Shown: positions 1 to 64,000 of the stretch, one piece after another
How the letters are laid out: each line of letters starts with the position of its first letter
Position numbering within the stretch: the stretch's first letter is position 1
Source of the DNA: Bifidobacterium primatium
GTDB taxonomy: Bacteria > Actinomycetota > Actinomycetes > Actinomycetales > Bifidobacteriaceae
DNA: 64,000 nt
Assembly (NCBI RefSeq): GCF_002802875.1
Contig: NZ_PEBI01000001.1
Span: 893,830 to 957,829, forward strand
Reading direction: 5' to 3'
Notes under the pieces: model-generated
What the model was told of the DNA's origin: nothing
What the model saw: the letters and a program-made list of their open reading frames with translations, nothing else
The model's database searches: none
Made by a program: the position numbers and the translations under genes

Positions 1-1345
1 AGGAGAAGTTGCCGGCGTCCGCGTCGGGGAGGAAGATGCCGCCCAGGCCGTCGAGCGAAAGCTCGCCGTTCGAGCCGGTCTTGCCGCTCCACGTGGCGCC
101 GTCAGGGCCGGTGACCGTGAACTCGGCATCGGCAAGCTTCTGGCCGGTGGTCTTATCGGTCTTGATGATCTTGACCGGGAAGTTGAAGATCTTCTTTTCC
201 GGACCGGGGTTGTAGCCGGGCTTGTCCTTGTCGTTCTCCTCGCCGGGCTTGTTGGAGTATTCCACGCCCGGGGTGTTGATGACGCCGGTCGTGCCGAGCG
301 CGGCGTTCACGTGAACCTTGTACTTCACGATCACGGGCTTGCCGGCCAGGGCTTCGGAGTAGAACACGGAGTCGTCCGCAACGGTGCCGGTGAACTGCTT
401 CTGGATGTAGTCGGAGAAGTCGATGCGGAAGGCCACGGCCTTCTTGGCGTCCGTGGTGACGGCCGTCATGGCTTCGTCGGTGTAGTAGGTCACCGTGTAG
501 TCGTTGGCGGTCAGCGTGTCGTCGCCGATCTTGACCGACGGGAATTCGCCGGTGTAGTTGACCTTGCTCGGAGCGTCCTTGGGGGCGAACTTATCAACGA
601 GGCGGTAGGTGTAGTTTTTCACGCGGTAGCCCACGTAGTTCGGCACGTTGGAGTTCAGCGTGTAGGTGACGTCCTTGCCCTTGGACGGGGTCACGTTGTC
701 GACGTCCTTGGTGACGGTGGGGAGCTGGTTCTTCATCTCCACCGTGCCGGCGGAAAGATCTTCGGTCAGGCCATCGGCCTTGGTCCACGGGGTGCCGACG
801 AGGATCGGCAGCGCCTTGGTGGAGGACTGGCTCGGAGCCTGGTCGACGATCAGCCACAGGCCGACGGAACCGAGGTCGACGGTGCGGGAGGTGCCGGTGC
901 CGGTCACCTTGGAGGCGTCGAGGTTGGTCAGCGTCAGGTGGGCGGCCAGGTAGTCGGCGAACTTGCGGGTCGTGCCGTTGCCCAGCCAGTTGCCGGTGCC
1001 GGACTGGTCGAGCTTGTTGTTTTCGACGGCCCACTCCAGCGGATCGCCGGTCGTCGGCACGCCGGTCACGCCGGCTGCCTTCAGCGCCTCACGGTACGTG
1101 GTCTCGTTGCCGGTCGGGGTCGTCACGCCGGCGGCGCCGCTCGTCACCGCGTAATTGGCGACCTTGGTCACCTTGTAGGTGTGGCCGGTGAACTGCGCCT
1201 CGTCGGTCGCGTTCAGCGTGACGGTCGTAGTCGTCGGCAGCGCCACGGCAGCATTGGCCGCGGTCACGCCGAGAGCGAGGCCGCTGATGCCGACCGCAAG
1301 GGAGGCAAGGGCGGCGAAGCCCTTTTTGAACAATGAACCCTTCAT
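1..1345 (-). CDS. Major pilin (fimbrial shaft subunit), 3' end cut by window edge
   Basis: About 448 residues are visible and the frame stays open to the left edge. Residues 1-32 form a signal peptide (basic MKGSLFKKG start, hydrophobic core, ANA|AV cleavage). The body is Thr/Lys/Asp-rich, as in isopeptide-bonded Gram-positive pilins. A Lys in LPTVTKDVDN and a CnaB-like domain starting near residue 395 (PVKIIKTDK) look like pilus-domain features. Family knowledge: sortase joins such subunits through a C-terminal LPXTG signal, which here lies outside the window. The gene sits 193 bp downstream of the tip adhesin on the same strand, the usual tip-shaft-sortase order, so the sortase is expected just to the left. 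The start at 1345 gives a complete signal peptide. Function is inferred from composition and context. Confidence 0.85.
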   Translation of the reverse strand, partial: MKGSLFKKGFAALASLAVGISGLALGVTAANAAVALPTTTTVTLNATDEAQFTGHTYKVTKVANYAVTSGAAGVTTPTGNETTYREALKAAGVTGVPTTGDPLEWAVENNKLDQSGTGNWLGNGTTRKFADYLAAHLTLTNLDASKVTGTGTSRTVDLGSVGLWLIVDQAPSQSSTKALPILVGTPWTKADGLTEDLSAGTVEMKNQLPTVTKDVDNVTPSKGKDVTYTLNSNVPNYVGYRVKNYTYRLVDKFAPKDAPSKVNYTGEFPSVKIGDDTLTANDYTVTYYTDEAMTAVTTDAKKAVAFRIDFSDYIQKQFTGTVADDSVFYSEALAGKPVIVKYKVHVNAALGTTGVINTPGVEYSNKPGEENDKDKPGYNPGPEKKIFNFPVKIIKTDKTTGQKLADAEFTVTGPDGATWSGKTGSNGELSLDGLGGIFLPDADAGNFS

Positions 1346-1538
1346 CAGAATCCATTCCTTTCTCCAACTCCTTCGACGCCGGTGATCAACCGGTAGGATG
1401 AGGAGCTGATTGTTGTTGGTTACCAACCGCAATCAACCCGTTCGGCGGCGTTTCTCACGCCAATGAACTCCGCTGCCGAACGGCCTAATCGCATCCGTCG
1501 CACGCAATGCCGCATGCCACGGAAGTCTCTTTTCAATG

Positions 1539-4500
1539 TCAGATCATCGTCACCGTCTTGCGACGACGCCATTCGTTCCAGATCGCCCCGGCGAGCGCGG
1601 CGATCAGTCCGATGCCGCCGCCGACGATCAGCCACGCGCGGGCCGTTCCATCGCCGCCGGTGAGGGGCAGGAAGGACAGGAACGGACGGTTCGGGACCGG
1701 AAGCACCTGACCTGCGCTGGCACGGTCCGTCCACTTCCACTGCCACTTGTTGGTGGACGTGGAGCTCGAGTCATACCACACGCTCAGCACGCGTTCGGTC
1801 GTGTCGAGCCGGTAGCCGTCCGGGGCCTTGGTTTCGACCAGTTTGTACTGGATCGGATCGTCCTTGGTGGCGTATCGGGTCGGGGTGATCTGCACCTTCA
1901 GCCAGCCATCCCGACTGTCGAGATCCGAATCTCCGTTGTCGACGACCGAGATGGTGTCATAGGAGTTGCGCGTGTTCGTCAGCTGCCATTCCGATCCGGG
2001 CAGCAGCTTCCCCGAATCCGCGGAGCTGATCTTCGTCCACATCGGCTGCACCGGCATCGAGTTGCCGATTCGACCGTTGTTCGAGCCCACTGCCGTGCCG
2101 ACGCCCGGCTTGACGGTCACCGTGTACTTCGGCGGATCGGACGGCAGATAGTACCCGGTCGGGGCTTTCGTCTCCTCGAGCACGTAGTCGCCCGGCTTGA
2201 GGTTCGGCACCATGAACACGCCGTCCGGTATGCCCTGCGTCAGTACCGATGAACCGGCCTTGATGTCGCAGCCGACGCCGTACGAGCATGCGGACCAGTC
2301 CGTGCCCGTGCCGGCGACCGGCTTCACCGCGCGCAGCTTCCATTCCGAACCGGTGAGGAAGTTCGTGGACGAGGCATCCTCCGCATTGTCGACCTTGTAC
2401 CACACCAGCGAGCCCGGCTTCAGACGGTTGGTGATGTCGATGCTCAGGTCTTCCGGCGTGGTGGTCGGCCCGGCCACGGTATCGCCGTTCGGCGCCAGCC
2501 ACGAGTAGGCACGGGTGACCTTGCCCATGATCATGCTGCCGGTCCTCGTGGTGACGACCTGCAGCTTGTAGACGCCGGTGACCTTCTCGTATCCGTCAGG
2601 CGCGGTCTTCTCGGTCAGGGAGTATGTGGTCGTAATGGAACCGGTGGAAAACGGGGCGCCGGTCTCCTGAATCAGCACCCTGAAGGAACCGTCCTTCGAG
2701 TCCTGGTCGTACGAGCCGTTGTCCGACACGTCCACGCCGTTCTTGAACGGGTCATCCGACGGGCATTCGGACTCGCACTTGAGCGTCCATACGGAACCCT
2801 TCAGCAGGGTATCCGCATCTTCGGCATCGGTCTTACGCCAGCTAATCGGAATGCCCTTGTGGTTGACGATGCCCGAGCCGAGCGTAGACACTTCGGTGTC
2901 CTTGTTGCCCTCCACCGTCACCGTGTAGGTTTCGGTGCTCAGGATGTAGCCGTCCGGGGCCTTCGTCTCACGCAGGGTGTACCGGCCGGATGCGAGCGAC
3001 CCGACCTTGAACTCGCCGACGGCCGAATTCGTGTCGTTTTCGCCGTCCGAGTTCGGGGTCTTGTCCTTCACCGTAATGGTCTTCGCGCCTGTGGTGCCTT
3101 CGGTGCAATCACCGGTCGAGGCGGCGCACGGTCCGGTGAGCTCCCACTCCGAGCCAGCCAGACGAGCGCTGATGCTGTCGGACGGGCGCTTGTACCAGCT
3201 GATAGAGCCGGTCTGCTTTTCGTTCGGTACGGACTCGTAGGTGGTGCCGGAAGGCTCGCCCCTCAGCTTGGCGGGATTGCTCTCGGTGGTGTTCGCCGTG
3301 ATGGTGAACCTGTATATAGCATCCGACTTGTTGTAGCCGTCCGGCGCCTTGGTCTCCCAAATCTGATAGGTACCGGTCGGCAGGCCAGACACCAGGAACT
3401 CACCGTTGGTGTCGTTGCGATCGTGGTCGCCATTGTCGACCACGTCCCATTGCACGTTTCCATCGTCGCTGCTGATATGCCATTCGGAGCCGGCGAGACG
3501 GGTCTGCGTATCCGCATCCACCTTGTTCCACATCACCGCGCCCTTGATGCGCGTATTGGGCACCTTGCCGTCGGTATTGCCGTTCACGGTAAGGGTGGTG
3601 ATTTTACCATTGGACACGGTAAACGTATAAGTGGTGTTGTCCTTGGTGTATCCGTCAGGAGCCCATGTCTCCTTGAGAGTCCATGTGCCCGCTTCAAGAC
3701 CGGTCACCTGCAGGTAGCCAGGAAGTGCGTCCTTGTCGGAGCTTCCGTTGTCGACCACTTCCATGTTCGTGGAGCCCTTGGCGAGCTGCCACTTGGAGCC
3801 CGGCAGCGCCTGTCCGCGATCGTCGGCATCGACCTTCGACCACTGCACGCCGCCGGTATCGGAACCGCGGCAGGAGGTGATGGCGCTGCCGGTCCAAGGA
3901 AGATTGTGGTGTTCCTGAGCCATGCCCACACCAAGACCATGGTTGCCGTCCGCACGCTTGAGGTTCTGCGGGTAGAGCTGCGACAGCCACAAATCACCGC
4001 CAACATACAGACGTCCGTTGGTGCTCACCCACGTCTGCGTTTCCTTGGCATTTGCCGCAAGAACGCTGCCAAGAAGTCCGGCAGCGGAATCACCGCTGGC
4101 ATTATCGTCCTCGTAGCCATTGGCATACATCTTGTAGTAATCGCCAAGTTCCTTCTTCGTGCTGTTCGGAACGGTCTTCCACTTGTCGCCATTGTGAATC
4201 TTCAGCGTGCCGGTCACATCAGGGAAGTTCCACATGATCGAACCGGACGCCACGGCAAAGTTATTGTCTATCTCACTACCCTTTTGAACGTCCTCGCCGT
4301 TCCAGCCGAATCGCCAGCCGGTGTTCATGGTCAGGTTGCCGTTGGAATCGGCACCGGTCACGTTCACCAGCACGGAGGCGCCGGAGGGGATGTCCTGGAA
4401 GTCGTAGTAGACACCGGTGGCATTGCTGCTTTTGAACAGCGCATTCACCTTAGCCATGTCCAGAGTGAATACCTGAAGCTTATTCTCCTTGCTGCCGTCG

Positions 4501-5810
4501 CCCTTGAAAGTGACATGCACCTCGCGAATATCTGACAACTGGGTGTATCGCCGATACGCATTTACACTCTGGACGAATTTACGATCGGTTCGCGGGTCGC
4601 CATCGCTTTGCCAATCGTATCGGGGTTCGTCTATACCCAGGTACCATTTACTCACACCGGCGCTGGGCGCCGCCTCAACAGAGGCTTTGGCGAAATGAAC
4701 ATTGTCATAGGCAATGCCGTTGCCGGACTTGGTATTGGCCAAGGTCTTTGAAAAGTCCTTGATTGCCGCACCGAAATTGTTGTAGTCAACACCGTTCACA
4801 TCGCTGAGAGCTTTTTCAGTGCCCATGTTCTGACTGATTTGGCCGTCATCAGTCACATTCACAGCAGAAGACAGTGGAGAAAAATTACCGGCGTGATAAT
4901 TACTTCCACCGATACGCGCATTCACGCCCAGCCATTTTTTCTGAACACTGTCGTATGAGCCAGGCGAATAAATACGGCCACCATAAGAATTGGCGGCCCC
5001 TCCCACTGCCAGTCCCGTTCCATGATTGGGTGTTGGATGACCCGATCCCCACGATACACGACCACCCATAAGGGTATCGGAATCATTACCGTAACCCTGC
5101 GTTCCCCTGTAGGTCGCTAGGTTTCCGCGAACCACGGTAACGCCTTCAGATTCGACAAAGTATCCGGCAGAGCCGGACTGGAAATTCACATTATCGCCAT
5201 TCTTAAGGGTCTGCTCCGGCGGAACCGATGCAAACAAGTTGCCATCGACATAAATGGAAGCACCGGCATCCGTAGACAGCACATTCTCGCCGCCCCACTG
5301 CAGCTGATTACCAGGGACGCATTCCTGAGTGTTCGAAGCGGCTCGTGCGGCGCGACTGCTCTTGAACGTTTCGTAGGACTGCGTATCGTTCGTCGCGTTG
5401 GTGCCGGACGTCGCCGCACTGCTCGACTTCGACTTTGCGGCAGACTTGAAGCTGCTGCCATCGGCCGCCTTGCTCTTCTGAGCGGAGGCCTGCTTCTTCG
5501 CGGCGCTGGACTTGGACTGTGTGGCACTCTTCGAGGCGGCGTCACTGGAGGCGGAGCCGGAACCGGTCGTCTTCGACGTGTTCTTCGACGTTTCGGAATT
5601 CGTTGCCGAATTATCGCCCGCCTGCCCCTGCTGCGACTGCGACTGGGTTTGCTGCGACTGGGTCGACACGGTCCCTTCGGCTGCGGTCGGGTCGTCAGCG
5701 GCGAACGCGACCGGCACGCCGGCCAGCAGCATTGCCCCGGCAACCGAGCAGGCCGCAATACGGGAGATCAGACGAAAGCCCCCCCCCGGCATTTTCCTCA
5801 TCTGGCTCAT
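1539..5810 (-). CDS. Large LPXTG-anchored pilus tip adhesin with six CnaB/SpaA repeats
   Basis: The protein has 1423 residues. Residues 1-37 are a signal peptide ending AFA|AD. Residues about 40-140 are Ser/Gln/Lys/Ala-rich low complexity. A unique adhesin region follows to about residue 680. Then come six CnaB/SpaA-like domains, each ending in a variant of ETKAPDGY. The C-terminus has the sorting signal LPLTG (1381-1385), a hydrophobic segment and a basic tail (NEWRRRK). This is the expected layout of a pilus tip or backbone-linked adhesin displayed on the cell wall by sortase. Start 5810 has AAGGAG 10 nt upstream. Codons 8-11 contain a run of nine G on the coding strand, so one slippage event would destroy the frame inside the signal peptide. 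The ligand cannot be predicted. Confidence 0.93.
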   Translation of the reverse strand: MSQMRKMPGGGFRLISRIAACSVAGAMLLAGVPVAFAADDPTAAEGTVSTQSQQTQSQSQQGQAGDNSATNSETSKNTSKTTGSGSASSDAASKSATQSKSSAAKKQASAQKSKAADGSSFKSAAKSKSSSAATSGTNATNDTQSYETFKSSRAARAASNTQECVPGNQLQWGGENVLSTDAGASIYVDGNLFASVPPEQTLKNGDNVNFQSGSAGYFVESEGVTVVRGNLATYRGTQGYGNDSDTLMGGRVSWGSGHPTPNHGTGLAVGGAANSYGGRIYSPGSYDSVQKKWLGVNARIGGSNYHAGNFSPLSSAVNVTDDGQISQNMGTEKALSDVNGVDYNNFGAAIKDFSKTLANTKSGNGIAYDNVHFAKASVEAAPSAGVSKWYLGIDEPRYDWQSDGDPRTDRKFVQSVNAYRRYTQLSDIREVHVTFKGDGSKENKLQVFTLDMAKVNALFKSSNATGVYYDFQDIPSGASVLVNVTGADSNGNLTMNTGWRFGWNGEDVQKGSEIDNNFAVASGSIMWNFPDVTGTLKIHNGDKWKTVPNSTKKELGDYYKMYANGYEDDNASGDSAAGLLGSVLAANAKETQTWVSTNGRLYVGGDLWLSQLYPQNLKRADGNHGLGVGMAQEHHNLPWTGSAITSCRGSDTGGVQWSKVDADDRGQALPGSKWQLAKGSTNMEVVDNGSSDKDALPGYLQVTGLEAGTWTLKETWAPDGYTKDNTTYTFTVSNGKITTLTVNGNTDGKVPNTRIKGAVMWNKVDADTQTRLAGSEWHISSDDGNVQWDVVDNGDHDRNDTNGEFLVSGLPTGTYQIWETKAPDGYNKSDAIYRFTITANTTESNPAKLRGEPSGTTYESVPNEKQTGSISWYKRPSDSISARLAGSEWELTGPCAASTGDCTEGTTGAKTITVKDKTPNSDGENDTNSAVGEFKVGSLASGRYTLRETKAPDGYILSTETYTVTVEGNKDTEVSTLGSGIVNHKGIPISWRKTDAEDADTLLKGSVWTLKCESECPSDDPFKNGVDVSDNGSYDQDSKDGSFRVLIQETGAPFSTGSITTTYSLTEKTAPDGYEKVTGVYKLQVVTTRTGSMIMGKVTRAYSWLAPNGDTVAGPTTTPEDLSIDITNRLKPGSLVWYKVDNAEDASSTNFLTGSEWKLRAVKPVAGTGTDWSACSYGVGCDIKAGSSVLTQGIPDGVFMVPNLKPGDYVLEETKAPTGYYLPSDPPKYTVTVKPGVGTAVGSNNGRIGNSMPVQPMWTKISSADSGKLLPGSEWQLTNTRNSYDTISVVDNGDSDLDSRDGWLKVQITPTRYATKDDPIQYKLVETKAPDGYRLDTTERVLSVWYDSSSTSTNKWQWKWTDRASAGQVLPVPNRPFLSFLPLTGGDGTARAWLIVGGGIGLIAALAGAIWNEWRRRKTVTMI
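5779..5787 (-). repeat. Poly-G(9) tract in the tip-adhesin signal peptide
   Basis: Nine consecutive C on the plus strand (G on the coding strand) encode the Pro-Gly-Gly-Gly of MRKMPGGGF. In this sequence the tract keeps the gene in frame, the ON state. Gain or loss of one base would frameshift before the signal-peptide core. The next in-frame ATG (residue 27) would lose the charged N-terminus. G-tract ON/OFF slippage is, to my knowledge, described for bifidobacterial sortase pili. That it operates here is inference. Confidence 0.85.
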
Positions 5811-5888
5811 AACCTCTACTCTCCTTCACAATTCCTCACCGCACGGATGCCGGTTTTCCCCATCAGCGCCTATGCAGTTCTGGTCGAA

Positions 5889-5941
5889 AGTATAGGGTGC
5901 CCACCCCCCAGACTTTTGACAATACCCCGTCAATACCCCCG
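5889..5941 (-). promoter_or_regulatory. Candidate pilus promoter region
   Basis: On the minus strand a TATACT box (5889-5894) lies 79 bp before the start codon. Upstream are a G6 run and two near-identical direct copies of GGGGTATTGAC/GGGGTATTGTC (about 5917-5941). No clear -35 box sits at 17 bp, because TTGTCA is about 22 bp away. The region may hold a regulator site, and the G-run could be a second variable tract. Confidence 0.35.
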
Positions 5942-6125
5942 ATATAATCGGCGCCCAATCCCCGATACCAGGCAAAACCCATGAATATTCAACGATTCAC
6001 GCCATCCGCAGAAGGCCGGCACCGCCGTTCGGCGCAGCACCGTTCCCGATACCCCCAATGAACCGTGCCTTTTCCGCGCCTTTTTATGGACGCAACCGAC
6101 GTTTTTCCATCCTCGAAAAACAAAA

Positions 6126-6149
6126 GGACCGTTGGAATTCCAACGGTCC
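6126..6149 (-). terminator. Intrinsic terminator of tRNA-Gly
   Basis: A perfect 10-bp stem (GGACCGTTGG / CCAACGGTCC) with an AATT loop is followed on the minus strand by TTTTG. It lies 4 bp past the encoded CCA of the tRNA. Confidence 0.85.
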
Positions 6150-6153
6150 CGAG

Positions 6154-6227
6154 TGGAGCGGACGACGGGAGTCGAACCCGCCTCTAAAGCTTGGGAAGCT
6201 TTCATTCTACCGATGAACTACGTCCGC
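6154..6227 (-). tRNA. tRNA-Gly (anticodon CCC)
   Basis: The cloverleaf is visible: acceptor GCGGACG pairs with CGTCCGC, the anticodon loop is TTCCCAA with anticodon CCC, and the T arm contains GGTTCGACTCC. The 3' CCA is encoded (6154-6156). I found no second copy of the 3' end nearby, so nothing shows that the adjacent defence-like pair integrated here. Confidence 0.95.
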
Positions 6228-6329
6228 AGAAACGCGCAATCATACGGCCATCAGCCGCACGTTTGCACAAAGCATCAGTCTAGCACAGCGTATGCCGAGT
6301 ATCGAACGCTACGAAATAGATAAACCTCA

Positions 6330-6412
6330 GATAGCCTACATATAACTTCTGTTATATAATATTCACGCATATCAATAAAAAATTGATTTTTAGACTTTAT
6401 AGAATGGCAATG
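6330..6412 (+). promoter_or_regulatory. AT-rich promoter region of the AAA/TOPRIM pair
   Basis: This stretch is far more AT-rich than its surroundings and contains TATAAC-TTC-TGTTATATAAT, an inverted repeat overlapping a TATAAT-like box. It directly precedes the ATG at 6415. There is no clear Shine-Dalgarno sequence, so a short or leaderless transcript is possible. Confidence 0.45.
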
Positions 6413-6414
6413 CG

Positions 6415-7902
6415 ATGATTCGTTTGAAAAAACTGGTTCTAGACAACATGAGGAACATATCGCACGGCGTCTTGAATTTCGATGACCTGCCCGCCGGCGG
6501 CAGCGTGACGGGCATCTACGGCCAGAACGGGTCGGGCAAAACCACCGTCATCGATGCCATCGGCATGTTACGTGCACTGCTTTCCGGAGCGATGCTGCCG
6601 GAGACCGCCGGCGATGTCGTCAACGCCAGCACGGGTCTGGCTGCCATGACGGCGACTTTCCTCATCGGAGAAAGGCAGAAGCCCAGCTATCTTGAATACA
6701 AAGTTTCCATACGTAAGGCGAATCCAGATTCGACACGAGCCCGAGTCGTGGCAGAGTCGATCCGCATCGGCGACAACCCCTCACGCCTGGGCAGGGAAGT
6801 GCTGGGACACAGAATGGAGGATTCCCAAACCGGAGGATTCGTATCGACCCCGGCCTACGTATGGCGCTCCATCGAGGCGATCGCCGCGGCAAAAACCGTC
6901 GTGCCCCGCACGGCGGATCGCGCATACATGGAGGGCCGCTCCTTCCTGTTCTCTCGATGCGCCACACTTGATGACCGAACAGATTCCGAATTCCTGATTG
7001 ACTGGTTGGTGACGTGCGCATGCAAGACGAAGAGCATATCCTCCAGATCATTGGCGTACATCAACGAACATTTCGATGAATTCGTACATCTGCGCAAGGC
7101 TCTATGCGATTACGCGACCAACGACATATTCGTCTCCACCACCAGACGAGGCTCTTATGCCGCGTATGCACTTATCCCCATCATGGAAGAGAACTCCGAA
7201 GGACGTAACACGGAATTCCTGTTCGATCTGCTACAGCCCAATCCGCTGACCCCCGGCCAAGCGAAGCGGCTCGGGGAGACCGTGGAATCCTTCGATCGCA
7301 TCCTGCCCACCATCGTGCCCGGACTGCATGTCTCGCTGAAGACCGGTACCGCACCATCCGGCAAGGATGGCGAGGACCGGGTTACTGCGGAACTGTTCTC
7401 GCACAGAGGCGACGTTACCGTTCCTTTCCGCTGTGAAAGTGAAGGAATCATCCGCATCACCGCGCTGCTTGGCTATCTGAAGCATGCATACAACGACGAG
7501 AGCGCGTTGGTTGCCGTGGACGAATTCGACTCGGGAGTGTTCGAACTACTGCTCGGCGACATGCTATACCAGCTCGCGAACGGTTGCGCGGGGCAACTGG
7601 TGTTCACGGCCCATAACCTGCGAGCGCTGGAGGTACTGCCGAACAGCTGCATCCGTACAACGGTAACGAACCCCGACAATCGGTTCACGACCATTCCACG
7701 AAAGTCCGCCACGAACAACCAGCGCAGGCGGTACCTGACGGCCAGCGAACTCGGCTGGAACGGTCCGGACATCTACGATTCGCCCACTCCCCGCATGTTC
7801 GGCAATAGCCTCTACGCCGCAGGTCATCCCGACGAGGATGACGACATCGACGGCGCTTTGGCCGAACTCAACAACGCCGGAACGGAGGAGGACCGTGGCT
7901 AA
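6415..7902 (+). CDS. OLD/AriA-like AAA (ABC-type) ATPase, putative defence protein
   Basis: The protein has 495 residues. The N-terminus MIRLKKLVLDNMRNI is typical of SMC/OLD-type ATPases. The P-loop is GQNGSGKT (36-43). Near the C-terminus are the Walker B motif LVAVDEFDSG (D369, E370) and a switch His in FTAHN. This matches the AAA_15/AAA_21 families found in OLD nucleases, AbiL, PARIS (AriA) and related anti-phage systems. It overlaps the downstream gene by 8 bp, so the two are translationally coupled and probably act together. No nuclease domain is fused to it. It could instead be an uncharacterised housekeeping ATPase, but the AT-rich promoter and the TOPRIM-like partner favour defence. 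The exact system is not assignable from sequence alone. Confidence 0.75.
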   Translation: MIRLKKLVLDNMRNISHGVLNFDDLPAGGSVTGIYGQNGSGKTTVIDAIGMLRALLSGAMLPETAGDVVNASTGLAAMTATFLIGERQKPSYLEYKVSIRKANPDSTRARVVAESIRIGDNPSRLGREVLGHRMEDSQTGGFVSTPAYVWRSIEAIAAAKTVVPRTADRAYMEGRSFLFSRCATLDDRTDSEFLIDWLVTCACKTKSISSRSLAYINEHFDEFVHLRKALCDYATNDIFVSTTRRGSYAAYALIPIMEENSEGRNTEFLFDLLQPNPLTPGQAKRLGETVESFDRILPTIVPGLHVSLKTGTAPSGKDGEDRVTAELFSHRGDVTVPFRCESEGIIRITALLGYLKHAYNDESALVAVDEFDSGVFELLLGDMLYQLANGCAGQLVFTAHNLRALEVLPNSCIRTTVTNPDNRFTTIPRKSATNNQRRRYLTASELGWNGPDIYDSPTPRMFGNSLYAAGHPDEDDDIDGALAELNNAGTEEDRG

Positions 7903-8653
7903 GCGCAAAATCGTGCTGCTGGTGGTGGAAGGCACAAGCGACGCCAACCTGCTTGTGCCCGCTTTCTCGGCATTGATTGAACATCGCCGGTTTCAGGGAC
8001 AGGAATTCCACTGCGACGTATTGACTGCGCCCAACCACAGCGGGGAATTCTACAGAAGCAACGGATTCTACCCGGCGGACAACCCCTCTCAGACGGTGCG
8101 TGAACTTGTGGAGCACTATCTCAAAGACCGCGACTACACATGGAGTCAGCTCGGCCATGTTCTCCAAATATGCGATCTGGATGGAGCGTTCACGCCAGAC
8201 GACTGTGTAGTGGAGAATCCCGCTGCCGGCGGTACCCAATACTCAACGACCGGCATCATTACACGGAATCGTACCGCCTTGGTAGCCGACCGAACGATTA
8301 AAAGAAACGGCGTGAACACTTTGCTGAAATTCAGCGGCTTCAAGAAAAAATCGGGCCGTTCCACGCTTATGATTCCCTACCGACTGTTCTATGTCAGCCG
8401 CAATCTCGAGCACGCGTTCCTCGGAAGAATCGATAATCTGGACGCTCGACACAAACAAAGCGGCGCCATCAAACTGGCGAATCGCTTCACGAAAGATCCG
8501 AGCCTGTTCGCAACGACTCTTCAATCATTACGCCGCATACATGGCAATCCAGAAACATGGGAGGAATCCTGGCGATACGCGATGCAGGACCTCCATTCGC
8601 TCGAACGCGGCAGCAATCTTGCCTTCGTGGAGCCCTATCTGGCAGGCGAGTAG
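7895..8653 (+). CDS. TOPRIM-like partner of the AAA ATPase (putative nuclease effector)
   Basis: The protein has 252 residues. The GTG start at 7895 is chosen because GGAGGAG lies 4 bp upstream and the upstream in-frame extension is only a shadow of the ATPase gene. The N-terminus KRKIVLLVVEGTSDANLL places a conserved Glu (E12) after a beta strand, and ICDLDGAF gives a DxD (D94, D96). This is the TOPRIM arrangement of OLD-family, DUF4435/AriB-like and primase-type enzymes. In PARIS and OLD systems such a protein is the metal-dependent nuclease controlled by the ATPase. Here that role is inference from motif and operon. A third acidic cluster was not located. An RloB/AbiL-like assignment is equally possible. 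Confidence 0.65.
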   Translation: MAKRKIVLLVVEGTSDANLLVPAFSALIEHRRFQGQEFHCDVLTAPNHSGEFYRSNGFYPADNPSQTVRELVEHYLKDRDYTWSQLGHVLQICDLDGAFTPDDCVVENPAAGGTQYSTTGIITRNRTALVADRTIKRNGVNTLLKFSGFKKKSGRSTLMIPYRLFYVSRNLEHAFLGRIDNLDARHKQSGAIKLANRFTKDPSLFATTLQSLRRIHGNPETWEESWRYAMQDLHSLERGSNLAFVEPYLAGE

Positions 8654-8730
8654 CATGCAATGGGGGAATCATTCAATCGACGTGTTGTACAGTCCATACA
8701 ACGGTCGTATCGGCTACCCATCGCAACCGT

Positions 8731-9660
8731 CTATCGCAGTGAGATGCGCTGGCCGGGCACGGCTCCGGCCTGCCGCAGCTCGTAGCTCATCTGCATGAGC
8801 CGGCGAATGCGCTCCTCGGTCGGCGGATGAGTGGAGAACAGCCGGCTGAAACCGCCGGCGGAGAACGGATTGGCGATCATCAGCGCGGCGGCGCTTTGCG
8901 TGCCGGCGGTCTGGCGCATCGGCGACATCTGCACGCCGGCGTCGATCTTGCTCAATGCCGAGGCCAGCGCCTCGGGATCGCCGGTCAGACGGCTGCCGTC
9001 CTCGTCGGCGTCGAATTCACGCGTGCGGCTGATGGCCATCTGAATGAGCGATGCGCCGATCGGCGCGAGAATCATGCTGACCAATAGACCGATGAGGCCG
9101 CCGCCGCGATTCTCGCCGTCTCGGTCGCTTCCGCCACCGAAATACATGAGCGAATAGCCGAGGTAGGTGATCACCGTGGACATGGCCGATGCGATGGCGC
9201 CGGTGAGAATATCGCGATTGTAAACGTGCATGAGCTCATGGCCGAGCACGCCGCGAATCTCGCGTTCGTTGAGCAGTTGGAGAATGCCCTGCGTGCAGCA
9301 GACCGCCGCATGGCGTTCGTTGCGGCCGGTGGCGAACGCGTTGGGCGACATCGTGGGCGCGATGTAGATGCGCGGCATGGGCTTGCCGGCACGGGCGGAG
9401 AGTTCGCGGACGATGCGGTACAGTCCCGGCGCCTCCTGCTCGGAGACCTGGCGCGCGCCCATCGATGCGATGGCGAGCTTGTCGGAGAACCAATACGAAA
9501 CGAACGTGGTGCCGAGGCCGATGCAGATATAGATGCCGAGCGTTCCTCGGCTGCCGCCGGTGAGCCACCATATGAGCATGATGATCGCCCACATCAGCGC
9601 AAACAACAGCGTGGTCTTCAAACCGTTGAAATGACCACGCACGCGAATTTCTCGGTCCAT
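8731..9660 (-). CDS. htpX: HtpX-type membrane zinc metalloprotease (M48)
   Basis: The protein has 309 residues, normal for HtpX. Two N-terminal membrane segments (about 15-35 and 40-58) precede the zinc-binding HELMH (141-145). Further membrane-spanning hydrophobic stretches and the third-ligand motif REFDADEDG follow. HtpX acts in the cytoplasmic membrane and degrades misfolded membrane proteins. The gene stands alone, with its promoter probably in 9661-9756. The family assignment is firm; its stress role is family knowledge. Confidence 0.95.
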   Translation of the reverse strand: MDREIRVRGHFNGLKTTLLFALMWAIIMLIWWLTGGSRGTLGIYICIGLGTTFVSYWFSDKLAIASMGARQVSEQEAPGLYRIVRELSARAGKPMPRIYIAPTMSPNAFATGRNERHAAVCCTQGILQLLNEREIRGVLGHELMHVYNRDILTGAIASAMSTVITYLGYSLMYFGGGSDRDGENRGGGLIGLLVSMILAPIGASLIQMAISRTREFDADEDGSRLTGDPEALASALSKIDAGVQMSPMRQTAGTQSAAALMIANPFSAGGFSRLFSTHPPTEERIRRLMQMSYELRQAGAVPGQRISLR

Positions 9661-9756
9661 GGGACCAAACGTAACTATCGAGACTGGAGATTTGCTGAAT
9701 ATCAGATGTTAACGCTGCTCATACCTGCGAAACGCCGAGCTTCAGATCAAAAATGC

Positions 9757-9881
9757 GAGTTGTGAGGCTTTGCTCCGAGAAACCGTGGAAATTCGCTCAA
9801 CCACGGCCGAAAGAAACGTTGAAAAATCGCGGTTTTCGTTTTCGGACCATCGGATTGCCCAAAGGCAAAGCCTCACAACTC
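9757..9881. repeat. 125-bp element with 17-bp perfect inverted ends
   Basis: The outer arms GAGTTGTGAGGCTTTGC (9757-9773) and their exact complement (9865-9881) enclose 91 bp. The interior holds further hairpins (CCGTGG/CCACGG; CGAAA/TTTCG). On the minus strand the element is followed by GCATTTTTG, so it could be a terminator with a large structured loop for the upstream LysR gene, a small RNA, or a MITE-like insertion. Confidence 0.6.
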
Positions 9882-9894
9882 AACATTTTGCCGT

Positions 9895-10941
9895 TTATTC
9901 GGCGGCCGGGAGCGGCTGGAGGTAGTGCCGGGCGGTTTCGGCGAGCTCGCTGCGCAGCAGGCCGAGGGATTCGCGCGTATCGTTGGCGCGCGTGAGGATG
10001 CCGACCTGGCGGCTGGCGTTGGCGTCACGCAGCGTGCAGGCCACAAGATCGTCCTGCACATGGATCTTCGTGTCGAGCGTGGGCACGATGGAGACGCCCA
10101 TGCCCATCTCCACCAGATTCTGCGTGGCCCAGTAGTCGTCGGTGGAGTGGCGGATGTCGGGCTGGAATCCGGCGCGGGCGGCGAGCTTGAGCAGGTTGGC
10201 GCGGCATGTGGCGCAGCCGGCGATCCATGCCTCGTCGTGCGCGGCGGTGAGGTCGACCGGTTCATGGTTCCGTTCGTACGCCTTGCCGATGGCGCTCGCA
10301 CGGCGCACCAGCAGCCGTAGCGGGTCGGCGCCGAGCGGTTCGAAATGCAGGGATTCGTCGATGCGCAGGAAGTGCGGGAGCGTATCGTAGCGGAAGATGA
10401 TGGCCGCGTCGGCCTCGCCTCCGGTCACCTGTTCGATGGCTTCCGGCGGCTCCATCTGTGCGAGGCTGATTTCAAGACGCGGCGTGGTGCCGGCAGCTGC
10501 GGCGTTTGCCACGGCTCCGTTTGCCACGGCCCCGTTCTCGCTGCCGATCGCGCCGGATTCGTCGGACCGCCGGGCCTTTTCGTTGGCGATGCTGAGGCGC
10601 ACGACCGTCTTCGCCACGATGGTCGAGCAGATGGACGGCGGAGCGACGATGCGCAGATGGGCGAAGCTGCCGCGACGGTAATCCTCGAGCTGGCGCTGCG
10701 CCTGGGCGAGTTCGTCGGCCATGGCGCCGCCGTGACGGGCCAGCATGGCCCCGGCCGGTGTGAGTTCGACGCCGCGCGCGGTGCGGGTGACGAGCTGCAT
10801 GCCGCATTGGGATTCAAGCTTCTTGATTTGCTGGCTGATTGCCGGTTGGCTCCATCCCAGCGCCTTCGCGGCGGCGGAGAACGAACCACAGCGTTCGATC
10901 TGCCATAGAGTCACCAGCATCTGGGGATTGAGTTCAGCCAT
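9895..10941 (-). CDS. LysR-family transcriptional regulator
   Basis: The protein has 348 residues from the ATG at 10941. That start puts the winged helix-turn-helix (CGSFSAAAKALGWSQPAISQ) at residues 15-34, the standard LysR position. Longer upstream frames are not supported. A periplasmic-binding-like effector domain follows. Between them is an unusual Ala/Gly/Asn-rich insertion around ENGAVANGAVANAAAAGTT that is not part of the normal fold. The target and inducer are unknown. It is not clearly divergent from a metabolic gene: the neighbour upstream is FprA on the same strand, behind a repeat region. Confidence 0.9.
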   Translation of the reverse strand: MAELNPQMLVTLWQIERCGSFSAAAKALGWSQPAISQQIKKLESQCGMQLVTRTARGVELTPAGAMLARHGGAMADELAQAQRQLEDYRRGSFAHLRIVAPPSICSTIVAKTVVRLSIANEKARRSDESGAIGSENGAVANGAVANAAAAGTTPRLEISLAQMEPPEAIEQVTGGEADAAIIFRYDTLPHFLRIDESLHFEPLGADPLRLLVRRASAIGKAYERNHEPVDLTAAHDEAWIAGCATCRANLLKLAARAGFQPDIRHSTDDYWATQNLVEMGMGVSIVPTLDTKIHVQDDLVACTLRDANASRQVGILTRANDTRESLGLLRSELAETARHYLQPLPAAE

Positions 10942-11050
10942 GCCTCCCAGTGTAGCCGCTGGGCATTGCATGGCTTGGGAGCGGATGGCGGAGGTTTCGG
11001 GCTTGTTGTAAGGGAGCAAGCCGCGAAAGCGACCTGCGCGAGGGCGCCAT

Positions 11051-11160
11051 CCTCCCCTCAGTCGGCCTGGGGCCGACAGCTCCCCTCCTTGCAAAGGAGG
11101 GGAGCCGAGCAAAAGAGGCCGAAAACCTAACCTCCTGCTCCCCCACTGAAGGGGGCCAAG
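11051..11160. repeat. Intergenic repeat with CTCAGTCGGC core and GC-rich hairpins
   Basis: The core CCCCTCAGTCGGCCTGGGG is followed by a perfect 12-bp hairpin GCTCCCCTCCTT/AAGGAGGGGAGC (11079-11105). A second hairpin-like copy (CTCCCCCACTGAAGGGGG) follows near 11140. The same type recurs at about 12849-12905. Similar elements are common between genes of gut bacteria. The rest of 10942-11279 shows no gene. Confidence 0.6.
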
Positions 11161-11279
11161 AAAGCAGGGACGCGGGTCGGCCTACGCAACACGGCGCACC
11201 CGGCCCGCTCACCCCGGCCTGCGGCGCGCCTCGGTCTACGCGGCGCACTCGCCCCGGCTCGCAGCGCGGCGGCGCTACA

Positions 11280-12728
11280 TCACTCGCCGGCGGCGAGCTT
11301 GCGCATCTGCTCGGGTTCGATGACCTTCTTGTGCTCGCGGCCTTCCTTCGCACCTTCGGCGCGCTCGAACTTGTCGATGCGCTTCCAGCCGGCGAAGTCG
11401 ATGGGCCTGATGCCCTTGCCGGCAAGCAGCTCGTCGATGGACTCGGGGTTGCGGTCCTCGGCGAACAGGCCGTGCTCCGGGGCGGCGGCGAAGTCCTCGA
11501 GCATGTGGTTCACGATCATCAGCGCATCGGACTTGGTCGAACCGATGAGGCCGACCGGACCGCGCTTGGCCCAACCGGTGGCGTACAGGCGCGGACGCAC
11601 CTCGCCGCCGTCGGCCTCGGTCGTGATGCGGCCGTCGCCGTTCGCGTTGGCAAGGTGTGCACCCTTCTCGTCGTAGGCGATGCCCGGAGCCTCGGCCGGC
11701 TTGTAGCCGATGGCGTGGTACACGGCCTCGACCGGGTAGTCCACGAATTCGCCGGTGCGGTGCATCTTGCCGTCGGCGCCGGTCTCGGTCACCTCAACGC
11801 GGATGCCCGTCACCTTACCGTCCTCGCCGAGCACCTCGGTGGGCGCGGAGTTGAAGTGGATGTAGTACTTGCGGTCGGCGGGGTTGCCTTCGAAGTCCAC
11901 GTCGCCGTCGTCTTCCATGTCCTCGGCCATCTCGCGGATGGTGAAGAGCTCCTCGACCATCTGGCGGGCGAGCTTGTCCTTGCCGGCCACCTCGATGGTC
12001 TCCTCGTCGAGGTCGAAATCGTCCTCGTTGATGATGAGCTGCACGCCGGGCAGCTTCTCCATCTCGCGAAGCTCCTGCACCGAGAACTTGGCCTGGGCCA
12101 CGCCACGGCGGATGAACAGGTGCAGCACCTTGGCCTTGTTCTTCTGGATGCCCTCGTACACGTTGTCGGGGATGTCGGTCTTGGCCTTGAGGTCGTCGGC
12201 GTTGCGCATGAGCTCGCGCGCCACGTCCATGGCCACGTTGCCGCCGCCGATCACGGCCACGTTCTCGGCGTCAAGCGGCCATTCGCGAGCGCCGGTGGGG
12301 TAGCCGTCGTACCATTCGACGAACTTGGCGGCGCCGTACACGCCTTCGAGGTCCGAGCCGGGCAGGCCGAGCGGCTTGTCCTTCACGGCGCCGGTGGCGA
12401 ACAGCACGGCGTCGTAGCGGGCGAGCAGTTCGTCGAGCGTGACGTCCTTGCCGAACTCCACGTCGCAGTACAGGTGGATGTTCGGGTTGTCGAGCGTCTT
12501 CTCGAGCGCGCCGGCGATGAATTTGATGGACGGATGGTCGGGGGCCACGCCGTAGCGGACCAGGCCGAACGGCACGGGCAGCTTCTCGAACAGGTCGATG
12601 CGCGCGGTGGCGGGCAGACCCAGCTCCTCGCTGCGCTTGGCGAGCTGCTTGAGCAGGATGTCGGAGGAATATACGCCGGCCGGGCCGGAGCCGATCACGG
12701 CAATACGAAGTTCATTGTTTTCAGTCAC
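11280..12728 (-). CDS. fprA: Ferredoxin/adrenodoxin-type NADP+ reductase
   Basis: The protein has 482 residues. It carries the FAD-binding GSGPAG (13-18), the family sequence KLPVPFGLVRYGVAPDHPS, the NADP-binding VIGGGNVAMDVARE near residue 160, and the C-terminal GWAKRGPVGLIGSTKSDA. These are hallmarks of mycobacterial FprA-type reductases, which pass electrons between NADPH and ferredoxin in the cytoplasm. Translation appears to begin at a GTG (12728) with no obvious Shine-Dalgarno. A 377-bp gap with a repeat element separates it from the divergent permease. Confidence 0.95.
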   Translation of the reverse strand: MTENNELRIAVIGSGPAGVYSSDILLKQLAKRSEELGLPATARIDLFEKLPVPFGLVRYGVAPDHPSIKFIAGALEKTLDNPNIHLYCDVEFGKDVTLDELLARYDAVLFATGAVKDKPLGLPGSDLEGVYGAAKFVEWYDGYPTGAREWPLDAENVAVIGGGNVAMDVARELMRNADDLKAKTDIPDNVYEGIQKNKAKVLHLFIRRGVAQAKFSVQELREMEKLPGVQLIINEDDFDLDEETIEVAGKDKLARQMVEELFTIREMAEDMEDDGDVDFEGNPADRKYYIHFNSAPTEVLGEDGKVTGIRVEVTETGADGKMHRTGEFVDYPVEAVYHAIGYKPAEAPGIAYDEKGAHLANANGDGRITTEADGGEVRPRLYATGWAKRGPVGLIGSTKSDALMIVNHMLEDFAAAPEHGLFAEDRNPESIDELLAGKGIRPIDFAGWKRIDKFERAEGAKEGREHKKVIEPEQMRKLAAGE

Positions 12729-12848
12729 GCATTACAGCGTAACGCATTTGAGGCTTACGGAACAGAGGGATTCACGAGGATATGACAATCGTCACAGGCC
12801 GTCGGTTCCCGCATCGACGACGATGTCAACTCCCATACGAAATCCCAA

Positions 12849-12905
12849 ACCCCCTCAGTCCGCCTTCGGCGACCAGCTCCCCCTGATCCTCAGGGGGAGC
12901 CAAGA
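12849..12905. repeat. Second copy of the CTCAGTC intergenic repeat
   Basis: CCCCCTCAGTCCGCCTTCGG leads into a hairpin with arms CTCCCCCTGA/TCAGGGGGAG. It matches the element at 11051. The two copies bracket the fprA gene. The rest of 12729-13104 holds only the upstream region of the permease. Confidence 0.6.
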
Positions 12906-13104
12906 CACCGGACCATCAACCATCGTTAACTCCGTTGACCAATCGCCGTCCTATGATGTTGACGTTTGTGCGTACATCGATCTACGACGGCCGTCGCGCC
13001 CCGCGCGCGGCCGATGCGCATGCCCGACACGATATCCCGTCGATGTCCCCAATACTGCGGATTCGCGGATATCCCCGATATATCAACCGATATAAGGACA
13101 CGTC

Positions 13105-14631
13105 ATGACAGAGAAGAAAGAAGAGGTGACGACGGCCACATCATCGACCGCCGCCAATCAGCCGGCCAACGCCGACGCAGCAACCACGACCGCGGCCACG
13201 AAGACCGCGACGAAGACCCACGTCACGCAGGACAAGAGCGACGCCGGCTACGCGAAGGACCTCAAGCCCCGCCACATCCAGATGATCGCCATCGGCGGCT
13301 CCATCGGCACCGGCCTGTTCCTCGGCGCCGGCGGCCGCCTGTCGCAGGGCGGCGCGGGCCTGACCATCGCCTACGCCATCTGCGGCGTCTTCGCGTTCCT
13401 CATGGTGCGTGCGCTCGGCGAGCTCGCCATCCGCCGCCCGTCCTCCGGCGCGTTCGTCTCCTACGCCCGCGAGTTCCTCGGCGAGAAGGGCGCGTACGTG
13501 ACCGGCTGGATGTTCTTCCTCGACTGGTCCACCACCGTCATGGCCGACATCACCGCCGTGGCCGTGTACTTCCACTACTGGCAGGCGTTCCAGGTCGTGC
13601 CGCAGTGGGTGCTGGCCCTCGGCGCGCTGGCGCTGGTGTTCATCCTCAACATGATGAGTGTGAAGATGTTCGGCGAGGCCGAGTTCTGGTTCGCCGCCAT
13701 CAAGGTGTTCACCATCATCGCGTTCATGGTCATCGCCATCTGGGCCATCGTCACGGGCGCCCCGGTCGGCGACACCCATGCCGGCATCGCCAACATCACC
13801 GAGCACGGCGGCTTCTTCCCGATGGGCATCGCCCCGGTCTTCGCCCTCACGCTGGGCGTCGTCTTCGCGTTCGGCGGCACCGAGATGGTCGGCGTCGCGG
13901 CCGGCGAGGCCAAGGAGGCCAAGCAGGTCCTGCCGAAGGCCATCAACTCGATGATCATCCGAATCTTCGTCTTCTACGTCGGCTCCGTCATCCTCATGGC
14001 GCTGGTGCTGCCGTACACCGCCTACTCGTCGAACGAGTCGCCGTTCGTCACGTTCTTCTCCGGCATCGGCATCCCGCACGCCGGCGACGTGATCCAGGTG
14101 GTCGTGCTCACCGCCGCCCTCTCGTCGCTGAACGCCGGCCTGTACGCCACGGGCCGTACGCTGCGTTCGATGGCCGTGGCCGGCTCGGGCCCGAAGTTCG
14201 CCGCCCGCATGAACAAGCATCACATCCCGTACGGCGGCATCATCATCACGTCCGCCCTCGGTCTGATCGGCGTGGTCCTCAATGCCGTGCTGCCGGCCGA
14301 CGCGTTCGAGATTATCATGAACCTGGCCGGCATCGGCATCGCCGGCACGTGGGCCGCCATCCTCGTCACCCATCTTGCGTTCCTCAAGAAGGTCAAGGCC
14401 GGCGAGGAGACGCGTCCGGAGTACCGCATGCCCGGCGCCCCATACACGAATTACGTGTCGCTGCTGTTCTTCGCGATCGTCGTGATCTCGAACCTCACGA
14501 GCGCGTCCGGCCGTTGGACGCTCGCGCTGTTCGTGGTCGTCGTCATCGCGATGGTCATCGGCTGGTACTACGTGCGCGGCCGCATCGACGGCAACCTCAT
14601 GGACGAGATGCTCGACACCAACGAGGACTGA
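13105..14631 (+). CDS. APC-family amino-acid permease, probably asparagine/GABA type
   Basis: The protein has 508 residues with about 12 membrane helices after a Thr/Ala-rich cytoplasmic tail of about 50 residues. The first helix contains the amino-acid transporter signature MIAIGGSIGTGLFLGAG. Internal motifs (FGGTEMVGVAAGEA, SALNAGLYATGRTLRSMA-like) fit the AAT family (AnsP, GabP, LysP). The next gene on the same strand, 207 bp away, is an asparaginase, so asparagine uptake followed by deamidation is the simplest reading. Substrate specificity itself cannot be read from sequence. An AAGGA Shine-Dalgarno lies upstream of the ATG. Confidence 0.88.
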   Translation: MTEKKEEVTTATSSTAANQPANADAATTTAATKTATKTHVTQDKSDAGYAKDLKPRHIQMIAIGGSIGTGLFLGAGGRLSQGGAGLTIAYAICGVFAFLMVRALGELAIRRPSSGAFVSYAREFLGEKGAYVTGWMFFLDWSTTVMADITAVAVYFHYWQAFQVVPQWVLALGALALVFILNMMSVKMFGEAEFWFAAIKVFTIIAFMVIAIWAIVTGAPVGDTHAGIANITEHGGFFPMGIAPVFALTLGVVFAFGGTEMVGVAAGEAKEAKQVLPKAINSMIIRIFVFYVGSVILMALVLPYTAYSSNESPFVTFFSGIGIPHAGDVIQVVVLTAALSSLNAGLYATGRTLRSMAVAGSGPKFAARMNKHHIPYGGIIITSALGLIGVVLNAVLPADAFEIIMNLAGIGIAGTWAAILVTHLAFLKKVKAGEETRPEYRMPGAPYTNYVSLLFFAIVVISNLTSASGRWTLALFVVVVIAMVIGWYYVRGRIDGNLMDEMLDTNED

Positions 14632-14838
14632 TTCCGTCCCCGGTCCTCCGGCGGCTCCCACGAATGGTGGGCGCTTGAACGGTGCGGAATGTTCCCGCCC
14701 TCTCCCCGGCTTCCCCGCAAATGGCGGGAGCCGCCGGACGTATGCGAGGCCGAAGGGCCCGCCAAGCCTATTCTGTCTATATATACGTATCCATATACGT
14801 AGTTCCCAATGCGGAATCCCAACCGTGGAAAGGACGCG

Positions 14839-15837
14839 ATGATGCGCATTCATATCACGTATACCGGCGGCACGATCGGCATGGTCGATTCGCCGCATGG
14901 ACTCGTCCCCGGCGCCGACATGCGCGGCTGGCTGTACGGCCTCATCAACGGCACGCAGATCGCTCCCGATCAGGTCTCGTTCACCGAGCTCGACCCGCTC
15001 ATCGATTCGTCGAACGCCACGCCCGCGAACTGGCAGGCCATCGTCGACGACCTGCGCTCGCATTACGACGACGCCGACGCGTTCATCATCCTGCACGGCA
15101 CCGATACGATGAGCTATTCGTCGGCCGCCGTCTCGTATGCGCTCACGGATTTCGACAAGCCCGTGGTGTTCACCGGCTCGCAGTACCCGCTCGGCATGGT
15201 CGAGACCGACGCGACGGCCAACGTGACGGGCGCGCTCAACGCCGTGCTCAGCGGCCGCGCGCATGGCGTCTCGCTGTTCTTCGGCCATCATCTCATCGCC
15301 GGCAATCGCGTGAGCAAGGTGTCGTCGTGGGCGTTCGAGGGATTCGCCGCGCCGTCGGTCGGCCTGCTCGCGCAGACGGGTGCGCCGTGGCATTGGGAAC
15401 CGTATGAGAGCCGCGGCCTCGGATGGGCCGACCCGAAGCCGTATACGCGTCACGACGTGGCCGTCATCGACATGGCGCCGGGTATTACGGCGGCCCGTCT
15501 GGAGGCCATGTTCACGCCGCGACCCGAGGCCGTGCTGATTCGCGCGTATGGCGTGGGCAACGTGCCGTGCGACGAGCCGGGCCTGACCGATGCGATTGCC
15601 GCGCTGCTCGCCGAGGACATTCCCGTGGTCGTGGCGTCGCAGTGCCAGCAGGCCACGGTGCTGCTCGGCCATTACGAGGCCGGCGACGCCATCGCCCGCG
15701 CGGGCGCGATCGGCACGGGCGACATGACGCTCGAGGCCGCATACGCCAAGATCGTGTTCCTGCTTTCGCAGGGATTGCGCGGCCGTGAGCTCGCCGAATG
15801 GATTCCCAAGCCCATCGCCGGAGAAATCACCGCATAG
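14839..15837 (+). CDS. L-asparaginase, cytoplasmic type I-like
   Basis: The protein has 332 residues. Both catalytic threonine motifs are present: YTGGTIGM near the N-terminus and the HGTDTM block (IILHGTDTMSYSSAA). There is no signal peptide, so a cytoplasmic enzyme converting asparagine to aspartate and ammonia is likely. ATG 14839 and ATG 14842 are both possible, and AAGGA lies 5 or 8 nt upstream. Its 3' end, including the stop codon, is repeated in tandem immediately downstream (15812-15881). The pairing with the upstream permease suggests use of asparagine as a nitrogen source. Confidence 0.93.
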   Translation: MMRIHITYTGGTIGMVDSPHGLVPGADMRGWLYGLINGTQIAPDQVSFTELDPLIDSSNATPANWQAIVDDLRSHYDDADAFIILHGTDTMSYSSAAVSYALTDFDKPVVFTGSQYPLGMVETDATANVTGALNAVLSGRAHGVSLFFGHHLIAGNRVSKVSSWAFEGFAAPSVGLLAQTGAPWHWEPYESRGLGWADPKPYTRHDVAVIDMAPGITAARLEAMFTPRPEAVLIRAYGVGNVPCDEPGLTDAIAALLAEDIPVVVASQCQQATVLLGHYEAGDAIARAGAIGTGDMTLEAAYAKIVFLLSQGLRGRELAEWIPKPIAGEITA

Positions 15838-15881
15838 CGTCGGTTACCATCGCCGGAGAAATCACCGCATAGCGTCGGTTA
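15812..15881 (+). repeat. 35-bp perfect tandem duplication across the asparaginase stop codon
   Basis: The 35 bases from 15812 are repeated exactly from 15847. Each copy contains the last codons plus TAG (first at 15835-15837). The second copy also supplies the first arm of the next repeat array. Confidence 0.95.
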
Positions 15882-16108
15882 TAACGCACCCATCCGTAAA
15901 ACCCGTCTCGTAGGGATGCCACGAGGCGGGTTTTACGCATCCATGCGTTATAACCTCCCCTGGCACCATCCCAGCGTCGGCTTTTGCGCATGCTTGCGTT
16001 ATAACCGACGCAAAGCTCCGCTAAGCAGTGGTTATAACGCACTCGTGCGCAAAAGCCGCCACTAAGTAGTGTTCAGCGTCGGGTTTTGCGCACGTATGCG
16101 TTATAACC
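15877..16108. repeat. Family A array: five GGTTATAACGCA units in alternating orientation
   Basis: Units of about 28-29 bp start at 15877 (forward), 15927 (reverse), 15978 (reverse), 16030 (forward) and 16080 (reverse). The period is 50-52 bp. Each runs from GGTTATAACGCA to AAAACCCG or AAAAGCCG. Opposite copies can form long hairpins, for example 15877-15955 with an inner TCTCGT/ACGAGG stem. No coding potential is seen. Confidence 0.85.
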
Positions 16109-16181
16109 GCTATGGCGGCGAGAACCACGGCACTCCCCCCGGTTCCCTTTCGTCGCTAACCTTCAACCGCGGCATCTTCTC

Positions 16182-16507
16182 AGGTCCCGTTGGTCATACA
16201 AAACGCAACCAATGGGAACCGCGGCACCTTTTCGGTTCCCGTTGGTTGTGCAGAACACGACCGATGGGAACCTACCATGTGTCACGGGTCCCATCCGTTG
16301 CATCACTCGCGACGAACGGGAACCGGCCCCATTCCCCGCTTCCTGTTGGTTGTGCAGGCTACGACCGATGGGAACCTAACGCACTTCTCGGTTCCTGCTG
16401 GTTGTGCAGCACGTAACGGATAGGAACCGGAAACGTCCCATGGTTCCCATCGGTTGCGTAAGTTGCAGCGGACGAGAGCCAACCCATGGTTCCCGTCCGT
16501 TGCGTGG
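16182..16507. repeat. Family B array: six 39-bp imperfect palindromes with 13-bp spacers
   Basis: Units at 16182, 16234, 16286, 16338, 16390 and 16442 are each 39 bp. Most run from about GGTTCCC to GGGAACC. Between them are 13-bp unconserved spacers, giving an exact 52-bp period. A decayed seventh copy starts at 16488 and runs into the next gene's 3' end. In unit 2 the arm differences are all compatible with G-U pairing. Confidence 0.9.
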
Positions 16508-16517
16508 AGCGTCGGCG

Positions 16518-19337
16518 TCAGTCGCGGTCCACGAGCGCGGTGAGGGCCCAGAGGATGCTGACCACGTCGATGGCCTCCTGCATGAACGCGCCGACGACCA
16601 CGGGAATCAGGTTGAACGCGGCGCAGACCATGCCGACCAGCGCCAGTCCCAGTCCCAGCAGCACGGCCTGCATCATCACGCGCTTGGTGCGCCGCGCGAT
16701 GGCGACGGCGTTCGGCACGGCGGCGATGTCGTCGTTCATGATGACCACCTGCGCGGACTGCGACGCGGCCGTGCTCGTGCCGTCGGTGATGGCCATGCCG
16801 ATGTCGGCGACGGCCAATACGGGCGCGTCGTTCACGCCGTCGCCCACCATCATCGTCACGGATTTCGTGGTGGATTCGCCCACGAACCGCTGCAACGCGC
16901 GATCCCACCACGGCTGCTTGCGCGGCTGCTCGTCGGTGGCCGCGCGCACGGCCGCCACCTTGTCTTCGGGGAACAGTTCGGATTTGACGTCGTCGATGCC
17001 GACCTCAGCGGCGATGACGTTCGCCGACGCGGCCTTGTCGCCGGTGAGCATGGAAAGTCGATTGACGCCCAGCGAACGCAGTCGTTCCAACGATTCCCTG
17101 GCATTGGCGCGCGGCACGTCCTTCAGGACGATGCGCGCGACGAGCCTGCCGTCGACGGCCACGTAGGCGGCCATTTCGTCGGGTGCGAGGTCGGCGAAGT
17201 GGTCGGAAGGGAAGAGCGCATCGCGCATGGCATGGTTCCGGGCGCGAGCGGCGGCCTTGTCGGCCCGTTCGCGCAATGAGACGGCCGCCGACCGAGAACG
17301 GTCCGCCTTGAGAACCTTGCGGAAACCCGTGCTGCGCGGAACCTCACCGACGCCGCGCGGGCCGGAGTCGGCCGATGACCTCGCCGCCGCAGTCTCGGAA
17401 ACCGATGCGGATACCGCGCGGAAGCCGCGCTCGGCCCGTTCCGGCAACGAGGGCGACGAATCCGATGGATCCGAAGAGCCTGTGGCCCCTGTGGCCACTG
17501 ATTCCGCCGCCAACGCTGCCGCAGACGCCGATGCAGAAGCCGAAGCAGACACAGAAGCAGAAGACGATGCCGATGCGCCCGGCAGTACGACAAACTGTTC
17601 GGCGACCGCACCCATGCCGCGCATGCCGGCCGTTACGAAGCCGAATCGTCCGACGCGAACGGTATGGCCGTCGACCTCGCCGCTGACGCCGTTGCCGGCG
17701 TCCTCCTCGATATGCCTGACCACCGGATATGCGCGTCCATGGCCCGGACGTCCGTTTTCGGGGCAATTGCGCTGGCCGGAATCGTATTTCGCGTGAAGCC
17801 GTTCGACCGCCGCCGCACCCGCCTTGGCGATACCCTTGGCGAGGATGTGCACCGAATAGCTTTCCACCACGCCGGCGAACATGAGGATGTGATCCTCGTT
17901 GAGTGCGGCGGACCGGGGCCTTACCTGCTCGGCAGACACCGACGGCTGCGCCGCGCCTGATGCGCCCGATACCCCGACAACGCACGGCGCCTCGGCAGAT
18001 CCCGCACCAGCCACAGCGTCCGCACCGACACCCGATGGCACGGCCACCACGCCGACCGGCTTGTCCACGCGCACGACCTGCGGCTTCTTGACGGTCAGCG
18101 TGCCGGTCTTGTCGAAGAAGATGTGCGAGACGCGGCCGAGATTCTCCAGCACCTCCTGCGCCTTGATGAGGATGCCGGCCTTGGCGAGCCGCCCCGTGCC
18201 GGCCATGTAGGCCACGGGCGCGGCGATGAGCAGCGGGCAGGGTGTGGCGAGCACGAGCACCTGGGCGAATCGCGTGGGCACGCCGGAGATGATCCACGCC
18301 GCACACGCGATGATGAACGAGACCACGGTGAACGGCACGGCCAGCAGGTCGGCGGTCTTGACCACGGTGGCGCGTGAGCTCTGCGCCGACCGCACAAGCT
18401 CGAGGATGCGCTGGTACTGCGAGTCGCGCGACAGTTCGGTGGCACGCATGGTGAGCATGGTGGCGCCGTTCACCGCGCCGGACATCACGCGCGCGCCGAC
18501 GAACACCTCGCGCGGCATCGGTTCGCCGTTGATGTTGGAAAGGTCGAGCGTGGCCGAACCGCTGAGCAGTTCGCCGTCGACGGGCACGGTCTCGCCCGGC
18601 AGCACCTGTAGCACGTCGCCGCGTCGCACCCGTTCGACCGGCACCGTGCGCAGATGCGATGCCGCGCCGCCGCCCGGATTCGCTCCGTCCGCGCTACCAG
18701 CACCAGCCACCAAGCTCCCGACGTCCGCACCTCCCGCAGCAGCACCGTCAGCGCCGCCGCTCAGGTTCACCCCGTCCGCAGCTCCCGCAGCTCCCGCAGC
18801 TCCCCCGACGACGCCCGGCAGGTTCACCACATGCGCGGTCTGCGGCGCTGCCTCCATCAGCGCGGTCAGGCTGCTTTCGGCCTTGGCCTGCGCATATTCC
18901 TCGATGGCCTCGCCGGAGCTGATCATCAGCACCACGGCCCAGCTCGCCCAATACTCCTGCACGGCCAGGGTGGAAAGGATTGCGACGACGGCGAGCACGT
19001 CCACGCCCACATGACCGTGCCGGATATCGTCGATCATGCCACGCAACGTATCAATCACCGTGTAGACGACCAGCACGATGACCAGCCATTGCCCCACGCT
19101 CGGATCGACCCCCCAGAACGGCCTCCCCCACGGCCGCCAATCCCACAGTCCGGCCACGACGAACGCGGAGAGGATGGTGATCGGCAGCAGCGGCACCTGC
19201 CGGCAGATGCGGCCGCACGCGCGCACGACACGAACGGCGATGTTGGGTTTGATGGGGTTCCCGATGGATTTTCCACTAGACTCCCCGCCAGGCTTTTCGA
19301 CGGGTCTTTCGTCGGGTTTCCCGATGGCTGTGCTCAT
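16518..19337 (-). CDS. P1B-type heavy-metal-transporting ATPase with low-complexity insertions
   Basis: The protein has 939 residues from ATG 19337, which has AAGGAG 7 nt upstream. The membrane metal motif is TPC (ATPCPLLIAAP, Cys367) in place of CPC. The phosphorylation site is DKTGTLT (D409), the hinge is GDGVNDAP, and the TGES-like A-domain motif reads NGEP. The HP motif is altered to SVHILAK. There is no N-terminal CxxC metal domain. Two low-complexity insertions stand out: Gly/Ala-rich near residues 170-226 and Ser/Ala-rich within the nucleotide domain near 590-690. The ion exported is uncertain, because TPC-type pumps are poorly defined. An upstream in-frame extension to 19676 lacks a ribosome site. 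Confidence 0.88.
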   Translation of the reverse strand: MSTAIGKPDERPVEKPGGESSGKSIGNPIKPNIAVRVVRACGRICRQVPLLPITILSAFVVAGLWDWRPWGRPFWGVDPSVGQWLVIVLVVYTVIDTLRGMIDDIRHGHVGVDVLAVVAILSTLAVQEYWASWAVVLMISSGEAIEEYAQAKAESSLTALMEAAPQTAHVVNLPGVVGGAAGAAGAADGVNLSGGADGAAAGGADVGSLVAGAGSADGANPGGGAASHLRTVPVERVRRGDVLQVLPGETVPVDGELLSGSATLDLSNINGEPMPREVFVGARVMSGAVNGATMLTMRATELSRDSQYQRILELVRSAQSSRATVVKTADLLAVPFTVVSFIIACAAWIISGVPTRFAQVLVLATPCPLLIAAPVAYMAGTGRLAKAGILIKAQEVLENLGRVSHIFFDKTGTLTVKKPQVVRVDKPVGVVAVPSGVGADAVAGAGSAEAPCVVGVSGASGAAQPSVSAEQVRPRSAALNEDHILMFAGVVESYSVHILAKGIAKAGAAAVERLHAKYDSGQRNCPENGRPGHGRAYPVVRHIEEDAGNGVSGEVDGHTVRVGRFGFVTAGMRGMGAVAEQFVVLPGASASSSASVSASASASASAAALAAESVATGATGSSDPSDSSPSLPERAERGFRAVSASVSETAAARSSADSGPRGVGEVPRSTGFRKVLKADRSRSAAVSLRERADKAAARARNHAMRDALFPSDHFADLAPDEMAAYVAVDGRLVARIVLKDVPRANARESLERLRSLGVNRLSMLTGDKAASANVIAAEVGIDDVKSELFPEDKVAAVRAATDEQPRKQPWWDRALQRFVGESTTKSVTMMVGDGVNDAPVLAVADIGMAITDGTSTAASQSAQVVIMNDDIAAVPNAVAIARRTKRVMMQAVLLGLGLALVGMVCAAFNLIPVVVGAFMQEAIDVVSILWALTALVDRD

Positions 19338-19755
19338 CAGATGCTCCTTACACTGGTTGTAGGGGGCCGACATCAGCGTCAGCCACATCCCAGCCGGGAG
19401 CGTATGCGCGGGGATTCCGCGATATGCCGCGTATCGATGATATCGATGGATATCGAATCGGGTAGGACGTGATTGCGCGCTGTCGGCGCTGCAATAATCA
19501 CGCCTTGTTAACCCACCCCAACGTGCGGCCGGCCGAAGGCCATGGCCGCCGTTGTGATACACGGCGTAAAGATTTCGATATTCAATTATTTCGGTAGCCA
19601 CCATACCAGCGGCCGGCCGGCGGACACGCCGGCGCCGGCCGCAAATGCGATCACCGACGAAGCACGACCACGGCAAGCACGACCACGATGGAGCATGGTC
19701 ACGATGGCAAACGCGATGAACGCAACCGACGAACGCGTATGCCGCAATCGCATAG
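19338..19755. other. Intergenic region upstream of the metal ATPase
   Basis: There is no coding region here. The part next to 19337 is the ATPase leader, with short ATATCGAT-type repeats near 19430-19465 (GATGATATCGATGGATATCG). I see no clear promoter or known riboswitch. Confidence 0.4.
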
Positions 19756-19792
19756 AAAAACGGCCCGGGCAGTCGCCTGCCGGGCCGTTTTT
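19756..19792 (-). terminator. Bidirectional-looking terminator after htrA
   Basis: A strong stem (AAAACGGCCCGG / CCGGGCCGTTTT) has A- and T-runs on both sides. It lies 42 bp past the HtrA stop codon. Confidence 0.85.
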
Positions 19793-19833
19793 CGTATCAG
19801 CGAATCAGCGGATTCTCAGATCAGCGGGAATCA

Positions 19834-21828
19834 TCACCATCCGAAGTTGAACGGGTCGCTGCCGCTTCCTCCGTTGTCGGAGTTGCCGTTGTTGTCGGAG
19901 TTGCCGTTGTTGTTCTGGTTGTTGTTGCTGTAGCCGTTGGATTCGGAGCGGTTCGAGCCGTTGACCGCGCTTTCCTCCTTGTTCATCGTGACGGACAGTT
20001 CGATGGTCTTGCCGTCGCGGACGACCGTGAGCTTGACGGTGTCGTTGAGGGCCGTGGCGCGGACGTATCCGAGCAGCGAGGCGTTGGAGCCGACGGTCTT
20101 GCCGTTGTATCCGACGATCACGTCGCCCTTCTTGACGCCGGCCTTCTCGGCCGGGCCGCCGGAGACGACGCTCTGCACGGCGCTGCCGGCGCGGGTGACG
20201 CCGTCCGCCTCGGCGGTGTCGGTCTTGACGGTGACGCCGAGCGCCACATGCTTGACCTTGCCGTTCTTGATGATCTCGCTGGTCACGCGCTTGACGAGGT
20301 TGGACGGGATGGCGAAGCCGATGCCGATGGAGCCGCTGGACGACGACGAGCTGGAGCTGGACGACGACGTGGCGATCGAGGAGTTGATGCCGATGATCTG
20401 GCCGGCGCCATTGAACGTCGGGCCGCCGGAGTTGCCGGGGTTGATGGCGGCGTCGAGCTGCACGGCGTTGGTCACGATCTCGTTGTTGTCGTCATCCATC
20501 ACAGTGACGGGGCGGTTCAGCGCGGAGACGATGCCGGTGGTGGCGGTGTTCTCGTAGCCGAGCGGGTTGCCGATGGCCATGACGTTCTCGCCGACGGCCA
20601 GTTCGTCGGAGTCGGCGAACTCGGCGACGGTGAGGTCGCTCGGGGCGTTCTGCAGCCTGATGACCGCCAGATCGGTGGTGACGTCGGTGCCGACGAGCTT
20701 GGCCGTGTAGAGCGAGCCGTCGGAGAGCGTGACCTGGATCTGCGTGGCGCCGGAGACGACGTGGTTGTTGGTCACGATGTCGCCGTCCTTGGAGATGATG
20801 GCGCCCGATCCCTTGGCGGTGCCGGTCTGACCGCCGGACTGAATCTGCGTCTGGATGGCGACGACGGAGCCGGAGACCTTCTTGGCGACGGACGTCCAGT
20901 CGACGGCCTGGCCGGATTCGGCCTTGGCGCTGCCGGAACCGGAGCCGGAGCTGAGCGACGACATGGACGACGACGTGGGCAGGGAGACCCAGCCGCCGGT
21001 CAGGGCCGCGAAGCCGAGACCGAGGCTGACGGCCACGGCCACGACCGCCGCGACCACGGCGGTGAGGACCGGGGAGATGCCGCGGGCGTTGCCGCCGTTC
21101 GGATTCGGTGGAAGCGGACCGCCGTTGTTGCCACCGTTGCCGCCATTATTGCCGCCATTCGGCTGCTGGCCGGGATTGCGGAACGGGTTGAACGGCGAGC
21201 CGCCGCCGTTGCCGGAGCCACTGCCGCCATTGCCTGCCGCACCGCCGTTGCCATTGGCATCGGGCTGCTGGTTCTGCGTGGGCACCGGACCGTAGGCGCC
21301 GTATTCAGGCGCCGGACGGTACAGCGGCTGGCCGTTCGGCTGCGTCGGCTGCTGCGCACCGCCGTTGGACTGCGACTGCTGCGGCTGGCCGTAGGCGCCG
21401 TACTGCGGCGCGGGCTGGTATCCGGCCGGGGAAATCTGCGAAGTCTGTGTCGGAGCCGCCGGCTGGGCGGGCGCGGCGCCGAACGGCGAGGGCACCGACG
21501 GCGCGACCGGAGCCGAAGTCGGTGCGGGGAACGCCTGCGTGGGCTGGACGTCGGCGGCGGGGGCCGCGGAGGCCTCCTCTCCCGAAGCGGCGGCAGCGCC
21601 CTGCTCGGCGCCTGCCGCAGTATCGGCGCCGGCGCCGGCGACCGGCAGCGCCTCGGTCGGCTGCTCGTTGTTGCGCTCGACCGGCGTGATGGATTCCGTC
21701 TCCTGCTCGGAGGTCGGGGTCGGGGCCTCGGTCTGCGCCAGCAGCGGATCGTGCAATGCGGCATTGGGCGTACGGCCCGAATCCGGCTGCTGAGGATCCC
21801 ATGCGGGAACGTTGTTGTTTTCAGCCAT
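19834..21828 (-). CDS. HtrA/DegP-like membrane-anchored serine protease with PDZ domain
   Basis: The protein has 664 residues from ATG 21828, which has AAGGAG 5 nt upstream. Residues 1-250 are an acidic then Pro/Gln/Gly-rich cytoplasmic tail. One membrane helix lies near 252-276. The trypsin-like domain has the catalytic triad H356 (VTNNHVVSG), D386 (TTDLAVI) and S467 (GNSGGP). A PDZ domain follows (KKGDVIVGYNGK), then an Asn/Ser/Gly tail. The protease domain is outside the membrane and handles misfolded surface proteins. A Ser-rich run in the protease domain (about 495-505) is unusual. A strong terminator follows the gene. Confidence 0.95.
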   Translation of the reverse strand: MAENNNVPAWDPQQPDSGRTPNAALHDPLLAQTEAPTPTSEQETESITPVERNNEQPTEALPVAGAGADTAAGAEQGAAAASGEEASAAPAADVQPTQAFPAPTSAPVAPSVPSPFGAAPAQPAAPTQTSQISPAGYQPAPQYGAYGQPQQSQSNGGAQQPTQPNGQPLYRPAPEYGAYGPVPTQNQQPDANGNGGAAGNGGSGSGNGGGSPFNPFRNPGQQPNGGNNGGNGGNNGGPLPPNPNGGNARGISPVLTAVVAAVVAVAVSLGLGFAALTGGWVSLPTSSSMSSLSSGSGSGSAKAESGQAVDWTSVAKKVSGSVVAIQTQIQSGGQTGTAKGSGAIISKDGDIVTNNHVVSGATQIQVTLSDGSLYTAKLVGTDVTTDLAVIRLQNAPSDLTVAEFADSDELAVGENVMAIGNPLGYENTATTGIVSALNRPVTVMDDDNNEIVTNAVQLDAAINPGNSGGPTFNGAGQIIGINSSIATSSSSSSSSSSSGSIGIGFAIPSNLVKRVTSEIIKNGKVKHVALGVTVKTDTAEADGVTRAGSAVQSVVSGGPAEKAGVKKGDVIVGYNGKTVGSNASLLGYVRATALNDTVKLTVVRDGKTIELSVTMNKEESAVNGSNRSESNGYSNNNQNNNGNSDNNGNSDNGGSGSDPFNFGW

Positions 21829-22013
21829 TGTCACTCCTTGTTCGCTACATGGAGCTGGACGCCCATGTACTCGATGATTCCTGAACTATCTAAGAGTTAA
21901 GACTTCCCCTCTGGAAGTTTCCTGAATGTTCCTTGAAAGATATTGCCGAATAGTCTCCCGACTTGCCCATATTTCCCACATGGCGGATTATCCCTTCGCT
22001 TAGAGTTGTACGT

Positions 22014-23345
22014 ATGACTGACGTGACAGACCCCACCAACACCACCATCGACCTTGTGGAACACCCTCGCGGCGCCGCCGAAGGCAGGCCCGGCGACCGC
22101 AGCGCATTCGGCTTCGAGATCACACGGCGTCTCGACCCCACCGCCGACGGCCTCGGCCGCGGCGGATTCCGCCATGGGCGCAGCGGCATCATCCACACCC
22201 CCCACGGCGACATCAAAACCCCGGCGTTCGTGCCGGTCGCCACGCAGGCCACGATGAAGGCCATGCTGCCCGAACAGCTGGTGGACCTCGGCGCGCAGTG
22301 CACGCTCGCCAACGCGTTCCATCTGTTCGAGCGCCCCGGCGAGGACATCATCGACGCGGCCGGAGGCCTCGGCAAGTTCATGAACTGGCATGGCCCCACG
22401 TTCACCGATTCCGGCGGCTTCCAGGTCATGTCGCTCGGCGTCGGATTCAAGAAGACGCTGGCGATGGACGTCACGGGACTCAAATCCGACGACATCATCG
22501 CCAAGGGCAAGGAACGCCTCGCGTTCGTGGACGAGGACGGCGTCACGTTCAAATCGCCGCTCAACGGCGACATCCACCGCTTCTCGGCCGAGATTTCGAT
22601 GGGCATCCAGCACAAGATCGGCGCCGACATCATGTTCTCGTTCGACGAGTTGACCACGCTGATGAACACACGTTCATACCAGGAGCAGTCGGTGGAGCGC
22701 ACGTTCCGCTGGGCGAAGCGCTGCGTCGCCGAGCATCAGCGACTCACGGCCGAGCGTCTCGGCAAGCCGTATCAGGCGCTGTTCGGCGTGGTGCAGGGCG
22801 CGAACTACGAGGATCTGCGTCGTCACGCGGCACAGCAGATCGCCTCGCTCGACTTCGACGGCGTCGGCATCGGCGGTGCCATCGAGAAGAACATCCTCGG
22901 CAACATCTGCGCGTGGATCTGCGACGAGATGCCGGAACTGCGGCCGCGCCACGTATTGGGCATCGCCGCGGTGGACGACATCTTCGCGGGCGTGGAGAAC
23001 GGCGGCGACACGTTCGACTGCGTGGCGCCCGCGCGCACGGCCCGCAACGGCGCGATCTACACGCGCGACGGCCGCTGGAACGTGCTGCGCACCGCGCTGA
23101 AGCGCGACTTCCGACCGCTCGAGGAGGGCTGCGACTGCTACACGTGCACGCATTATTCGCGCGCGTATCTGCATCATCTGCTCAAGGCGCGCGAGATGAG
23201 CGGCTGCACGCTGGCCACGATCCACAACGAGCGTTTCTTTGTGAAGCTGCTCGACGACATCCGCGCGTCGATCGACGGCGGCTATTTCGACGAGTTCAAG
23301 CGCGAGACGCTCGCCCGCTTCTACGCCAACGGCTCCCGCGGCTGA
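22014..23345 (+). CDS. tgt: tRNA-guanine transglycosylase
   Basis: The protein has 443 residues. Key active-site residues are visible: D132 in DSGGFQ and D211 in FSFDEL for base recognition, the nucleophile D335 in FDCVAPARTARNG, and the zinc site CDCYTC followed by HYSRAYLHHL. The enzyme exchanges guanine at position 34 of GUN-anticodon tRNAs in queuosine modification. ATG 22014 is preferred over the upstream ATG at 21963 because homologues begin shortly before this, although no strong Shine-Dalgarno is seen. The gene is divergent from htrA across 185 bp. No queuosine synthesis genes are in the window. Confidence 0.95.
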   Translation: MTDVTDPTNTTIDLVEHPRGAAEGRPGDRSAFGFEITRRLDPTADGLGRGGFRHGRSGIIHTPHGDIKTPAFVPVATQATMKAMLPEQLVDLGAQCTLANAFHLFERPGEDIIDAAGGLGKFMNWHGPTFTDSGGFQVMSLGVGFKKTLAMDVTGLKSDDIIAKGKERLAFVDEDGVTFKSPLNGDIHRFSAEISMGIQHKIGADIMFSFDELTTLMNTRSYQEQSVERTFRWAKRCVAEHQRLTAERLGKPYQALFGVVQGANYEDLRRHAAQQIASLDFDGVGIGGAIEKNILGNICAWICDEMPELRPRHVLGIAAVDDIFAGVENGGDTFDCVAPARTARNGAIYTRDGRWNVLRTALKRDFRPLEEGCDCYTCTHYSRAYLHHLLKAREMSGCTLATIHNERFFVKLLDDIRASIDGGYFDEFKRETLARFYANGSRG

Positions 23346-23439
23346 GACGCTCCCAGCCACCGCCTACGATGGGAGCCGGCACACGTAATCGTCACGTATT
23401 TCGTCACCCGTATGGTTTTGGGGAACAGAAGGAGAACTC

Positions 23440-24186
23440 ATGGACCTGCTCGAAGCGATGGAGGCGCGTCACGCCATCCGCATGTACACCGACGAGGCGG
23501 TCGACGCCGAGACGCTGGCCGCGGTGCAGAATGAAATCGACGCATGCAATGCCGAAAGCGGCCTGCACTTCCAGATGGCCCATGATCTGGACGATGCGTT
23601 CCTCGGACTGAAGACGCATTACGGCCGGTTCAAGGGCGTGCACAACGCAATCGCGCTGGTGGGTGCGCCGGTGCCGCCGGCCGAAGACGCCACCGCAGGC
23701 TGGGTGAAGGAAGGCACCGCCGACGAGGCGGCCACCGACCCCGGCGAAATCGCGCTGCAGGAGAAGGTCGGCTACTACGGCGAGCGCCTGGCGCTGAAGC
23801 TCGTGCAGCTGGGATTGGAGACCTCGTGGTCGGTGCTCGACAACGCCGATGCGGCGCCCGACGCCTGGTGGCGACTCGGCCCCGACGAGAAGATCGTGTG
23901 GGTGCTGGCGTTCGGTCATGGCGCACGTCCCGGCGGCAAGCACCGCACCAAGCCGATCGAGGAGCTCAGCCGCATCCCCGAAGGCACGGAGATGCCCGAC
24001 TGGTTCCGCAGCGGCATGGAGGCGGCCATGCTTGCGCCCACGTCGCTGAGCCAGCAGCCGTTCCTGTTCACACTGCACGAGGACGGTTCGGTGAGCGCCG
24101 AGGCGACCGAGGGTCTGTTCGCCCACGTCGGCCTCGGATGCGCCAAATACCATTTCGAGGCCGTCTCCGGCCACCCCGTGCGCTGA
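23440..24186 (+). CDS. Nitroreductase-family FMN oxidoreductase
   Basis: The protein has 248 residues. The N-terminal MEARHAIRMYTDEAVDAE is the R-x-x-R-x-F/Y-like FMN-binding start of nitroreductases. The C-terminal block GMEAAMLAPTSLSQQPFLF contains the conserved Ala-Pro-Thr/Ser-x-x-x-Gln-Pro motif. Such enzymes reduce nitro compounds or related electrophiles with NAD(P)H in the cytoplasm. The gene follows tgt by 94 bp on the same strand and may be co-transcribed. The substrate is unknown. Confidence 0.88.
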   Translation: MDLLEAMEARHAIRMYTDEAVDAETLAAVQNEIDACNAESGLHFQMAHDLDDAFLGLKTHYGRFKGVHNAIALVGAPVPPAEDATAGWVKEGTADEAATDPGEIALQEKVGYYGERLALKLVQLGLETSWSVLDNADAAPDAWWRLGPDEKIVWVLAFGHGARPGGKHRTKPIEELSRIPEGTEMPDWFRSGMEAAMLAPTSLSQQPFLFTLHEDGSVSAEATEGLFAHVGLGCAKYHFEAVSGHPVR

Positions 24187-24370
24187 GCTGCAATCCGCCG
24201 TTCTGCAGGTTATTCGCCAAACCCGTTGCGAAACCCTATAGGGCCGCACATGCAGCGGAATCGGTGAACGACCGCAGGATTGCTCCACAGCGTATACACA
24301 ATCACGACACGCCGAAGACACGCCTGATTTGGCATATTCAAAACCGCAGTGCTAAATTAATCACTTGTCT

Positions 24371-24453
24371 GCGAGCGTGGCGGAATGGTAGACGCGCTGT
24401 CTTCAGGTGGCAGTGAGTGTATGCTCGTGGGGGTTCAACTCCCCCCGCTCGCA
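24371..24453 (+). tRNA. tRNA-Leu (anticodon CAG), integration target
   Basis: It is a class II tRNA. Acceptor GCGAGCG pairs with CGCTCGC, the anticodon loop is TTCAGGT, and the variable arm is long (TGAGTGTATGCTCG). CCA is not encoded. Its last 20 bases lie inside the 27-bp att repeat, so integration keeps the tRNA intact. Confidence 0.96.
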
Positions 24454-24460
24454 CGATTGA
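24434..24460 (+). other. attL
   Basis: This 27-bp repeat begins TTCAACTCCCCCCGCTCGCA. It covers the T arm and acceptor end of tRNA-Leu. It is identical to 33860-33886. Confidence 0.93.
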
Positions 24461-24461
24461 G

Positions 24462-24503
24462 GAAAACCCCGAATCGTTGGAATCCCAACGGTCCGGGGTT
24501 TTC
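24462..24503 (+). terminator. Terminator after tRNA-Leu
   Basis: The long stem has arms that begin GAAAACCCCGA and end CCGGGGTTTTC, with an AATC loop. It lies just inside the element and resembles the terminator at 33886-33923. Confidence 0.85.
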
Positions 24504-24676
24504 TCGCTGTTGACATCCTTGTTTTTGACAACACTTCTGACAACAATCAGAACTCTTCCAATGATATTCGGTGCGTAAGAATCATGTTCCTACACACTGA
24601 ATAAAGCTGTTTCCACCAAGAAACATACGACATTGGCATTCCGTCAATGAAAGCCTCTACCATATTGCAATCATTG

Positions 24677-24783
24677 ACTTGGGACACTTATCCCACTTAG
24701 GACATTTACTTAGGACATGTCTAATATATTGAAATTATTGACTTAGGACACTTGGGACAAATATTTATTTATTTATTTATTTG
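24677..24783 (+). repeat. Iteron-like ACTTAGGACAT repeats with adjacent AT-rich tract
   Basis: Five copies of ACTT(A/G)GGACA(T/C/A) start at 24677, 24695, 24708, 24741 and 24750. They are followed by (ATTT)n at 24761-24783. This looks like an iteron cluster with a DNA-unwinding element, possibly an origin. The same motif occurs inverted near 31645-31717, upstream of the RepA-like gene. Flanking 24504-24676 and 24784-24981 show no gene. Confidence 0.6.
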
Positions 24784-24981
24784 AAGATATTCCTCGGTAG
24801 GTGTTGTTTTGGGGCAAGCGAATCTTTGATTCGCGCGGCAGCGTTGCGTTTCTTGCGGCATGGATGCGGTGCCTGTATCCTGAAATGTTTTCCGTGGTTC
24901 CCGTGTGATTGGAGTGGCCGGTGAGACTGAGGTATCCCGTGGCTTTCGTCTAGGCATCTGTCGTCTGGATGAAAGGAATTC

Positions 24982-25329
24982 ATGATGTCAAGGACGTTCA
25001 AGGACCGTCCGTATCGCATCCCGGCCCGCGAGGCCCTGGACCACGGTTTCGTCCGTGACTCGCGGCCGCCACGCCCCGTCACGGGTGATGTGTGGAGCGC
25101 GGATATGGCGGGGTACTTCCATTCGCGCCGCAACCGGCGGAACCATCTGCCGCTGCGTCGCTGGGGCGACTGGCGGTGGATCGAGGGCGACTGGGTCACC
25201 GACTATGGCAGCCGGCACGAAATCCGTGCCCGCCTGAGACTGGCCGCCGAAGCCTATAACCACGGGCTCATGACCGATGATTGGGACGACCCCGTCGTCT
25301 ATCAGCGCCGCCGCTGCTGGCACCTGTGA
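24982..25329 (+). CDS. Small basic protein of unknown function in the mobile element
   Basis: The protein has 115 residues, rich in Arg and Trp (for example RRWGDWRWIEGDW). It has no signal peptide or membrane segment. AAAGGA lies 5 nt before ATG 24982, and 24985 is an alternative start. It converges on the relaxase gene, with only 22 bp between the stops. The strong charge suggests nucleic-acid binding, but I recognise no domain. Confidence 0.65.
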   Translation: MMSRTFKDRPYRIPAREALDHGFVRDSRPPRPVTGDVWSADMAGYFHSRRNRRNHLPLRRWGDWRWIEGDWVTDYGSRHEIRARLRLAAEAYNHGLMTDDWDDPVVYQRRRCWHL

Positions 25330-25351
25330 CCGTCACGCCGCCCGGGACCGG

Positions 25352-28300
25352 TCATATGCTGAAAACCGGGCCGCTGAAGGACGCCGAGGGCGACGAGGAG
25401 CCGTCGTAGCCGCCGCTGGCGGGGGTCTGGTACTGCTCCCTGATCTCCAGGCACTGGCGCACGTCGTTTTCGAGGGACGCCGCCCTGACCAGCCTTCCCT
25501 CGTCGCGGCCCTCCGTGAGGTCGGCGGCGTGTTCGACGTACGCGTCTCGCATGGTCATCTCCCAGCTGGACCGCACGTCCATGTCGTGCTCGTACTGCAG
25601 GGCGGCCTGCTCCATACGCTTCGGCCCCATGGCCTCCAATTGCTTCCGGCTGAGTCGTTCGACCGGCTTCACCTGTTCGTCGATGGCCTCGCCGAGCGTC
25701 ATGACGCCGCCGTCCTTCATGCCGTATTCCCAGCCCCACATGCGGTTGCCGGGATCCCGGCGCTTCATCTCGGCCAGGGCCTCGCGCAGTCCCGGTTTCA
25801 CGCTGAGACGCGGCCGCCAGTCATACCACCATGACGGCATGGAAGGGTAGTCGCCGGGCTCTTCGTAGAACTTCCGGGATCGAATACGCTCGTAATCATC
25901 CTGGTAGTTCCGCATCAGGCCGTACGACCACGGCGCGAACTGCCGGCTTTCCTCGCTGGGCGTGTCGACGATGCGTTCGTATCGTTCGATGGCCGGCTGC
26001 TGCACGTACCGGCGCAGCACCTTGAGGGCCGCGTCGTCGACCACGCCCCGTGCCGCCGCCTCACGTCCGTCCGCCACGGCCTGTTCCAATACGGCGATGT
26101 CACGCGCCCTCGCCACGGCCCTGTCGTGAAGGATGGGCCTCTCCTCGGTGGCCCGCAGGCGCTCCAGCGCCTTTCGGTAGATCCGCGCCCTGCAATACCA
26201 GATGGCCTCGTTCTCCCATGCGGCCCTCCACGCGCCCGTCGGCGGGTCGCGGAACGGCAGGGGCACGCGGTCGAGCGTCCCCCGCCCGGAGGACACGACC
26301 GGCATGTCCGCGTGCATGTCCAGTCCGTCACGGGGCGCCGTGATCGGACCGCAGCAGTACGCGTGCATGGCCTCCCGCCCGTTCATGGCCTTGACCGGGT
26401 CGGGGCGGCCGTGTCTCCAGTCGTTGGGTTCGCCCAGTTCCGCAAGCGTTCCTTGCAGCCTCGACTCCGCCTCGATCACGGCGGGGTCGTGGCCGATGAC
26501 GTAATCGCGGTTCGCCCTCTCCCGCCGTTTCTCCTGCTCGCTGGGATGGTTGGGGTTCTCGTATTCGACCGGCCGCACCCCCCACCGCGTGTGGAACTCG
26601 TCGCGGACGCGCGCGATTCTCCTGTCGAAGCCGTCCAGTTCCTCCCGCCACTGGTCGAGTCTCGCCTTCTGCCGTCCCAGCAGGTCGAGGAACGGCTTCG
26701 GGGGACGGTTCATCGACCGCACCCACTTGTCCTGGAGCAGGCCGCTGATACGCGAGTCCCGTTCCAGGACGGCCTCGTCGTAGCGTTCGCCGGCCTGCCG
26801 TTTCGCCTCCTCCAGCCGTTCGCGGTCATTATCGACCCGGCGTTGCAGTTCGACGACGCGCTTCCACGCCCGGCGTCGTCTTCCGTCGGCCCGGCGCTCG
26901 GCCAGATCGGCCTCGTCGAGCGTCCTCCGGTCACGCGCCAGCCCCTTCCTCATGGATTCGGGCGTGTCCGACCATTCCCGTTCATCCACGTATCCGAGGT
27001 CATGCAACGCGATTCCGCTGTCGTCGAGCAGTTCTCGCATCAGGCGCAGGCGCTCCGGGTCGGCCGCCCCGCCCGTGTCGGGCATGCCGAGGTCGGCCGT
27101 GATCTCGGCCCTCGCGTCCCGTTCGAGCTCGGAGACGAGGCCCGTGCCCGTGTCGTTGCGGTAGGCGTCCTCGTACATGGCCTTCATCTGTTTCAGGTCG
27201 CCGGCCACGGCGTAGACGCGGTTCTCGCCCCGTCCTCGTGTCTGCCCGACGTACATGCCGTTCGCGGTCGACGCCTCGTCGAGCCAGGTGACGGACCGGG
27301 CTCCGGTGACGCCCTGGTTGCCGTATGTCGTGGCCGCGTACCCGTATTCCACGGCGTCGGCCACGTAGTCCATGGGCAGGGTCACCATCCGGCCGCCGTC
27401 CAACGGCTCGGCCCGCAGGCCGGTGTCGTCGATGGCGGTGACGCGCCAGCGGCGGCGGTTCGCGACCCCGAGGAACCGGTCGTTGCGTCGGGTGGCTATC
27501 AGATCGCCCCGTCTGACGCGGATGCCGTCGCGGCCCGTGGCCTCCGGCCCGTCGAGCACGCCTTCGTGTTCGAGTCGTGTATGAATGGCGGCGTTCACGG
27601 CCAGCGCCTGCGCGCGGGTGCGCACGCTGACCACGGTGCCCTCGCGCCATTCGGACGCGATGCGGGCCACGAGCCGTTCCGCGTCGTCGAACCGCTCCAC
27701 CAGAGCCTTCTCCCCGACGGGGCGGCGGCATAGGATGTCGAACACGCCTCCGGGGTCCTCGCGGCCGCGCATGCGCAGGGTCAGTGCGGCGTACGCGGGG
27801 TCTCGGAACCGGTGGGTGATGGTCATCTCCGCGTGGCGGGGCGTCTCCTCCAGGGCGAGCTGCAGGACGCCGCCGGCGCCCACGGCGGGCAGTTGGGCGC
27901 GGTCGCCGACCATCCACACCGGGCATCCGTACCGGCCGGCCAGTTCGAGCACGGCCACGGCGACGTCCTGGCCGAGCATGCCGGCCTCGTCGATCACGAT
28001 CGTGCGCGGCCCGTCCGGCCCGTCGAGACGGTATGCGTCGTCCCCCGGCGTGCGGCTGTCCCCCCGCCGCCATATGCCGTGCCCGTCCATGCGCCAGCCA
28101 TGCTCCCAGATGAGCTTCTGCACGCTGTCCGCCGGCAGGTCGAGTTCCCCGCCCAGCACGTTCGCGGCCTGTTTCGACGGGGTCAGGCCGATCACGTCAA
28201 GCCCCCGCACCGCCGCCTTGAGCATGGTGGTCTTGCCGGTGCCGGCCGCGCCCTCGACGACCTTCAGCCCGCCGCCCGAACGCAGGTATCCCACGGCCGC

Positions 28301-29626
28301 GCGCTGCTCCCGGTCCAATCCCCGCACCGTCTCCCCGTCCAGCGGCGGCACGGCCGTGGCGGGGCCGGCGGCGTTCAGGCCGAGCAGCAGGGAGCGGATG
28401 CGCTGCTCGCGCTCCAACACGAGCGGCGACGTGTAACGGCGATGGTAGCCCCGGTCCGGCGCGCCCATGCCGGCCGCGAGGTCCATGCTGCCCCCGACCG
28501 CGCGGGCCGCGATCGCCCCGATACGGTCCATCATGCCCAGCACGTCGTAGCGGCGTTCGCCCAGTATCGTGACGACCTCGGCCTCGACCTCCCAGCGCGA
28601 ATACGCGCTCCGCCCCCTCGCCACGAGCCGGTCCACGGCCAGGCGGGACACCTCCACGTCGTCGATCAGGGCCGGGTCCGGGGCCACGGGCGCGGGCAGC
28701 GGCGGCAGGTCGGGAAGACGGCCGAACTCCGCCAGCCACTCCCCCACGCCCTTCTCCCCCGTCTTGGCGGGACGCCCCTTCTTCCACGCCAGCCGTCGGA
28801 ACGCGTGCAGGGTGCGCGCCGGCGGCATCTCGTCCGGGTCGGCCCCGTTGCGCTCCCGCCATTCCGCGATCAGCCGGTCGAGCTCATGTTCGGCCTGGTC
28901 GCGCCGCTTCGACGCCCTCGCCGCCATGTCCTCCAGTTCGGGCACCGAACCATCCGCCATCAGCGTCAGCCCGTGCGCCGCGAACAGCCGCCGGTACTCG
29001 ATGTCGTTCGCCATGCCGTACGTCTCCAACGCCGCCAAAAGGGGCGCGAGCTCCCGCATCGGCTTCGTGCGGAACGCGTGCCACCGGCCGTCCGGCCCCT
29101 TCGTCCGGTTCACGACCACCGTGTGCAGATGCAGATGCGGGTCCCCCGCACGCGACGTGTGATGCACCGCCACCGCAGCCTCCATGCCCAGGCCATGCAC
29201 GTCCACCTGCTCGCCCCGGCCGCCCACACGCGTCACCAGACGCGACGCCAGCACCCCAATCTTCCGCTCGTTGACCAGACGGGCCCGCGACTCCACCGCC
29301 CCGCGCAGGGACGCGTCCCCCAACGCCCACGCCAGCGACTGGGCCTTGCCCACCGTGAACGTCCAATCCGCTGCCAGCACCGAATTCGCCCGCACCACGC
29401 CACGCCTCTCCACACCATCCGCACTGCGGAAACGCAGCAGGTTCGAGAACCCGTCCCGCTCCAGATCACGCCGGGCCGTCAGCGCCCCTCCGGCGTCATA
29501 CGACAACCCCATCACACGGCCCACATACCCCGGATACGCCTCGGCCGCATCCCAGTAATACGACGCCACCGCCGACGACGAGCCCGAAGCCGACGCATGG
29601 ACCAGCCGGAAACCATACACCACCAC
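25352..29626 (-). CDS. MobF-family conjugative relaxase-helicase (TrwC/TraA type)
   Basis: The protein has about 1424 residues from a GTG near 29626, and the start is uncertain. The N-terminal relaxase domain has the catalytic tyrosine pair SYYWDAAEAYPG and the metal-binding histidines in HHTSRAGDPHLHLHTVVVN. A RecD-like helicase follows with Walker A GAAGTGKTT and Walker B IVIDEAGM, then YGNQGVTGARS and a long charged C-terminus with coiled-coil-like stretches. MobF enzymes nick oriT and unwind the transferred strand. An in-frame extension to ATG 29746 has no ribosome site. No T4SS or coupling protein is encoded nearby, so the element is mobilizable rather than self-transmissible. Confidence 0.9.
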   Translation of the reverse strand: MVVYGFRLVHASASGSSSAVASYYWDAAEAYPGYVGRVMGLSYDAGGALTARRDLERDGFSNLLRFRSADGVERRGVVRANSVLAADWTFTVGKAQSLAWALGDASLRGAVESRARLVNERKIGVLASRLVTRVGGRGEQVDVHGLGMEAAVAVHHTSRAGDPHLHLHTVVVNRTKGPDGRWHAFRTKPMRELAPLLAALETYGMANDIEYRRLFAAHGLTLMADGSVPELEDMAARASKRRDQAEHELDRLIAEWRERNGADPDEMPPARTLHAFRRLAWKKGRPAKTGEKGVGEWLAEFGRLPDLPPLPAPVAPDPALIDDVEVSRLAVDRLVARGRSAYSRWEVEAEVVTILGERRYDVLGMMDRIGAIAARAVGGSMDLAAGMGAPDRGYHRRYTSPLVLEREQRIRSLLLGLNAAGPATAVPPLDGETVRGLDREQRAAVGYLRSGGGLKVVEGAAGTGKTTMLKAAVRGLDVIGLTPSKQAANVLGGELDLPADSVQKLIWEHGWRMDGHGIWRRGDSRTPGDDAYRLDGPDGPRTIVIDEAGMLGQDVAVAVLELAGRYGCPVWMVGDRAQLPAVGAGGVLQLALEETPRHAEMTITHRFRDPAYAALTLRMRGREDPGGVFDILCRRPVGEKALVERFDDAERLVARIASEWREGTVVSVRTRAQALAVNAAIHTRLEHEGVLDGPEATGRDGIRVRRGDLIATRRNDRFLGVANRRRWRVTAIDDTGLRAEPLDGGRMVTLPMDYVADAVEYGYAATTYGNQGVTGARSVTWLDEASTANGMYVGQTRGRGENRVYAVAGDLKQMKAMYEDAYRNDTGTGLVSELERDARAEITADLGMPDTGGAADPERLRLMRELLDDSGIALHDLGYVDEREWSDTPESMRKGLARDRRTLDEADLAERRADGRRRRAWKRVVELQRRVDNDRERLEEAKRQAGERYDEAVLERDSRISGLLQDKWVRSMNRPPKPFLDLLGRQKARLDQWREELDGFDRRIARVRDEFHTRWGVRPVEYENPNHPSEQEKRRERANRDYVIGHDPAVIEAESRLQGTLAELGEPNDWRHGRPDPVKAMNGREAMHAYCCGPITAPRDGLDMHADMPVVSSGRGTLDRVPLPFRDPPTGAWRAAWENEAIWYCRARIYRKALERLRATEERPILHDRAVARARDIAVLEQAVADGREAAARGVVDDAALKVLRRYVQQPAIERYERIVDTPSEESRQFAPWSYGLMRNYQDDYERIRSRKFYEEPGDYPSMPSWWYDWRPRLSVKPGLREALAEMKRRDPGNRMWGWEYGMKDGGVMTLGEAIDEQVKPVERLSRKQLEAMGPKRMEQAALQYEHDMDVRSSWEMTMRDAYVEHAADLTEGRDEGRLVRAASLENDVRQCLEIREQYQTPASGGYDGSSSPSASFSGPVFSI

Positions 29627-30312
29627 GCACCACCACCCCGACCAAGCCGGCCACAAGACCCCGCACCTACCAACGGTAGGCAGAGCACATTCCCTATATG
29701 CGTTGAATCGTATGGTCTTCGTCCATATGCTGCTGGTACAAGACATAGTTGGATTTCATGGACTACTTTTCGATGACAATGGGTTATATCAATGGCATGT
29801 CGCCATCCATTTCCCCGTGTGCTCTTCAAGCGATACGAGGAAATGACACGAACCGACTGACATTGAAGTGTAGAGACATGCAATAGCAAATGGGTGGCGG
29901 AGGGAATTCCTTCCGCCACCCATATCCAGAAACGGGCCGGTTAAGCCCAGCGGCTTCGACTCCGTCCGGTCAAGTCTTAGGTGCAGGCCTTCAAAACACC
30001 GAACAGGTGGAACTGTCTCCGCCACCACTTCCATTATCCATCATCATCCGACACGGCGGTTACGCGGTCGGAAAAACAAGAACTCTTATCCATGAGTGAC
30101 GAACCATATAATCGGCCAGTTTGACTCTTCCGGTTTGCTTCAAACCTCATGTTTTCCAGTACGCGGAAGCATTCCCTGCCCCTTGGAACGCCGGATGCCG
30201 GCCTTTCACCCGCTAAAGTGGGATGCGGCTCTGCCTCCGACGTGGAACTCGGACGTGGAGCGGCGGAATCGTTCCGTCAACATCCAGAAACAAACAGGTA
30301 AGGAGAAGTCTC
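29627..30312. other. Non-coding region with 30-bp palindrome, candidate oriT
   Basis: No supported gene is seen in this stretch. A near-perfect palindrome with arms GGGTGGCGGAGGGAA (29892-29906) and TTCCTTCCGCCACCC (29907-29921) stands out. A related GTCTCCGCCACCAC occurs near 30018. Its position directly upstream of a MobF relaxase is where oriT is usually found. The nic site is not identified. Confidence 0.4.
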
Positions 30313-30480
30313 ATGAAGACCAATCCGCAGGGGCCGCATGACGGCTCATCACAGTTCACCATCATCGCTACGGCCTCGACCGTGGCCCTGGCCGGGCAGA
30401 TGTCGCCGACGCTCGCATGGATCGCTTTCATGGCGGTTCTCGCGTACGCCGCGGTATCCGACTGGCGTGAACGCAGGTAG
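30313..30480 (+). CDS. Small single-pass membrane protein (55 aa)
   Basis: MKTNPQGPHDG is followed by one hydrophobic helix (about residues 18-45) and a basic end, DWRERR. AAGGAG lies 8 nt before ATG 30313, and a strong terminator follows, so this is a genuine short transcript unit of the element. The function is unknown. Confidence 0.65.
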   Translation: MKTNPQGPHDGSSQFTIIATASTVALAGQMSPTLAWIAFMAVLAYAAVSDWRERR

Positions 30481-30498
30481 GCCGGCATAGCCTCTGTC

Positions 30499-30536
30499 GG
30501 CGGCCGCAGCCTGTGGGCTGCGGCCGCCTTCCTTTT
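30499..30536 (+). terminator. Intrinsic terminator after the small membrane protein
   Basis: A 13-bp perfect stem (GGCGGCCGCAGCC / GGCTGCGGCCGCC) with loop TGTG is followed by TTCCTTTT. Confidence 0.9.
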
Positions 30537-30550
30537 GACCGGTATCATGC

Positions 30551-31627
30551 TCAGCCGTTGGTGTTCCTCAGGAATGTCTCACGTGCTTCATCAGCGGAAG
30601 AGTATCGCTCGGTCAGATACCAGATGGTGCGGGCGGCCGTCTCCCGGAGTCGGGCCGTTTTGACCAGTCCCATTCTTTCGAGCTGCTGCCGGGCGCGGGT
30701 CAGCCGTTTCACGTCCGACTCCCGTTTTCCGTGGCAGGCCTCGATGATCTCGCTCCTCAACGCGACCCCTCCTTTTTTGAGCAACGCCTCGTAGACCTCG
30801 TGCATGGCGTCACTCAACGCGTCGGGGTCCACGGCCTTGTCCAGCGCATATTGACGTGCGAGAATCTCGTTCAGGTCCTCGCCGGGGGCCTCGCACACGT
30901 TCTCAGCGATGGCGAATCGGGCGGGTTCGCCGTTGATGATGCGCGTGATCTCCTTGATATCGTAGGCGTATACGGCCCCGGCCCGGCCTTCGTTCGCTTT
31001 GGTCACCTCGAGAAGATGCTTGCGCCGGCTCTCGTCGAAGACGAATCCGATCGCCTGCCTGGCACCGTTGCGCCAGGCCGCCGATCCGATGTACGAGTCC
31101 TTGAGGGAACGTGGCTTACGGTTGCAGTGACTGACCATCACGATGGCCAGATCGTGTTTGACCGCGAAGGCGCTGAGGCTGACCATGACCTTGTTGACGT
31201 CGTCCTGACTATTGCTGTTCTTACGGCCGATGTATTCCGTGACGGGGTCGAATATCACCAGACGGACGTCGTTGTCGTCGACGTATCGGCCGAGCTCTTT
31301 TTCCAGATTTCGGCAGATGTCCAGATTGTAGTCGGCCCCCAATAGTGTCAGCCGGCTGGTATCGGCTCCGCAGGCTTCGAGTTTCGCACGCATCGCCCCG
31401 GGCTCGGTCTCACGGTTCAGGATGATGACGTCCTTGCCCTGCCCGTCATATACGCCTTCCGCCTTGCCTAGGGTAACCTGGGTGGCCAGCCAGTTGAAAA
31501 ACGTGGTCTTGCCGACTCCCCCGTCCCCGTAGGCCAGGGTGACGGCCCTGAGCGGGATGAACGGGGCCAGCCATCTGACAGGGGCCGATGGCTGTATTTG
31601 GTTGGCTTTCACTAGTTTGCTGTTCAT
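30551..31627 (-). CDS. RepA-like RecA-fold ATPase (plasmid/ICE replication type)
   Basis: The protein has 358 residues. Walker A GDGGVGKT (34-41) follows the AAA_25-type start VRWLAPFIPLRAVTLAYG. The Walker B region is VRLVIFDPV and a sensor-like VMVSHCNRK follows. The C-terminal 90 residues form a predicted winged-helix region (LRSEIIEACHGKRESDVKRLTRARQQL). These proteins are hexameric helicases related to RSF1010 RepA and are common in plasmids and integrative elements. Iteron-like repeats lie directly upstream. It may support autonomous replication of the excised circle; that is inference. Confidence 0.82.
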   Translation of the reverse strand: MNSKLVKANQIQPSAPVRWLAPFIPLRAVTLAYGDGGVGKTTFFNWLATQVTLGKAEGVYDGQGKDVIILNRETEPGAMRAKLEACGADTSRLTLLGADYNLDICRNLEKELGRYVDDNDVRLVIFDPVTEYIGRKNSNSQDDVNKVMVSLSAFAVKHDLAIVMVSHCNRKPRSLKDSYIGSAAWRNGARQAIGFVFDESRRKHLLEVTKANEGRAGAVYAYDIKEITRIINGEPARFAIAENVCEAPGEDLNEILARQYALDKAVDPDALSDAMHEVYEALLKKGGVALRSEIIEACHGKRESDVKRLTRARQQLERMGLVKTARLRETAARTIWYLTERYSSADEARETFLRNTNG

Positions 31628-31644
31628 GATTATCCCGTATATAC

Positions 31645-31717
31645 ATGTCCTAAGTGGGTTAAGTGTCTCAAGTCAATGTTTTCAACGACTGTTGCATGTC
31701 CTAAGTACGTCCCAAGT
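31645..31717 (-). repeat. Inverted set of the ACTTAGGACAT repeats upstream of the RepA-like gene
   Basis: On the minus strand ACTTAGGACAT occurs at 31645-31655 and 31696-31706, with variants at 31663-31673 and 31707-31717. A weaker copy lies near 31741. They occupy the promoter region of the RepA-like gene, so binding could control replication and expression together. Confidence 0.6.
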
Positions 31718-31811
31718 AGATTCGGAACACGTCGCAACTGACATGTATACTAAGTTTGGTTGGTTTTCGATAACTGATTTTTGAAATGCCGCTGTGTCAG
31801 CAGCGGCATTT

Positions 31812-32036
31812 TTATCGCAGTTCAGCAGTGGAGATGTGTTCATTGGCGGCCAGCCAATCATCAACGTCTGAACGACGGTAGATAACCAGCTTGGACGACG
31901 GCTTGATGAACTTCGGTCCTTTACCCGTATAGCGCAACTGCGCAGCAAGCGCTCGGGTCATCCCTGGCACATATTCGCAGAATTCTTTAATGTTCAAGAA
32001 CTGGGCTGAATTTGATGATTGCGTCGCATTATCCAT
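31812..32036 (-). CDS. AlpA/excisionase-like helix-turn-helix protein
   Basis: The protein has 74 residues. The LNIKEFCEYVPGMTRALAAQ region and KLVIYRRSDVDDWLAANE match the winged-helix MerR/AlpA-type excisionase fold, in which the C-terminal RRSDVDDWL is typical. It is divergent from the XRE gene across a short operator region and upstream of the RepA-like gene. It probably controls excision or replication. Confidence 0.78.
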   Translation of the reverse strand: MDNATQSSNSAQFLNIKEFCEYVPGMTRALAAQLRYTGKGPKFIKPSSKLVIYRRSDVDDWLAANEHISTAELR

Positions 32037-32052
32037 AATTACTCCTTTTCAA

Positions 32053-32090
32053 TACGAAATCGTAGAGATTTTTTTCCATACGATATCGTA
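32053..32090. promoter_or_regulatory. Two palindromic operators TACGAAATCGTA / TACGATATCGTA
   Basis: Perfect or near-perfect 12-bp palindromes lie at 32053-32064 and 32079-32090, centres 26 bp apart. They sit between the divergent AlpA-like and XRE genes. They are the likely binding sites of the XRE protein and could form the element's lysogeny-type switch. Confidence 0.7.
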
Positions 32091-32147
32091 TGTATTATTT
32101 TAATCACAAAAAGTCCAATTCCTTCAGGGAAGGGCGGCAAGGATAAT

Positions 32148-32633
32148 ATGGGCTCCATGAACAATGATGACGCCAACATTATCGTCGGGCAGAACTTAGC
32201 GCGCCTTCGCGAGAATAGGAACCTCAGCCTCGAAGACGTCGCACGACTCATGCGACAGCAAGGGTATAAATGGAAAAAAGACACCGTTTACACTATCGAG
32301 CAAGGCCGTAGAGCATTGAAAATCGCCGAAGCCCACGATCTGCTGGGCTGCTTAGGCGAAGACCCGACAGACATAGGCAGTCTTTTCCGGAGGAACAACG
32401 AGCATATTCTTTCTCTCAAAATCAACCAATTAGATAGTCTCTCCCGAAATATTCAGCGAGAACTCGAACAATTCGAGCAGCAGAAGCAAGTGATTGGACT
32501 CACTATATACGCAGACACCAGCAACGGATATCTTTCGGATGTATTGGCAAAGCATTACGCCGATAGATTTACAGGCATTCTGGACGACATGACGCAGACT
32601 CTAAAAAAACACATTCCTGAATCCAAAGAATAA
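32148..32633 (+). CDS. XRE-family transcriptional regulator of the mobile element
   Basis: The protein has 161 residues from ATG 32148 (AAGGA 4 nt upstream). The helix-turn-helix is in residues 14-55 (LARLRENRNLSLEDVARLM). The rest is helical and may mediate dimerization. Its stop is 12 bp before the integrase start, so the two are co-transcribed. The divergent arrangement and the paired operators suggest a repressor of excision and transfer. Confidence 0.88.
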   Translation: MGSMNNDDANIIVGQNLARLRENRNLSLEDVARLMRQQGYKWKKDTVYTIEQGRRALKIAEAHDLLGCLGEDPTDIGSLFRRNNEHILSLKINQLDSLSRNIQRELEQFEQQKQVIGLTIYADTSNGYLSDVLAKHYADRFTGILDDMTQTLKKHIPESKE

Positions 32634-32645
32634 GCAAGGAAATCA

Positions 32646-33737
32646 ATGACCACAAACGTTTATCCGTACCAAACCACCAAGGGAGAACGACGCTACCGAA
32701 TCGCCTACCGTGATAGCCAACACGTACAACACACAAAACGTGGATTCAAAACGAAAAAAGAGGCCCAGGCATATCTCGCCGAAAAATCGGTCTCCCTTAA
32801 TCAGGGAACCTATACGGATCCTCGCGCAGGTAACATTACCATCGGCGAACTGTACGACGTATGGTATGCGGGAAATAAAACCGTATGGTCCAAGTCCTAT
32901 GCGCACAACATCGACTCCAGCTGGAAAACGCACGTCCAAGGATATTGGTCGGAGCGTAAGCTCAACACAATACAGCATTCCGAAGTACAGATATGGGTGT
33001 CAGAACTCGCCGCCAAGCGGTCGCCCACCATCACCATGCGTGCATTCGGAATCCTTAAAGGTGTTTTTGAAATGGCAGTGGCCGACCACCGTATAGTGGA
33101 GATACCGACGAAGAATGTCAAGCTACCCAAGAAAATAAAACGCCCCCACCGATACCTCACGCACCAGCAGCTTCTCCGACTTGCAAATGCCAGTGGAAGA
33201 TATCGAACCCTGATTCTGGTCCTTGGATTCTGTGGCCCCAGATGGGGCGAAGCCACTGCCTTGCGACCAAGCGACATAGACTTCGTTGCCAACCGCATAT
33301 CAGTCAGCAAAAGCGCTGACTGGATTGGCGGAAAAGTACATGAAGGACCGGTCAAAACCTATCAAAATCGCACCATACCCATGCCTTCCCTCGTCGCCGA
33401 AGCACTCAAAGAACAGATAAAGGGGCTCCTGCCAAATGATCTAGTCTTCACCGACGCTGATGGCCAATATGTGCGGCAGCAGAGCATAGGAAAGAATCAT
33501 GTCAGCTGGTATGCACATGCCTTAAGAAGAGCGGGAATCACCCCACTGAAACCGCATGACCTCCGTCACACAGCGGCAAGTATCGCCATTCGCAGCGGGG
33601 CCAGTCCAAAAGCAGTGCAACGAATGCTCGGGCACCGTTCGGCCGCTATGACCCTAGACACGTATGCCGATCTCTTCGATAAGGAACTCGATGATGTTTC
33701 CTCAAGCATCGACAAACTGCTAAAAGACGAATCGTGA
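32646..33737 (+). CDS. int: Tyrosine recombinase (integrase)
   Basis: The protein has 363 residues. An N-terminal AP2-like DNA-binding region and a SAM-like core-binding domain precede the catalytic domain, with R199 (GPRWGEA, where GLRWGE is usual), H304-x-x-R307 (HDLRHTA), H330 (GHRSA) and Y340 (DTYADLF). The stop lies 122 bp before attR. It catalyses site-specific insertion at tRNA-Leu(CAG) and, with a directionality factor, excision. The gene is more AT-rich than the host. Confidence 0.96.
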   Translation: MTTNVYPYQTTKGERRYRIAYRDSQHVQHTKRGFKTKKEAQAYLAEKSVSLNQGTYTDPRAGNITIGELYDVWYAGNKTVWSKSYAHNIDSSWKTHVQGYWSERKLNTIQHSEVQIWVSELAAKRSPTITMRAFGILKGVFEMAVADHRIVEIPTKNVKLPKKIKRPHRYLTHQQLLRLANASGRYRTLILVLGFCGPRWGEATALRPSDIDFVANRISVSKSADWIGGKVHEGPVKTYQNRTIPMPSLVAEALKEQIKGLLPNDLVFTDADGQYVRQQSIGKNHVSWYAHALRRAGITPLKPHDLRHTAASIAIRSGASPKAVQRMLGHRSAAMTLDTYADLFDKELDDVSSSIDKLLKDES

Positions 33738-33859
33738 CAACATTTTGACAACAATCGGCTTAAATTCAATACCACACAGCAGAATTGACGATGCTCAATA
33801 TCGGCGTATTTTCAATCGTTTCAGCCATTATGTAATCAGCCATGAGTGTTAGCGGAGTT

Positions 33860-33886
33860 TTCAACTCCCCCCGCTCGCACGATTGA
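33860..33886 (+). other. attR
   Basis: Exact 27-bp copy of the tRNA-Leu 3' end (24434-24460). It is followed by a terminator that resembles the one after the intact tRNA. The sequence just before it does not form a tRNA. Confidence 0.93.
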
Positions 33887-33923
33887 AAACCCGAATCATT
33901 GGAATCCCAATGATTCGGGTTTT
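33886..33923 (+). terminator. Terminator at the right end of the element
   Basis: A 17-bp stem (AAAACCCGAATCATTGG and its complement) has an AATC loop and ends in a T-run. It is probably the original tRNA-Leu terminator left outside after integration. Confidence 0.85.
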
Positions 33924-34243
33924 TTCGTTTTTCAACCGACTATGCGCAAGCAACCAGGGTTAGGGTTATAGGCCAAATTGTGTGTCTGAGGGTCTAGTCG
34001 TTTGATGGCCATTCGACTCGGGGGTGGAAGTCGTTCCATTCGATGTATATGAACGCCATCATCCGGATTCCGCAAGCGCATACACCCTTGAATCCACTCC
34101 TGAAACCCTCACCGCTCCCCCATATGCTGAACGGTCGATGAACATGACGCGAAATATTACAGAACGGCGGAAAGCCGCCGCATCACGCATCACGCCACGC
34201 GGGAGAATGGTCTCAGGAAGGTCATGACGACCGAAGGAGACTC
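33924..34243. other. Intergenic region right of the element
   Basis: No gene or RNA is recognised here. GAAGGAG at 34233-34239 serves the next gene. Short open frames in it lack codon support. Confidence 0.4.
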
Positions 34244-35509
34244 GTGAGCACCGATTCCAACCCGCATCCATCCAACGAATTCGACCGTGCCAACAGCGCC
34301 GCCGACAATGCCAGGCCTGACATCACTGCTGCCAGAAGCAACGTCCCCGGCAGTAACCTCGATGACATCAACAGCAACACCGGCAACACCGGCAACGTCA
34401 CCTCGTTCCCTGCCCCTTCATGGCAGGATGCCATCAAGCTGACGCAGCCCAATGCGGGCCAGCCCGACCTATCACAACCGGTCACACCACGACCCGACCT
34501 GTCACAGCCCGTCACCACCGGCCAGCAAACTTGGCAGGCCCAGCCTCAGTCCCAGGCCTACCGGCCCCAGCCACAGCAGCATATGGGTCCGCCGCCCACC
34601 GGCCAGCCGATCGCAACGCAGACTCCCCAGCCGACAACTGCGCAGCCGCCCCTGTGGCAGCCGACCGTGTGGACCGGCACCGACCAGCCCCGCGCCGACG
34701 CCGAGAAGGAGTCCAAGGGCGAGGAGCTGCATATGGCCTGGTTCTATACCAAGTTCGCCCTGTTCTGCTGGGTGTTCGCCATCGGCGGCCTCTACTTCCA
34801 GCTGGACCAATACGACGGCCGAATCGCCCTCGACACCATCATGCCGGCCCTGCTTTTCGGCATACCGGCGATTATCACCACGGTCGTCGCCGGAGCCTCG
34901 TTCTACCGCTGGTACGGATTGCACAGAACCAGGAATCCCTATCAAGGCCTCATCGGCGTGGTCGGCAAGGACATCGCCGCCGCAGTCGGCGGCAAATCGT
35001 TGAAGATGCCCAATTACGATCAGGACGGCGACCCGGCCCATGACAAGATTCGCCGCGTATTGTTCGATCCGACGGCGAACGCAACCGTGCGCTTCCCCGT
35101 GTTCATTCCCGTCGATTTGTGGCGTCGGTGCGCCGAAATCGCCGAGCGCAACGCCACCGGCAGCAGCGCCGGCAACGCCGATTCCAACCTCACCGGCCTT
35201 GACAAGGCGCTCAGCGATCATCTCGACCAGATGGAGGCGGCGGGAAAAATCTCGCCGTCATTCCGCGAGCATCTTGACCAGAAAACGGATGGCGAGCGCC
35301 GTCATACCGCCTACATCGTGCTTCATGTGGCGAACGGTCAGGCGTCAATCGTCGGCATCGACCCTCTTCGCACGTTCGAACAGCGTGCGGAATTCGACGA
35401 GAAGGGCGCGTCCAAGTGCGTGACCGGCGGCCGATACGACGGCTATGCCAAGGCCATCATCGTCGGCAGGCAGGCGAACGATCATGACGATTTGATGGCA
35501 TCACGCTAA
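34244..35509 (+). CDS. Two-helix membrane protein with Pro/Gln-rich N-terminus, unknown function
   Basis: The protein has 421 residues from GTG 34244 with a good Shine-Dalgarno (GAAGGAG). Residues 1-160 are Asn/Pro/Gln/Thr-rich and disordered. Two membrane helices lie near 170-190 and 202-222. The remaining 190 residues are a soluble domain with no motif I recognise (for example PVFIPVDLWRRCAEIAERN). It may be a bifidobacterial envelope protein. It is immediately outside attR, so it is host rather than element DNA. No function is proposed. Confidence 0.75.
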   Translation: MSTDSNPHPSNEFDRANSAADNARPDITAARSNVPGSNLDDINSNTGNTGNVTSFPAPSWQDAIKLTQPNAGQPDLSQPVTPRPDLSQPVTTGQQTWQAQPQSQAYRPQPQQHMGPPPTGQPIATQTPQPTTAQPPLWQPTVWTGTDQPRADAEKESKGEELHMAWFYTKFALFCWVFAIGGLYFQLDQYDGRIALDTIMPALLFGIPAIITTVVAGASFYRWYGLHRTRNPYQGLIGVVGKDIAAAVGGKSLKMPNYDQDGDPAHDKIRRVLFDPTANATVRFPVFIPVDLWRRCAEIAERNATGSSAGNADSNLTGLDKALSDHLDQMEAAGKISPSFREHLDQKTDGERRHTAYIVLHVANGQASIVGIDPLRTFEQRAEFDEKGASKCVTGGRYDGYAKAIIVGRQANDHDDLMASR

Positions 35510-35564
35510 TCGTCCGTTCCAAATCGCCCGTATGCTAATTCGCCTGCGGCCTGATTGCGCCGGC

Positions 35565-35600
35565 CACGCCTCCGACGCCGGTCACGCCTCCGACGCCGGC
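35565..35600. repeat. 18-bp tandem repeat downstream of metY
   Basis: CACGCCTCCGACGCCGG occurs twice in tandem (35565-35582 and 35583-35600), ending 14 bp from the metY stop codon. Confidence 0.85.
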
Positions 35601-35614
35601 CGTCCGGCGCGACG

Positions 35615-36910
35615 TCAGTACGCGCCGGCGATGGCCTGGTCGAGATCGGCGATCAGATCGTCGACGTCCTCAAGGCCGATCGACAGACGAAGCATGTTGT
35701 CGGTGACGCCGGCGGCGCGACGCGCCTCGGCCGGCACCTCGCGGTGGGTGATGTGCGCCGGGTCCACGATCAGCGAGCGCGCGTCGCCGATGTTGGGCAC
35801 GTAGGAGAACAGTTTCGTGCCGTCGATGATGCGCCGCACGTTCTCGGGGCTGCCGTCGACGAGGAACGACATGATCTGGCCGACGCCGTTGGGGAAGTAT
35901 TTGCGCACGAGCTCGTATTGCGGCGTGGTGCCGAGGCCGGAGTAGTTGACCTTCGTCACATGCGGATTATGCGTGAGGTGTTCGGCGATGCGAGTGGCCG
36001 TGGCGACCTGCTGCGAGACGCGCTGCGGCAGCGTCTCAAGGCCGACGAGCGACAGGTACGCGTTGAACGGGCTTTGCACGGCGCCGAACGTGCGCAGGTA
36101 TTTGATGCGGATGCGCTTGATGAACGCGGCCGAACCGTATTTTTCGCCGAAGCTGTGCCATTCGCCGGCGCGGTCGTCGCTGATGACCTGCTGGCGCATG
36201 GTGAACTGGGGGAAGCGGCCGTTCGTCCAGTCGAAATGGCCGCCGTCGACGATGATGCCGCCGATGGCGTTGCCGTGGCCGGTGATGCCCTTGGTGGTGG
36301 AGTGCACGACGATGTCGGCACCGAATTCGATGGGGCGCAGCAGGTAGGGGGTCGGCACGGTGTTGTCGACGATCACCGCGATGCCGTGCCTGTGTGCGAG
36401 CGCGGCCAGCGGTTCGATGTCGAGGACCTCGGTGGAGGGGTTGGCGACGGTTTCGGCGAAGATGGCGCGCGTATCGGGACCGATCTTCGATTCGACCTCG
36501 TCGAGGTCGTTGATGTCCTTCACGAAGTCGGCGTGGATGCCGAACTGCGGCAGGAAGTCGCCGAGCGCGTCGACGCTGGCGCCGTACAGGTCGGTGGGCG
36601 CGATGATGCGTCCGCCGCCTTCGCCGGCGCACATGAGCGCGTAGGTCACGGCCGCCATGCCCGAGCCGACGGCGACGGCACCGATGCCGCCCTCGAGAGC
36701 GGCGACGCGGCGTTCGAGCGCGTCGACGGTGGGGTTGGCCACGCGGGAGTATTCGAATCCGTCGAGTTCACCGGCGGCGAGCGCGTCGCCGCGCAGGGCG
36801 TCACCAAGGTTGAAGGCTGCGGATGCGTAGATCGGCGGCACGGCCGCGTGATCATGCTCGTCGTTCGGTTCGTATCCGGCGTGAATGGCCTGTGTTCTGA
36901 AATTCGTCAT
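35615..36910 (-). CDS. metY: O-acetylhomoserine sulfhydrylase-type PLP enzyme
   Basis: The protein has 431 residues from ATG 36910. The upstream open frame has no ribosome site. Features of the Cys/Met-metabolism PLP family are clear: TQAIHAGYEPNDEH start, EYSRVANPTVDALERRVAALEGG, and the PLP lysine K207 in VHSTTKGITGHG. The IGGIIVDGG block and long middle region fit the MetY branch, which makes homocysteine from O-acetylhomoserine and sulfide. A cystathionine gamma-synthase role is less likely. A TGATAATGATTATG-type palindrome lies 63 bp upstream. Confidence 0.9.
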   Translation of the reverse strand: MTNFRTQAIHAGYEPNDEHDHAAVPPIYASAAFNLGDALRGDALAAGELDGFEYSRVANPTVDALERRVAALEGGIGAVAVGSGMAAVTYALMCAGEGGGRIIAPTDLYGASVDALGDFLPQFGIHADFVKDINDLDEVESKIGPDTRAIFAETVANPSTEVLDIEPLAALAHRHGIAVIVDNTVPTPYLLRPIEFGADIVVHSTTKGITGHGNAIGGIIVDGGHFDWTNGRFPQFTMRQQVISDDRAGEWHSFGEKYGSAAFIKRIRIKYLRTFGAVQSPFNAYLSLVGLETLPQRVSQQVATATRIAEHLTHNPHVTKVNYSGLGTTPQYELVRKYFPNGVGQIMSFLVDGSPENVRRIIDGTKLFSYVPNIGDARSLIVDPAHITHREVPAEARRAAGVTDNMLRLSIGLEDVDDLIADLDQAIAGAY

Positions 36911-36972
36911 GACTTCTTCCCGACGTCTCTCTACAACGTTGTCGTTGTCCTCGTTGCTGCCAGGCGCTGCGC

Positions 36973-36989
36973 AATGATAATGATTATGA
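36973..36989 (-). promoter_or_regulatory. Fur/Zur-like palindrome upstream of metY
   Basis: AATGATAATGATTATGA resembles the inverted-repeat boxes of Fur-family regulators and is AT-rich within a GC-rich leader. The match is by eye only. Confidence 0.35.
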
Positions 36990-37175
36990 CGCAACGCGAC
37001 TGAGACACAGTATAAGCATGAAGCACCGCAGCGGTCAGCCCTACCGGCCCTATCGTCATGGACTGGCGACCCATCGTCACAAACCGGCGGTTCACCTGCG
37101 ATCGACGGCACGAACGCATAGTCGAGGGTCACGTTGTGACGGTGCTCTGACGGCATGAGCACATACACTGGCAGC

Positions 37176-38192
37176 ATGAGTGATGAGAATCTGCATGCAG
37201 ACGTGACGGCCGACGATACTGATACGACCGCGCCCACCCCCTCCACCGCCGATGCGACCGAGACCGCAACCGCCTATTTTGCGGGCGGCTGCTTCTGGGG
37301 TCTTGAACGGTATTTCCAGGAGGTCGATGGCGTGACGGCCACGACGGTGGGCTACGCGCAGTCGAATACGCCCGATCCGACGTATGAGCAGGTGTGCTCG
37401 GGCGAGACGGACGCCGCGGAAACGGTTCGCGTGGAGTTCGACCCGTCCCGCGTGACGCTGCGCACGCTGAGCCTGCTGTTTTTGGAGGTCATCGACCCGT
37501 TCTCCGTCGACAGGCAGGGCAACGATACCGGCCGTCAGTACCGCACGGGTATGTTCTTCACGGATCCGACGCAGCAGACGGTGTATATCGCCGCGATCGA
37601 GCAGCTGATCGACCGTATTCCGCAGCGTCCGGCCGTGCTTATCGAACCGTTGCGCAACTTCTATCCGGCCGAGGAGCATCATCAGGATTATCTGGAGAAG
37701 AATCCGGGCGGCTACTGCCATATCTCGTTGGAGAAGATTCGCAATGTGAAGCGTCGTCAGAAGTACGTCGACCGTATCTGGGATCTGACGCTGGAGCAGT
37801 TCGCGGTCACGCAGAACGCGGCGACCGAGCGGCCGTTCGTCAACGAATACGACCATACGTTCGAGCCGGGCATCTACGTCGATATCGTCAGCGGCGAGCC
37901 GTTGTTCTCTTCGGCCGACAAGTTCGATTCCGGCTGCGGCTGGCCTGCGTTCTCGAAGCCGCTGCGCACCGATCTGGTCACCGAGCATGAGGACGACCGC
38001 GTTCCGGGCCGGCCGCGCATCGAGATTCGTACGGCTGAGACGCAGATTCATCTGGGCCATGTGTTCGATGACGGCCCGGCCGAATTGGGCGGGCATCGAT
38101 ACTGCATGAATTCCGCCGCATTGCGTTTCGTGCCGTTGGAGCGCATGGAGGAGGAAGGCTACGGCGACTACATCGCCCGGTTCATGAAGTAG
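37176..38192 (+). CDS. msrAB: Fused peptide-methionine sulfoxide reductase MsrA-MsrB
   Basis: The protein has 338 residues from ATG 37176; ATG 37155 is also possible, and neither has a strong Shine-Dalgarno. The MsrA domain has the catalytic Cys39 in AGGCFWGLE, and the MsrB domain has Cys310 in [11 protein letters not shown] plus SGCGWPAF. The two CxxC zinc motifs seen in many MsrB proteins are absent. It repairs both sulfoxide stereoisomers of methionine. A tandem duplication spans its stop codon, and a terminator follows. Confidence 0.95.
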
Positions 38193-38205
38193 CCATGAAG
38201 TAGCC
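38184..38205 (+). repeat. 11-bp tandem duplication across the msrAB stop codon
   Basis: ATGAAGTAGCC is present twice in tandem, so Met-Lys-stop is repeated. Confidence 0.9.
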
Positions 38206-38216
38206 GAACGCAAACG

Positions 38217-38242
38217 AAAAGCCGCCCCGGAGGACGGCTTTT
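38217..38242 (+). terminator. Terminator after msrAB
   Basis: AAAAGCCG pairs with CGGCTTTT around a short GC loop. It could serve either strand. Confidence 0.75.
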
Positions 38243-38327
38243 CGTGGTTTTGACACCGAATATCACTCGATGTGCGTCTGATATTACCTGATTACCCGGA
38301 ATCAATCGCCCGGGTTTTCAGCCCCGA

Positions 38328-38879
38328 TTACTCGGCGATGAACTTGAGGAAGGCGTCGGCCTGGGCGCCGAGCTTGGCGCGGTCCTCGTCGGACAGGCCG
38401 AGTTCGCCGGTGCCCCAGGCTTCGGGAGCCAGCGTGACGCCGACCTGATCGTCAAGCAGCTCGGCCTTGTTGAAGCCGAGCACCTCGGTGAGCTTGCCGC
38501 GGGTGCCGGCACCGGCGGACTGGCCGGCGACGGAGCTCAACGCGATCTTCTTGCCGGCGAGCACAGAGGCGGATTCGGCCGGGAACGGCTCCAGCGGGCG
38601 GGACAGCCAGTCGAGCAGGTTCTTCAGCACGCCCGGGTAGCTGTAGTTGTATTCCGGGGAGAAGATCCACACGCCATCGGCGAGCACGACCTCGCGGCGC
38701 ACGGCGGAGACGGCGTCGGGGGCCGGATACTCGTCGTCCTGGCTGAAGAACGGGACGTTGGTGTAGTCGAGGAACTCGACTTCGGCGCGGTCGCCGATGA
38801 GCTTCTTGGCTTCCTCGGCGAGCTGCTTGTTGAAGCCGTTCTTGTGCAGAGAACCGACGATGAACAGAATCTTGGCCAT
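38328..38879 (-). CDS. NAD(P)H-dependent FMN reductase (flavodoxin-like)
   Basis: The protein has 183 residues. The flavin phosphate loop GSLHKNGFNKQLA and the SPEYNYSYPGVLKNLLDW signature are characteristic of the NADPH-dependent FMN reductase/quinone-chromate reductase family. The enzyme is cytoplasmic and reduces quinones or other electrophiles. It stands alone behind an AT-rich promoter region (38880-38960), with a good Shine-Dalgarno (AGGAGG) just before the start. Confidence 0.92.
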   Translation of the reverse strand: MAKILFIVGSLHKNGFNKQLAEEAKKLIGDRAEVEFLDYTNVPFFSQDDEYPAPDAVSAVRREVVLADGVWIFSPEYNYSYPGVLKNLLDWLSRPLEPFPAESASVLAGKKIALSSVAGQSAGAGTRGKLTEVLGFNKAELLDDQVGVTLAPEAWGTGELGLSDEDRAKLGAQADAFLKFIAE

Positions 38880-39089
38880 GTTTCCTCCTACGAACTCGCA
38901 AATACTTACCTATAAGTATTTGAATCAGACATATAACATTTCGAATCCATTGTCTCGCAACGGGTACCCACACTCCGCCCTGAGAGAATCGCCGCCGGCA
39001 ACCGTTGAAATTTCAACGAAATGGATTTTCGACTGTATTATTTAAGCGATACAGTTCGCTACAGCAACCAGTTTGGAATCGAGGACCGG

Positions 39090-39458
39090 ATGACGTTCGC
39101 CATAGACCGTAATAGCCCCACACCGGTATTCAATCAGATCTACGTGCAGTTCGAGGGACTGATTCGCTCCGGGCTTATGGAGGCGGGCTCGCCGCTGCCG
39201 TCCATCCGCCAGCTCGCGCAGAGCCTCGACGTTTCGGCGAATTCGGTGAAGCACGCGTACGAGGATTTGGAGTCGAACGGGCTTATCGTCACCAGTCCCG
39301 GCCGCAAGGCGCGCGTGGCCGAGCAGTCGCGCCTGGCATGCGACGTGCTGGCGGCCATCCAATGCCTCGTCATGGCCGCGCACAAGCACAACGCCGACCT
39401 CACCGCCACGCAGAACGTGCTCAGCACCGTCTGGGAGATGGAACCCGAGGAGGACTAG
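39090..39458 (+). CDS. GntR-family (YtrA-like) regulator
   Basis: The protein has 122 residues from ATG 39090 (GAGGA 4 nt upstream). The winged helix is compact: PVFNQIYVQFEGLIRSG, LPSIRQLAQSLDVSANSVKHAYEDLESNGLI. A short helical C-terminus takes the place of an effector domain, which defines the YtrA group. Such regulators usually control an ABC exporter, but none is adjacent, and the following gene is dcd. Confidence 0.9.
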   Translation: MTFAIDRNSPTPVFNQIYVQFEGLIRSGLMEAGSPLPSIRQLAQSLDVSANSVKHAYEDLESNGLIVTSPGRKARVAEQSRLACDVLAAIQCLVMAAHKHNADLTATQNVLSTVWEMEPEED

Positions 39459-39575
39459 AACGCCCACGGTGCCGAAGTTTCGCGGTTTCTGACCGGTCCA
39501 CTAGACTTGGGGCACAGAACATACTTGCCGCGCGACGACCACGCGCGGACAACGCCCGCGTAAGGAGAACGCACC

Positions 39576-40157
39576 ATGCTGCTTAGTGACCACGACATCC
39601 TCGCCGCCCATGAGAACGGCAATATCTCGCTCGACCCGTGGACCCCGGAGATGGTGCAGCCGGCGTCGGTGGACGTGCGTCTCGACCGCTTCTTCCGCGT
39701 GTTCAACAGCCACAAGTACACGTACGTGGACCCGGCCGAGAACCAGGGCGACCTGACCGAGCAGTTCGAGGTGCCGGCGGACGAGCCGTGGATCCTGCAC
39801 CCCGGCGAGTTCATCCTCGGCTCCACCTGGGAGTACGTGAAGCTCGACGCCTCCATCGCCGCCCGTCTTGAGGGCAAGAGCTCGCTCGGTCGACTCGGCA
39901 TCCTCACCCACTCCACCGCCGGATTCATCGACCCCGGCTTCGAGGGCCATATCACGCTGGAGCTTTCGAATGTAAGCACGCTTCCCGTGAAACTGTGGCC
40001 GGGCATGAAGATCGGTCAGATGTGCTTCTTCTCGCTGAGCTCCCCCGCCGACAACCCGTACGGCTCCGGCAAGCTCGGCTCGCACTACCAGGGCCAGCGC
40101 GGCCCGACCCCGAGCCGTTCGTACATCAACTTCTACCGCGCGGACGTGAACGATTGA
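39576..40157 (+). CDS. dcd: dCTP deaminase (probably bifunctional dCTP deaminase/dUTPase)
   Basis: The protein has 193 residues, the family length. [31 protein letters not shown] contains the catalytic Glu and nucleotide-binding residues, and [10 protein letters not shown] is the C-terminal motif. Actinobacterial members often convert dCTP directly to dUMP. AAGGAGA precedes the ATG. The enzyme supplies dUMP for thymidylate synthesis. Confidence 0.95.
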
Positions 40158-40195
40158 TCACTTCTCGTCGTACGGGTCACTTCTCGTCGTAGGGC
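40158..40195 (-). repeat. 19-bp tandem duplication across the lacI stop codon
   Basis: TCACTTCTCGTCGTA(C)GGG is repeated. On the minus strand this duplicates the codons Tyr-Asp-Glu-Lys-stop of the LacI gene outside its frame, and it abuts the dcd stop. Confidence 0.9.
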
Positions 40196-41265
40196 GAGGA
40201 TCGCCAGAAGAGCTCGGGCTTGAGCAGCCGGTGCCAGCGTTCATCGTTTGTCACCGGCTGGCCGTCGAGAATGTCGCAGGTCATGCGCAGCAGCTCCTTG
40301 GCCACCACGTCGAGCGGCTGCTGGATCGACGGGAACGAGAACGCCTTCGCGATCGCCGAATTGTCGAATCCGGTGACCAATACGGGCCGGGAAAGAATGT
40401 TCACGTCGGGATTGCCGTCGATCACGGCGTGCTTGACGATGTGGCTGATGCTCGAAAGCGCGCCGACCGCAAGATTGTCGGACGGGCAGACGATGGCGTC
40501 GAGCCCCGGATGCCGCTTATACAGTTCGGCTGCGGCCTCCTCGCCGGCACGCATGGCCTCGACGGTGCCGATGGCCCACGAGCCCAGCGGCTGGCCCTCG
40601 TATACGCCGTCCACGATGAGTCCGGCCTCGTCGAGCGCGTCACGCCAGCCGGAATAGCGGTTGATGGCGGTGCCGGTGCCGGAATTCCATCCGATGTAGC
40701 CGATGCGACGGCGTCCGGCGTCGATCAGCCGATGCGTCATCTCCTTGATGGCGCTGTAGCCGTCGACGTCCACCCACGGAATCTTCGCGGCGGTTTCCTC
40801 GTCGATGTTCCACGGCCGCCCGAACAGCACGAACGGCTGCTTGTGCTCCATAAGCCACTGCGGGCGGGTGTCGCCCACCTCAAGCTCGTTGAGGATGATC
40901 ATATCGACGTCGGACTGCTCCATCAGGCTTTCGATGTGCCTGAGCTCGCCGGCCTCGTCGATACGCGGGTACAGCATGATCTGCTTGCCGTCGTTGTTGG
41001 CCTCGGCGGCAAGCAGATGCAGGAACGCATCGAAGATCGGCGACGGCGCGCGATGGGCGCCGGCAGCGATGCCGACCGCCACGACGTCCGACCGGCCGGA
41101 ACGCAGACGACGGGCCGAGGCGTTCGGCTTGTATCCAAGCTCCTTGATGGCCTCCTGAATCTTGGCCCGAGTGGATTCGGAGACGATATCCGGGGAGTTG
41201 ATGGCATTCGATACCGTCTGGTGCGAGACACCGGCCCTGCGCGCCACATCACGGATGCTGACCAT
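40177..41265 (-). CDS. LacI-family transcriptional regulator
   Basis: The protein has 362 residues. The HTH VSIRDVARRAGVSHQTVSNAIN begins at residue 2, with the hinge KPNASARRLRSGRSD. A periplasmic-binding-like sugar domain follows (FDNSAIAKAF, PSIQQPLDVVAKE). It probably senses a sugar. The neighbours (dcd and a cation ATPase) are not obvious targets, so its regulon may lie elsewhere. A GAAACCGTTT-type site in its own leader suggests autoregulation. Confidence 0.93.
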   Translation of the reverse strand: MVSIRDVARRAGVSHQTVSNAINSPDIVSESTRAKIQEAIKELGYKPNASARRLRSGRSDVVAVGIAAGAHRAPSPIFDAFLHLLAAEANNDGKQIMLYPRIDEAGELRHIESLMEQSDVDMIILNELEVGDTRPQWLMEHKQPFVLFGRPWNIDEETAAKIPWVDVDGYSAIKEMTHRLIDAGRRRIGYIGWNSGTGTAINRYSGWRDALDEAGLIVDGVYEGQPLGSWAIGTVEAMRAGEEAAAELYKRHPGLDAIVCPSDNLAVGALSSISHIVKHAVIDGNPDVNILSRPVLVTGFDNSAIAKAFSFPSIQQPLDVVAKELLRMTCDILDGQPVTNDERWHRLLKPELFWRSSPYDEK

Positions 41266-41298
41266 ATGTTCACCTCTGTTTCGTTATCGGCGGCTATC

Positions 41299-41308
41299 GA
41301 AACCGTTT
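41299..41308 (-). promoter_or_regulatory. LacI-type operator GAAACCGTTT upstream of lacI
   Basis: It resembles the palindrome GAAACCGGTTTC at 49374-49385. It lies 34 bp before the lacI start, which is consistent with autoregulation. Confidence 0.45.
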
Positions 41309-41375
41309 AACACTGCCACCGATTATCCCACAGCATGTGAACGTTCTAGCCGCGTTGCCGCAACATGCAACAAAC

Positions 41376-44300
41376 TCACACGTGACGCTTCGACACCGTA
41401 CGAAGGACGAGCTTGTAGAGTTCGCTGCCGACGAGAACGAAGGCGGCGAGGCCAAGGCATTCGAGCCACTGATGCGGGTCGAGCGGCGTGGTGCCGAAGG
41501 CCACGTTCAGCGCCGGCACGTAGATGACCACGAGCTGCAACGCCACCGACAATGCGATGGCGCCCCACAGCCACTTATTGGCGAACATGCCCCTGAACGC
41601 GCTTTGCGTGGCCGACCGTGCGGCGAGCGCGTTGAACAGCTGTGCGAACACGAGGATGGTGAAGCCCATGGTTCGCGCCATCACGATCTGCTCGTCGTGG
41701 GTGGCGCCCATGGCCGAGTCGTCGGTGAGCAGTCCGCCGGGCAGATACAGGTCCATGCCGACGAGCGTCACGGCGGCCATGAGCAGGCCGACGACGATGA
41801 CGTCGCTCCACATGCGTGCGTCGATCACGCGGTCGCCGGGCTTGCGTGGCCTGCGGTTCATCACGTTTTCGATGGAGGGGTCGACGCCCATGGCCATGGC
41901 GGGCGCGGCGTCGGTGAGCAGGTTGATCCACAGCAATTGCACGGCGAGCAGCGGCACGGTCACGCTTTCCGCGCCCGGTTCGCTGATGCCGAGGAATCCG
42001 GCGAGCAGCACGCCGCCGAACACGGTGAGCACCTCGCCCATGTTGGAGCTGAGCAGATACCGCAGGAACTTGCGGATGTTGTCGAAGATGGAACGGCCTT
42101 CGCGCACGGCGGCGACGATGGTGGCGAAGTTGTCGTCCGTCAGGATCATCTTGGCGGATTCCTTGGTCACTTCGGTGCCGGTGATGCCCATGGCCACGCC
42201 GATGTCGGCGGATTTGACGGCGGGAGCGTCGTTCACGCCGTCGCCGGTCATCGCCACGATCTCGCCCTGCGACTGCAGGGCGTCGACGATCTTCATCTTG
42301 TGTTCGGGGGCGACTCGCGCATACACGGAGACGTCACGCACGGCCTTGTCGAAGTCCTCCGGCCCGAGTCGGTCGAGTTCGTCGCCGGTCAGCGCGGTGC
42401 CGGATTCGTCGATGATGCCGAGGTCCTTGGCGATGCGTGCCGCGGTGAGCGGATGGTCGCCGGTGATCATGACGGTGCGCACGCCGGCGGCATGCGCCTC
42501 GGCCACGGCGTCACGAACCTCGGTGCGCGGCGGATCGATGATGCCGACCATGCCGGCCCATATCATGTCGTGTTCGATAACGTCCGCCTGGTCGGCGATG
42601 TCGACGGCGAGCGCGCCGGAGTCGTCCAACCGTATGCCGTCGATGGCCGTGAGCGAGTCGACCTCCAGCGGTCGGTATGCGGAGCCGAGCGTGCGGTACG
42701 CCTCGCCGGAAAGCCGTTCGACGTCGGCGAGAATCCGCCGGCGATCGTCGTCGGTGAGCGGCCGCACCGCTCCCCCGACGGCGATACGCGAACAGTACGA
42801 GAGCAGCACGTCCGGCGCGCCCTTGGCGTATGCGGTCAGCCGCCCGCCGTTCGTCGCATCCGTCGCATCGGCCGCGATGACGGTCATGCGTTTGCGGTCG
42901 GAGGTGAAGGGAATCTCGGCCACGCGAACCGGGCTTTCGGAATCCTTCTCCTCGCCTCGACGAATCTTCCTGTCTCCCACGATCAGCGCGACTTCGGTGG
43001 GGTCGCCGACGATACTACCGTCGTCGTTCAACTGTCCGTCGTTGGCGACGGCGCCGATGCGCAGCACGGCCGCCGCCTCGCCGAACCGTACGGCATCACC
43101 GTCGTCGGCATCGCGAGTAGCACCGCCATCGGTGCCGCCGTCACTGCCGTCACCGGCAATCACCCGCCCGTCCACATCGGTCATCTCACCGACCGGTTCA
43201 TATCCGGTGCCGGTGAGCAGTACCTCGCCGGAGGCCGTGACCACGCGCTGCACGGTCATTTCGTTGCGCGTAAGCGTGCCGGTTTTGTCGGAGCAGATCA
43301 CGGACGCCGAGCCAAGCGTCTCCACCGAGGAGAGCTTCTTCACGATGGCATGGTGCCTGGCCATGCGCTGCACCCCAAGCGCCAGCACAACGGTGAGAAT
43401 CGCGGCCAGGCCTTCGGGCACGGCCGCCACGGCCAGCGAGACGGCGAGCAGCAGCGATTCGATGATGTCCTGCGTGGAGTTGAAGCCGTAGACGACGGCC
43501 AGCAACACGAGCACCAGCACGGCGATGGCGCACACCGCCAGTCCGAGCACCTTGGAGACGAACGCGATCTCCTTCTGCAGCGGCGTCGGCTCCTCCTTCT
43601 GTTCGGAAAGCATGCCGGCGATCTTGCCCACCTGCGTGTTCATGCCGGTGGCGGTCACGATGAAACGGCCGGTGCCCTGCGTCACCGACGTGCCGTTGAA
43701 CACCATGTTCGTCCGGTCGCCGAGCGCGACGGCCGTGGCCAGCATCCCCGCGTTCTTGGTCACGGGTACGGATTCGCCGGTCAGCGAGGCCTCGGCCACG
43801 TGCAACGCGGCGGCCGAGAACAATCGGCCGTCCGCCGCCACGGTGTCGCCTTCGGCAAGCAGCACCACGTCGCCCGGCACCACCTCGCTGGTCGGCACGG
43901 ATACGGCCACGCCGTCGCGCAATACGGTCGCGTGGGCGGCGGCCATGCGCGAGAGCGCGGCCACCGCCTGCTCGGCCTTGGCCTCCTGCGCGTAGCCGAG
44001 CACGGCGTTCACGATGAGAATCAATACGATGACGATGCAGTCGAACGGCAGTTTCTCCGCCTCGGCGGGGTTGCTCGCCCGCTCGATGAACCATGCGACC
44101 AGTGAGATCGCCGTGGCCGCGAGCAGCAGATAGACCAGCGGGTCGTTGAACTGCGCGAGGAACTTCTTCCACTTGGGCACGGGCGGCGCGCCCGCGAGCT
44201 GATTCGGTCCGAATGCCGTCAGTCGTCGGGAGGCCTCGTCGGCGTCCAATCCCCGTTCGATGTCGGTGTGCAGCGCCGCGGCCACGTCGTCCACGGCGGC

Positions 44301-44426
44301 CAATGACGGGTCGTCGGGCACATGGAAATCGGCTTCGGCCCCGACGGTCTTCGTCCCGGTCGTCGTATCGGTCTCGTCCGGCGTCGGGCCGCCGGTCGTT
44401 GTCTCGGTCGTCATGATCCTGGTCAT
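41376..44426 (-). CDS. P2-type cation-transporting ATPase (calcium pump-like)
   Basis: The protein has 1016 residues from ATG 44426 (AAGGGG upstream); an in-frame ATG 44567 lacks a ribosome site. The cation-ATPase N-terminal region (LDADEASRRLTAFGPNQL), the A-domain TGES (EASLTGESVPVTK), the phosphorylation site D380 in DKTGTLT, and GDGVNDAPAVKSADIGVAMGITG are all present. About ten membrane segments are visible. It fits P2A Ca2+ or P2-type Ca/Mn pumps, but the transported ion is not certain. Cytoplasmic membrane. Confidence 0.93.
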   Translation of the reverse strand: MTRIMTTETTTGGPTPDETDTTTGTKTVGAEADFHVPDDPSLAAVDDVAAALHTDIERGLDADEASRRLTAFGPNQLAGAPPVPKWKKFLAQFNDPLVYLLLAATAISLVAWFIERASNPAEAEKLPFDCIVIVLILIVNAVLGYAQEAKAEQAVAALSRMAAAHATVLRDGVAVSVPTSEVVPGDVVLLAEGDTVAADGRLFSAAALHVAEASLTGESVPVTKNAGMLATAVALGDRTNMVFNGTSVTQGTGRFIVTATGMNTQVGKIAGMLSEQKEEPTPLQKEIAFVSKVLGLAVCAIAVLVLVLLAVVYGFNSTQDIIESLLLAVSLAVAAVPEGLAAILTVVLALGVQRMARHHAIVKKLSSVETLGSASVICSDKTGTLTRNEMTVQRVVTASGEVLLTGTGYEPVGEMTDVDGRVIAGDGSDGGTDGGATRDADDGDAVRFGEAAAVLRIGAVANDGQLNDDGSIVGDPTEVALIVGDRKIRRGEEKDSESPVRVAEIPFTSDRKRMTVIAADATDATNGGRLTAYAKGAPDVLLSYCSRIAVGGAVRPLTDDDRRRILADVERLSGEAYRTLGSAYRPLEVDSLTAIDGIRLDDSGALAVDIADQADVIEHDMIWAGMVGIIDPPRTEVRDAVAEAHAAGVRTVMITGDHPLTAARIAKDLGIIDESGTALTGDELDRLGPEDFDKAVRDVSVYARVAPEHKMKIVDALQSQGEIVAMTGDGVNDAPAVKSADIGVAMGITGTEVTKESAKMILTDDNFATIVAAVREGRSIFDNIRKFLRYLLSSNMGEVLTVFGGVLLAGFLGISEPGAESVTVPLLAVQLLWINLLTDAAPAMAMGVDPSIENVMNRRPRKPGDRVIDARMWSDVIVVGLLMAAVTLVGMDLYLPGGLLTDDSAMGATHDEQIVMARTMGFTILVFAQLFNALAARSATQSAFRGMFANKWLWGAIALSVALQLVVIYVPALNVAFGTTPLDPHQWLECLGLAAFVLVGSELYKLVLRTVSKRHV

Positions 44427-44934
44427 GATATCCCCTTTGGGTTCCGCCGCAGAGTGGTCAATCCCCTCGGAATCGGAACCATCGGCGGGGCCGCCGTCGC
44501 TGTTGCCGGCAGGCCGTCGGTACGTTCCGCATTCCGCGGAATTGTGCGGATACCTTCCCCGCGCCATACTTCACACGCGGTTACCGGTATTCTAGCGGCA
44601 ACGAACATCCAACACGACTGACATTTTCGCGGATTCTGTCGGCTTGCCGGTCCCCGCGCGGCGCGATGCGGCCAATGCCCCCATCGATACGACAACCCGC
44701 CGAATCCTGTCCATTGCGCCGCCTCAAAACGTGGATTATAAACGAAATCACGGCGCCAACAACGGCGTTGACGCCGGCCAAAAACTCTCGGCTAGTGCAC
44801 GGGAACCGGCGGCAGGCCCGCAACCGCGAAATCCCGTGACGTCCCCAAAACGTCACACCGATCGGCGAAAACCCCACAGAACCCCTACGTCAACCGCCAA
44901 ACCCTACGGAACCCCTTGTGGGACAATGGAATCT
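44427..44934. other. Divergent intergenic region between the cation ATPase and rlmB
   Basis: No gene is seen in these 508 bp. A GTGACGT/ACGTCAC inverted repeat lies at 44836-44856, about 80 bp upstream of rlmB, and could be an operator. A GGAACCCC-type repeat precedes rlmB. Confidence 0.4.
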
Positions 44935-45933
44935 ATGGCTATGAAGAAAGGGCCGACCAAGGGGTCTGGCGGAAAACATCGTAATAAGCTGCGCGGGCAT
45001 GGGCCCACTCCCAAGGCCGAGGACCGCGTGTACCACAAGGCATATCGGGCCAAGAAGGCGGCCGACCGCCGCAAGATGGCCGATCCTCGCCTGGCGGCGA
45101 AGCGTCGTGCGGCGAAGTTCACCTCGGATTCCGATGATCTGGTCATCGGCCGCAACTCGGTGCTCGAGGCGCTGCGCGTAGGCGTTCCCGCGAAGGAGCT
45201 GTACATCGCGGCCCGCATCGAGCATGACGACCGCACGCGCGAGATCGTGCGTCTGGCGGGCGCCCACGGCCTGCATCTGCTCGAGGCCGACCGTCTGGAG
45301 ATCGACCGCATCGCGCGTTCGAGCAACCATCAGGGCGTGGTGCTCAAGGCCATGCCATACCAGTACCATTCGCTGCAGGAGCTGGCCGATCGCGCCGACA
45401 AGAAGGCACGCGCCATGGAGGCCGCCGGCCCCGCCGCGCAGATCAAGGCCCGTCCGCTGTTCATCGCGCTCGACGGCGTGACCGACCCGCAGAACCTCGG
45501 CGCGGTCATCCGTTCGGCCGCCGCATTCGGCGCCAACGGCGTGATTCTGCCGGAGCGTCGTTCCGCCTCGGTGACCGCCGCCGCGTGGAAGGTCTCCGCC
45601 GGCGCCGCCGCGCACATGCCGGTCGCCCGCGTCGTGAACCTCACCAAGGCCATCGAAAGCCTAAAGGAACGCGGCTACTACGCCGTCGGTCTGGACGGCG
45701 GCGGCGATGCGCTCGTCGGCGAGACCAACTTCGAGACCGACCCGCTCATCGTGGTGCTCGGCTCGGAGGGCAAGGGCCTGAGCCGTCTGGTCCGCGAGGC
45801 CTGCGACTCCATCGCCGGCATTCCGATCACGTCGATGGTCGAATCGCTCAACGCCTCCGTGGCTGCGGGCATCAGCCTCTACGCCGTGGCCCGCGCCCGC
45901 CGCGAGGCCGCCGCAGCCGCTGCCGCGAAGTAA
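44935..45933 (+). CDS. SpoU-family rRNA 2'-O-methyltransferase (RlmB-like)
   Basis: The protein has 332 residues from ATG 44935; 44926 and 44941 are alternative starts. The N-terminus is basic and probably binds RNA (KGPTKGSGGKHRNK). The substrate-binding domain starts at IGRNSVLEAL. The SPOUT knot motifs are present: LDGVTDPQNLGAVIRSA, LGSEGKGLSRL and ITSMVESLNASVAAGI. These fit 23S rRNA G2251 2'-O-methyltransferases. The enzyme is cytoplasmic and acts during ribosome assembly. Confidence 0.92.
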   Translation: MAMKKGPTKGSGGKHRNKLRGHGPTPKAEDRVYHKAYRAKKAADRRKMADPRLAAKRRAAKFTSDSDDLVIGRNSVLEALRVGVPAKELYIAARIEHDDRTREIVRLAGAHGLHLLEADRLEIDRIARSSNHQGVVLKAMPYQYHSLQELADRADKKARAMEAAGPAAQIKARPLFIALDGVTDPQNLGAVIRSAAAFGANGVILPERRSASVTAAAWKVSAGAAAHMPVARVVNLTKAIESLKERGYYAVGLDGGGDALVGETNFETDPLIVVLGSEGKGLSRLVREACDSIAGIPITSMVESLNASVAAGISLYAVARARREAAAAAAAK

Positions 45934-45981
45934 GCGCAAAGGTAAGAGGCGGCAGGTAGACGCCGCCCCGGAACAAAACGC

Positions 45982-46020
45982 AATATGCCCCATGTCGCAT
46001 CACGCGGCATGGGGCATATT
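45982..46020 (-). terminator. 13-bp hairpin between convergent rlmB and DUF4032 genes
   Basis: AATATGCCCCATG pairs with its complement around a 13-nt loop. On the minus strand it is followed by GCGTTTTGTTC, so it likely ends the DUF4032 transcript. It abuts a family B repeat pair. Confidence 0.65.
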
Positions 46021-46021
46021 C

Positions 46022-46111
46022 GGTTCCTGCCCGTCGTATCGCTACAACCAACAGGAACCCATCAGCCAATACGGTTCCCATCCGTCGTGCATTCACGAAC
46101 CAACAGGAACC
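46022..46111. repeat. Second locus of the family B palindromes
   Basis: Two units (46022-46059, 38 bp; 46073-46111, 39 bp) run from GGTTCC to GGAACC and are separated by a 13-bp spacer. They match the 16182-16507 array about 30 kb away. A 10-bp tandem CCACTACCAG repeat lies at 46149-46168, 6 bp from the next gene's stop. Confidence 0.88.
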
Positions 46112-46174
46112 GTACCGGCCGTTTTCATCTCCTCAGTGCATCGGTACGCCACTACCAGCCACTACCAGCTTGTG

Positions 46175-47578
46175 CTAGCTCGCCCATACGGCGGCGTCGG
46201 GATCGTAATCGGGATCGTATCCGTCGTCGCCGTACGACGATTCGTCGTCGATTACGCCGGCGTCGGCGTCGGCGTTGATGGCGTCCATCACCTTGGCGTC
46301 GATCTTGTACTGGGGCAGTACGTTTTCGATGTAGCTGTTCACGGCCTCCGCCATCGGCACGTCATGACCGACCTTTTCGGCGAGGAACCAGCGATGGTCG
46401 AGGATCTCGTGGAAGAACTGCGCCGGCTCGATCTGCGAACGGTATTCCTTCGGAATCATGCGCACGGTCGGTTCGAACACCTCGCGCATCCAGTCGGTGG
46501 CCACGATCTCCAGGTCCTCGCCCTGACGCCACGTCGACGTGCGGTAGGCGTCCAGATCGTTGAGCAGTCGGCGCGCCTGGTTCTCCTGCACGTCGAGGCC
46601 GGTGAGCCTCAGCAGCTTGCGCGAGGCGTAACCGGCGTCGACCACGCGTGGCCGCACGCGCACGCGGTTGCCGTCCTCCGACGTGTTCATCTCGAGCTCG
46701 TCCACGTCGAATCCAAGCTGGTTGAGTTTGTTGACGCGCTTCTCGATCTTCCACATCTCGTCGGGGCTGAAGCTTTCCACGTCGGTCAGCGCACTCCACA
46801 GCGAATGGTAGCGCTCGACCAGGCGGTTGCCCACCTCGATCTCATCCACGTCGTCGGGCAGCAGCTTGCCGGAGCTCAGATCCATCAGTTCGCCGATGAT
46901 GTTCGTACGCGCCAGGTCGATGTCGTATTCGCGCTGGCCTTCCGTCAGCGTCGGGTAGAGCGCGCCGGTCTCGGCGTCCACAAGCACGGCGGCGAAGCAG
47001 TCGGCGTCGCGCAGGAACAGCACGTTCGACAGCGACACGTCGCCCCAGTAGAAGCCGATGAGGTGCAGGCGCACGAGCAGCACGGCGAGCGCGTCAATCA
47101 GCCGGTCGGCGGTGTCCTCGCGCAGGTTTCGCGCGAACAGCGCACGGTACGGCAGCGAGAACTTGAGGTGCTGGGTGACGAGCATGGCTTCGAGCGGCTT
47201 GCCGTCGCGGTCGTGCCGGCCGGTGACGACGGCGATCGGCTTGACGGACGGCACGTCGATCTTCTCGAGCTGGCGCAGCAGTTCGTACTCGCGCTGTGCC
47301 ACCGATTGCGTGATCTCCTTCATCGCATACACGTCGTTGCCCACGCGCACGAATCGCACGACGTGGCGGGAGATGCCGCGCGGCAGATTGGCGAGCAGGT
47401 CGTCGGGCCACTGCGAGAGCGGCTTGTGCCACGGCAGCGTGAACATCTTCGGGTTCGAACTCGCGGCGGTGATCTTCAACGCCTTCGGTTCGCTAGGCCG
47501 TTTGCCGCCGACCGCTTCGTCGACGGCCTTCACCGATGTGGCCTGTACAAGTCTGGGGTCCAATTCCACGTTTTCCAT
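46175..47578 (-). CDS. DUF4032-like protein, kinase-fold (lipopolysaccharide kinase-like)
   Basis: The protein has 467 residues from ATG 47578. The N-terminal half resembles a protein-kinase fold: YAMKEI (candidate Lys), an HLIGFYWGDVSLSNVLF block like HxDxxxxN, and VLVDAETG as a DFG-like motif. The remainder matches actinobacterial DUF4032 proteins by my recall. The substrate is unknown. The C-terminus is acidic (about 40 residues with many Asp). It is downstream of nothing obvious and flanked by palindrome arrays on both sides. The function is not assigned. Confidence 0.8.
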   Translation of the reverse strand: MENVELDPRLVQATSVKAVDEAVGGKRPSEPKALKITAASSNPKMFTLPWHKPLSQWPDDLLANLPRGISRHVVRFVRVGNDVYAMKEITQSVAQREYELLRQLEKIDVPSVKPIAVVTGRHDRDGKPLEAMLVTQHLKFSLPYRALFARNLREDTADRLIDALAVLLVRLHLIGFYWGDVSLSNVLFLRDADCFAAVLVDAETGALYPTLTEGQREYDIDLARTNIIGELMDLSSGKLLPDDVDEIEVGNRLVERYHSLWSALTDVESFSPDEMWKIEKRVNKLNQLGFDVDELEMNTSEDGNRVRVRPRVVDAGYASRKLLRLTGLDVQENQARRLLNDLDAYRTSTWRQGEDLEIVATDWMREVFEPTVRMIPKEYRSQIEPAQFFHEILDHRWFLAEKVGHDVPMAEAVNSYIENVLPQYKIDAKVMDAINADADAGVIDDESSYGDDGYDPDYDPDAAVWAS

Positions 47579-47610
47579 AATCACCAACTTACCCAATCCG
47601 CGTGATTTGA

Positions 47611-47758
47611 CGCATGAATCACCAGATACCCTCGCATATCCCGATTCATGCGCATCCTCGTTGCGCACGAATCATCCGATGCACTCATATATCCGCATTC
47701 GTGCGAAATAGGCATATGCACGAATCACGCGATATATCGATAAGCATCGATTCATGCC
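47611..47758. repeat. Family C array: three 42-bp palindromes with 11-bp spacers
   Basis: Units at 47611, 47664 and 47717 start (C/T)GCA(C/T)GAATCA and end near GATTCATGCG or ATTCGTGCG. The 53-bp period is exact. It lies directly upstream of the DUF4032 start and unlike families A and B has AT-rich interiors (TATATCG). Confidence 0.88.
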
Positions 47759-47773
47759 GCGAACGCATAGGGA

Positions 47774-47803
47774 AGCCCCGCAACCAGCGTTGGCTGCGGG
47801 GCT
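47774..47803. terminator. GC-rich hairpin downstream of msiK
   Basis: AGCCCCGCA pairs with TGCGGGGCT around a short loop, followed by only weak T content on the minus strand. It is 221 bp past the msiK stop. The rest of 47759-48024 shows no gene. Confidence 0.45.
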
Positions 47804-48024
47804 ACACTGTTCGCGAAGCGAGTCAGAGAGGAAGAGAGGGGACCTCGCCTCGCGTATCGGCAATCGGACCGTCCCACAACAGTCCTCACGCCGACGTCTG
47901 TGATTATGCGGCCGTGCCGCCACGCCGTCCGAGAACGGACGAGCGAACGGCCGCCCGACAAGAACGGACGGAAGTCCGAACAGCCGGATGGACGGCAAGC
48001 CGACCGAACCAGGCGACCGAACGA

Positions 48025-49155
<1,131 letters not shown>

Positions 49156-49373
49156 GGTAATCAGTTCCTTTCAGAGGCAGGTACGTGCCTCACGATCCGT
49201 TGTAAAAGGGGGTGTATATGGGTATTCAATTATCCCGTCTTTGGATTAACTTCGCTTCGCGCGTCCTGCTTTGGATTCGCCAAGGTTCGTTGCACCGCTA
49301 ACAGCGTTGTTTGTGGTCGAGGAAATCACTCTCCTGTGAGCCACTGCCCAATATACACCATAAATCACGAAAA

Positions 49374-49385
49374 GAAACCGGTTTC
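49374..49385 (-). promoter_or_regulatory. LacI-type operator GAAACCGGTTTC upstream of msiK
   Basis: A perfect 12-bp palindrome 219 bp before the msiK start, in a 308-bp gap. It fits the operators of LacI-family sugar regulators. The remainder of 49156-49463 shows no gene. Confidence 0.55.
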
Positions 49386-49463
49386 AAGAAATTGGAGGGT
49401 TTTTCGAAACACTTGGGAAATATCAGATTCGGCCCCAATATGACGTCAATCGATTGCCATGGA

Positions 49464-50546
49464 TTATGCGCGGAACCCGTCGCGGAACTCCACGCGCAGC
49501 TGCCGCCATTCGTCGCGCATCCCGTGCAGCCCGGCCTTCATCTCCGCGGTCAGGTCGTCGACGGTCTCGCTCAGCCAGCCCTTGAGCGTGCCGAGCAGCT
49601 CGCTCGTCGATTCCGGCACCTCGTCCACATCGCCGTTGTCCTCCACGTCCTTGGCGAGGCCCTCGATGCGCCGGCGCATGGCGTCCGCATCCTCGGGGTC
49701 GATCTTCAGGCCGGCGATCAGCGACTGACGGATGGTCTCGTAGTCGAGGTTCGCAAAGAACGTGAGCTGCTGCATGGTCATGAACCGCTTGAGTTCGGGG
49801 TATCGCGCCGCGATGTACGCCTCGCGGTCGTCGGCCGCGCGCCGCCAGTCGCGCGAGAGGTTCGGGTCGAGCGTGGCCGTGATCGACCCCTTGCGCATCC
49901 GGTAGTGGTACAGCACCTCGGGAATGCGCACGATGCGCGTCGCCTCGCCCAGTACGTTGCAGATGCGGGCCATGTCCTCGATCTTCCGTCCGACGGGGAA
50001 CGAGAAGTCATGGTCCTTATATATGGGCGTCGCGGCCACGAACGCCCAGAAATACCCGTCGATCTCCGAACGCACCTGCGCCTTGATGGCCTCCTGCGGC
50101 GTGAGCACCTGCACGTCGTCGAATTCGTTGTGCTTGTACGACGACAACAGCGGACGGCCGGCTTCGGAGATGGTGTCGAATTTGAACATCACGACGTCGG
50201 CGTCGTATTCGCGCATGGCCTTGAGGCACACGCCGACGAGATTCGGCTCGATGGCGTCGTCGGAGTCGACGAAATAGACGACGTCGCCGCGTGCGGCGGC
50301 AAGGCCGGCGTTGCGCGCGTCGGAGAGCCCGCCGTTGCGCTTGTGGATCACGCGGATTCGCGAGTCCTTTGCCGCCCATGCGTCGCACATGGCCGGGCAG
50401 CCGTCGGGGGAGCCGTCGTCGACGAGGATGATCTCAATATTGCGGTAGGTCTGCGCGACGATTCCCGCCACGCATTCGTCGAGGAATTTTTCGACCTTGT
50501 ATACCGGCACGATCACCGAAACGAGCGGATTGCGACTGTCGACCAT
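49464..50546 (-). CDS. Family 2 glycosyltransferase
   Basis: The protein has 360 residues from ATG 50546, which has GGAGG upstream. The GT-A fold shows PLVSVIVPVYKVEKFLDEC, ILVDDGSPDG and YFVDSDDAIE, the metal-binding DxD region. The C-terminal third is helical and amphipathic and has no membrane helix. It likely adds a sugar to a surface glycan or teichoic acid-type polymer. Its neighbours are a LacI gene and msiK, and it appears to be a single-gene unit. Confidence 0.9.
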   Translation of the reverse strand: MVDSRNPLVSVIVPVYKVEKFLDECVAGIVAQTYRNIEIILVDDGSPDGCPAMCDAWAAKDSRIRVIHKRNGGLSDARNAGLAAARGDVVYFVDSDDAIEPNLVGVCLKAMREYDADVVMFKFDTISEAGRPLLSSYKHNEFDDVQVLTPQEAIKAQVRSEIDGYFWAFVAATPIYKDHDFSFPVGRKIEDMARICNVLGEATRIVRIPEVLYHYRMRKGSITATLDPNLSRDWRRAADDREAYIAARYPELKRFMTMQQLTFFANLDYETIRQSLIAGLKIDPEDADAMRRRIEGLAKDVEDNGDVDEVPESTSELLGTLKGWLSETVDDLTAEMKAGLHGMRDEWRQLRVEFRDGFRA

Positions 50547-50645
50547 ATTCACCTCCGAGGCGACGACAACACTCCCCGCCATACTACCCCGCAGCACTCT
50601 AATAACCGTCTGATAATCATGTTGACGTACGGTCGACCATGCGTT

Positions 50646-51662
50646 CTAGCGCGTGGTGTCGCGCACGACGAGCTCGCACGGCAGCGTGACGCCGACGGGC
50701 CGCTCCCCCGCGATGATGCGCATAAGCTGGTCGACCAGATGCTTGCCGATCTGGTCGAACGGCTGACGGACGGTCGTCAGCGGCGGATCGGCGAGCATGG
50801 CGGCCGACGAGTCGTCGAAGCCGACGATCTGCATGTCGTCGGGCACGACGATGCCGCGTGCCCGCAGCGTCTTCATCGCGCCGACGGCCATGGCGTCGGA
50901 CGAGATGAATACCGCGTCGATGTCGGGCTGGGAGTCGAGCAGTTCGGCCATCGCGCGTTCGCCGCTTGCCGAGGAGTAGTCGCCATGGACGATGGGCGCG
51001 GCCGCGTCTGCGACGCCGGCCGCGGCCAGGGTGTCGAGAAAGCCGTGGACGCGGTCGCGCGTGCCGGACGGACCCTCCGGGCCGGCGATCATCGCCAGCC
51101 GTCGGGCTCCTCGCGACAGCAGGTATTCGCAGGCCTTGCGCGCACTGCCGTAATCCTCCACATGCACATATCCGACGGGCAGCGTCTCGTCGGACGGCTG
51201 TTCGGCGACGACGGTGGGGATGCCCGCCTTGACGAGCGCGGCGATCATCTTGCCGGAGTCCTGATGCCATGCGACCTGGATGACGCCGTCGACGTGGCCG
51301 GCCTGCAGGTAGGCGATGTTGCGCCGCTCCTCGTCCTTGTTGTCGGTCGTCATCAGCAGGAACGAGGTGCTGCGCTTGCCGAGTTCGTCGGCCACGGATC
51401 GCAGCAGCGTGGCGAAGTTCGGGTCTTCGAAGAGGAGTTTCTGCGGCTCGCCGAGCAGGAACGCCACGGATCCGGCACGGCCGGTGACCAGTGCGCGGGC
51501 ATGGGTGTTGGCCACGTAATGCGTCTGCTCGATGGCCGCCTTGATCTTGGCGGCGGCATCCTCGCTCACCCATTTGCCACCGTTGAGATACCGCGAGACG
51601 GTGGCGCGGGACACGCCAGCGATGCGGGCGACGTCGTGGATGGTGGCCTTATGCTGGTTCAC
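50646..51662 (-). CDS. LacI-family regulator of the arabino-oligosaccharide cluster
   Basis: The protein has 338 residues from GTG 51662 (AAGGAAG 4 nt upstream). HTH TIHDVARIAGVSRATVSRYL is at the N-terminus. The sugar-binding domain follows (FISSDAMAVGAMKTL, VGFDDSSAAMLADPPLTTVRQPFDQIGKHLV). It is last in the GH43 - symporter - LacI cluster and the obvious candidate to bind the palindrome upstream of the GH43 gene. A strong terminator precedes it, so its expression may depend on read-through or its own promoter. Confidence 0.93.
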   Translation of the reverse strand: MNQHKATIHDVARIAGVSRATVSRYLNGGKWVSEDAAAKIKAAIEQTHYVANTHARALVTGRAGSVAFLLGEPQKLLFEDPNFATLLRSVADELGKRSTSFLLMTTDNKDEERRNIAYLQAGHVDGVIQVAWHQDSGKMIAALVKAGIPTVVAEQPSDETLPVGYVHVEDYGSARKACEYLLSRGARRLAMIAGPEGPSGTRDRVHGFLDTLAAAGVADAAAPIVHGDYSSASGERAMAELLDSQPDIDAVFISSDAMAVGAMKTLRARGIVVPDDMQIVGFDDSSAAMLADPPLTTVRQPFDQIGKHLVDQLMRIIAGERPVGVTLPCELVVRDTTR

Positions 51663-51733
51663 TCTGCTTCCTTCAAGCCTTGGGATCGGCGGATACGTGA
51701 CCATGATACCGACCCGAGTTCCGGCAACGAAAA

Positions 51734-51772
51734 ACCCTGCGGGGCCTTTGGAAGGGGAAGGCCCCGCAGGGT
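51734..51772 (-). terminator. Strong terminator between the symporter and lacI
   Basis: A 15-bp perfect stem (ACCCTGCGGGGCCTT / complement) is followed on the minus strand by TTTTTCG. It stops most transcription from the symporter gene before the regulator. Confidence 0.9.
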
Positions 51773-51812
51773 GCTGCTCGCCATGCGGCACGGCGGATGG
51801 CGGAATGATGCG

Positions 51813-53078
51813 CTACTTGGCGATCTGCTCCGTCTTGGCGTCGGAACGCATGAGCAGCGAGCCGACGATCACGAACACGGCGATGAGCGCGGCGAGCAGC
51901 AGGTACGCGTGGTGGAAGCCGAGCGCGGTGTACATGTTGCCCATGAACAGCGAGAACACGGTCAGACCGATCTGCTTGGCGGTGCCGAAGCCGTACATGT
52001 ACACGGTGGCGGAGAGGCGCTTGTCGAACACGCGGGTGATGTACTTCATGACGGAGACCAGCATGAACGGCATCTCAAGCGCGGCGAGCAGACGCCAGAA
52101 CACCAGCATCGGGATGGTGTTGATGAACGCGCAGCCGAGCACGCGCACGAACAGGATGCCGCCGTAGATGAGCAGGCCGGTCTTGGCGCCGATCTTGTTG
52201 ATGAGGGCGGGCATGAACAGCATGCAGATGGCCTCGAGCAGGATCTGCACGGAGACCACGCGGCTGAAGAACGTGGCGCCGGCGGTGGCGTCGGAGAAGA
52301 AGGAGGCGAAGTAGTTCGGGAACTGCTGGTCGAACACGTCGTACATGGTGGCGGATCCGATGATCAGCAGGCAGAAGCCCCAGAAGCTGCGGTTCTTGAA
52401 GATGGAGAGCCATTCCTCGCGGGTGATGGGCTCGTTCTTGGCGGCGTTGCCCTGCTCGTCCCTGACCTCGCCGGCCATGTGGTCGTCGGGCAGCTTGACG
52501 ACGGTGAGCAGCACGAACAGCACGGCGGCGCAGAAGGTCATGGCCCAGAAGATGGAGCCGGTGTTCTTCGCCCACATGATGCCGCCGACGAACGAGGCGG
52601 TGGCACCGGCCAGCGAGCCGAACAGGCGTGCGTGGCCGTATTCGAAGCTGTAGGCGCGGGAGGAGCGTTCGTTATAGGCCTCGACCACGCCGACGCCGCC
52701 GTTGAGGCAGAGGCTCAGGTACGCGCCCATGACGACCGCACCGAGGATCTGGTTCGCGCCGACGAGCGGCAGGAACACCCACTGGAACAGCGGTCCGAGG
52801 AACAGGATGCAGCAGATGACGAAGTAGAACAGTCCCTTCTTCAGGCCGAGACGGTCCTGGATCGGGCCGAAGATCGGCTGGAGGATCAGCGCGCCGAACG
52901 ACATGATGGAGAACACCAGGCCGGAGGTGGTGGTGTCCATGCCGGCGGGGCCCTTGAGCCAGTACGGCAGGAAGGTGAAGATGAGCTGCCAGACGGCGAA
53001 GTAGAAGAAGTAGAGTCCGCCGAAGTTCCAGAAGATGCCGCGCTTGAGCGACTGCACGAGCGAGTTTTCCTGTGCCAT
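51813..53078 (-). CDS. MFS oligosaccharide:H+ symporter (LacY/CscB-like)
   Basis: The protein has 421 residues with 12 predicted membrane helices. WNFGGLYFFYFAVWQLIFTFLPYWL is the typical start of the LacY family, followed by FSIMSFGALILQPIFGPIQDRLGLKK. It is probably the uptake system for the oligosaccharides cleaved by the GH43 enzyme. The specific sugar is not determined. It lies 198 bp downstream of the GH43 gene. Confidence 0.9.
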   Translation of the reverse strand: MAQENSLVQSLKRGIFWNFGGLYFFYFAVWQLIFTFLPYWLKGPAGMDTTTSGLVFSIMSFGALILQPIFGPIQDRLGLKKGLFYFVICCILFLGPLFQWVFLPLVGANQILGAVVMGAYLSLCLNGGVGVVEAYNERSSRAYSFEYGHARLFGSLAGATASFVGGIMWAKNTGSIFWAMTFCAAVLFVLLTVVKLPDDHMAGEVRDEQGNAAKNEPITREEWLSIFKNRSFWGFCLLIIGSATMYDVFDQQFPNYFASFFSDATAGATFFSRVVSVQILLEAICMLFMPALINKIGAKTGLLIYGGILFVRVLGCAFINTIPMLVFWRLLAALEMPFMLVSVMKYITRVFDKRLSATVYMYGFGTAKQIGLTVFSLFMGNMYTALGFHHAYLLLAALIAVFVIVGSLLMRSDAKTEQIAK

Positions 53079-53251
53079 GTTTACTCGATTCCTTATATGG
53101 CCGGTATGCCCGATGCGCCTTGGTATGCCTTATATGGGCGGTTGGGCGGCGAGCACGCCGGCGATGCGAACGATTGGTCTTATTGGGTGAAGGTGCGAGG
53201 TCGGGTGCGGAGCGGTTCCCGGATGCGGGCCGTATGGGCCGGTCACCCGGG

Positions 53252-53280
53252 CGGTCCGATTACCCGAACGGTCCGATTAC
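53252..53280 (-). repeat. Tandem repeat across the GH43 stop codon
   Basis: CGGTCCGATTAC occurs at 53252-53263 and 53269-53280, period 17 bp. The second copy contains the stop codon TAA (53277-53279 on the minus strand). Confidence 0.8.
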
Positions 53281-54302
53281 AGCGATTCGTCCACGTTGAG
53301 ACGACCGTCCGAAGGCAGCACGTCCGTGGTGGCGGGCGTGAAGCGGGTGGCCATCTGCGGGGTGCCGAAGCGCGGGGTGCCGTCCTCGGCCCATTCGATG
53401 AGGCCCATGTAGGCGTGGCGGTTCGGGTCGAACAGCGGGTCGCCGAGGATCTCCACGTAGTTGCGGCAGTGGTAGATGAGCACGTCGCGGCCGTCGTCGG
53501 TCTTGGTGAACGAGTTGTGGCCGGGGCCGAACTGGCGCACGGTCTCGTCGGACGTGAACACCGGCTCGGGGGACTTGGTCCAGCTGGCCGGGTCGAGCAG
53601 GTCGGCGTCGGCGCTGGCGGTGAGCATGCCCATCGCGTATTCGGGGCCGGTGCCGGAGGCGGAGAACGTGACGAAGATCCTGTCGTCGTACTTCAGGACG
53701 GCGGGGCCCTCCTCCACGATGAATCGGATCTTCTCCCAGTCGAGCTCGGGCTTGGAGAGCATCACCGGCTCGGTTTCGAGCGTCCACGGGTTGGCCATGC
53801 GGGCGATGTACAGGTTGGAGTGGCCTTCGATGGCGAGGTCCTGCTGCGCCCAGATGAGGTACTGGCGGCCGTCGGTGTACACGAACGTGGTGGCGTCGAG
53901 CGCGAAGGTGTCCATGCCGGTGTCGACCTTGCCGCGTTCCGTCCAGGTGCCGGTAATCGGGTCGGCGTCGTCGCAGGTGAGGCAGAAGACGCGATGCTGG
54001 AAGGTGTCGGCCTGCTGGTCGATTTCGGTGGTGGGCGCGGCGGCGAAGTAGATGACCCACTGGCCGTCAACGCGGTGGATCTCCGGCGCCCAGATGAGTT
54101 CGCTCATCTCGCCGCTGCCGCTGTCGTGCTTGCGCCAGATGGTGTGTTCCTCGGCCGCCTGCAGCCCGGAGAGCCTGTCGGCGCGACGCAGCGTGATGCG
54201 GTCGTACAACGGGTACGAACCGGTGAACAGGTAACCGTCGTCGGTTCGCAGCACGTATGGGTCCGCGCGCTGCAGAACAATCGGATTCGGCAGCAATGCC
54301 AT
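53277..54302 (-). CDS. Family 43 glycoside hydrolase, probable alpha-L-arabinofuranosidase/arabinanase
   Basis: The protein has 341 residues with no signal peptide, so it is cytoplasmic. The five-blade propeller's catalytic residues are visible: D14 in RADPYVL (base), an Asp in the FALDATTF region (pKa modulator) and E198 in EEGPAV (acid). SELIWAPEIHRVDGQWVIYFAA is the GH43 core. It likely trims arabino-oligosaccharides imported by the downstream symporter. An exo-alpha-1,5-arabinosidase subfamily is suggested but unproven. It is the first gene of the cluster. Confidence 0.9.
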   Translation of the reverse strand: MALLPNPIVLQRADPYVLRTDDGYLFTGSYPLYDRITLRRADRLSGLQAAEEHTIWRKHDSGSGEMSELIWAPEIHRVDGQWVIYFAAAPTTEIDQQADTFQHRVFCLTCDDADPITGTWTERGKVDTGMDTFALDATTFVYTDGRQYLIWAQQDLAIEGHSNLYIARMANPWTLETEPVMLSKPELDWEKIRFIVEEGPAVLKYDDRIFVTFSASGTGPEYAMGMLTASADADLLDPASWTKSPEPVFTSDETVRQFGPGHNSFTKTDDGRDVLIYHCRNYVEILGDPLFDPNRHAYMGLIEWAEDGTPRFGTPQMATRFTPATTDVLPSDGRLNVDESL

Positions 54303-54530
54303 GATTCCTCGATTCCTTGAACTTCTCTTCGTATTCGGGCGCCGGCTTCGGCATGCGTTGCGTCATGCCGGCCCCCTCGTCAGGTCCCGGCATCCGCCGC
54401 CGCCGGAGTCATCGTCCGAACGACATCCGCTGATGTTCGTTTCAGGGATGCGGATGTGGGTGTACAGCGTTGTGTGCGAAGTCTTGAACTCGGCCGTGAT
54501 TTCAAGACTGTGCACGTTCTCAGTGGTTAC

Positions 54531-54578
54531 AGTATATAGCGTTTGCCAGCTTTTGCAAAAACTGTTGAGAGCGCTAAC
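54531..54578 (-). promoter_or_regulatory. GH43 promoter with LacI operator
   Basis: On the minus strand TTGCAA (54553-54558) and TATACT (54531-54536) are separated by 16 bp, a plausible sigma-A promoter. GTTAGCGCTCTCAAC (54564-54578) lies just upstream and resembles LacI-family operators centred on AGCGCT. It is probably controlled by the LacI regulator at 50646-51662. Confidence 0.65.
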
Positions 54579-54663
54579 TTTTATCGGCGTGTCATGTACT
54601 GAAACCGTGCACAGTACTTGCATCAAATCCAGGTCCTGCGTCGATTCCGCAGGTCTTGACTGA

Positions 54664-54754
54664 CTCGATACGACAGGTCCCGCGTTCCCGACCTTGACCG
54701 AATCGATACGCCAGCCCCCACGTCCCCGGCCAAACCGATACGACAGGCCCCACA
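54664..54754. repeat. Three CGATACG(A/C)CAG repeats
   Basis: CGATACGACAGGTCCCGC, CGATACGCCAGCCCCCAC and CGATACGACAGGCCCCAC begin at 54666, 54704 and 54736. They lie in the long gap before the kinase gene. Their function is unknown. Confidence 0.7.
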
Positions 54755-54813
54755 GCCTTCCCCGACCGTCGCACACAACCAGCCGCCACGCACAACCGAC
54801 CGCCCAAAAATCG

Positions 54814-55036
54814 GAAAAGCGGGCCTACGGCATCACCAAAATTGAAAAGTGGGTCTAGCGCATCGCGAAGAGTCGGTTTTCGGCGCCTATATATACTCCT
54901 TAGACCCACAAACCCCTTAATGAACGAATTTGCCCACGATTATTGAATGGTGCAGACCCACAAATTGATTTCATGAACAACTAGGTCCACAAAACCGTTT
55001 GAGTAGACCCACAAACCTCACGAGTAGACCCACAAA
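54814..55036. repeat. Family D sites: TAGACCCACAAA cluster upstream of the kinase
   Basis: Forward copies lie at 54901, 54953, 54982, 55004 and 55025. Inverted copies (GTGGGTCTA, GCGGGCCTA) lie at 54849 and 54819. The spacing 54849-54901-54953 is exactly 52 bp twice, then 29, 22 and 21 bp. TATATATA between the halves (54889-54896) could be a -10 box. Together with 54303-54813 this is an 860-bp gap with no supported gene. Confidence 0.8.
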
Positions 55037-55162
55037 CCCTGACTCCAGCAGAGGGAAATGCTTCGGGGAGCCCCACAACATCATCGAACATCGCGCGAAA
55101 CTTGCGTAATAAAGCGACGCGGCACACGGCGGGAATCGAACATACGTGCCACAATGGGCGGC

Positions 55163-58111
55163 ATGAGTGATTTGACTGCGCTGAATCTGGAATCGGGTAG
55201 CCTTGTCGGCGGCTATACGCTGATATCCCGCCTTGGCGGGGGCGCCATGGGTTCCGTATGGCGCGTCAAGGACGACGGCGGCAACATCTACGCCATGAAG
55301 ATCCTGCGCGATTCGCTGAACGAGGACGGCGAATCGGACGGCGCCGCCGCATCCAACGACTTCCAGCCCGGCGCCGAGAACAACGCCGCGACGGCCCGCG
55401 AGCGCCTGCGCCGCGAGGCCGCGGCCCTGCGACGGGTGAATCATCCCGGCGTATGCCAGATCATGGATATGGAGCTTGACGATTCGGTGGCGTTCATCGT
55501 CACCGAACTCATCGAGGGCAAGAACCTGCGTGCCGATGTGGCGGCGAACGGTCGGTACGTGGCCGGCGACCTCGAACGTCTGACCCGAAAGCTCATCGAC
55601 GCGGTAAGCGCGGTGCATCGGGCGGGCATCATTCATCGCGACATCAAGCCGACGAACGTGATGATCTCACGTACCGGCCCGGTGCTGGTGGATTTCGGCA
55701 TCGCCATGGGTGAGGGGGAAAGCCATGTGACCCGTACCGGCCTGGTGATGGGCACGCCCGGATTCATCGCGCCGGAGATCATCGACGGCGCCGAATCCGA
55801 TGAGCAGACGGATTGGTGGAGCACGGCGGCCGTGCTGGCGTTCGCCGCCACCGGTCAGCCGGTGTTCGGCACGAATCCGATGATGGCCGTGCTGGAGCGT
55901 GCGGCGACCGGTCACGCGAATCTTGCGGGACTGCCGCCACGCACGACGGCCGCGTTCCGCAGCGCCCTGGATCCCAAGCGCGAGAACCGCTGCACGCCCA
56001 TGGAACTGTTGCAGGTGATCGAGCAGGATGCATTGACCCCGCAATTGTGGACGGCCGTTGGCGCCGCCGGTTCCGCCGTTGCCGGCTCCAGCCTCGCTGC
56101 CGGTACCGCCGCCTCGGCCGACTCGGCGTCCGCCGCGAGCACGCCTATCGGCGAGTCGAAGCCGCTTGCCCGGCCGCTCGCCGGCACGGGCGCGCCCATG
56201 GCCGCCGATGTGCCGCCGGTTCCGCTGCCGCCTACCGCCGCGGCCGGAAACATACCGACGCCGAACACCACCGAAGCCGGTGACGGGGTGATGCGCCCTT
56301 TTGGAAAAAACTCTTCCGAAACAGCTGACGACCCGGATGCCGGCATCGACAATCCCCGCTCGCTGTGGAAGGCGCTGGATGAACGCCGCGCCGCCGCAAC
56401 GCAGCTGATCGATGTCTCGTCGGATTCGGATGCCGACCATGTCGACGCCTCGCCGGCTTCCAATACAGCGAATGCCGTGAATGCCGTGCTGGATAAGCCG
56501 GTCGCCCTTGCCGGCCAGACCCGCGATATCCCGACCATGGTCGCCCACGCCTTCCCGACGCTGGCCGCGCCGACTCTGTCCCCGACGTCAACGCCTCCGA
56601 CGACGGCCGTATCGGCAACGCAGGTGCTGCAGGCCCCCTCATCGCCGGCAGAGACATCGATGGCAGAGGCACCAACGGCCGCGATGCCGGCAACCGCAAA
56701 TGCCGCGGGCCCGTCGGGTACCACGGTGATGCCGCAATCCCCTGAAGCCGCCACCGAGACCCTGTCGCAAGCGGCGCAGCCGCCGCAGCCGGCCGTGGCC
56801 ATCCGCCCGGTCGGACGCGAGCCGCGCACGTTTTCCGGCGCCGCGCAGCCACAGCAGTGGACGAACGGCGCGGCGAACGGCCGTGTGGTGGAATCCCATC
56901 CGGCCATGTCCGTGCCATCCGCCGGCGGCATGAGCCCCGACATCGCCGGCGTCACCCATGCCGCCGGCGATGCAGCCGCAAACGCCGAGACAATGGCCAT
57001 GACGTTCGACCCGGAGGCCACCGCCGTGCTGACGCCTTCCGGTGGTATTCCCCGCGTCAGCAGTTCCACGGTTCCCGCAAATACGAGTGCCGAAGCGTCG
57101 CCGGCGACCGCGACCGACAGCGACGCCACCACCGTGCTGCCTGACGCACAATCGCCGTATCCGCAGCCGTTCCAAACACAGCAGCAGCCGCTGCGTCCCC
57201 AGCCGCGCGTCGCCTCCAACGACCCGCTCATCGGCGACCCAGTCGACGAGCCTCCCATCGACGGCGTGCCCGACATCACCGCACCTCCGATGCCACCGGC
57301 CCCCGAACCGCAGCAGCCCGCCATGCAGCCGTTCCAGCCGATGAGCCCGTATGAATATGTGACGGCCATGACCTCGTGGCTCATCCCCCGCGGCCGTATG
57401 CTCCTGTGTCTGCTCGCCGTACCGCTATGCCTGTTCGCCGCGGCCGCCCCGACCGGCGGACTGATCGTGGCCATGGCCACGCTGTGGCTGCTGACCACGG
57501 CCGGCCTATCCTGCCAGTCGCAGCTCAACCGCGAATCCAAGCGCGGCGGTATGCGCAAAGGCACCGACGGCGCCCTGATCGTCGGCTCCCTGCCATGGCA
57601 TCTCATCAAGGGTCTGGCACTCACCTTCGCACCCATCGCCCTGATGGCCGCGCTGTTCATGGCGCTCGCCGCGTTCCTCGCCGTCGCGCTCGGCCTGCCG
57701 CAGGCCACGGTCTCCGTCGAAGTGTTCAGTCTGCCGATTCGCATCCCCGTGGTGGCCGGACGGCCGCTGTCGTCGTCAGGCATGATTCTGGCCGTCTGCA
57801 TGGCGACCGGCTGGTTCATCGCCGCGCTCGGACCGTACTCGCGGCTCGCCCGGCTCGGCGCCGGCATCACGCGCGGCACATTCGGCTCTCCTCGCGACGC
57901 CCAAGACCCCGGCATCAACGACGGCGACATCAACGACTATCCGCAGTACCGGCAGCCGGACGACGACGAGATGCAGGACGCCGCGCAGGAGGCGCAACGG
58001 CGCAGCTGGACGCTCACCATCATCTGGACGATCCTCATCCTCGCCGGCCTGGCGCTGCTCATCACCGGCGACAGCATCGACTGGTCGCCCCTGCTGCTGA
58101 CGAACGAATAG
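55163..58111 (+). CDS. Membrane-anchored eukaryote-type Ser/Thr protein kinase
   Basis: The protein has 982 residues from ATG 55163; ATG 55154 is possible. The kinase domain is residues 15-290: LGGGAMGSV loop, K46 in YAMKIL, D160 in IIHRDIKPTNVM and D177 in DFGIA. A long Ala/Pro/Thr-rich linker of about 400 residues follows. About five membrane helices occur in the last 240 residues. No PASTA domains are present, so it is not a PknB homologue. The substrate and signal are unknown. Its upstream region carries the family D sites. Confidence 0.92.
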   Translation: MSDLTALNLESGSLVGGYTLISRLGGGAMGSVWRVKDDGGNIYAMKILRDSLNEDGESDGAAASNDFQPGAENNAATARERLRREAAALRRVNHPGVCQIMDMELDDSVAFIVTELIEGKNLRADVAANGRYVAGDLERLTRKLIDAVSAVHRAGIIHRDIKPTNVMISRTGPVLVDFGIAMGEGESHVTRTGLVMGTPGFIAPEIIDGAESDEQTDWWSTAAVLAFAATGQPVFGTNPMMAVLERAATGHANLAGLPPRTTAAFRSALDPKRENRCTPMELLQVIEQDALTPQLWTAVGAAGSAVAGSSLAAGTAASADSASAASTPIGESKPLARPLAGTGAPMAADVPPVPLPPTAAAGNIPTPNTTEAGDGVMRPFGKNSSETADDPDAGIDNPRSLWKALDERRAAATQLIDVSSDSDADHVDASPASNTANAVNAVLDKPVALAGQTRDIPTMVAHAFPTLAAPTLSPTSTPPTTAVSATQVLQAPSSPAETSMAEAPTAAMPATANAAGPSGTTVMPQSPEAATETLSQAAQPPQPAVAIRPVGREPRTFSGAAQPQQWTNGAANGRVVESHPAMSVPSAGGMSPDIAGVTHAAGDAAANAETMAMTFDPEATAVLTPSGGIPRVSSSTVPANTSAEASPATATDSDATTVLPDAQSPYPQPFQTQQQPLRPQPRVASNDPLIGDPVDEPPIDGVPDITAPPMPPAPEPQQPAMQPFQPMSPYEYVTAMTSWLIPRGRMLLCLLAVPLCLFAAAAPTGGLIVAMATLWLLTTAGLSCQSQLNRESKRGGMRKGTDGALIVGSLPWHLIKGLALTFAPIALMAALFMALAAFLAVALGLPQATVSVEVFSLPIRIPVVAGRPLSSSGMILAVCMATGWFIAALGPYSRLARLGAGITRGTFGSPRDAQDPGINDGDINDYPQYRQPDDDEMQDAAQEAQRRSWTLTIIWTILILAGLALLITGDSIDWSPLLLTNE

Positions 58112-58277
58112 GCCGCCCTATAACCGCGGCTTATCGCCCACCACGTCGAAAACCTATGAGGGGCACAGTTCACGAGGCGTGAATCATCACCGTTTATTTA
58201 CCTCCCGACGCTAAACTTTCCATTCGTAATCGAGCTGTCGCGCATCGTTCGCGACGTCATGAGGAGATCACCCGCAC

Positions 58278-59222
58278 ATGGCCAAGACCACCAAGAAACC
58301 CACGAACCGCAAGGCGAGGCAGGCCGCCGAGGCGGCGGCCGCCAAGGCGCGCGCCGAGCAGGCGCAGCGCGACCGTCGCAACCAGACCATCATCGGCGCA
58401 GTCGTCGTCGCCGTCGTCATCGCCCTGATAGCGGTCATCGGCTTCAACATCTGGAAGGCCAACCATCCCACGCAGGATGCCGGCGAGCTCAACGACGCCT
58501 GGTCGCAGGTCGAGGCGGCGTCGCCGAAGCCGGCGAACAGCACCGAGAAGGGCGGCTTCGTCATTTCGAAGAACGGCCTGAACAAGCCGGTCAAGGGCGT
58601 TCCCACCGTGGCCGTGTACATGGACTTCATGTGCCCCGGCTGCGGCGCCATGGAACGCGCGCTCGGCGACACATACTCGCAGCTGGTCGATGCCGGCCAG
58701 ATCAACATCGAGATTCATCCGATGAGCTTCATGGACCGTTACTCCACCGACGAATACTCCACGCGCGCCGCCAACGCGGCCATCGAGATCGCCGAGAAGG
58801 AGCCGGAGCATCTGCTGAAGTTCATCACGCTCATGTATGCCGAGGACTTCCAGCCGAGCGAGAGCGACTACAAGCCGGTTTCCAACGCGCAGATCAAGCA
58901 GCGGGCCATCGACGCCGGCGTGAGCGAATCCGTCGCCGCATCGGCCACCGACGGCAAGCATGTGTACGGCGACTGGCTGAAGGCCATCAGCAAGTACACG
59001 CCGCTGCGTCAGGAACTGTGGAACGTCGAAGGCCAGCTCAAGGGTCAGATGAGCACGCCGACGATCACCGTCAACGGCAAGTACTGGAACCGCAACTCCA
59101 TTCCGTCCGACACCGACCAGCGCACCGCGTTCCTCAAGGCCATCGGCCTCGACGCGAACGCCGTGGGCACGGAGGGCAAGCTCCCGTCGGTCGGCACCGA
59201 CAAGGGACCGCTCTACCCGTGA
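58278..59222 (+). CDS. DsbA-like thiol-disulfide oxidoreductase, membrane-anchored
   Basis: The protein has 314 residues. A basic tail and one membrane helix (about 38-58) anchor it. The thioredoxin fold has CPGC (119-122) and the cis-Pro in MSTPTITVNG. It acts outside the membrane in disulfide formation or reduction. GAGG precedes the ATG. The gene starts 166 bp after the kinase stop. A palindromic terminator with family D-like sequence follows it. Confidence 0.92.
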   Translation: MAKTTKKPTNRKARQAAEAAAAKARAEQAQRDRRNQTIIGAVVVAVVIALIAVIGFNIWKANHPTQDAGELNDAWSQVEAASPKPANSTEKGGFVISKNGLNKPVKGVPTVAVYMDFMCPGCGAMERALGDTYSQLVDAGQINIEIHPMSFMDRYSTDEYSTRAANAAIEIAEKEPEHLLKFITLMYAEDFQPSESDYKPVSNAQIKQRAIDAGVSESVAASATDGKHVYGDWLKAISKYTPLRQELWNVEGQLKGQMSTPTITVNGKYWNRNSIPSDTDQRTAFLKAIGLDANAVGTEGKLPSVGTDKGPLYP

Positions 59223-59257
59223 TCCCCGTCTGACGTCCCGGACCCGCAAACACCGGT

Positions 59258-59297
59258 GGACCCGCAACCCCATGCTCATCAATGGGTTTGCGGGTCC
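59258..59297 (+). terminator. Hairpin after dsbA with GGACCCGCAA arms
   Basis: GGACCCGCAACCCCAT pairs with ATGGGTTTGCGGGTCC with one mismatch around an 8-nt loop. A half copy GGACCCGCAAA precedes at 59240. T content after the stem is weak (CATTTTCGG). It resembles the family D sites at 54901-55036. Confidence 0.65.
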
Positions 59298-59453
59298 ATG
59301 CATTTTCGGACTGCGGACCGATGATCCCGCAATCCCCCAATCCCTGCGGCGGCAAGGCCTTCGAACGGCCGAAGATGACAATATTCCCGCGTTTGGTTAT
59401 ACTTGCCTTCGTTCGATATCGTCGGACGGCATCGTCGTGACGGTCATGAACAT

Positions 59454-59527
59454 GCCTCCTTAGCTCAGATGGCCAGAGCGGCCGCCTTGTAAGCGGCAGG
59501 TCGTCGGTTCGATCCCGACAGGAGGCT
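59454..59527 (+). tRNA. tRNA-Thr (anticodon TGT)
   Basis: Acceptor GCCTCCT pairs with AGGAGGC. The anticodon loop CTTGTAA gives anticodon TGT. The T loop is GGTTCGATCCC. CCA is not encoded. It sits just upstream of the structured leader region before rpf. Confidence 0.95.
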
Positions 59528-59615
59528 CCCATAATCGAACCCATAACTGAAGCAGCGAGCACCCTATGCGGGGGTTCATCACGGCGTCGCATACGACACA
59601 CGTCGTGATAAGATT

Positions 59616-59846
59616 TCCCCGCGAGAGTAGTATGGTTTGTGAGATACATCTCATAAGCGCATATGCGTGCGTGGCGTACGCACGTTGGGGATACAAAGAC
59701 TTACCGCGAGTAAGGACTCAGGAGCTTCCCCCATCAATACAGCTTCTGAGATATGGGACGGAGCATCCCCCAACCCGCTCCGTCCACGAGCGAGGGGCCG
59801 GATTCATCCCCCTTCTAAAACCGGCTCCTCGCTCTCTTTCTTTTTC
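59616..59846 (+). ncRNA. Structured leader RNA with terminator, candidate riboswitch of rpf
   Basis: Successive hairpins are seen: TGAGAT/ATCTCA (59640-59653), GTGCGT/ACGCAC (59667-59683), CTTAC/GTAAG (59700-59714), CTCAGGAGCT/AGCTTCTGAG (59717-59750) and GGACGGAGC/GCTCCGTCC (59756-59785). The loop of the last can pair with upstream GTTGGGGAT (59684-59692), a pseudoknot. A terminator (59788-59846) with a T-rich tail ends the region, 126 bp before the rpf start. A weak TAAGAT box lies at 59609. Actinobacterial rpf genes are often riboswitch-controlled (c-di-AMP), but I do not see the canonical sequence. Confidence 0.6.
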
Positions 59847-59971
59847 AACGCCTTGATGACGACGCCCGCAAATGTGCGAATTTGGCGGCATACGGACCGC
59901 GAACCGCCGTCGTCAAGGTCGGCATCATACAATTGATTCCGTATGTTCAAGCGGTTTTTGGGAGGATTTTG

Positions 59972-61498
59972 ATGGCACGTCGATGGACTCCACAACGATT
60001 TCTGGCGCTTCGTCGTATTCGTGTGGTGGCATGCGCCGTTATCGTGACCGTGGCATGCGTACTGGCGTTCTTCGTCACCACGCGCAAGACGGTGACGCTG
60101 GACATCAACGGCAAGACCACGACGGTGCAGACGAACGCGATGAGCGTCAACCGTCTGCTTCAGGAGCAGAACATCGCCGTGAAGACGCACGACATCGTCA
60201 GGTCCACGTCCGGCGACATGCTGAGCGACCACGCGGTCGTCACCATGCAGAGCGCGTACCAGGCCACCATCAACATCGAGGGCCAGGACGTGCCGTTCTG
60301 GACGGTCGCGACGAGCGCCGACCAGCTGCTCGGATTCTTCAAGGACAACGAGAAGGCCGCCTCCAAGGTGACCGTCGACATCAAGAACGTATACAACCAG
60401 CTCACCGGCGGCTTCATCATCAACAAGCAGGGCCCGGTCACCGTGGTCGCCGACGGCAAGTCGAGCGAGGCGCCGAACGGCAAGCTCACCGCCGCGTCCA
60501 TCCTTGATTCCAAGGGCATCGTGCTGGGCAAGGAAGACCGCGTGAGCGTGGAGAACACGGGCGGCAGCAACACCGTGCTGCGCGTGCAGCGTGTGACCCA
60601 CGGCGAGACCACCAAGACCATCGCCGTGCCGTTCGAGACGCAGACCATCGTCGATTCCAGCCTCGAGCCCGGCGAGACGGTCGTGCGTCAGGAAGGCCAG
60701 GCCGGCGAGAAGAAGGCGACGTACAACACCACGTTCGTGGACGGCAAGGAGGAGACCTCCATCCTCCTCAAGGAGCAGACCACGAAGATCGCCATCGACA
60801 AGATCGTCGCCGTCGGACCGGAGAAGCCGAAGGAGACCCCGAAGCCGAGCGAAAGCGCCTCCGGCTCGTCCTCGTCGAACGCCAACTCCGGCAAGGATTC
60901 CGACTCCGATTCCTCGACGAAGCCGAGCAGCGGCTCGAGCGCGTCGTCCTCCGCCAAGCCGTCGCAGTCGGCCACGGCAAAGCCCACGCAGACCGCGAAG
61001 CCGACCTCCAAGCCCACCACATCGAAGCCCACCGCCACGGCAAAGCCCACGCAGACGGCCAAGCCGACCTCCAAGCCGACAACGGCAAAGCCCACGTCGA
61101 AACCGACGACCGCGAAGCCGACCTCCAAGCCCACCACATCGAAGCCGAGCACCAACACCGGCAGCAGCTCCGGCAGCGGACTGTGGCATCCCTCCGCGGC
61201 CGCCGCACAGACCTACGCCAAGGGAGCCGCCGCACAGCGCGGCTGGACCGGCAGCAACTGGACGAACCTCGTGGCCCTGTGGAACCGCGAATCCAGCTGG
61301 CAGTGGAACGCCGAGAACCCCTATTCGGGCGCCTACGGCATCCCGCAGTCGCTGCCCGGCAGCAAGATGGCCGCGTTCGGCGCCAACTGGCGCGACGACG
61401 CCTCCGTCCAGATCAACTGGGGACTGTCCTACATCGCCCAGCGCTACGGCAGCCCGAACGGCGCCTGGGCCCACTCGCAGAGCACCGGATGGTACTAA
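59972..61498 (+). CDS. rpf: G5-domain resuscitation-promoting-factor-like transglycosylase
   Basis: The protein has 508 residues from ATG 59972 (GGAGG 6 nt upstream). One N-terminal membrane helix (about 18-37) is followed by DUF348-type repeats (TVTLDINGKTTTVQT), a G5 domain (VPFETQTIVDSSLEPGETVV) and a Lys/Thr/Ser/Pro repeat linker (about 310-400, with KPTSKPTT units). The C-terminal transglycosylase-like domain (about 408-508) is WNRESSWQWNAENPYSGAYG...WGLSYIAQRYG. It probably cleaves peptidoglycan outside the cell. It is the first gene of the rpf-rsmA-ispE operon and lies downstream of the structured RNA. Confidence 0.93.
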   Translation: MARRWTPQRFLALRRIRVVACAVIVTVACVLAFFVTTRKTVTLDINGKTTTVQTNAMSVNRLLQEQNIAVKTHDIVRSTSGDMLSDHAVVTMQSAYQATINIEGQDVPFWTVATSADQLLGFFKDNEKAASKVTVDIKNVYNQLTGGFIINKQGPVTVVADGKSSEAPNGKLTAASILDSKGIVLGKEDRVSVENTGGSNTVLRVQRVTHGETTKTIAVPFETQTIVDSSLEPGETVVRQEGQAGEKKATYNTTFVDGKEETSILLKEQTTKIAIDKIVAVGPEKPKETPKPSESASGSSSSNANSGKDSDSDSSTKPSSGSSASSSAKPSQSATAKPTQTAKPTSKPTTSKPTATAKPTQTAKPTSKPTTAKPTSKPTTAKPTSKPTTSKPSTNTGSSSGSGLWHPSAAAAQTYAKGAAAQRGWTGSNWTNLVALWNRESSWQWNAENPYSGAYGIPQSLPGSKMAAFGANWRDDASVQINWGLSYIAQRYGSPNGAWAHSQSTGWY

Positions 61499-61502
61499 AT
61501 CG

Positions 61503-62438
61503 ATGACCGACACCACTATGCCCGATAAGCCCAGCCATGCCTCGGCCGATGCCGCCGACCAGGCGGACGCCGAGACCAGCGGCCTGCTCGGCGCGGCGGA
61601 CATCCGCCGCATCGCCGCAGACGCCGGCGTGACCCCCACCAAGAAGTTCGGCCAGAATTTCGTCATCGATCCGGGAACCGTGCGCCGCATCGCGCGCACC
61701 GCCGAGATCGGCGCCGACGACCAGGTCATGGAGGTCGGCCCCGGACTGGGCTCGCTCACCCTCGCCCTGCTGGAGACCGGCGCGGCCGTCACCGCGGTGG
61801 AGATTGACCCGCCGCTGGCCGAGCGGCTGCCACACACCATCGCCGAACGCATGCCGCAGGCGACTGAGCGCTTCGCCGTCATCAACCGGGACGCGCTGAA
61901 GGTCACGCCCGACGATACGCCGGCGCTGGCGCAGTCCGAATCGTTCACGCTGGTGGCCAACCTGCCGTACAACGTGGCGACGCCCATCATCATCACGCTG
62001 CTGGAACGCTATCCCAACCTTTCGAGCTTCGTCGTCATGGTGCAGAAGGAGGTCGCCGACCGCCTGTGCGCCAAGCCGGGATCGAAGATCTACGGCACGC
62101 CGTCGGTGAAACTGCAGTGGTTCGGCGAGGCCGAACGCGCCGGCGTCATCGGGCGCAATGTGTTCTGGCCGGCACCGAACGTGGATTCCGCGCTGGTGAA
62201 GTTCACCCGCACGCACACCGACCTGACGGACGATGACGTCGCCGCCCGCAAGCGCACGTTCGCTCTGGTCGACGCCGCGTTCGCACAGCGACGCAAGACC
62301 CTGCACGCGGCGTTGAAGAAGACGGTGCCGGCCTCGGCGTTCGAGACCGCCGGCATCGACGCCACGCTGCGCGGCGAGACGCTGACCATCGACCGGTTCG
62401 CGGCGCTGGCGGCGGCCGTGGAGGCCGATGCCTCATGA
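61503..62438 (+). CDS. rsmA: 16S rRNA (adenine-N6,N6)-dimethyltransferase
   Basis: The protein has 311 residues. KKFGQNFVIDPG is the family N-terminus. The SAM site is EVGPGLGSLT (from E77), with VEIDPPLAERL, and NLPYN is the catalytic motif. It dimethylates two adenines at the 3' end of 16S rRNA. It begins 4 bp after the rpf stop and overlaps ispE by 4 bp (ATGA), so it is co-transcribed, the conserved actinobacterial order. Confidence 0.96.
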   Translation: MTDTTMPDKPSHASADAADQADAETSGLLGAADIRRIAADAGVTPTKKFGQNFVIDPGTVRRIARTAEIGADDQVMEVGPGLGSLTLALLETGAAVTAVEIDPPLAERLPHTIAERMPQATERFAVINRDALKVTPDDTPALAQSESFTLVANLPYNVATPIIITLLERYPNLSSFVVMVQKEVADRLCAKPGSKIYGTPSVKLQWFGEAERAGVIGRNVFWPAPNVDSALVKFTRTHTDLTDDDVAARKRTFALVDAAFAQRRKTLHAALKKTVPASAFETAGIDATLRGETLTIDRFAALAAAVEADAS

Positions 62439-63373
62439 CCGCGTTCGCCTATTCGCCTGCAGCCCCCGCTCCCGATTCCGCCTCCGCGGCGACCCGGCCG
62501 GGTGCCACCGTGCGCGTGGAGTGCCCGGCCAAGACCAATCTGACGTTGGAGGTCGGCGAACCGGTCGCCGCATGGGGCGGCCGTCATCGTCTCGACACCA
62601 TCTACTGCGCCGTGGGCATCTACGACACGGTCACGGTCACGCAGAAGGAGCCGGACACCGGGTTCTCGCTGGACATCAGCGGCGCGTATCTCGGCGATCT
62701 GGCGCTCGACAAGGCCGACATGCGACGCAATCACGCGGTCATGGCGTTGTTCGCCCTGGCCGAGGCGGCCGGCATGACCACGGACGTGGCCATCAGTCTC
62801 GAGAAGCGCATCCCTGTCGGGGCCGGACTCGGCGGCGGCTCCAGCGATGCCGCCGGCACGCTGCTCGCGCTGAACCGGCTGTGGGGCCTTGATTGGGATG
62901 TCGAACGACTGCAGCCCGTCGCCGCCACGCTCGGCGCGGATATGCCGTTCTGCCTCAGCGGCGGCCTCGCCCGCGGCACCGGCTATGGCGAGCGCATCGA
63001 GCGCATCAGCACCTCCCACCCCGGTGTGGACGCCTCGCAGCTGGGCATGATGGTCGTCGGCGCCTACAACGCGCAGCTGAGCACGCCCGAGGTCTATCGC
63101 ACGTTCGATGTCGTCGGCACGAACGCCGGCGAGGCCAATCATCTGCAGAAGGCGGCGGTCGCGCTGCATCCGCGGTCGGGCGAGGCCATCGCCGCGGCCC
63201 TGGACGCCGGCGCAAGCTCGGCATTCGTCTCGGGATCGGGCCCGTCCGTCGTGGCCTGCGTGCCGGACGAGCGCGCATCGGCCGCCGTATGCCGTGCGTG
63301 GCAGGCGGCGCGATGCGTCGACAGACTGTTCGAGACGTCGGCGCCGGTGACGCCGATCGTCTCCGAATGCTGA
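62435..63373 (+). CDS. ispE: 4-diphosphocytidyl-2-C-methyl-D-erythritol kinase
   Basis: The protein has 312 residues. The GHMP-kinase ATP motif PVGAGLGGGSSDAAG lies near residue 128, with AKTNLTLEVG at the N-terminus. VSGSGPSVVAC is the third GHMP motif. It catalyses the fourth step of the MEP isoprenoid pathway. ATGA overlap with rsmA implies coupled translation. Confidence 0.95.
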   Translation: MTAFAYSPAAPAPDSASAATRPGATVRVECPAKTNLTLEVGEPVAAWGGRHRLDTIYCAVGIYDTVTVTQKEPDTGFSLDISGAYLGDLALDKADMRRNHAVMALFALAEAAGMTTDVAISLEKRIPVGAGLGGGSSDAAGTLLALNRLWGLDWDVERLQPVAATLGADMPFCLSGGLARGTGYGERIERISTSHPGVDASQLGMMVVGAYNAQLSTPEVYRTFDVVGTNAGEANHLQKAAVALHPRSGEAIAAALDAGASSAFVSGSGPSVVACVPDERASAAVCRAWQAARCVDRLFETSAPVTPIVSEC

Positions 63374-63438
63374 CGAACCGAGTCAGGCATTCACGTTAAG
63401 GTGGTATCCATTACAGACAGCAAGCGGGAAGGTACGTC

Positions 63439-64000
63439 ATGACGTCTCCGGAAGCCTTCGACGAGCGCAAGGCCCGTCAGCAATTCGTACGCGACAGGCA
63501 GAAGATCGTGTTCACCATCGCGATCGCACTGTTGGCCGTGATTCTTGTGGTGGCTTTCTTGTTCTATTTCGGTGTGCTCGGCAAGTCCTCGTCGGCCAAG
63601 GCCGCGGAGAAGCCGAACTACGGCGTCATCGCGCCGTGCGCGACGACCGATAACACCGGCACCGCCAAGACGGTGGCGAACGGCAACGTCACCGTTCGCG
63701 TGCTGAACGGCACCGACAAGTCGGGTCTGGCCAACGCCGTGAGCAGCGCGCTGAAGAACCGCGGCTTCGTGACCAAGGGCGTGGCCGACTACCCGGGCAC
63801 CACCACGCTGAAGCGCACGGAGATCCGGTTCGGCAAGAACGCCATCAACCAGGCGTACACCGTCGCCGGTCACTTCAACGACGCCATCATGCGTATGGAC
63901 GATCGTTCCGACAAGCTCGTCGATGTCGTCATCGGCTCCACGTTCTCCACGCTGACCGACGAAAACGCGGTGAAGACCGGCGCCGACCAGCAGATCACGT
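63439..64000 (+). CDS. LytR_C-domain protein, cut by the right edge
   Basis: At least 187 residues are visible, with an open end. A short basic N-terminus and one membrane helix (about 22-45) precede an extracellular region with VTVRVLNGTDKSGLANAVSSALKNRGF, the LytR C-terminal domain motif. It has no catalytic LCP domain. Its function is uncertain, probably cell-wall related. It follows ispE by 65 bp on the same strand and may be part of the operon. Confidence 0.8.
   Translation, partial: MTSPEAFDERKARQQFVRDRQKIVFTIAIALLAVILVVAFLFYFGVLGKSSSAKAAEKPNYGVIAPCATTDNTGTAKTVANGNVTVRVLNGTDKSGLANAVSSALKNRGFVTKGVADYPGTTTLKRTEIRFGKNAINQAYTVAGHFNDAIMRMDDRSDKLVDVVIGSTFSTLTDENAVKTGADQQIT

What the first reader, a model, noticed from the sequence alone, without database searches (positions are those of the whole stretch)
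15877..55036. Four unrelated intergenic repeat families share a 50-53 bp period
Families A (starts 15877, 15927, 15978, 16030, 16080), B (52 bp, six units, plus a pair at 46022/46073), C (53 bp, three units) and D (54849, 54901, 54953: 52 bp twice) have different sequences but nearly the same spacing. 52.5 bp is five turns of B-DNA, so each palindrome would face the same side of the helix. That suggests ordered protein binding, such as a nucleoid or regulator array, or one common copying mechanism acting on different seeds. I know of no description of this pattern.
Basis: partly seen in the sequence, partly recalled or inferred. Interest (0 to 1): 0.78.

Follow-up and report, generated by a model that had tools for sequence, protein, structure and literature searches.

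The report
Fifty-two-base palindrome arrays in bifidobacteria
Several bifidobacteria carry, often where two genes end facing each other, short rows of mirror-image DNA motifs whose letters differ between families and species but whose spacing of about five turns of the double helix is held nearly constant, which hints at an unknown protein that reads the spacing.

Summary
Families A, B and C are dyad arrays stepping 51, 52 and 53 bp; D is a looser cluster. Steps are nearly fixed: A 73 of 90 at 51, B 99 of 108 at 51-53, H 39 of 42 at 52. A motif-blind scan of sampled intergenic DNA found more families with this period in this genome and sister species. One gene-to-gene slot holds A+B, B, H, F or H+F arrays in different species. 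Six alignable orthologous arrays show 0 indels and 84 substitutions; flanks show 13 and 50. Substitutions are not rarer in arrays than in flanks. The arms do not covary in B, H and F, and neighbouring spacers are nearly unrelated. Arrays favour convergent gene pairs: 16 of 27 slots. No REP transposase was found in this genome, no TIGR protein in nine genus genomes. Best reading: helically phased binding arrays for unknown DNA-binding protein(s), outwardly BIME-like. Protein and function are inferred. A prediction for one relative in another genus failed.

The parts
15877..16109 (.). Family A array: five asymmetric dyads (near GGTTATAACGCA-N4-TGCGYAAAA, orientations + - - + -), 51-bp register
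   Evidence: orthologous array in G005 aligned without indel
16141..16500 (.). Family B array: half-site GGTTCCYRTYSGT alternately inverted; dyads at 16182, 16234, 16286, 16338, 16390, 16442 (39 bp plus 13-bp spacer); lone half-sites 16141 and 16488
46022..46111 (.). Family B pair of dyads (46022-46059, 46073-46111) between the rlmB-like gene (44644-45933, +) and the convergent gene starting at 46175
   Evidence: 2 units here, about 5 in G005 and in G001
47612..47757 (.). Family C array: three 40-bp dyads (near GCAYGAATC-N22-GATTCRTGC), 53-bp step; its start overlaps the gene call 46175-47668
54849..55036 (.). Family D cluster: AGACCCACAAA copies, first inverted and degenerate, then direct at 54902, 54954, 55005, 55026 (steps 52, 51, 21); looser class, not a palindrome array
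14809..15837 (+). Asparaginase-like gene, left border of the A+B slot (best models below their curated cut-offs)
16518..19676 (-). Heavy-metal P-type ATPase gene, right border of the A+B slot
   Evidence: its last 299 codons found in 8 of 8 genus relatives

Best explanation
These are helically phased binding arrays. Each dyad (about 28-40 bp as templated here) holds two inverted half-sites that are read independently, most simply by a dimeric DNA-binding protein. Dyads repeat every 51-53 bp, five helical turns, so successive dimers sit on one face and can contact one another. The arrays lie mostly at gene 3' ends, often between convergent genes, and probably act as a protein-coated boundary that stops converging RNA polymerases or holds supercoils. 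Shown: the geometry, its recurrence in families with different sequences, no indels in six orthologous arrays, arm independence, 3'-end placement as a tendency, slot reuse by different families.
For: Steps nearly invariant within families A, B, H, F. 0 indels / 84 substitutions in 894 bp of six orthologous arrays against 13 / 50 in 665 bp of flank, Fisher p 7.5e-6. Spacers nearly random in sequence yet modal in length (A 67 of 71 at 23 bp, among steps within 1.5 bp of 51). No arm covariation in B (126 units), H (67 units) and F (50 units). New families with the same period found de novo. Same slot, different family, same period. 16 of 27 slots convergent against 76 of 372 background gaps, p 1.2e-5; 1 of 27 divergent against 79 of 372, p 0.013. 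If three slots with doubtful gene calls are counted as not convergent: 13 of 27, p 0.0012.
Against: No protein was identified. Arrays are not short of substitutions: 0.094 per base against 0.075 in flanks; in the wider alignment half-sites 0.122, gaps inside arrays 0.219, flanks 0.098. Phase is not kept across A-B borders: 8 steps from 38.5 to 149.5 bp. Predicted RNA hairpins are strong: 7 of 8 strands folded have z from -3.3 to -9.2, one -1.3. Between neighbouring B dyads a few positions are more alike than random (z 2.4, 2.4, 5.0). Family E steps are irregular (1 of 4 at 51). The indel test used arrays chosen because they align unit for unit. Cross-family agreement could come from one ancestral array. 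One B array lies on the 5' side of a chorismate mutase gene.
Confidence: 0.5

Rival explanations
1. REP/BIME-like elements working as RNA: the transcribed dyads fold into hairpins that terminate transcription or protect mRNA 3' ends; the fixed step is a by-product.
For: Mostly 3'-end, often convergent placement, as described for REPs (PMC3733652, passages). Strong predicted folds on 7 of 8 strands.
Against: Variable positions in the two arms do not covary in B, H, F; spacer ends show no clear covariation. RNA hairpins need no fixed 51-53 bp step. One terminator-like site in the A+B slot, against 0.7 in shuffles.
Confidence: 0.22
2. No constraint: each family grew by tandem duplication of one 51-53 bp unit, and all families descend from one ancestral array, so the common period is inheritance.
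For: B, G, H and F half-sites share a TTCG-like inner part (by eye). Unit numbers differ between species, in one aligned array by exactly 52 bp (L116 v L023). Array substitution rates are not below flanks.
Against: Neighbouring spacers only slightly above random identity (A 0.50 v 0.43, B 0.40 v 0.34, H 0.45 v 0.40, F 0.52 v 0.44), so units are old, yet lengths did not drift; indel deficit against flanks.
Confidence: 0.18
3. Non-autonomous mobile elements spread by a transposase (RAYT/REPIN or MITE style).
For: Dispersed palindromes; family swaps at orthologous slots between sister species.
Against: No Y1 transposase in this genome (control rings in 5 of 14 genomes); other transposases were not searched. 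Of A spacers, all 11 pairs at 80% identity or more are, by my reading, orthologues or neighbours in one cluster; B has 9 such pairs of 13-nt spacers, H 3, F 6, not all sorted. No match of the A+B slot on plasmids; no exact B or H dyad on viral contigs.
Confidence: 0.07
4. Guide-RNA arrays like TIGR or CRISPR, with the variable gaps as spacers.
For: Alternating repeats with short variable gaps of fixed length, outwardly like TIGR units (PMC12045711, passages).
Against: No Nop-domain (Tas) protein in any of 9 genus genomes; arrays dispersed at many loci; repeats degenerate rather than copied. Cas genes were not searched.
Confidence: 0.03

Closest known systems
REP / BIME elements (E. coli, Pseudomonas, Xanthomonas)
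   Same: Dispersed intergenic palindromes, grouped, alternating orientation, mostly between unidirectional or convergent genes (PMC3733652 and PMC2817692, passages)
   Different: No Y1 transposase in this genome; step 51-53 bp. In two 50-kb stretches of E. coli K-12 the REP tails step 28-29 and 63-70 bp, with one of 15: 7 steps in all. Arms do not covary; many families share one geometry.
Spaced dyad GGGACAG(N)15TGTCCC of Bifidobacterium animalis subsp. lactis (Tong et al. 2017, PMC5217627, abstract and passages)
   Same: Intergenic dyad of fixed length with variable middle, mostly nearer a 3' end
   Different: In G149, the genome with most matches of 151 searched (its species is not given), these are not in regular 52-bp arrays; single steps of 53, 54, 57 and 60 occur
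TIGR arrays
   Same: Alternating repeats with short variable spacers
   Different: TIGR units carry mostly 9-nt spacers and lie beside a Nop-domain protein gene; no such protein here
Mycobacterial MIRU repeats (recalled, no call)
   Same: About 53-bp intergenic repeats in an actinobacterium
   Different: Recalled as direct repeats; not compared here

Membership tests
REP/BIME | Dispersed extragenic palindromes in many copies | tested here: met
   B: 7 exact dyads in own genome, 14 in G001, 20 in G005; A: 29 forward and 22 reverse matches in own at up to 3 mismatches, some dyads counted on both strands; H: 32 each in G002 and G008
REP/BIME | Hairpin-forming palindrome with pairing kept | tested here: inconclusive
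   Folds strongly on 7 of 8 strands but variable positions do not covary
REP/BIME | Associated Y1 (RAYT) transposase | tested here: not met
   PF01797 0 of 1 own genome; relatives not searched
REP/BIME | GTAG or CGTC terminal tag | not tested
   Tags known from abstract and passages of PMC3733652 only
TIGR array | Nop-domain Tas protein | tested here: not met
   PF01798 0 of 9 genus genomes; control rings in 4 of 14
TIGR array | 9-nt spacers (up to 12) between two 8-12-nt repeats | tested here: not met
   Between-dyad spacer modes 13 (B), 16 (H), 23 (A), 19-20 (F)
CRISPR array | Near-identical copied repeats | tested here: not met
   Repeats degenerate at many positions
CRISPR array | cas genes | not tested
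   no search made
Phased protein-binding array | Spacing conserved more than sequence | tested here: met
   the indel test rests on six chosen arrays
Phased protein-binding array | A protein that binds it | not testable with these tools
   Needs pull-down or ChIP

The most novel reading that the evidence does not exclude
A geometry-defined chromosomal system: in one lineage of bifidobacteria, slots between convergent genes are occupied by dyad arrays whose only lasting property is a step of five helical turns, while the sequence family is swapped from species to species. A common, still unknown reader (or reader family) coats these arrays and forms chromatin-like boundaries between converging transcription units.
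Probability: 0.3. Interest if true: 0.88.

Novelty: new variant of a known kind. Interest (0 to 1): 0.72.

Why it matters
If right, it gives a bacterial case in which spacing rather than sequence is the conserved signal, and a ready set of natural arrays to fish out the protein. It would make the old question of what BIME-like arrays between convergent genes do testable in a genus used in human health. If the RNA or descent rival is right, it is still a family-rich repeat class for which the searches listed no description (titles and abstracts seen for most papers; passages of five).

Tried and rejected
RAYT or Y1 transposase origin: not found in this genome. TIGR: no Nop protein. RNA or cruciform pairing as the conserved feature: no covariation in B, H or F. 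In one search the H arms were above the global null (z 2.83) but not within locus (z -0.35). In A the arms are systematically unlike (z -6.8), so A is an asymmetric dyad. Spacer hairpins in A: no clear excess. Viral or plasmid carriage: no exact B or H dyad in viral contigs, no match of the A+B slot in plasmids. The Brevibacterium and Microbacteriaceae hits of the B pattern (4 of 29 stretches) are single dyads in another context and were dropped from the counts; still holds them.

Prediction that failed: the B. animalis dyad (PMC5217627) is not in regular 52-bp arrays in G149. Samples outside the genus (152 kb) showed no 50-53 segment, but are too small to exclude the class. The G004 (128 kb) and G006 (260 kb) samples also had none, although G006 has many A units; G006 stretches chosen for A arrays were left out of that scan.

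Indel test: one search aligned nine stretches (eight pairs of loci) across whole slots, one of them over only 27 bp, and counted 36 gaps inside the array span, many where B units were gained or lost or between A and B arrays. One search keeps the six arrays that align unit for unit (five A, one B), with L102 only in part (128 of 179 bp). That choice favours a low indel count. G005 is listed with 9% contamination.

Orientation count: one search printed 17 of 27 convergent. On checking, the B array of L104 has a real chorismate mutase gene at its left, which makes it tandem, so the count is 16 convergent, 10 tandem, 1 divergent. L102, L113 and L192 rest on a short border gene without a Pfam family.

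Rfam: no family at the arrays in the window and seven other loci. Other shift peaks (42 and 30 bp) were looked at but not explained.

Full report
What was given. The window is G000:C1:893830-957829 of an unnamed 2.70-Mb genome.

Check in the window. A (15877-16109) is five dyads in an exact 51-bp register. B (16141-16500, 46022-46111) is a ladder of 13-bp half-sites inverted about every 26 bp. In one search, which is not freed of duplicates, 149 of 186 plus-to-minus and 172 of 197 minus-to-plus steps are 26 bp. C (47612-47757) is three dyads at 53 bp. D is a mixed cluster with steps 52, 51 and 21.

Is the period general? A shift scan of noncoding DNA, blind to motif, in 464 kb of the own genome (window included) gave 41 repeats where shuffles gave 1.0, and uncovered family E with a 51-bp step. 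The same scan in relatives uncovered F (TTATTCGACGCACG..), G (CGGTTACGTTTCGTCA..) and H (CTGCGGGTTYGT..), at 52 bp there. Over nine sample sets, 19 of 697 segments lie at 50-53 against 5 and 5 in the neighbouring bands; bands 30-33, 38-41 and 42-45 are also high. H has 67 exact dyads in three genomes, all 36 bp, with neighbours at 52 (24), 53 (1), 101 (1), 104 (10) and 156 (1). In 189 genomes of the family, H is found in those three and as single hits of other length in two more.

Steps. With duplicates removed, centre-to-centre steps are: B 70 at 52, 23 at 51.5 and 6 more within 51-53, of 108; A 73 at 51 of 90; H 39 at 52 of 42; F 16 at 51 and 17 at 52 of 36; C 5 at 53 of 7; G 2 at 52 and 2 at 104 of 4; E 1 at 51 of 4. 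The rest of A and B lie mostly within 3 bp of the mode or near double steps. Between families the step is not fixed: eight A-B neighbours range from 38.5 to 149.5; five F-H neighbours are 40, 49, 51, 51, 92; one A-H is 51; one F-G is 107.

Slots. Between the asparaginase-like gene and the convergent P-type ATPase: own A+B; G005 A+B; G001 B; G002 H; G003 F; G008 H followed by F; G006 one B-like remnant; G004 a short gap with none; G007 none (arrays read by eye from the printed sequence). At a second slot, behind an rlmB-like gene, own has 2 B units, G005 and G001 about 5, G006 a remnant; the other five relatives show no such array. Between own and G005, two slots hold an A array in one and a B array in the other, a third a B array against an A plus a B unit, and a fourth B arrays of different length. 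Families therefore turn over while the step stays.

Is spacing selected? In six orthologous arrays, 0 indels and 84 substitutions in 894 bp, against 13 and 50 in 665 bp of flanking intergenic DNA. The arrays were chosen as alignable unit for unit; the wider alignment has 36 gaps inside array spans, many where units were gained or lost. Substitutions give no such signal: 0.094 per base in arrays and 0.075 in flanks; half-sites 0.122, gaps within arrays 0.219, flanks 0.098. Spacers of neighbouring units are close to random in identity, so sequence has drifted while length has not.

Hairpin or half-sites? In B and H the variable positions of the two arms are no more alike than random pairs; F likewise; A arms are systematically different. 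Between neighbouring B dyads a few positions are more alike than random. Seven of eight strands fold well, as inverted half-sites must. I take this as favouring half-sites read one by one, without excluding RNA roles.

Place. After merging arrays of one slot by hand, leaving out D and one array at a contig end, and correcting L104, 16 of 27 slots are convergent, 10 tandem, 1 divergent; background gaps of 150 bp or more are 76 convergent, 217 tandem, 79 divergent of 372 (p 1.2e-5). With three doubtful slots counted as not convergent it is 13 of 27 (p 0.0012). Three of the 27 are one orthologous slot in three species. Gene calls are my own GC3-based calls, only some checked by family search.

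Compared with the known. BIMEs are nearest in kind. REP tails in 100 kb of E. coli K-12 alternate at 28-29 and 63-70 bp (7 steps, one of 15), so the 52-bp step is not theirs. No Y1 transposase was found in this genome. TIGR is disfavoured by the missing Nop protein. One earlier paper lists a spaced dyad in B. animalis (abstract and passages); the genome with most matches lacks regular 52-bp arrays, so the class is not general to the family. Searches of the paper library listed nothing that describes these arrays; the library lacks most subscription papers.

Verdict. Geometry and recurrence are firm. Selection on spacing is likely. Protein binding is the best reading at about even odds. The boundary role is a proposal.

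Noticed in passing
window 24371-33910: Integrated element: tRNA-Leu at 24371-24454, its 3' end repeated near 33860-33885, with a tyrosine recombinase gene at 32646-33737 just inside.
   Followed up: partly
window 15812-15881: Perfect 35-bp tandem duplication covering the end of the asparaginase-like gene and running into the first A dyad; G005 has a single copy.
   Followed up: partly
L126 1560-1720, L127 10980-11130, L130 12483-12640, L131 17025-17170 (G002), L179 7335-7480 (G004): Another class: pairs of direct repeats 42 bp apart (four helical turns), some with an inverted copy across a central GAGTATG..CATACTC-like hairpin; different sequences share the 42-bp step.
   Followed up: partly
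L186 16558-16714, L193 4753-4898 (G008), L127 16552-16740 (G002): D-like clusters GGTTAKACCCAGA laid out minus copies first, then plus copies, with a centre step of 50-51 and outer steps mostly near 22 and 30, which sum to 52.
   Followed up: partly
G149:C1, for example L289 1018-1373: Palindromes like GCGTAATTTGGGACAG..TTGTCCCGAATTACGC, not in regular arrays, resembling the dyad reported for B. animalis.
   Followed up: partly
L129 8637, L130 18310, L147 18580: CTCCCTCC..GGAGGGAG hairpin elements repeated at about 50-54 bp, a different-looking class.
   Followed up: no
L114 against L009 and L036 (G005): Own locus is 99.96-99.97% identical to two G005 loci, while other orthologous stretches are mostly about 85-98%; recent transfer, or contamination of the G005 assembly.
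   Followed up: no
window 54655-54751: Three copies near CGATACGACAG at steps of 38 and 32 bp in front of the D cluster.
   Followed up: no
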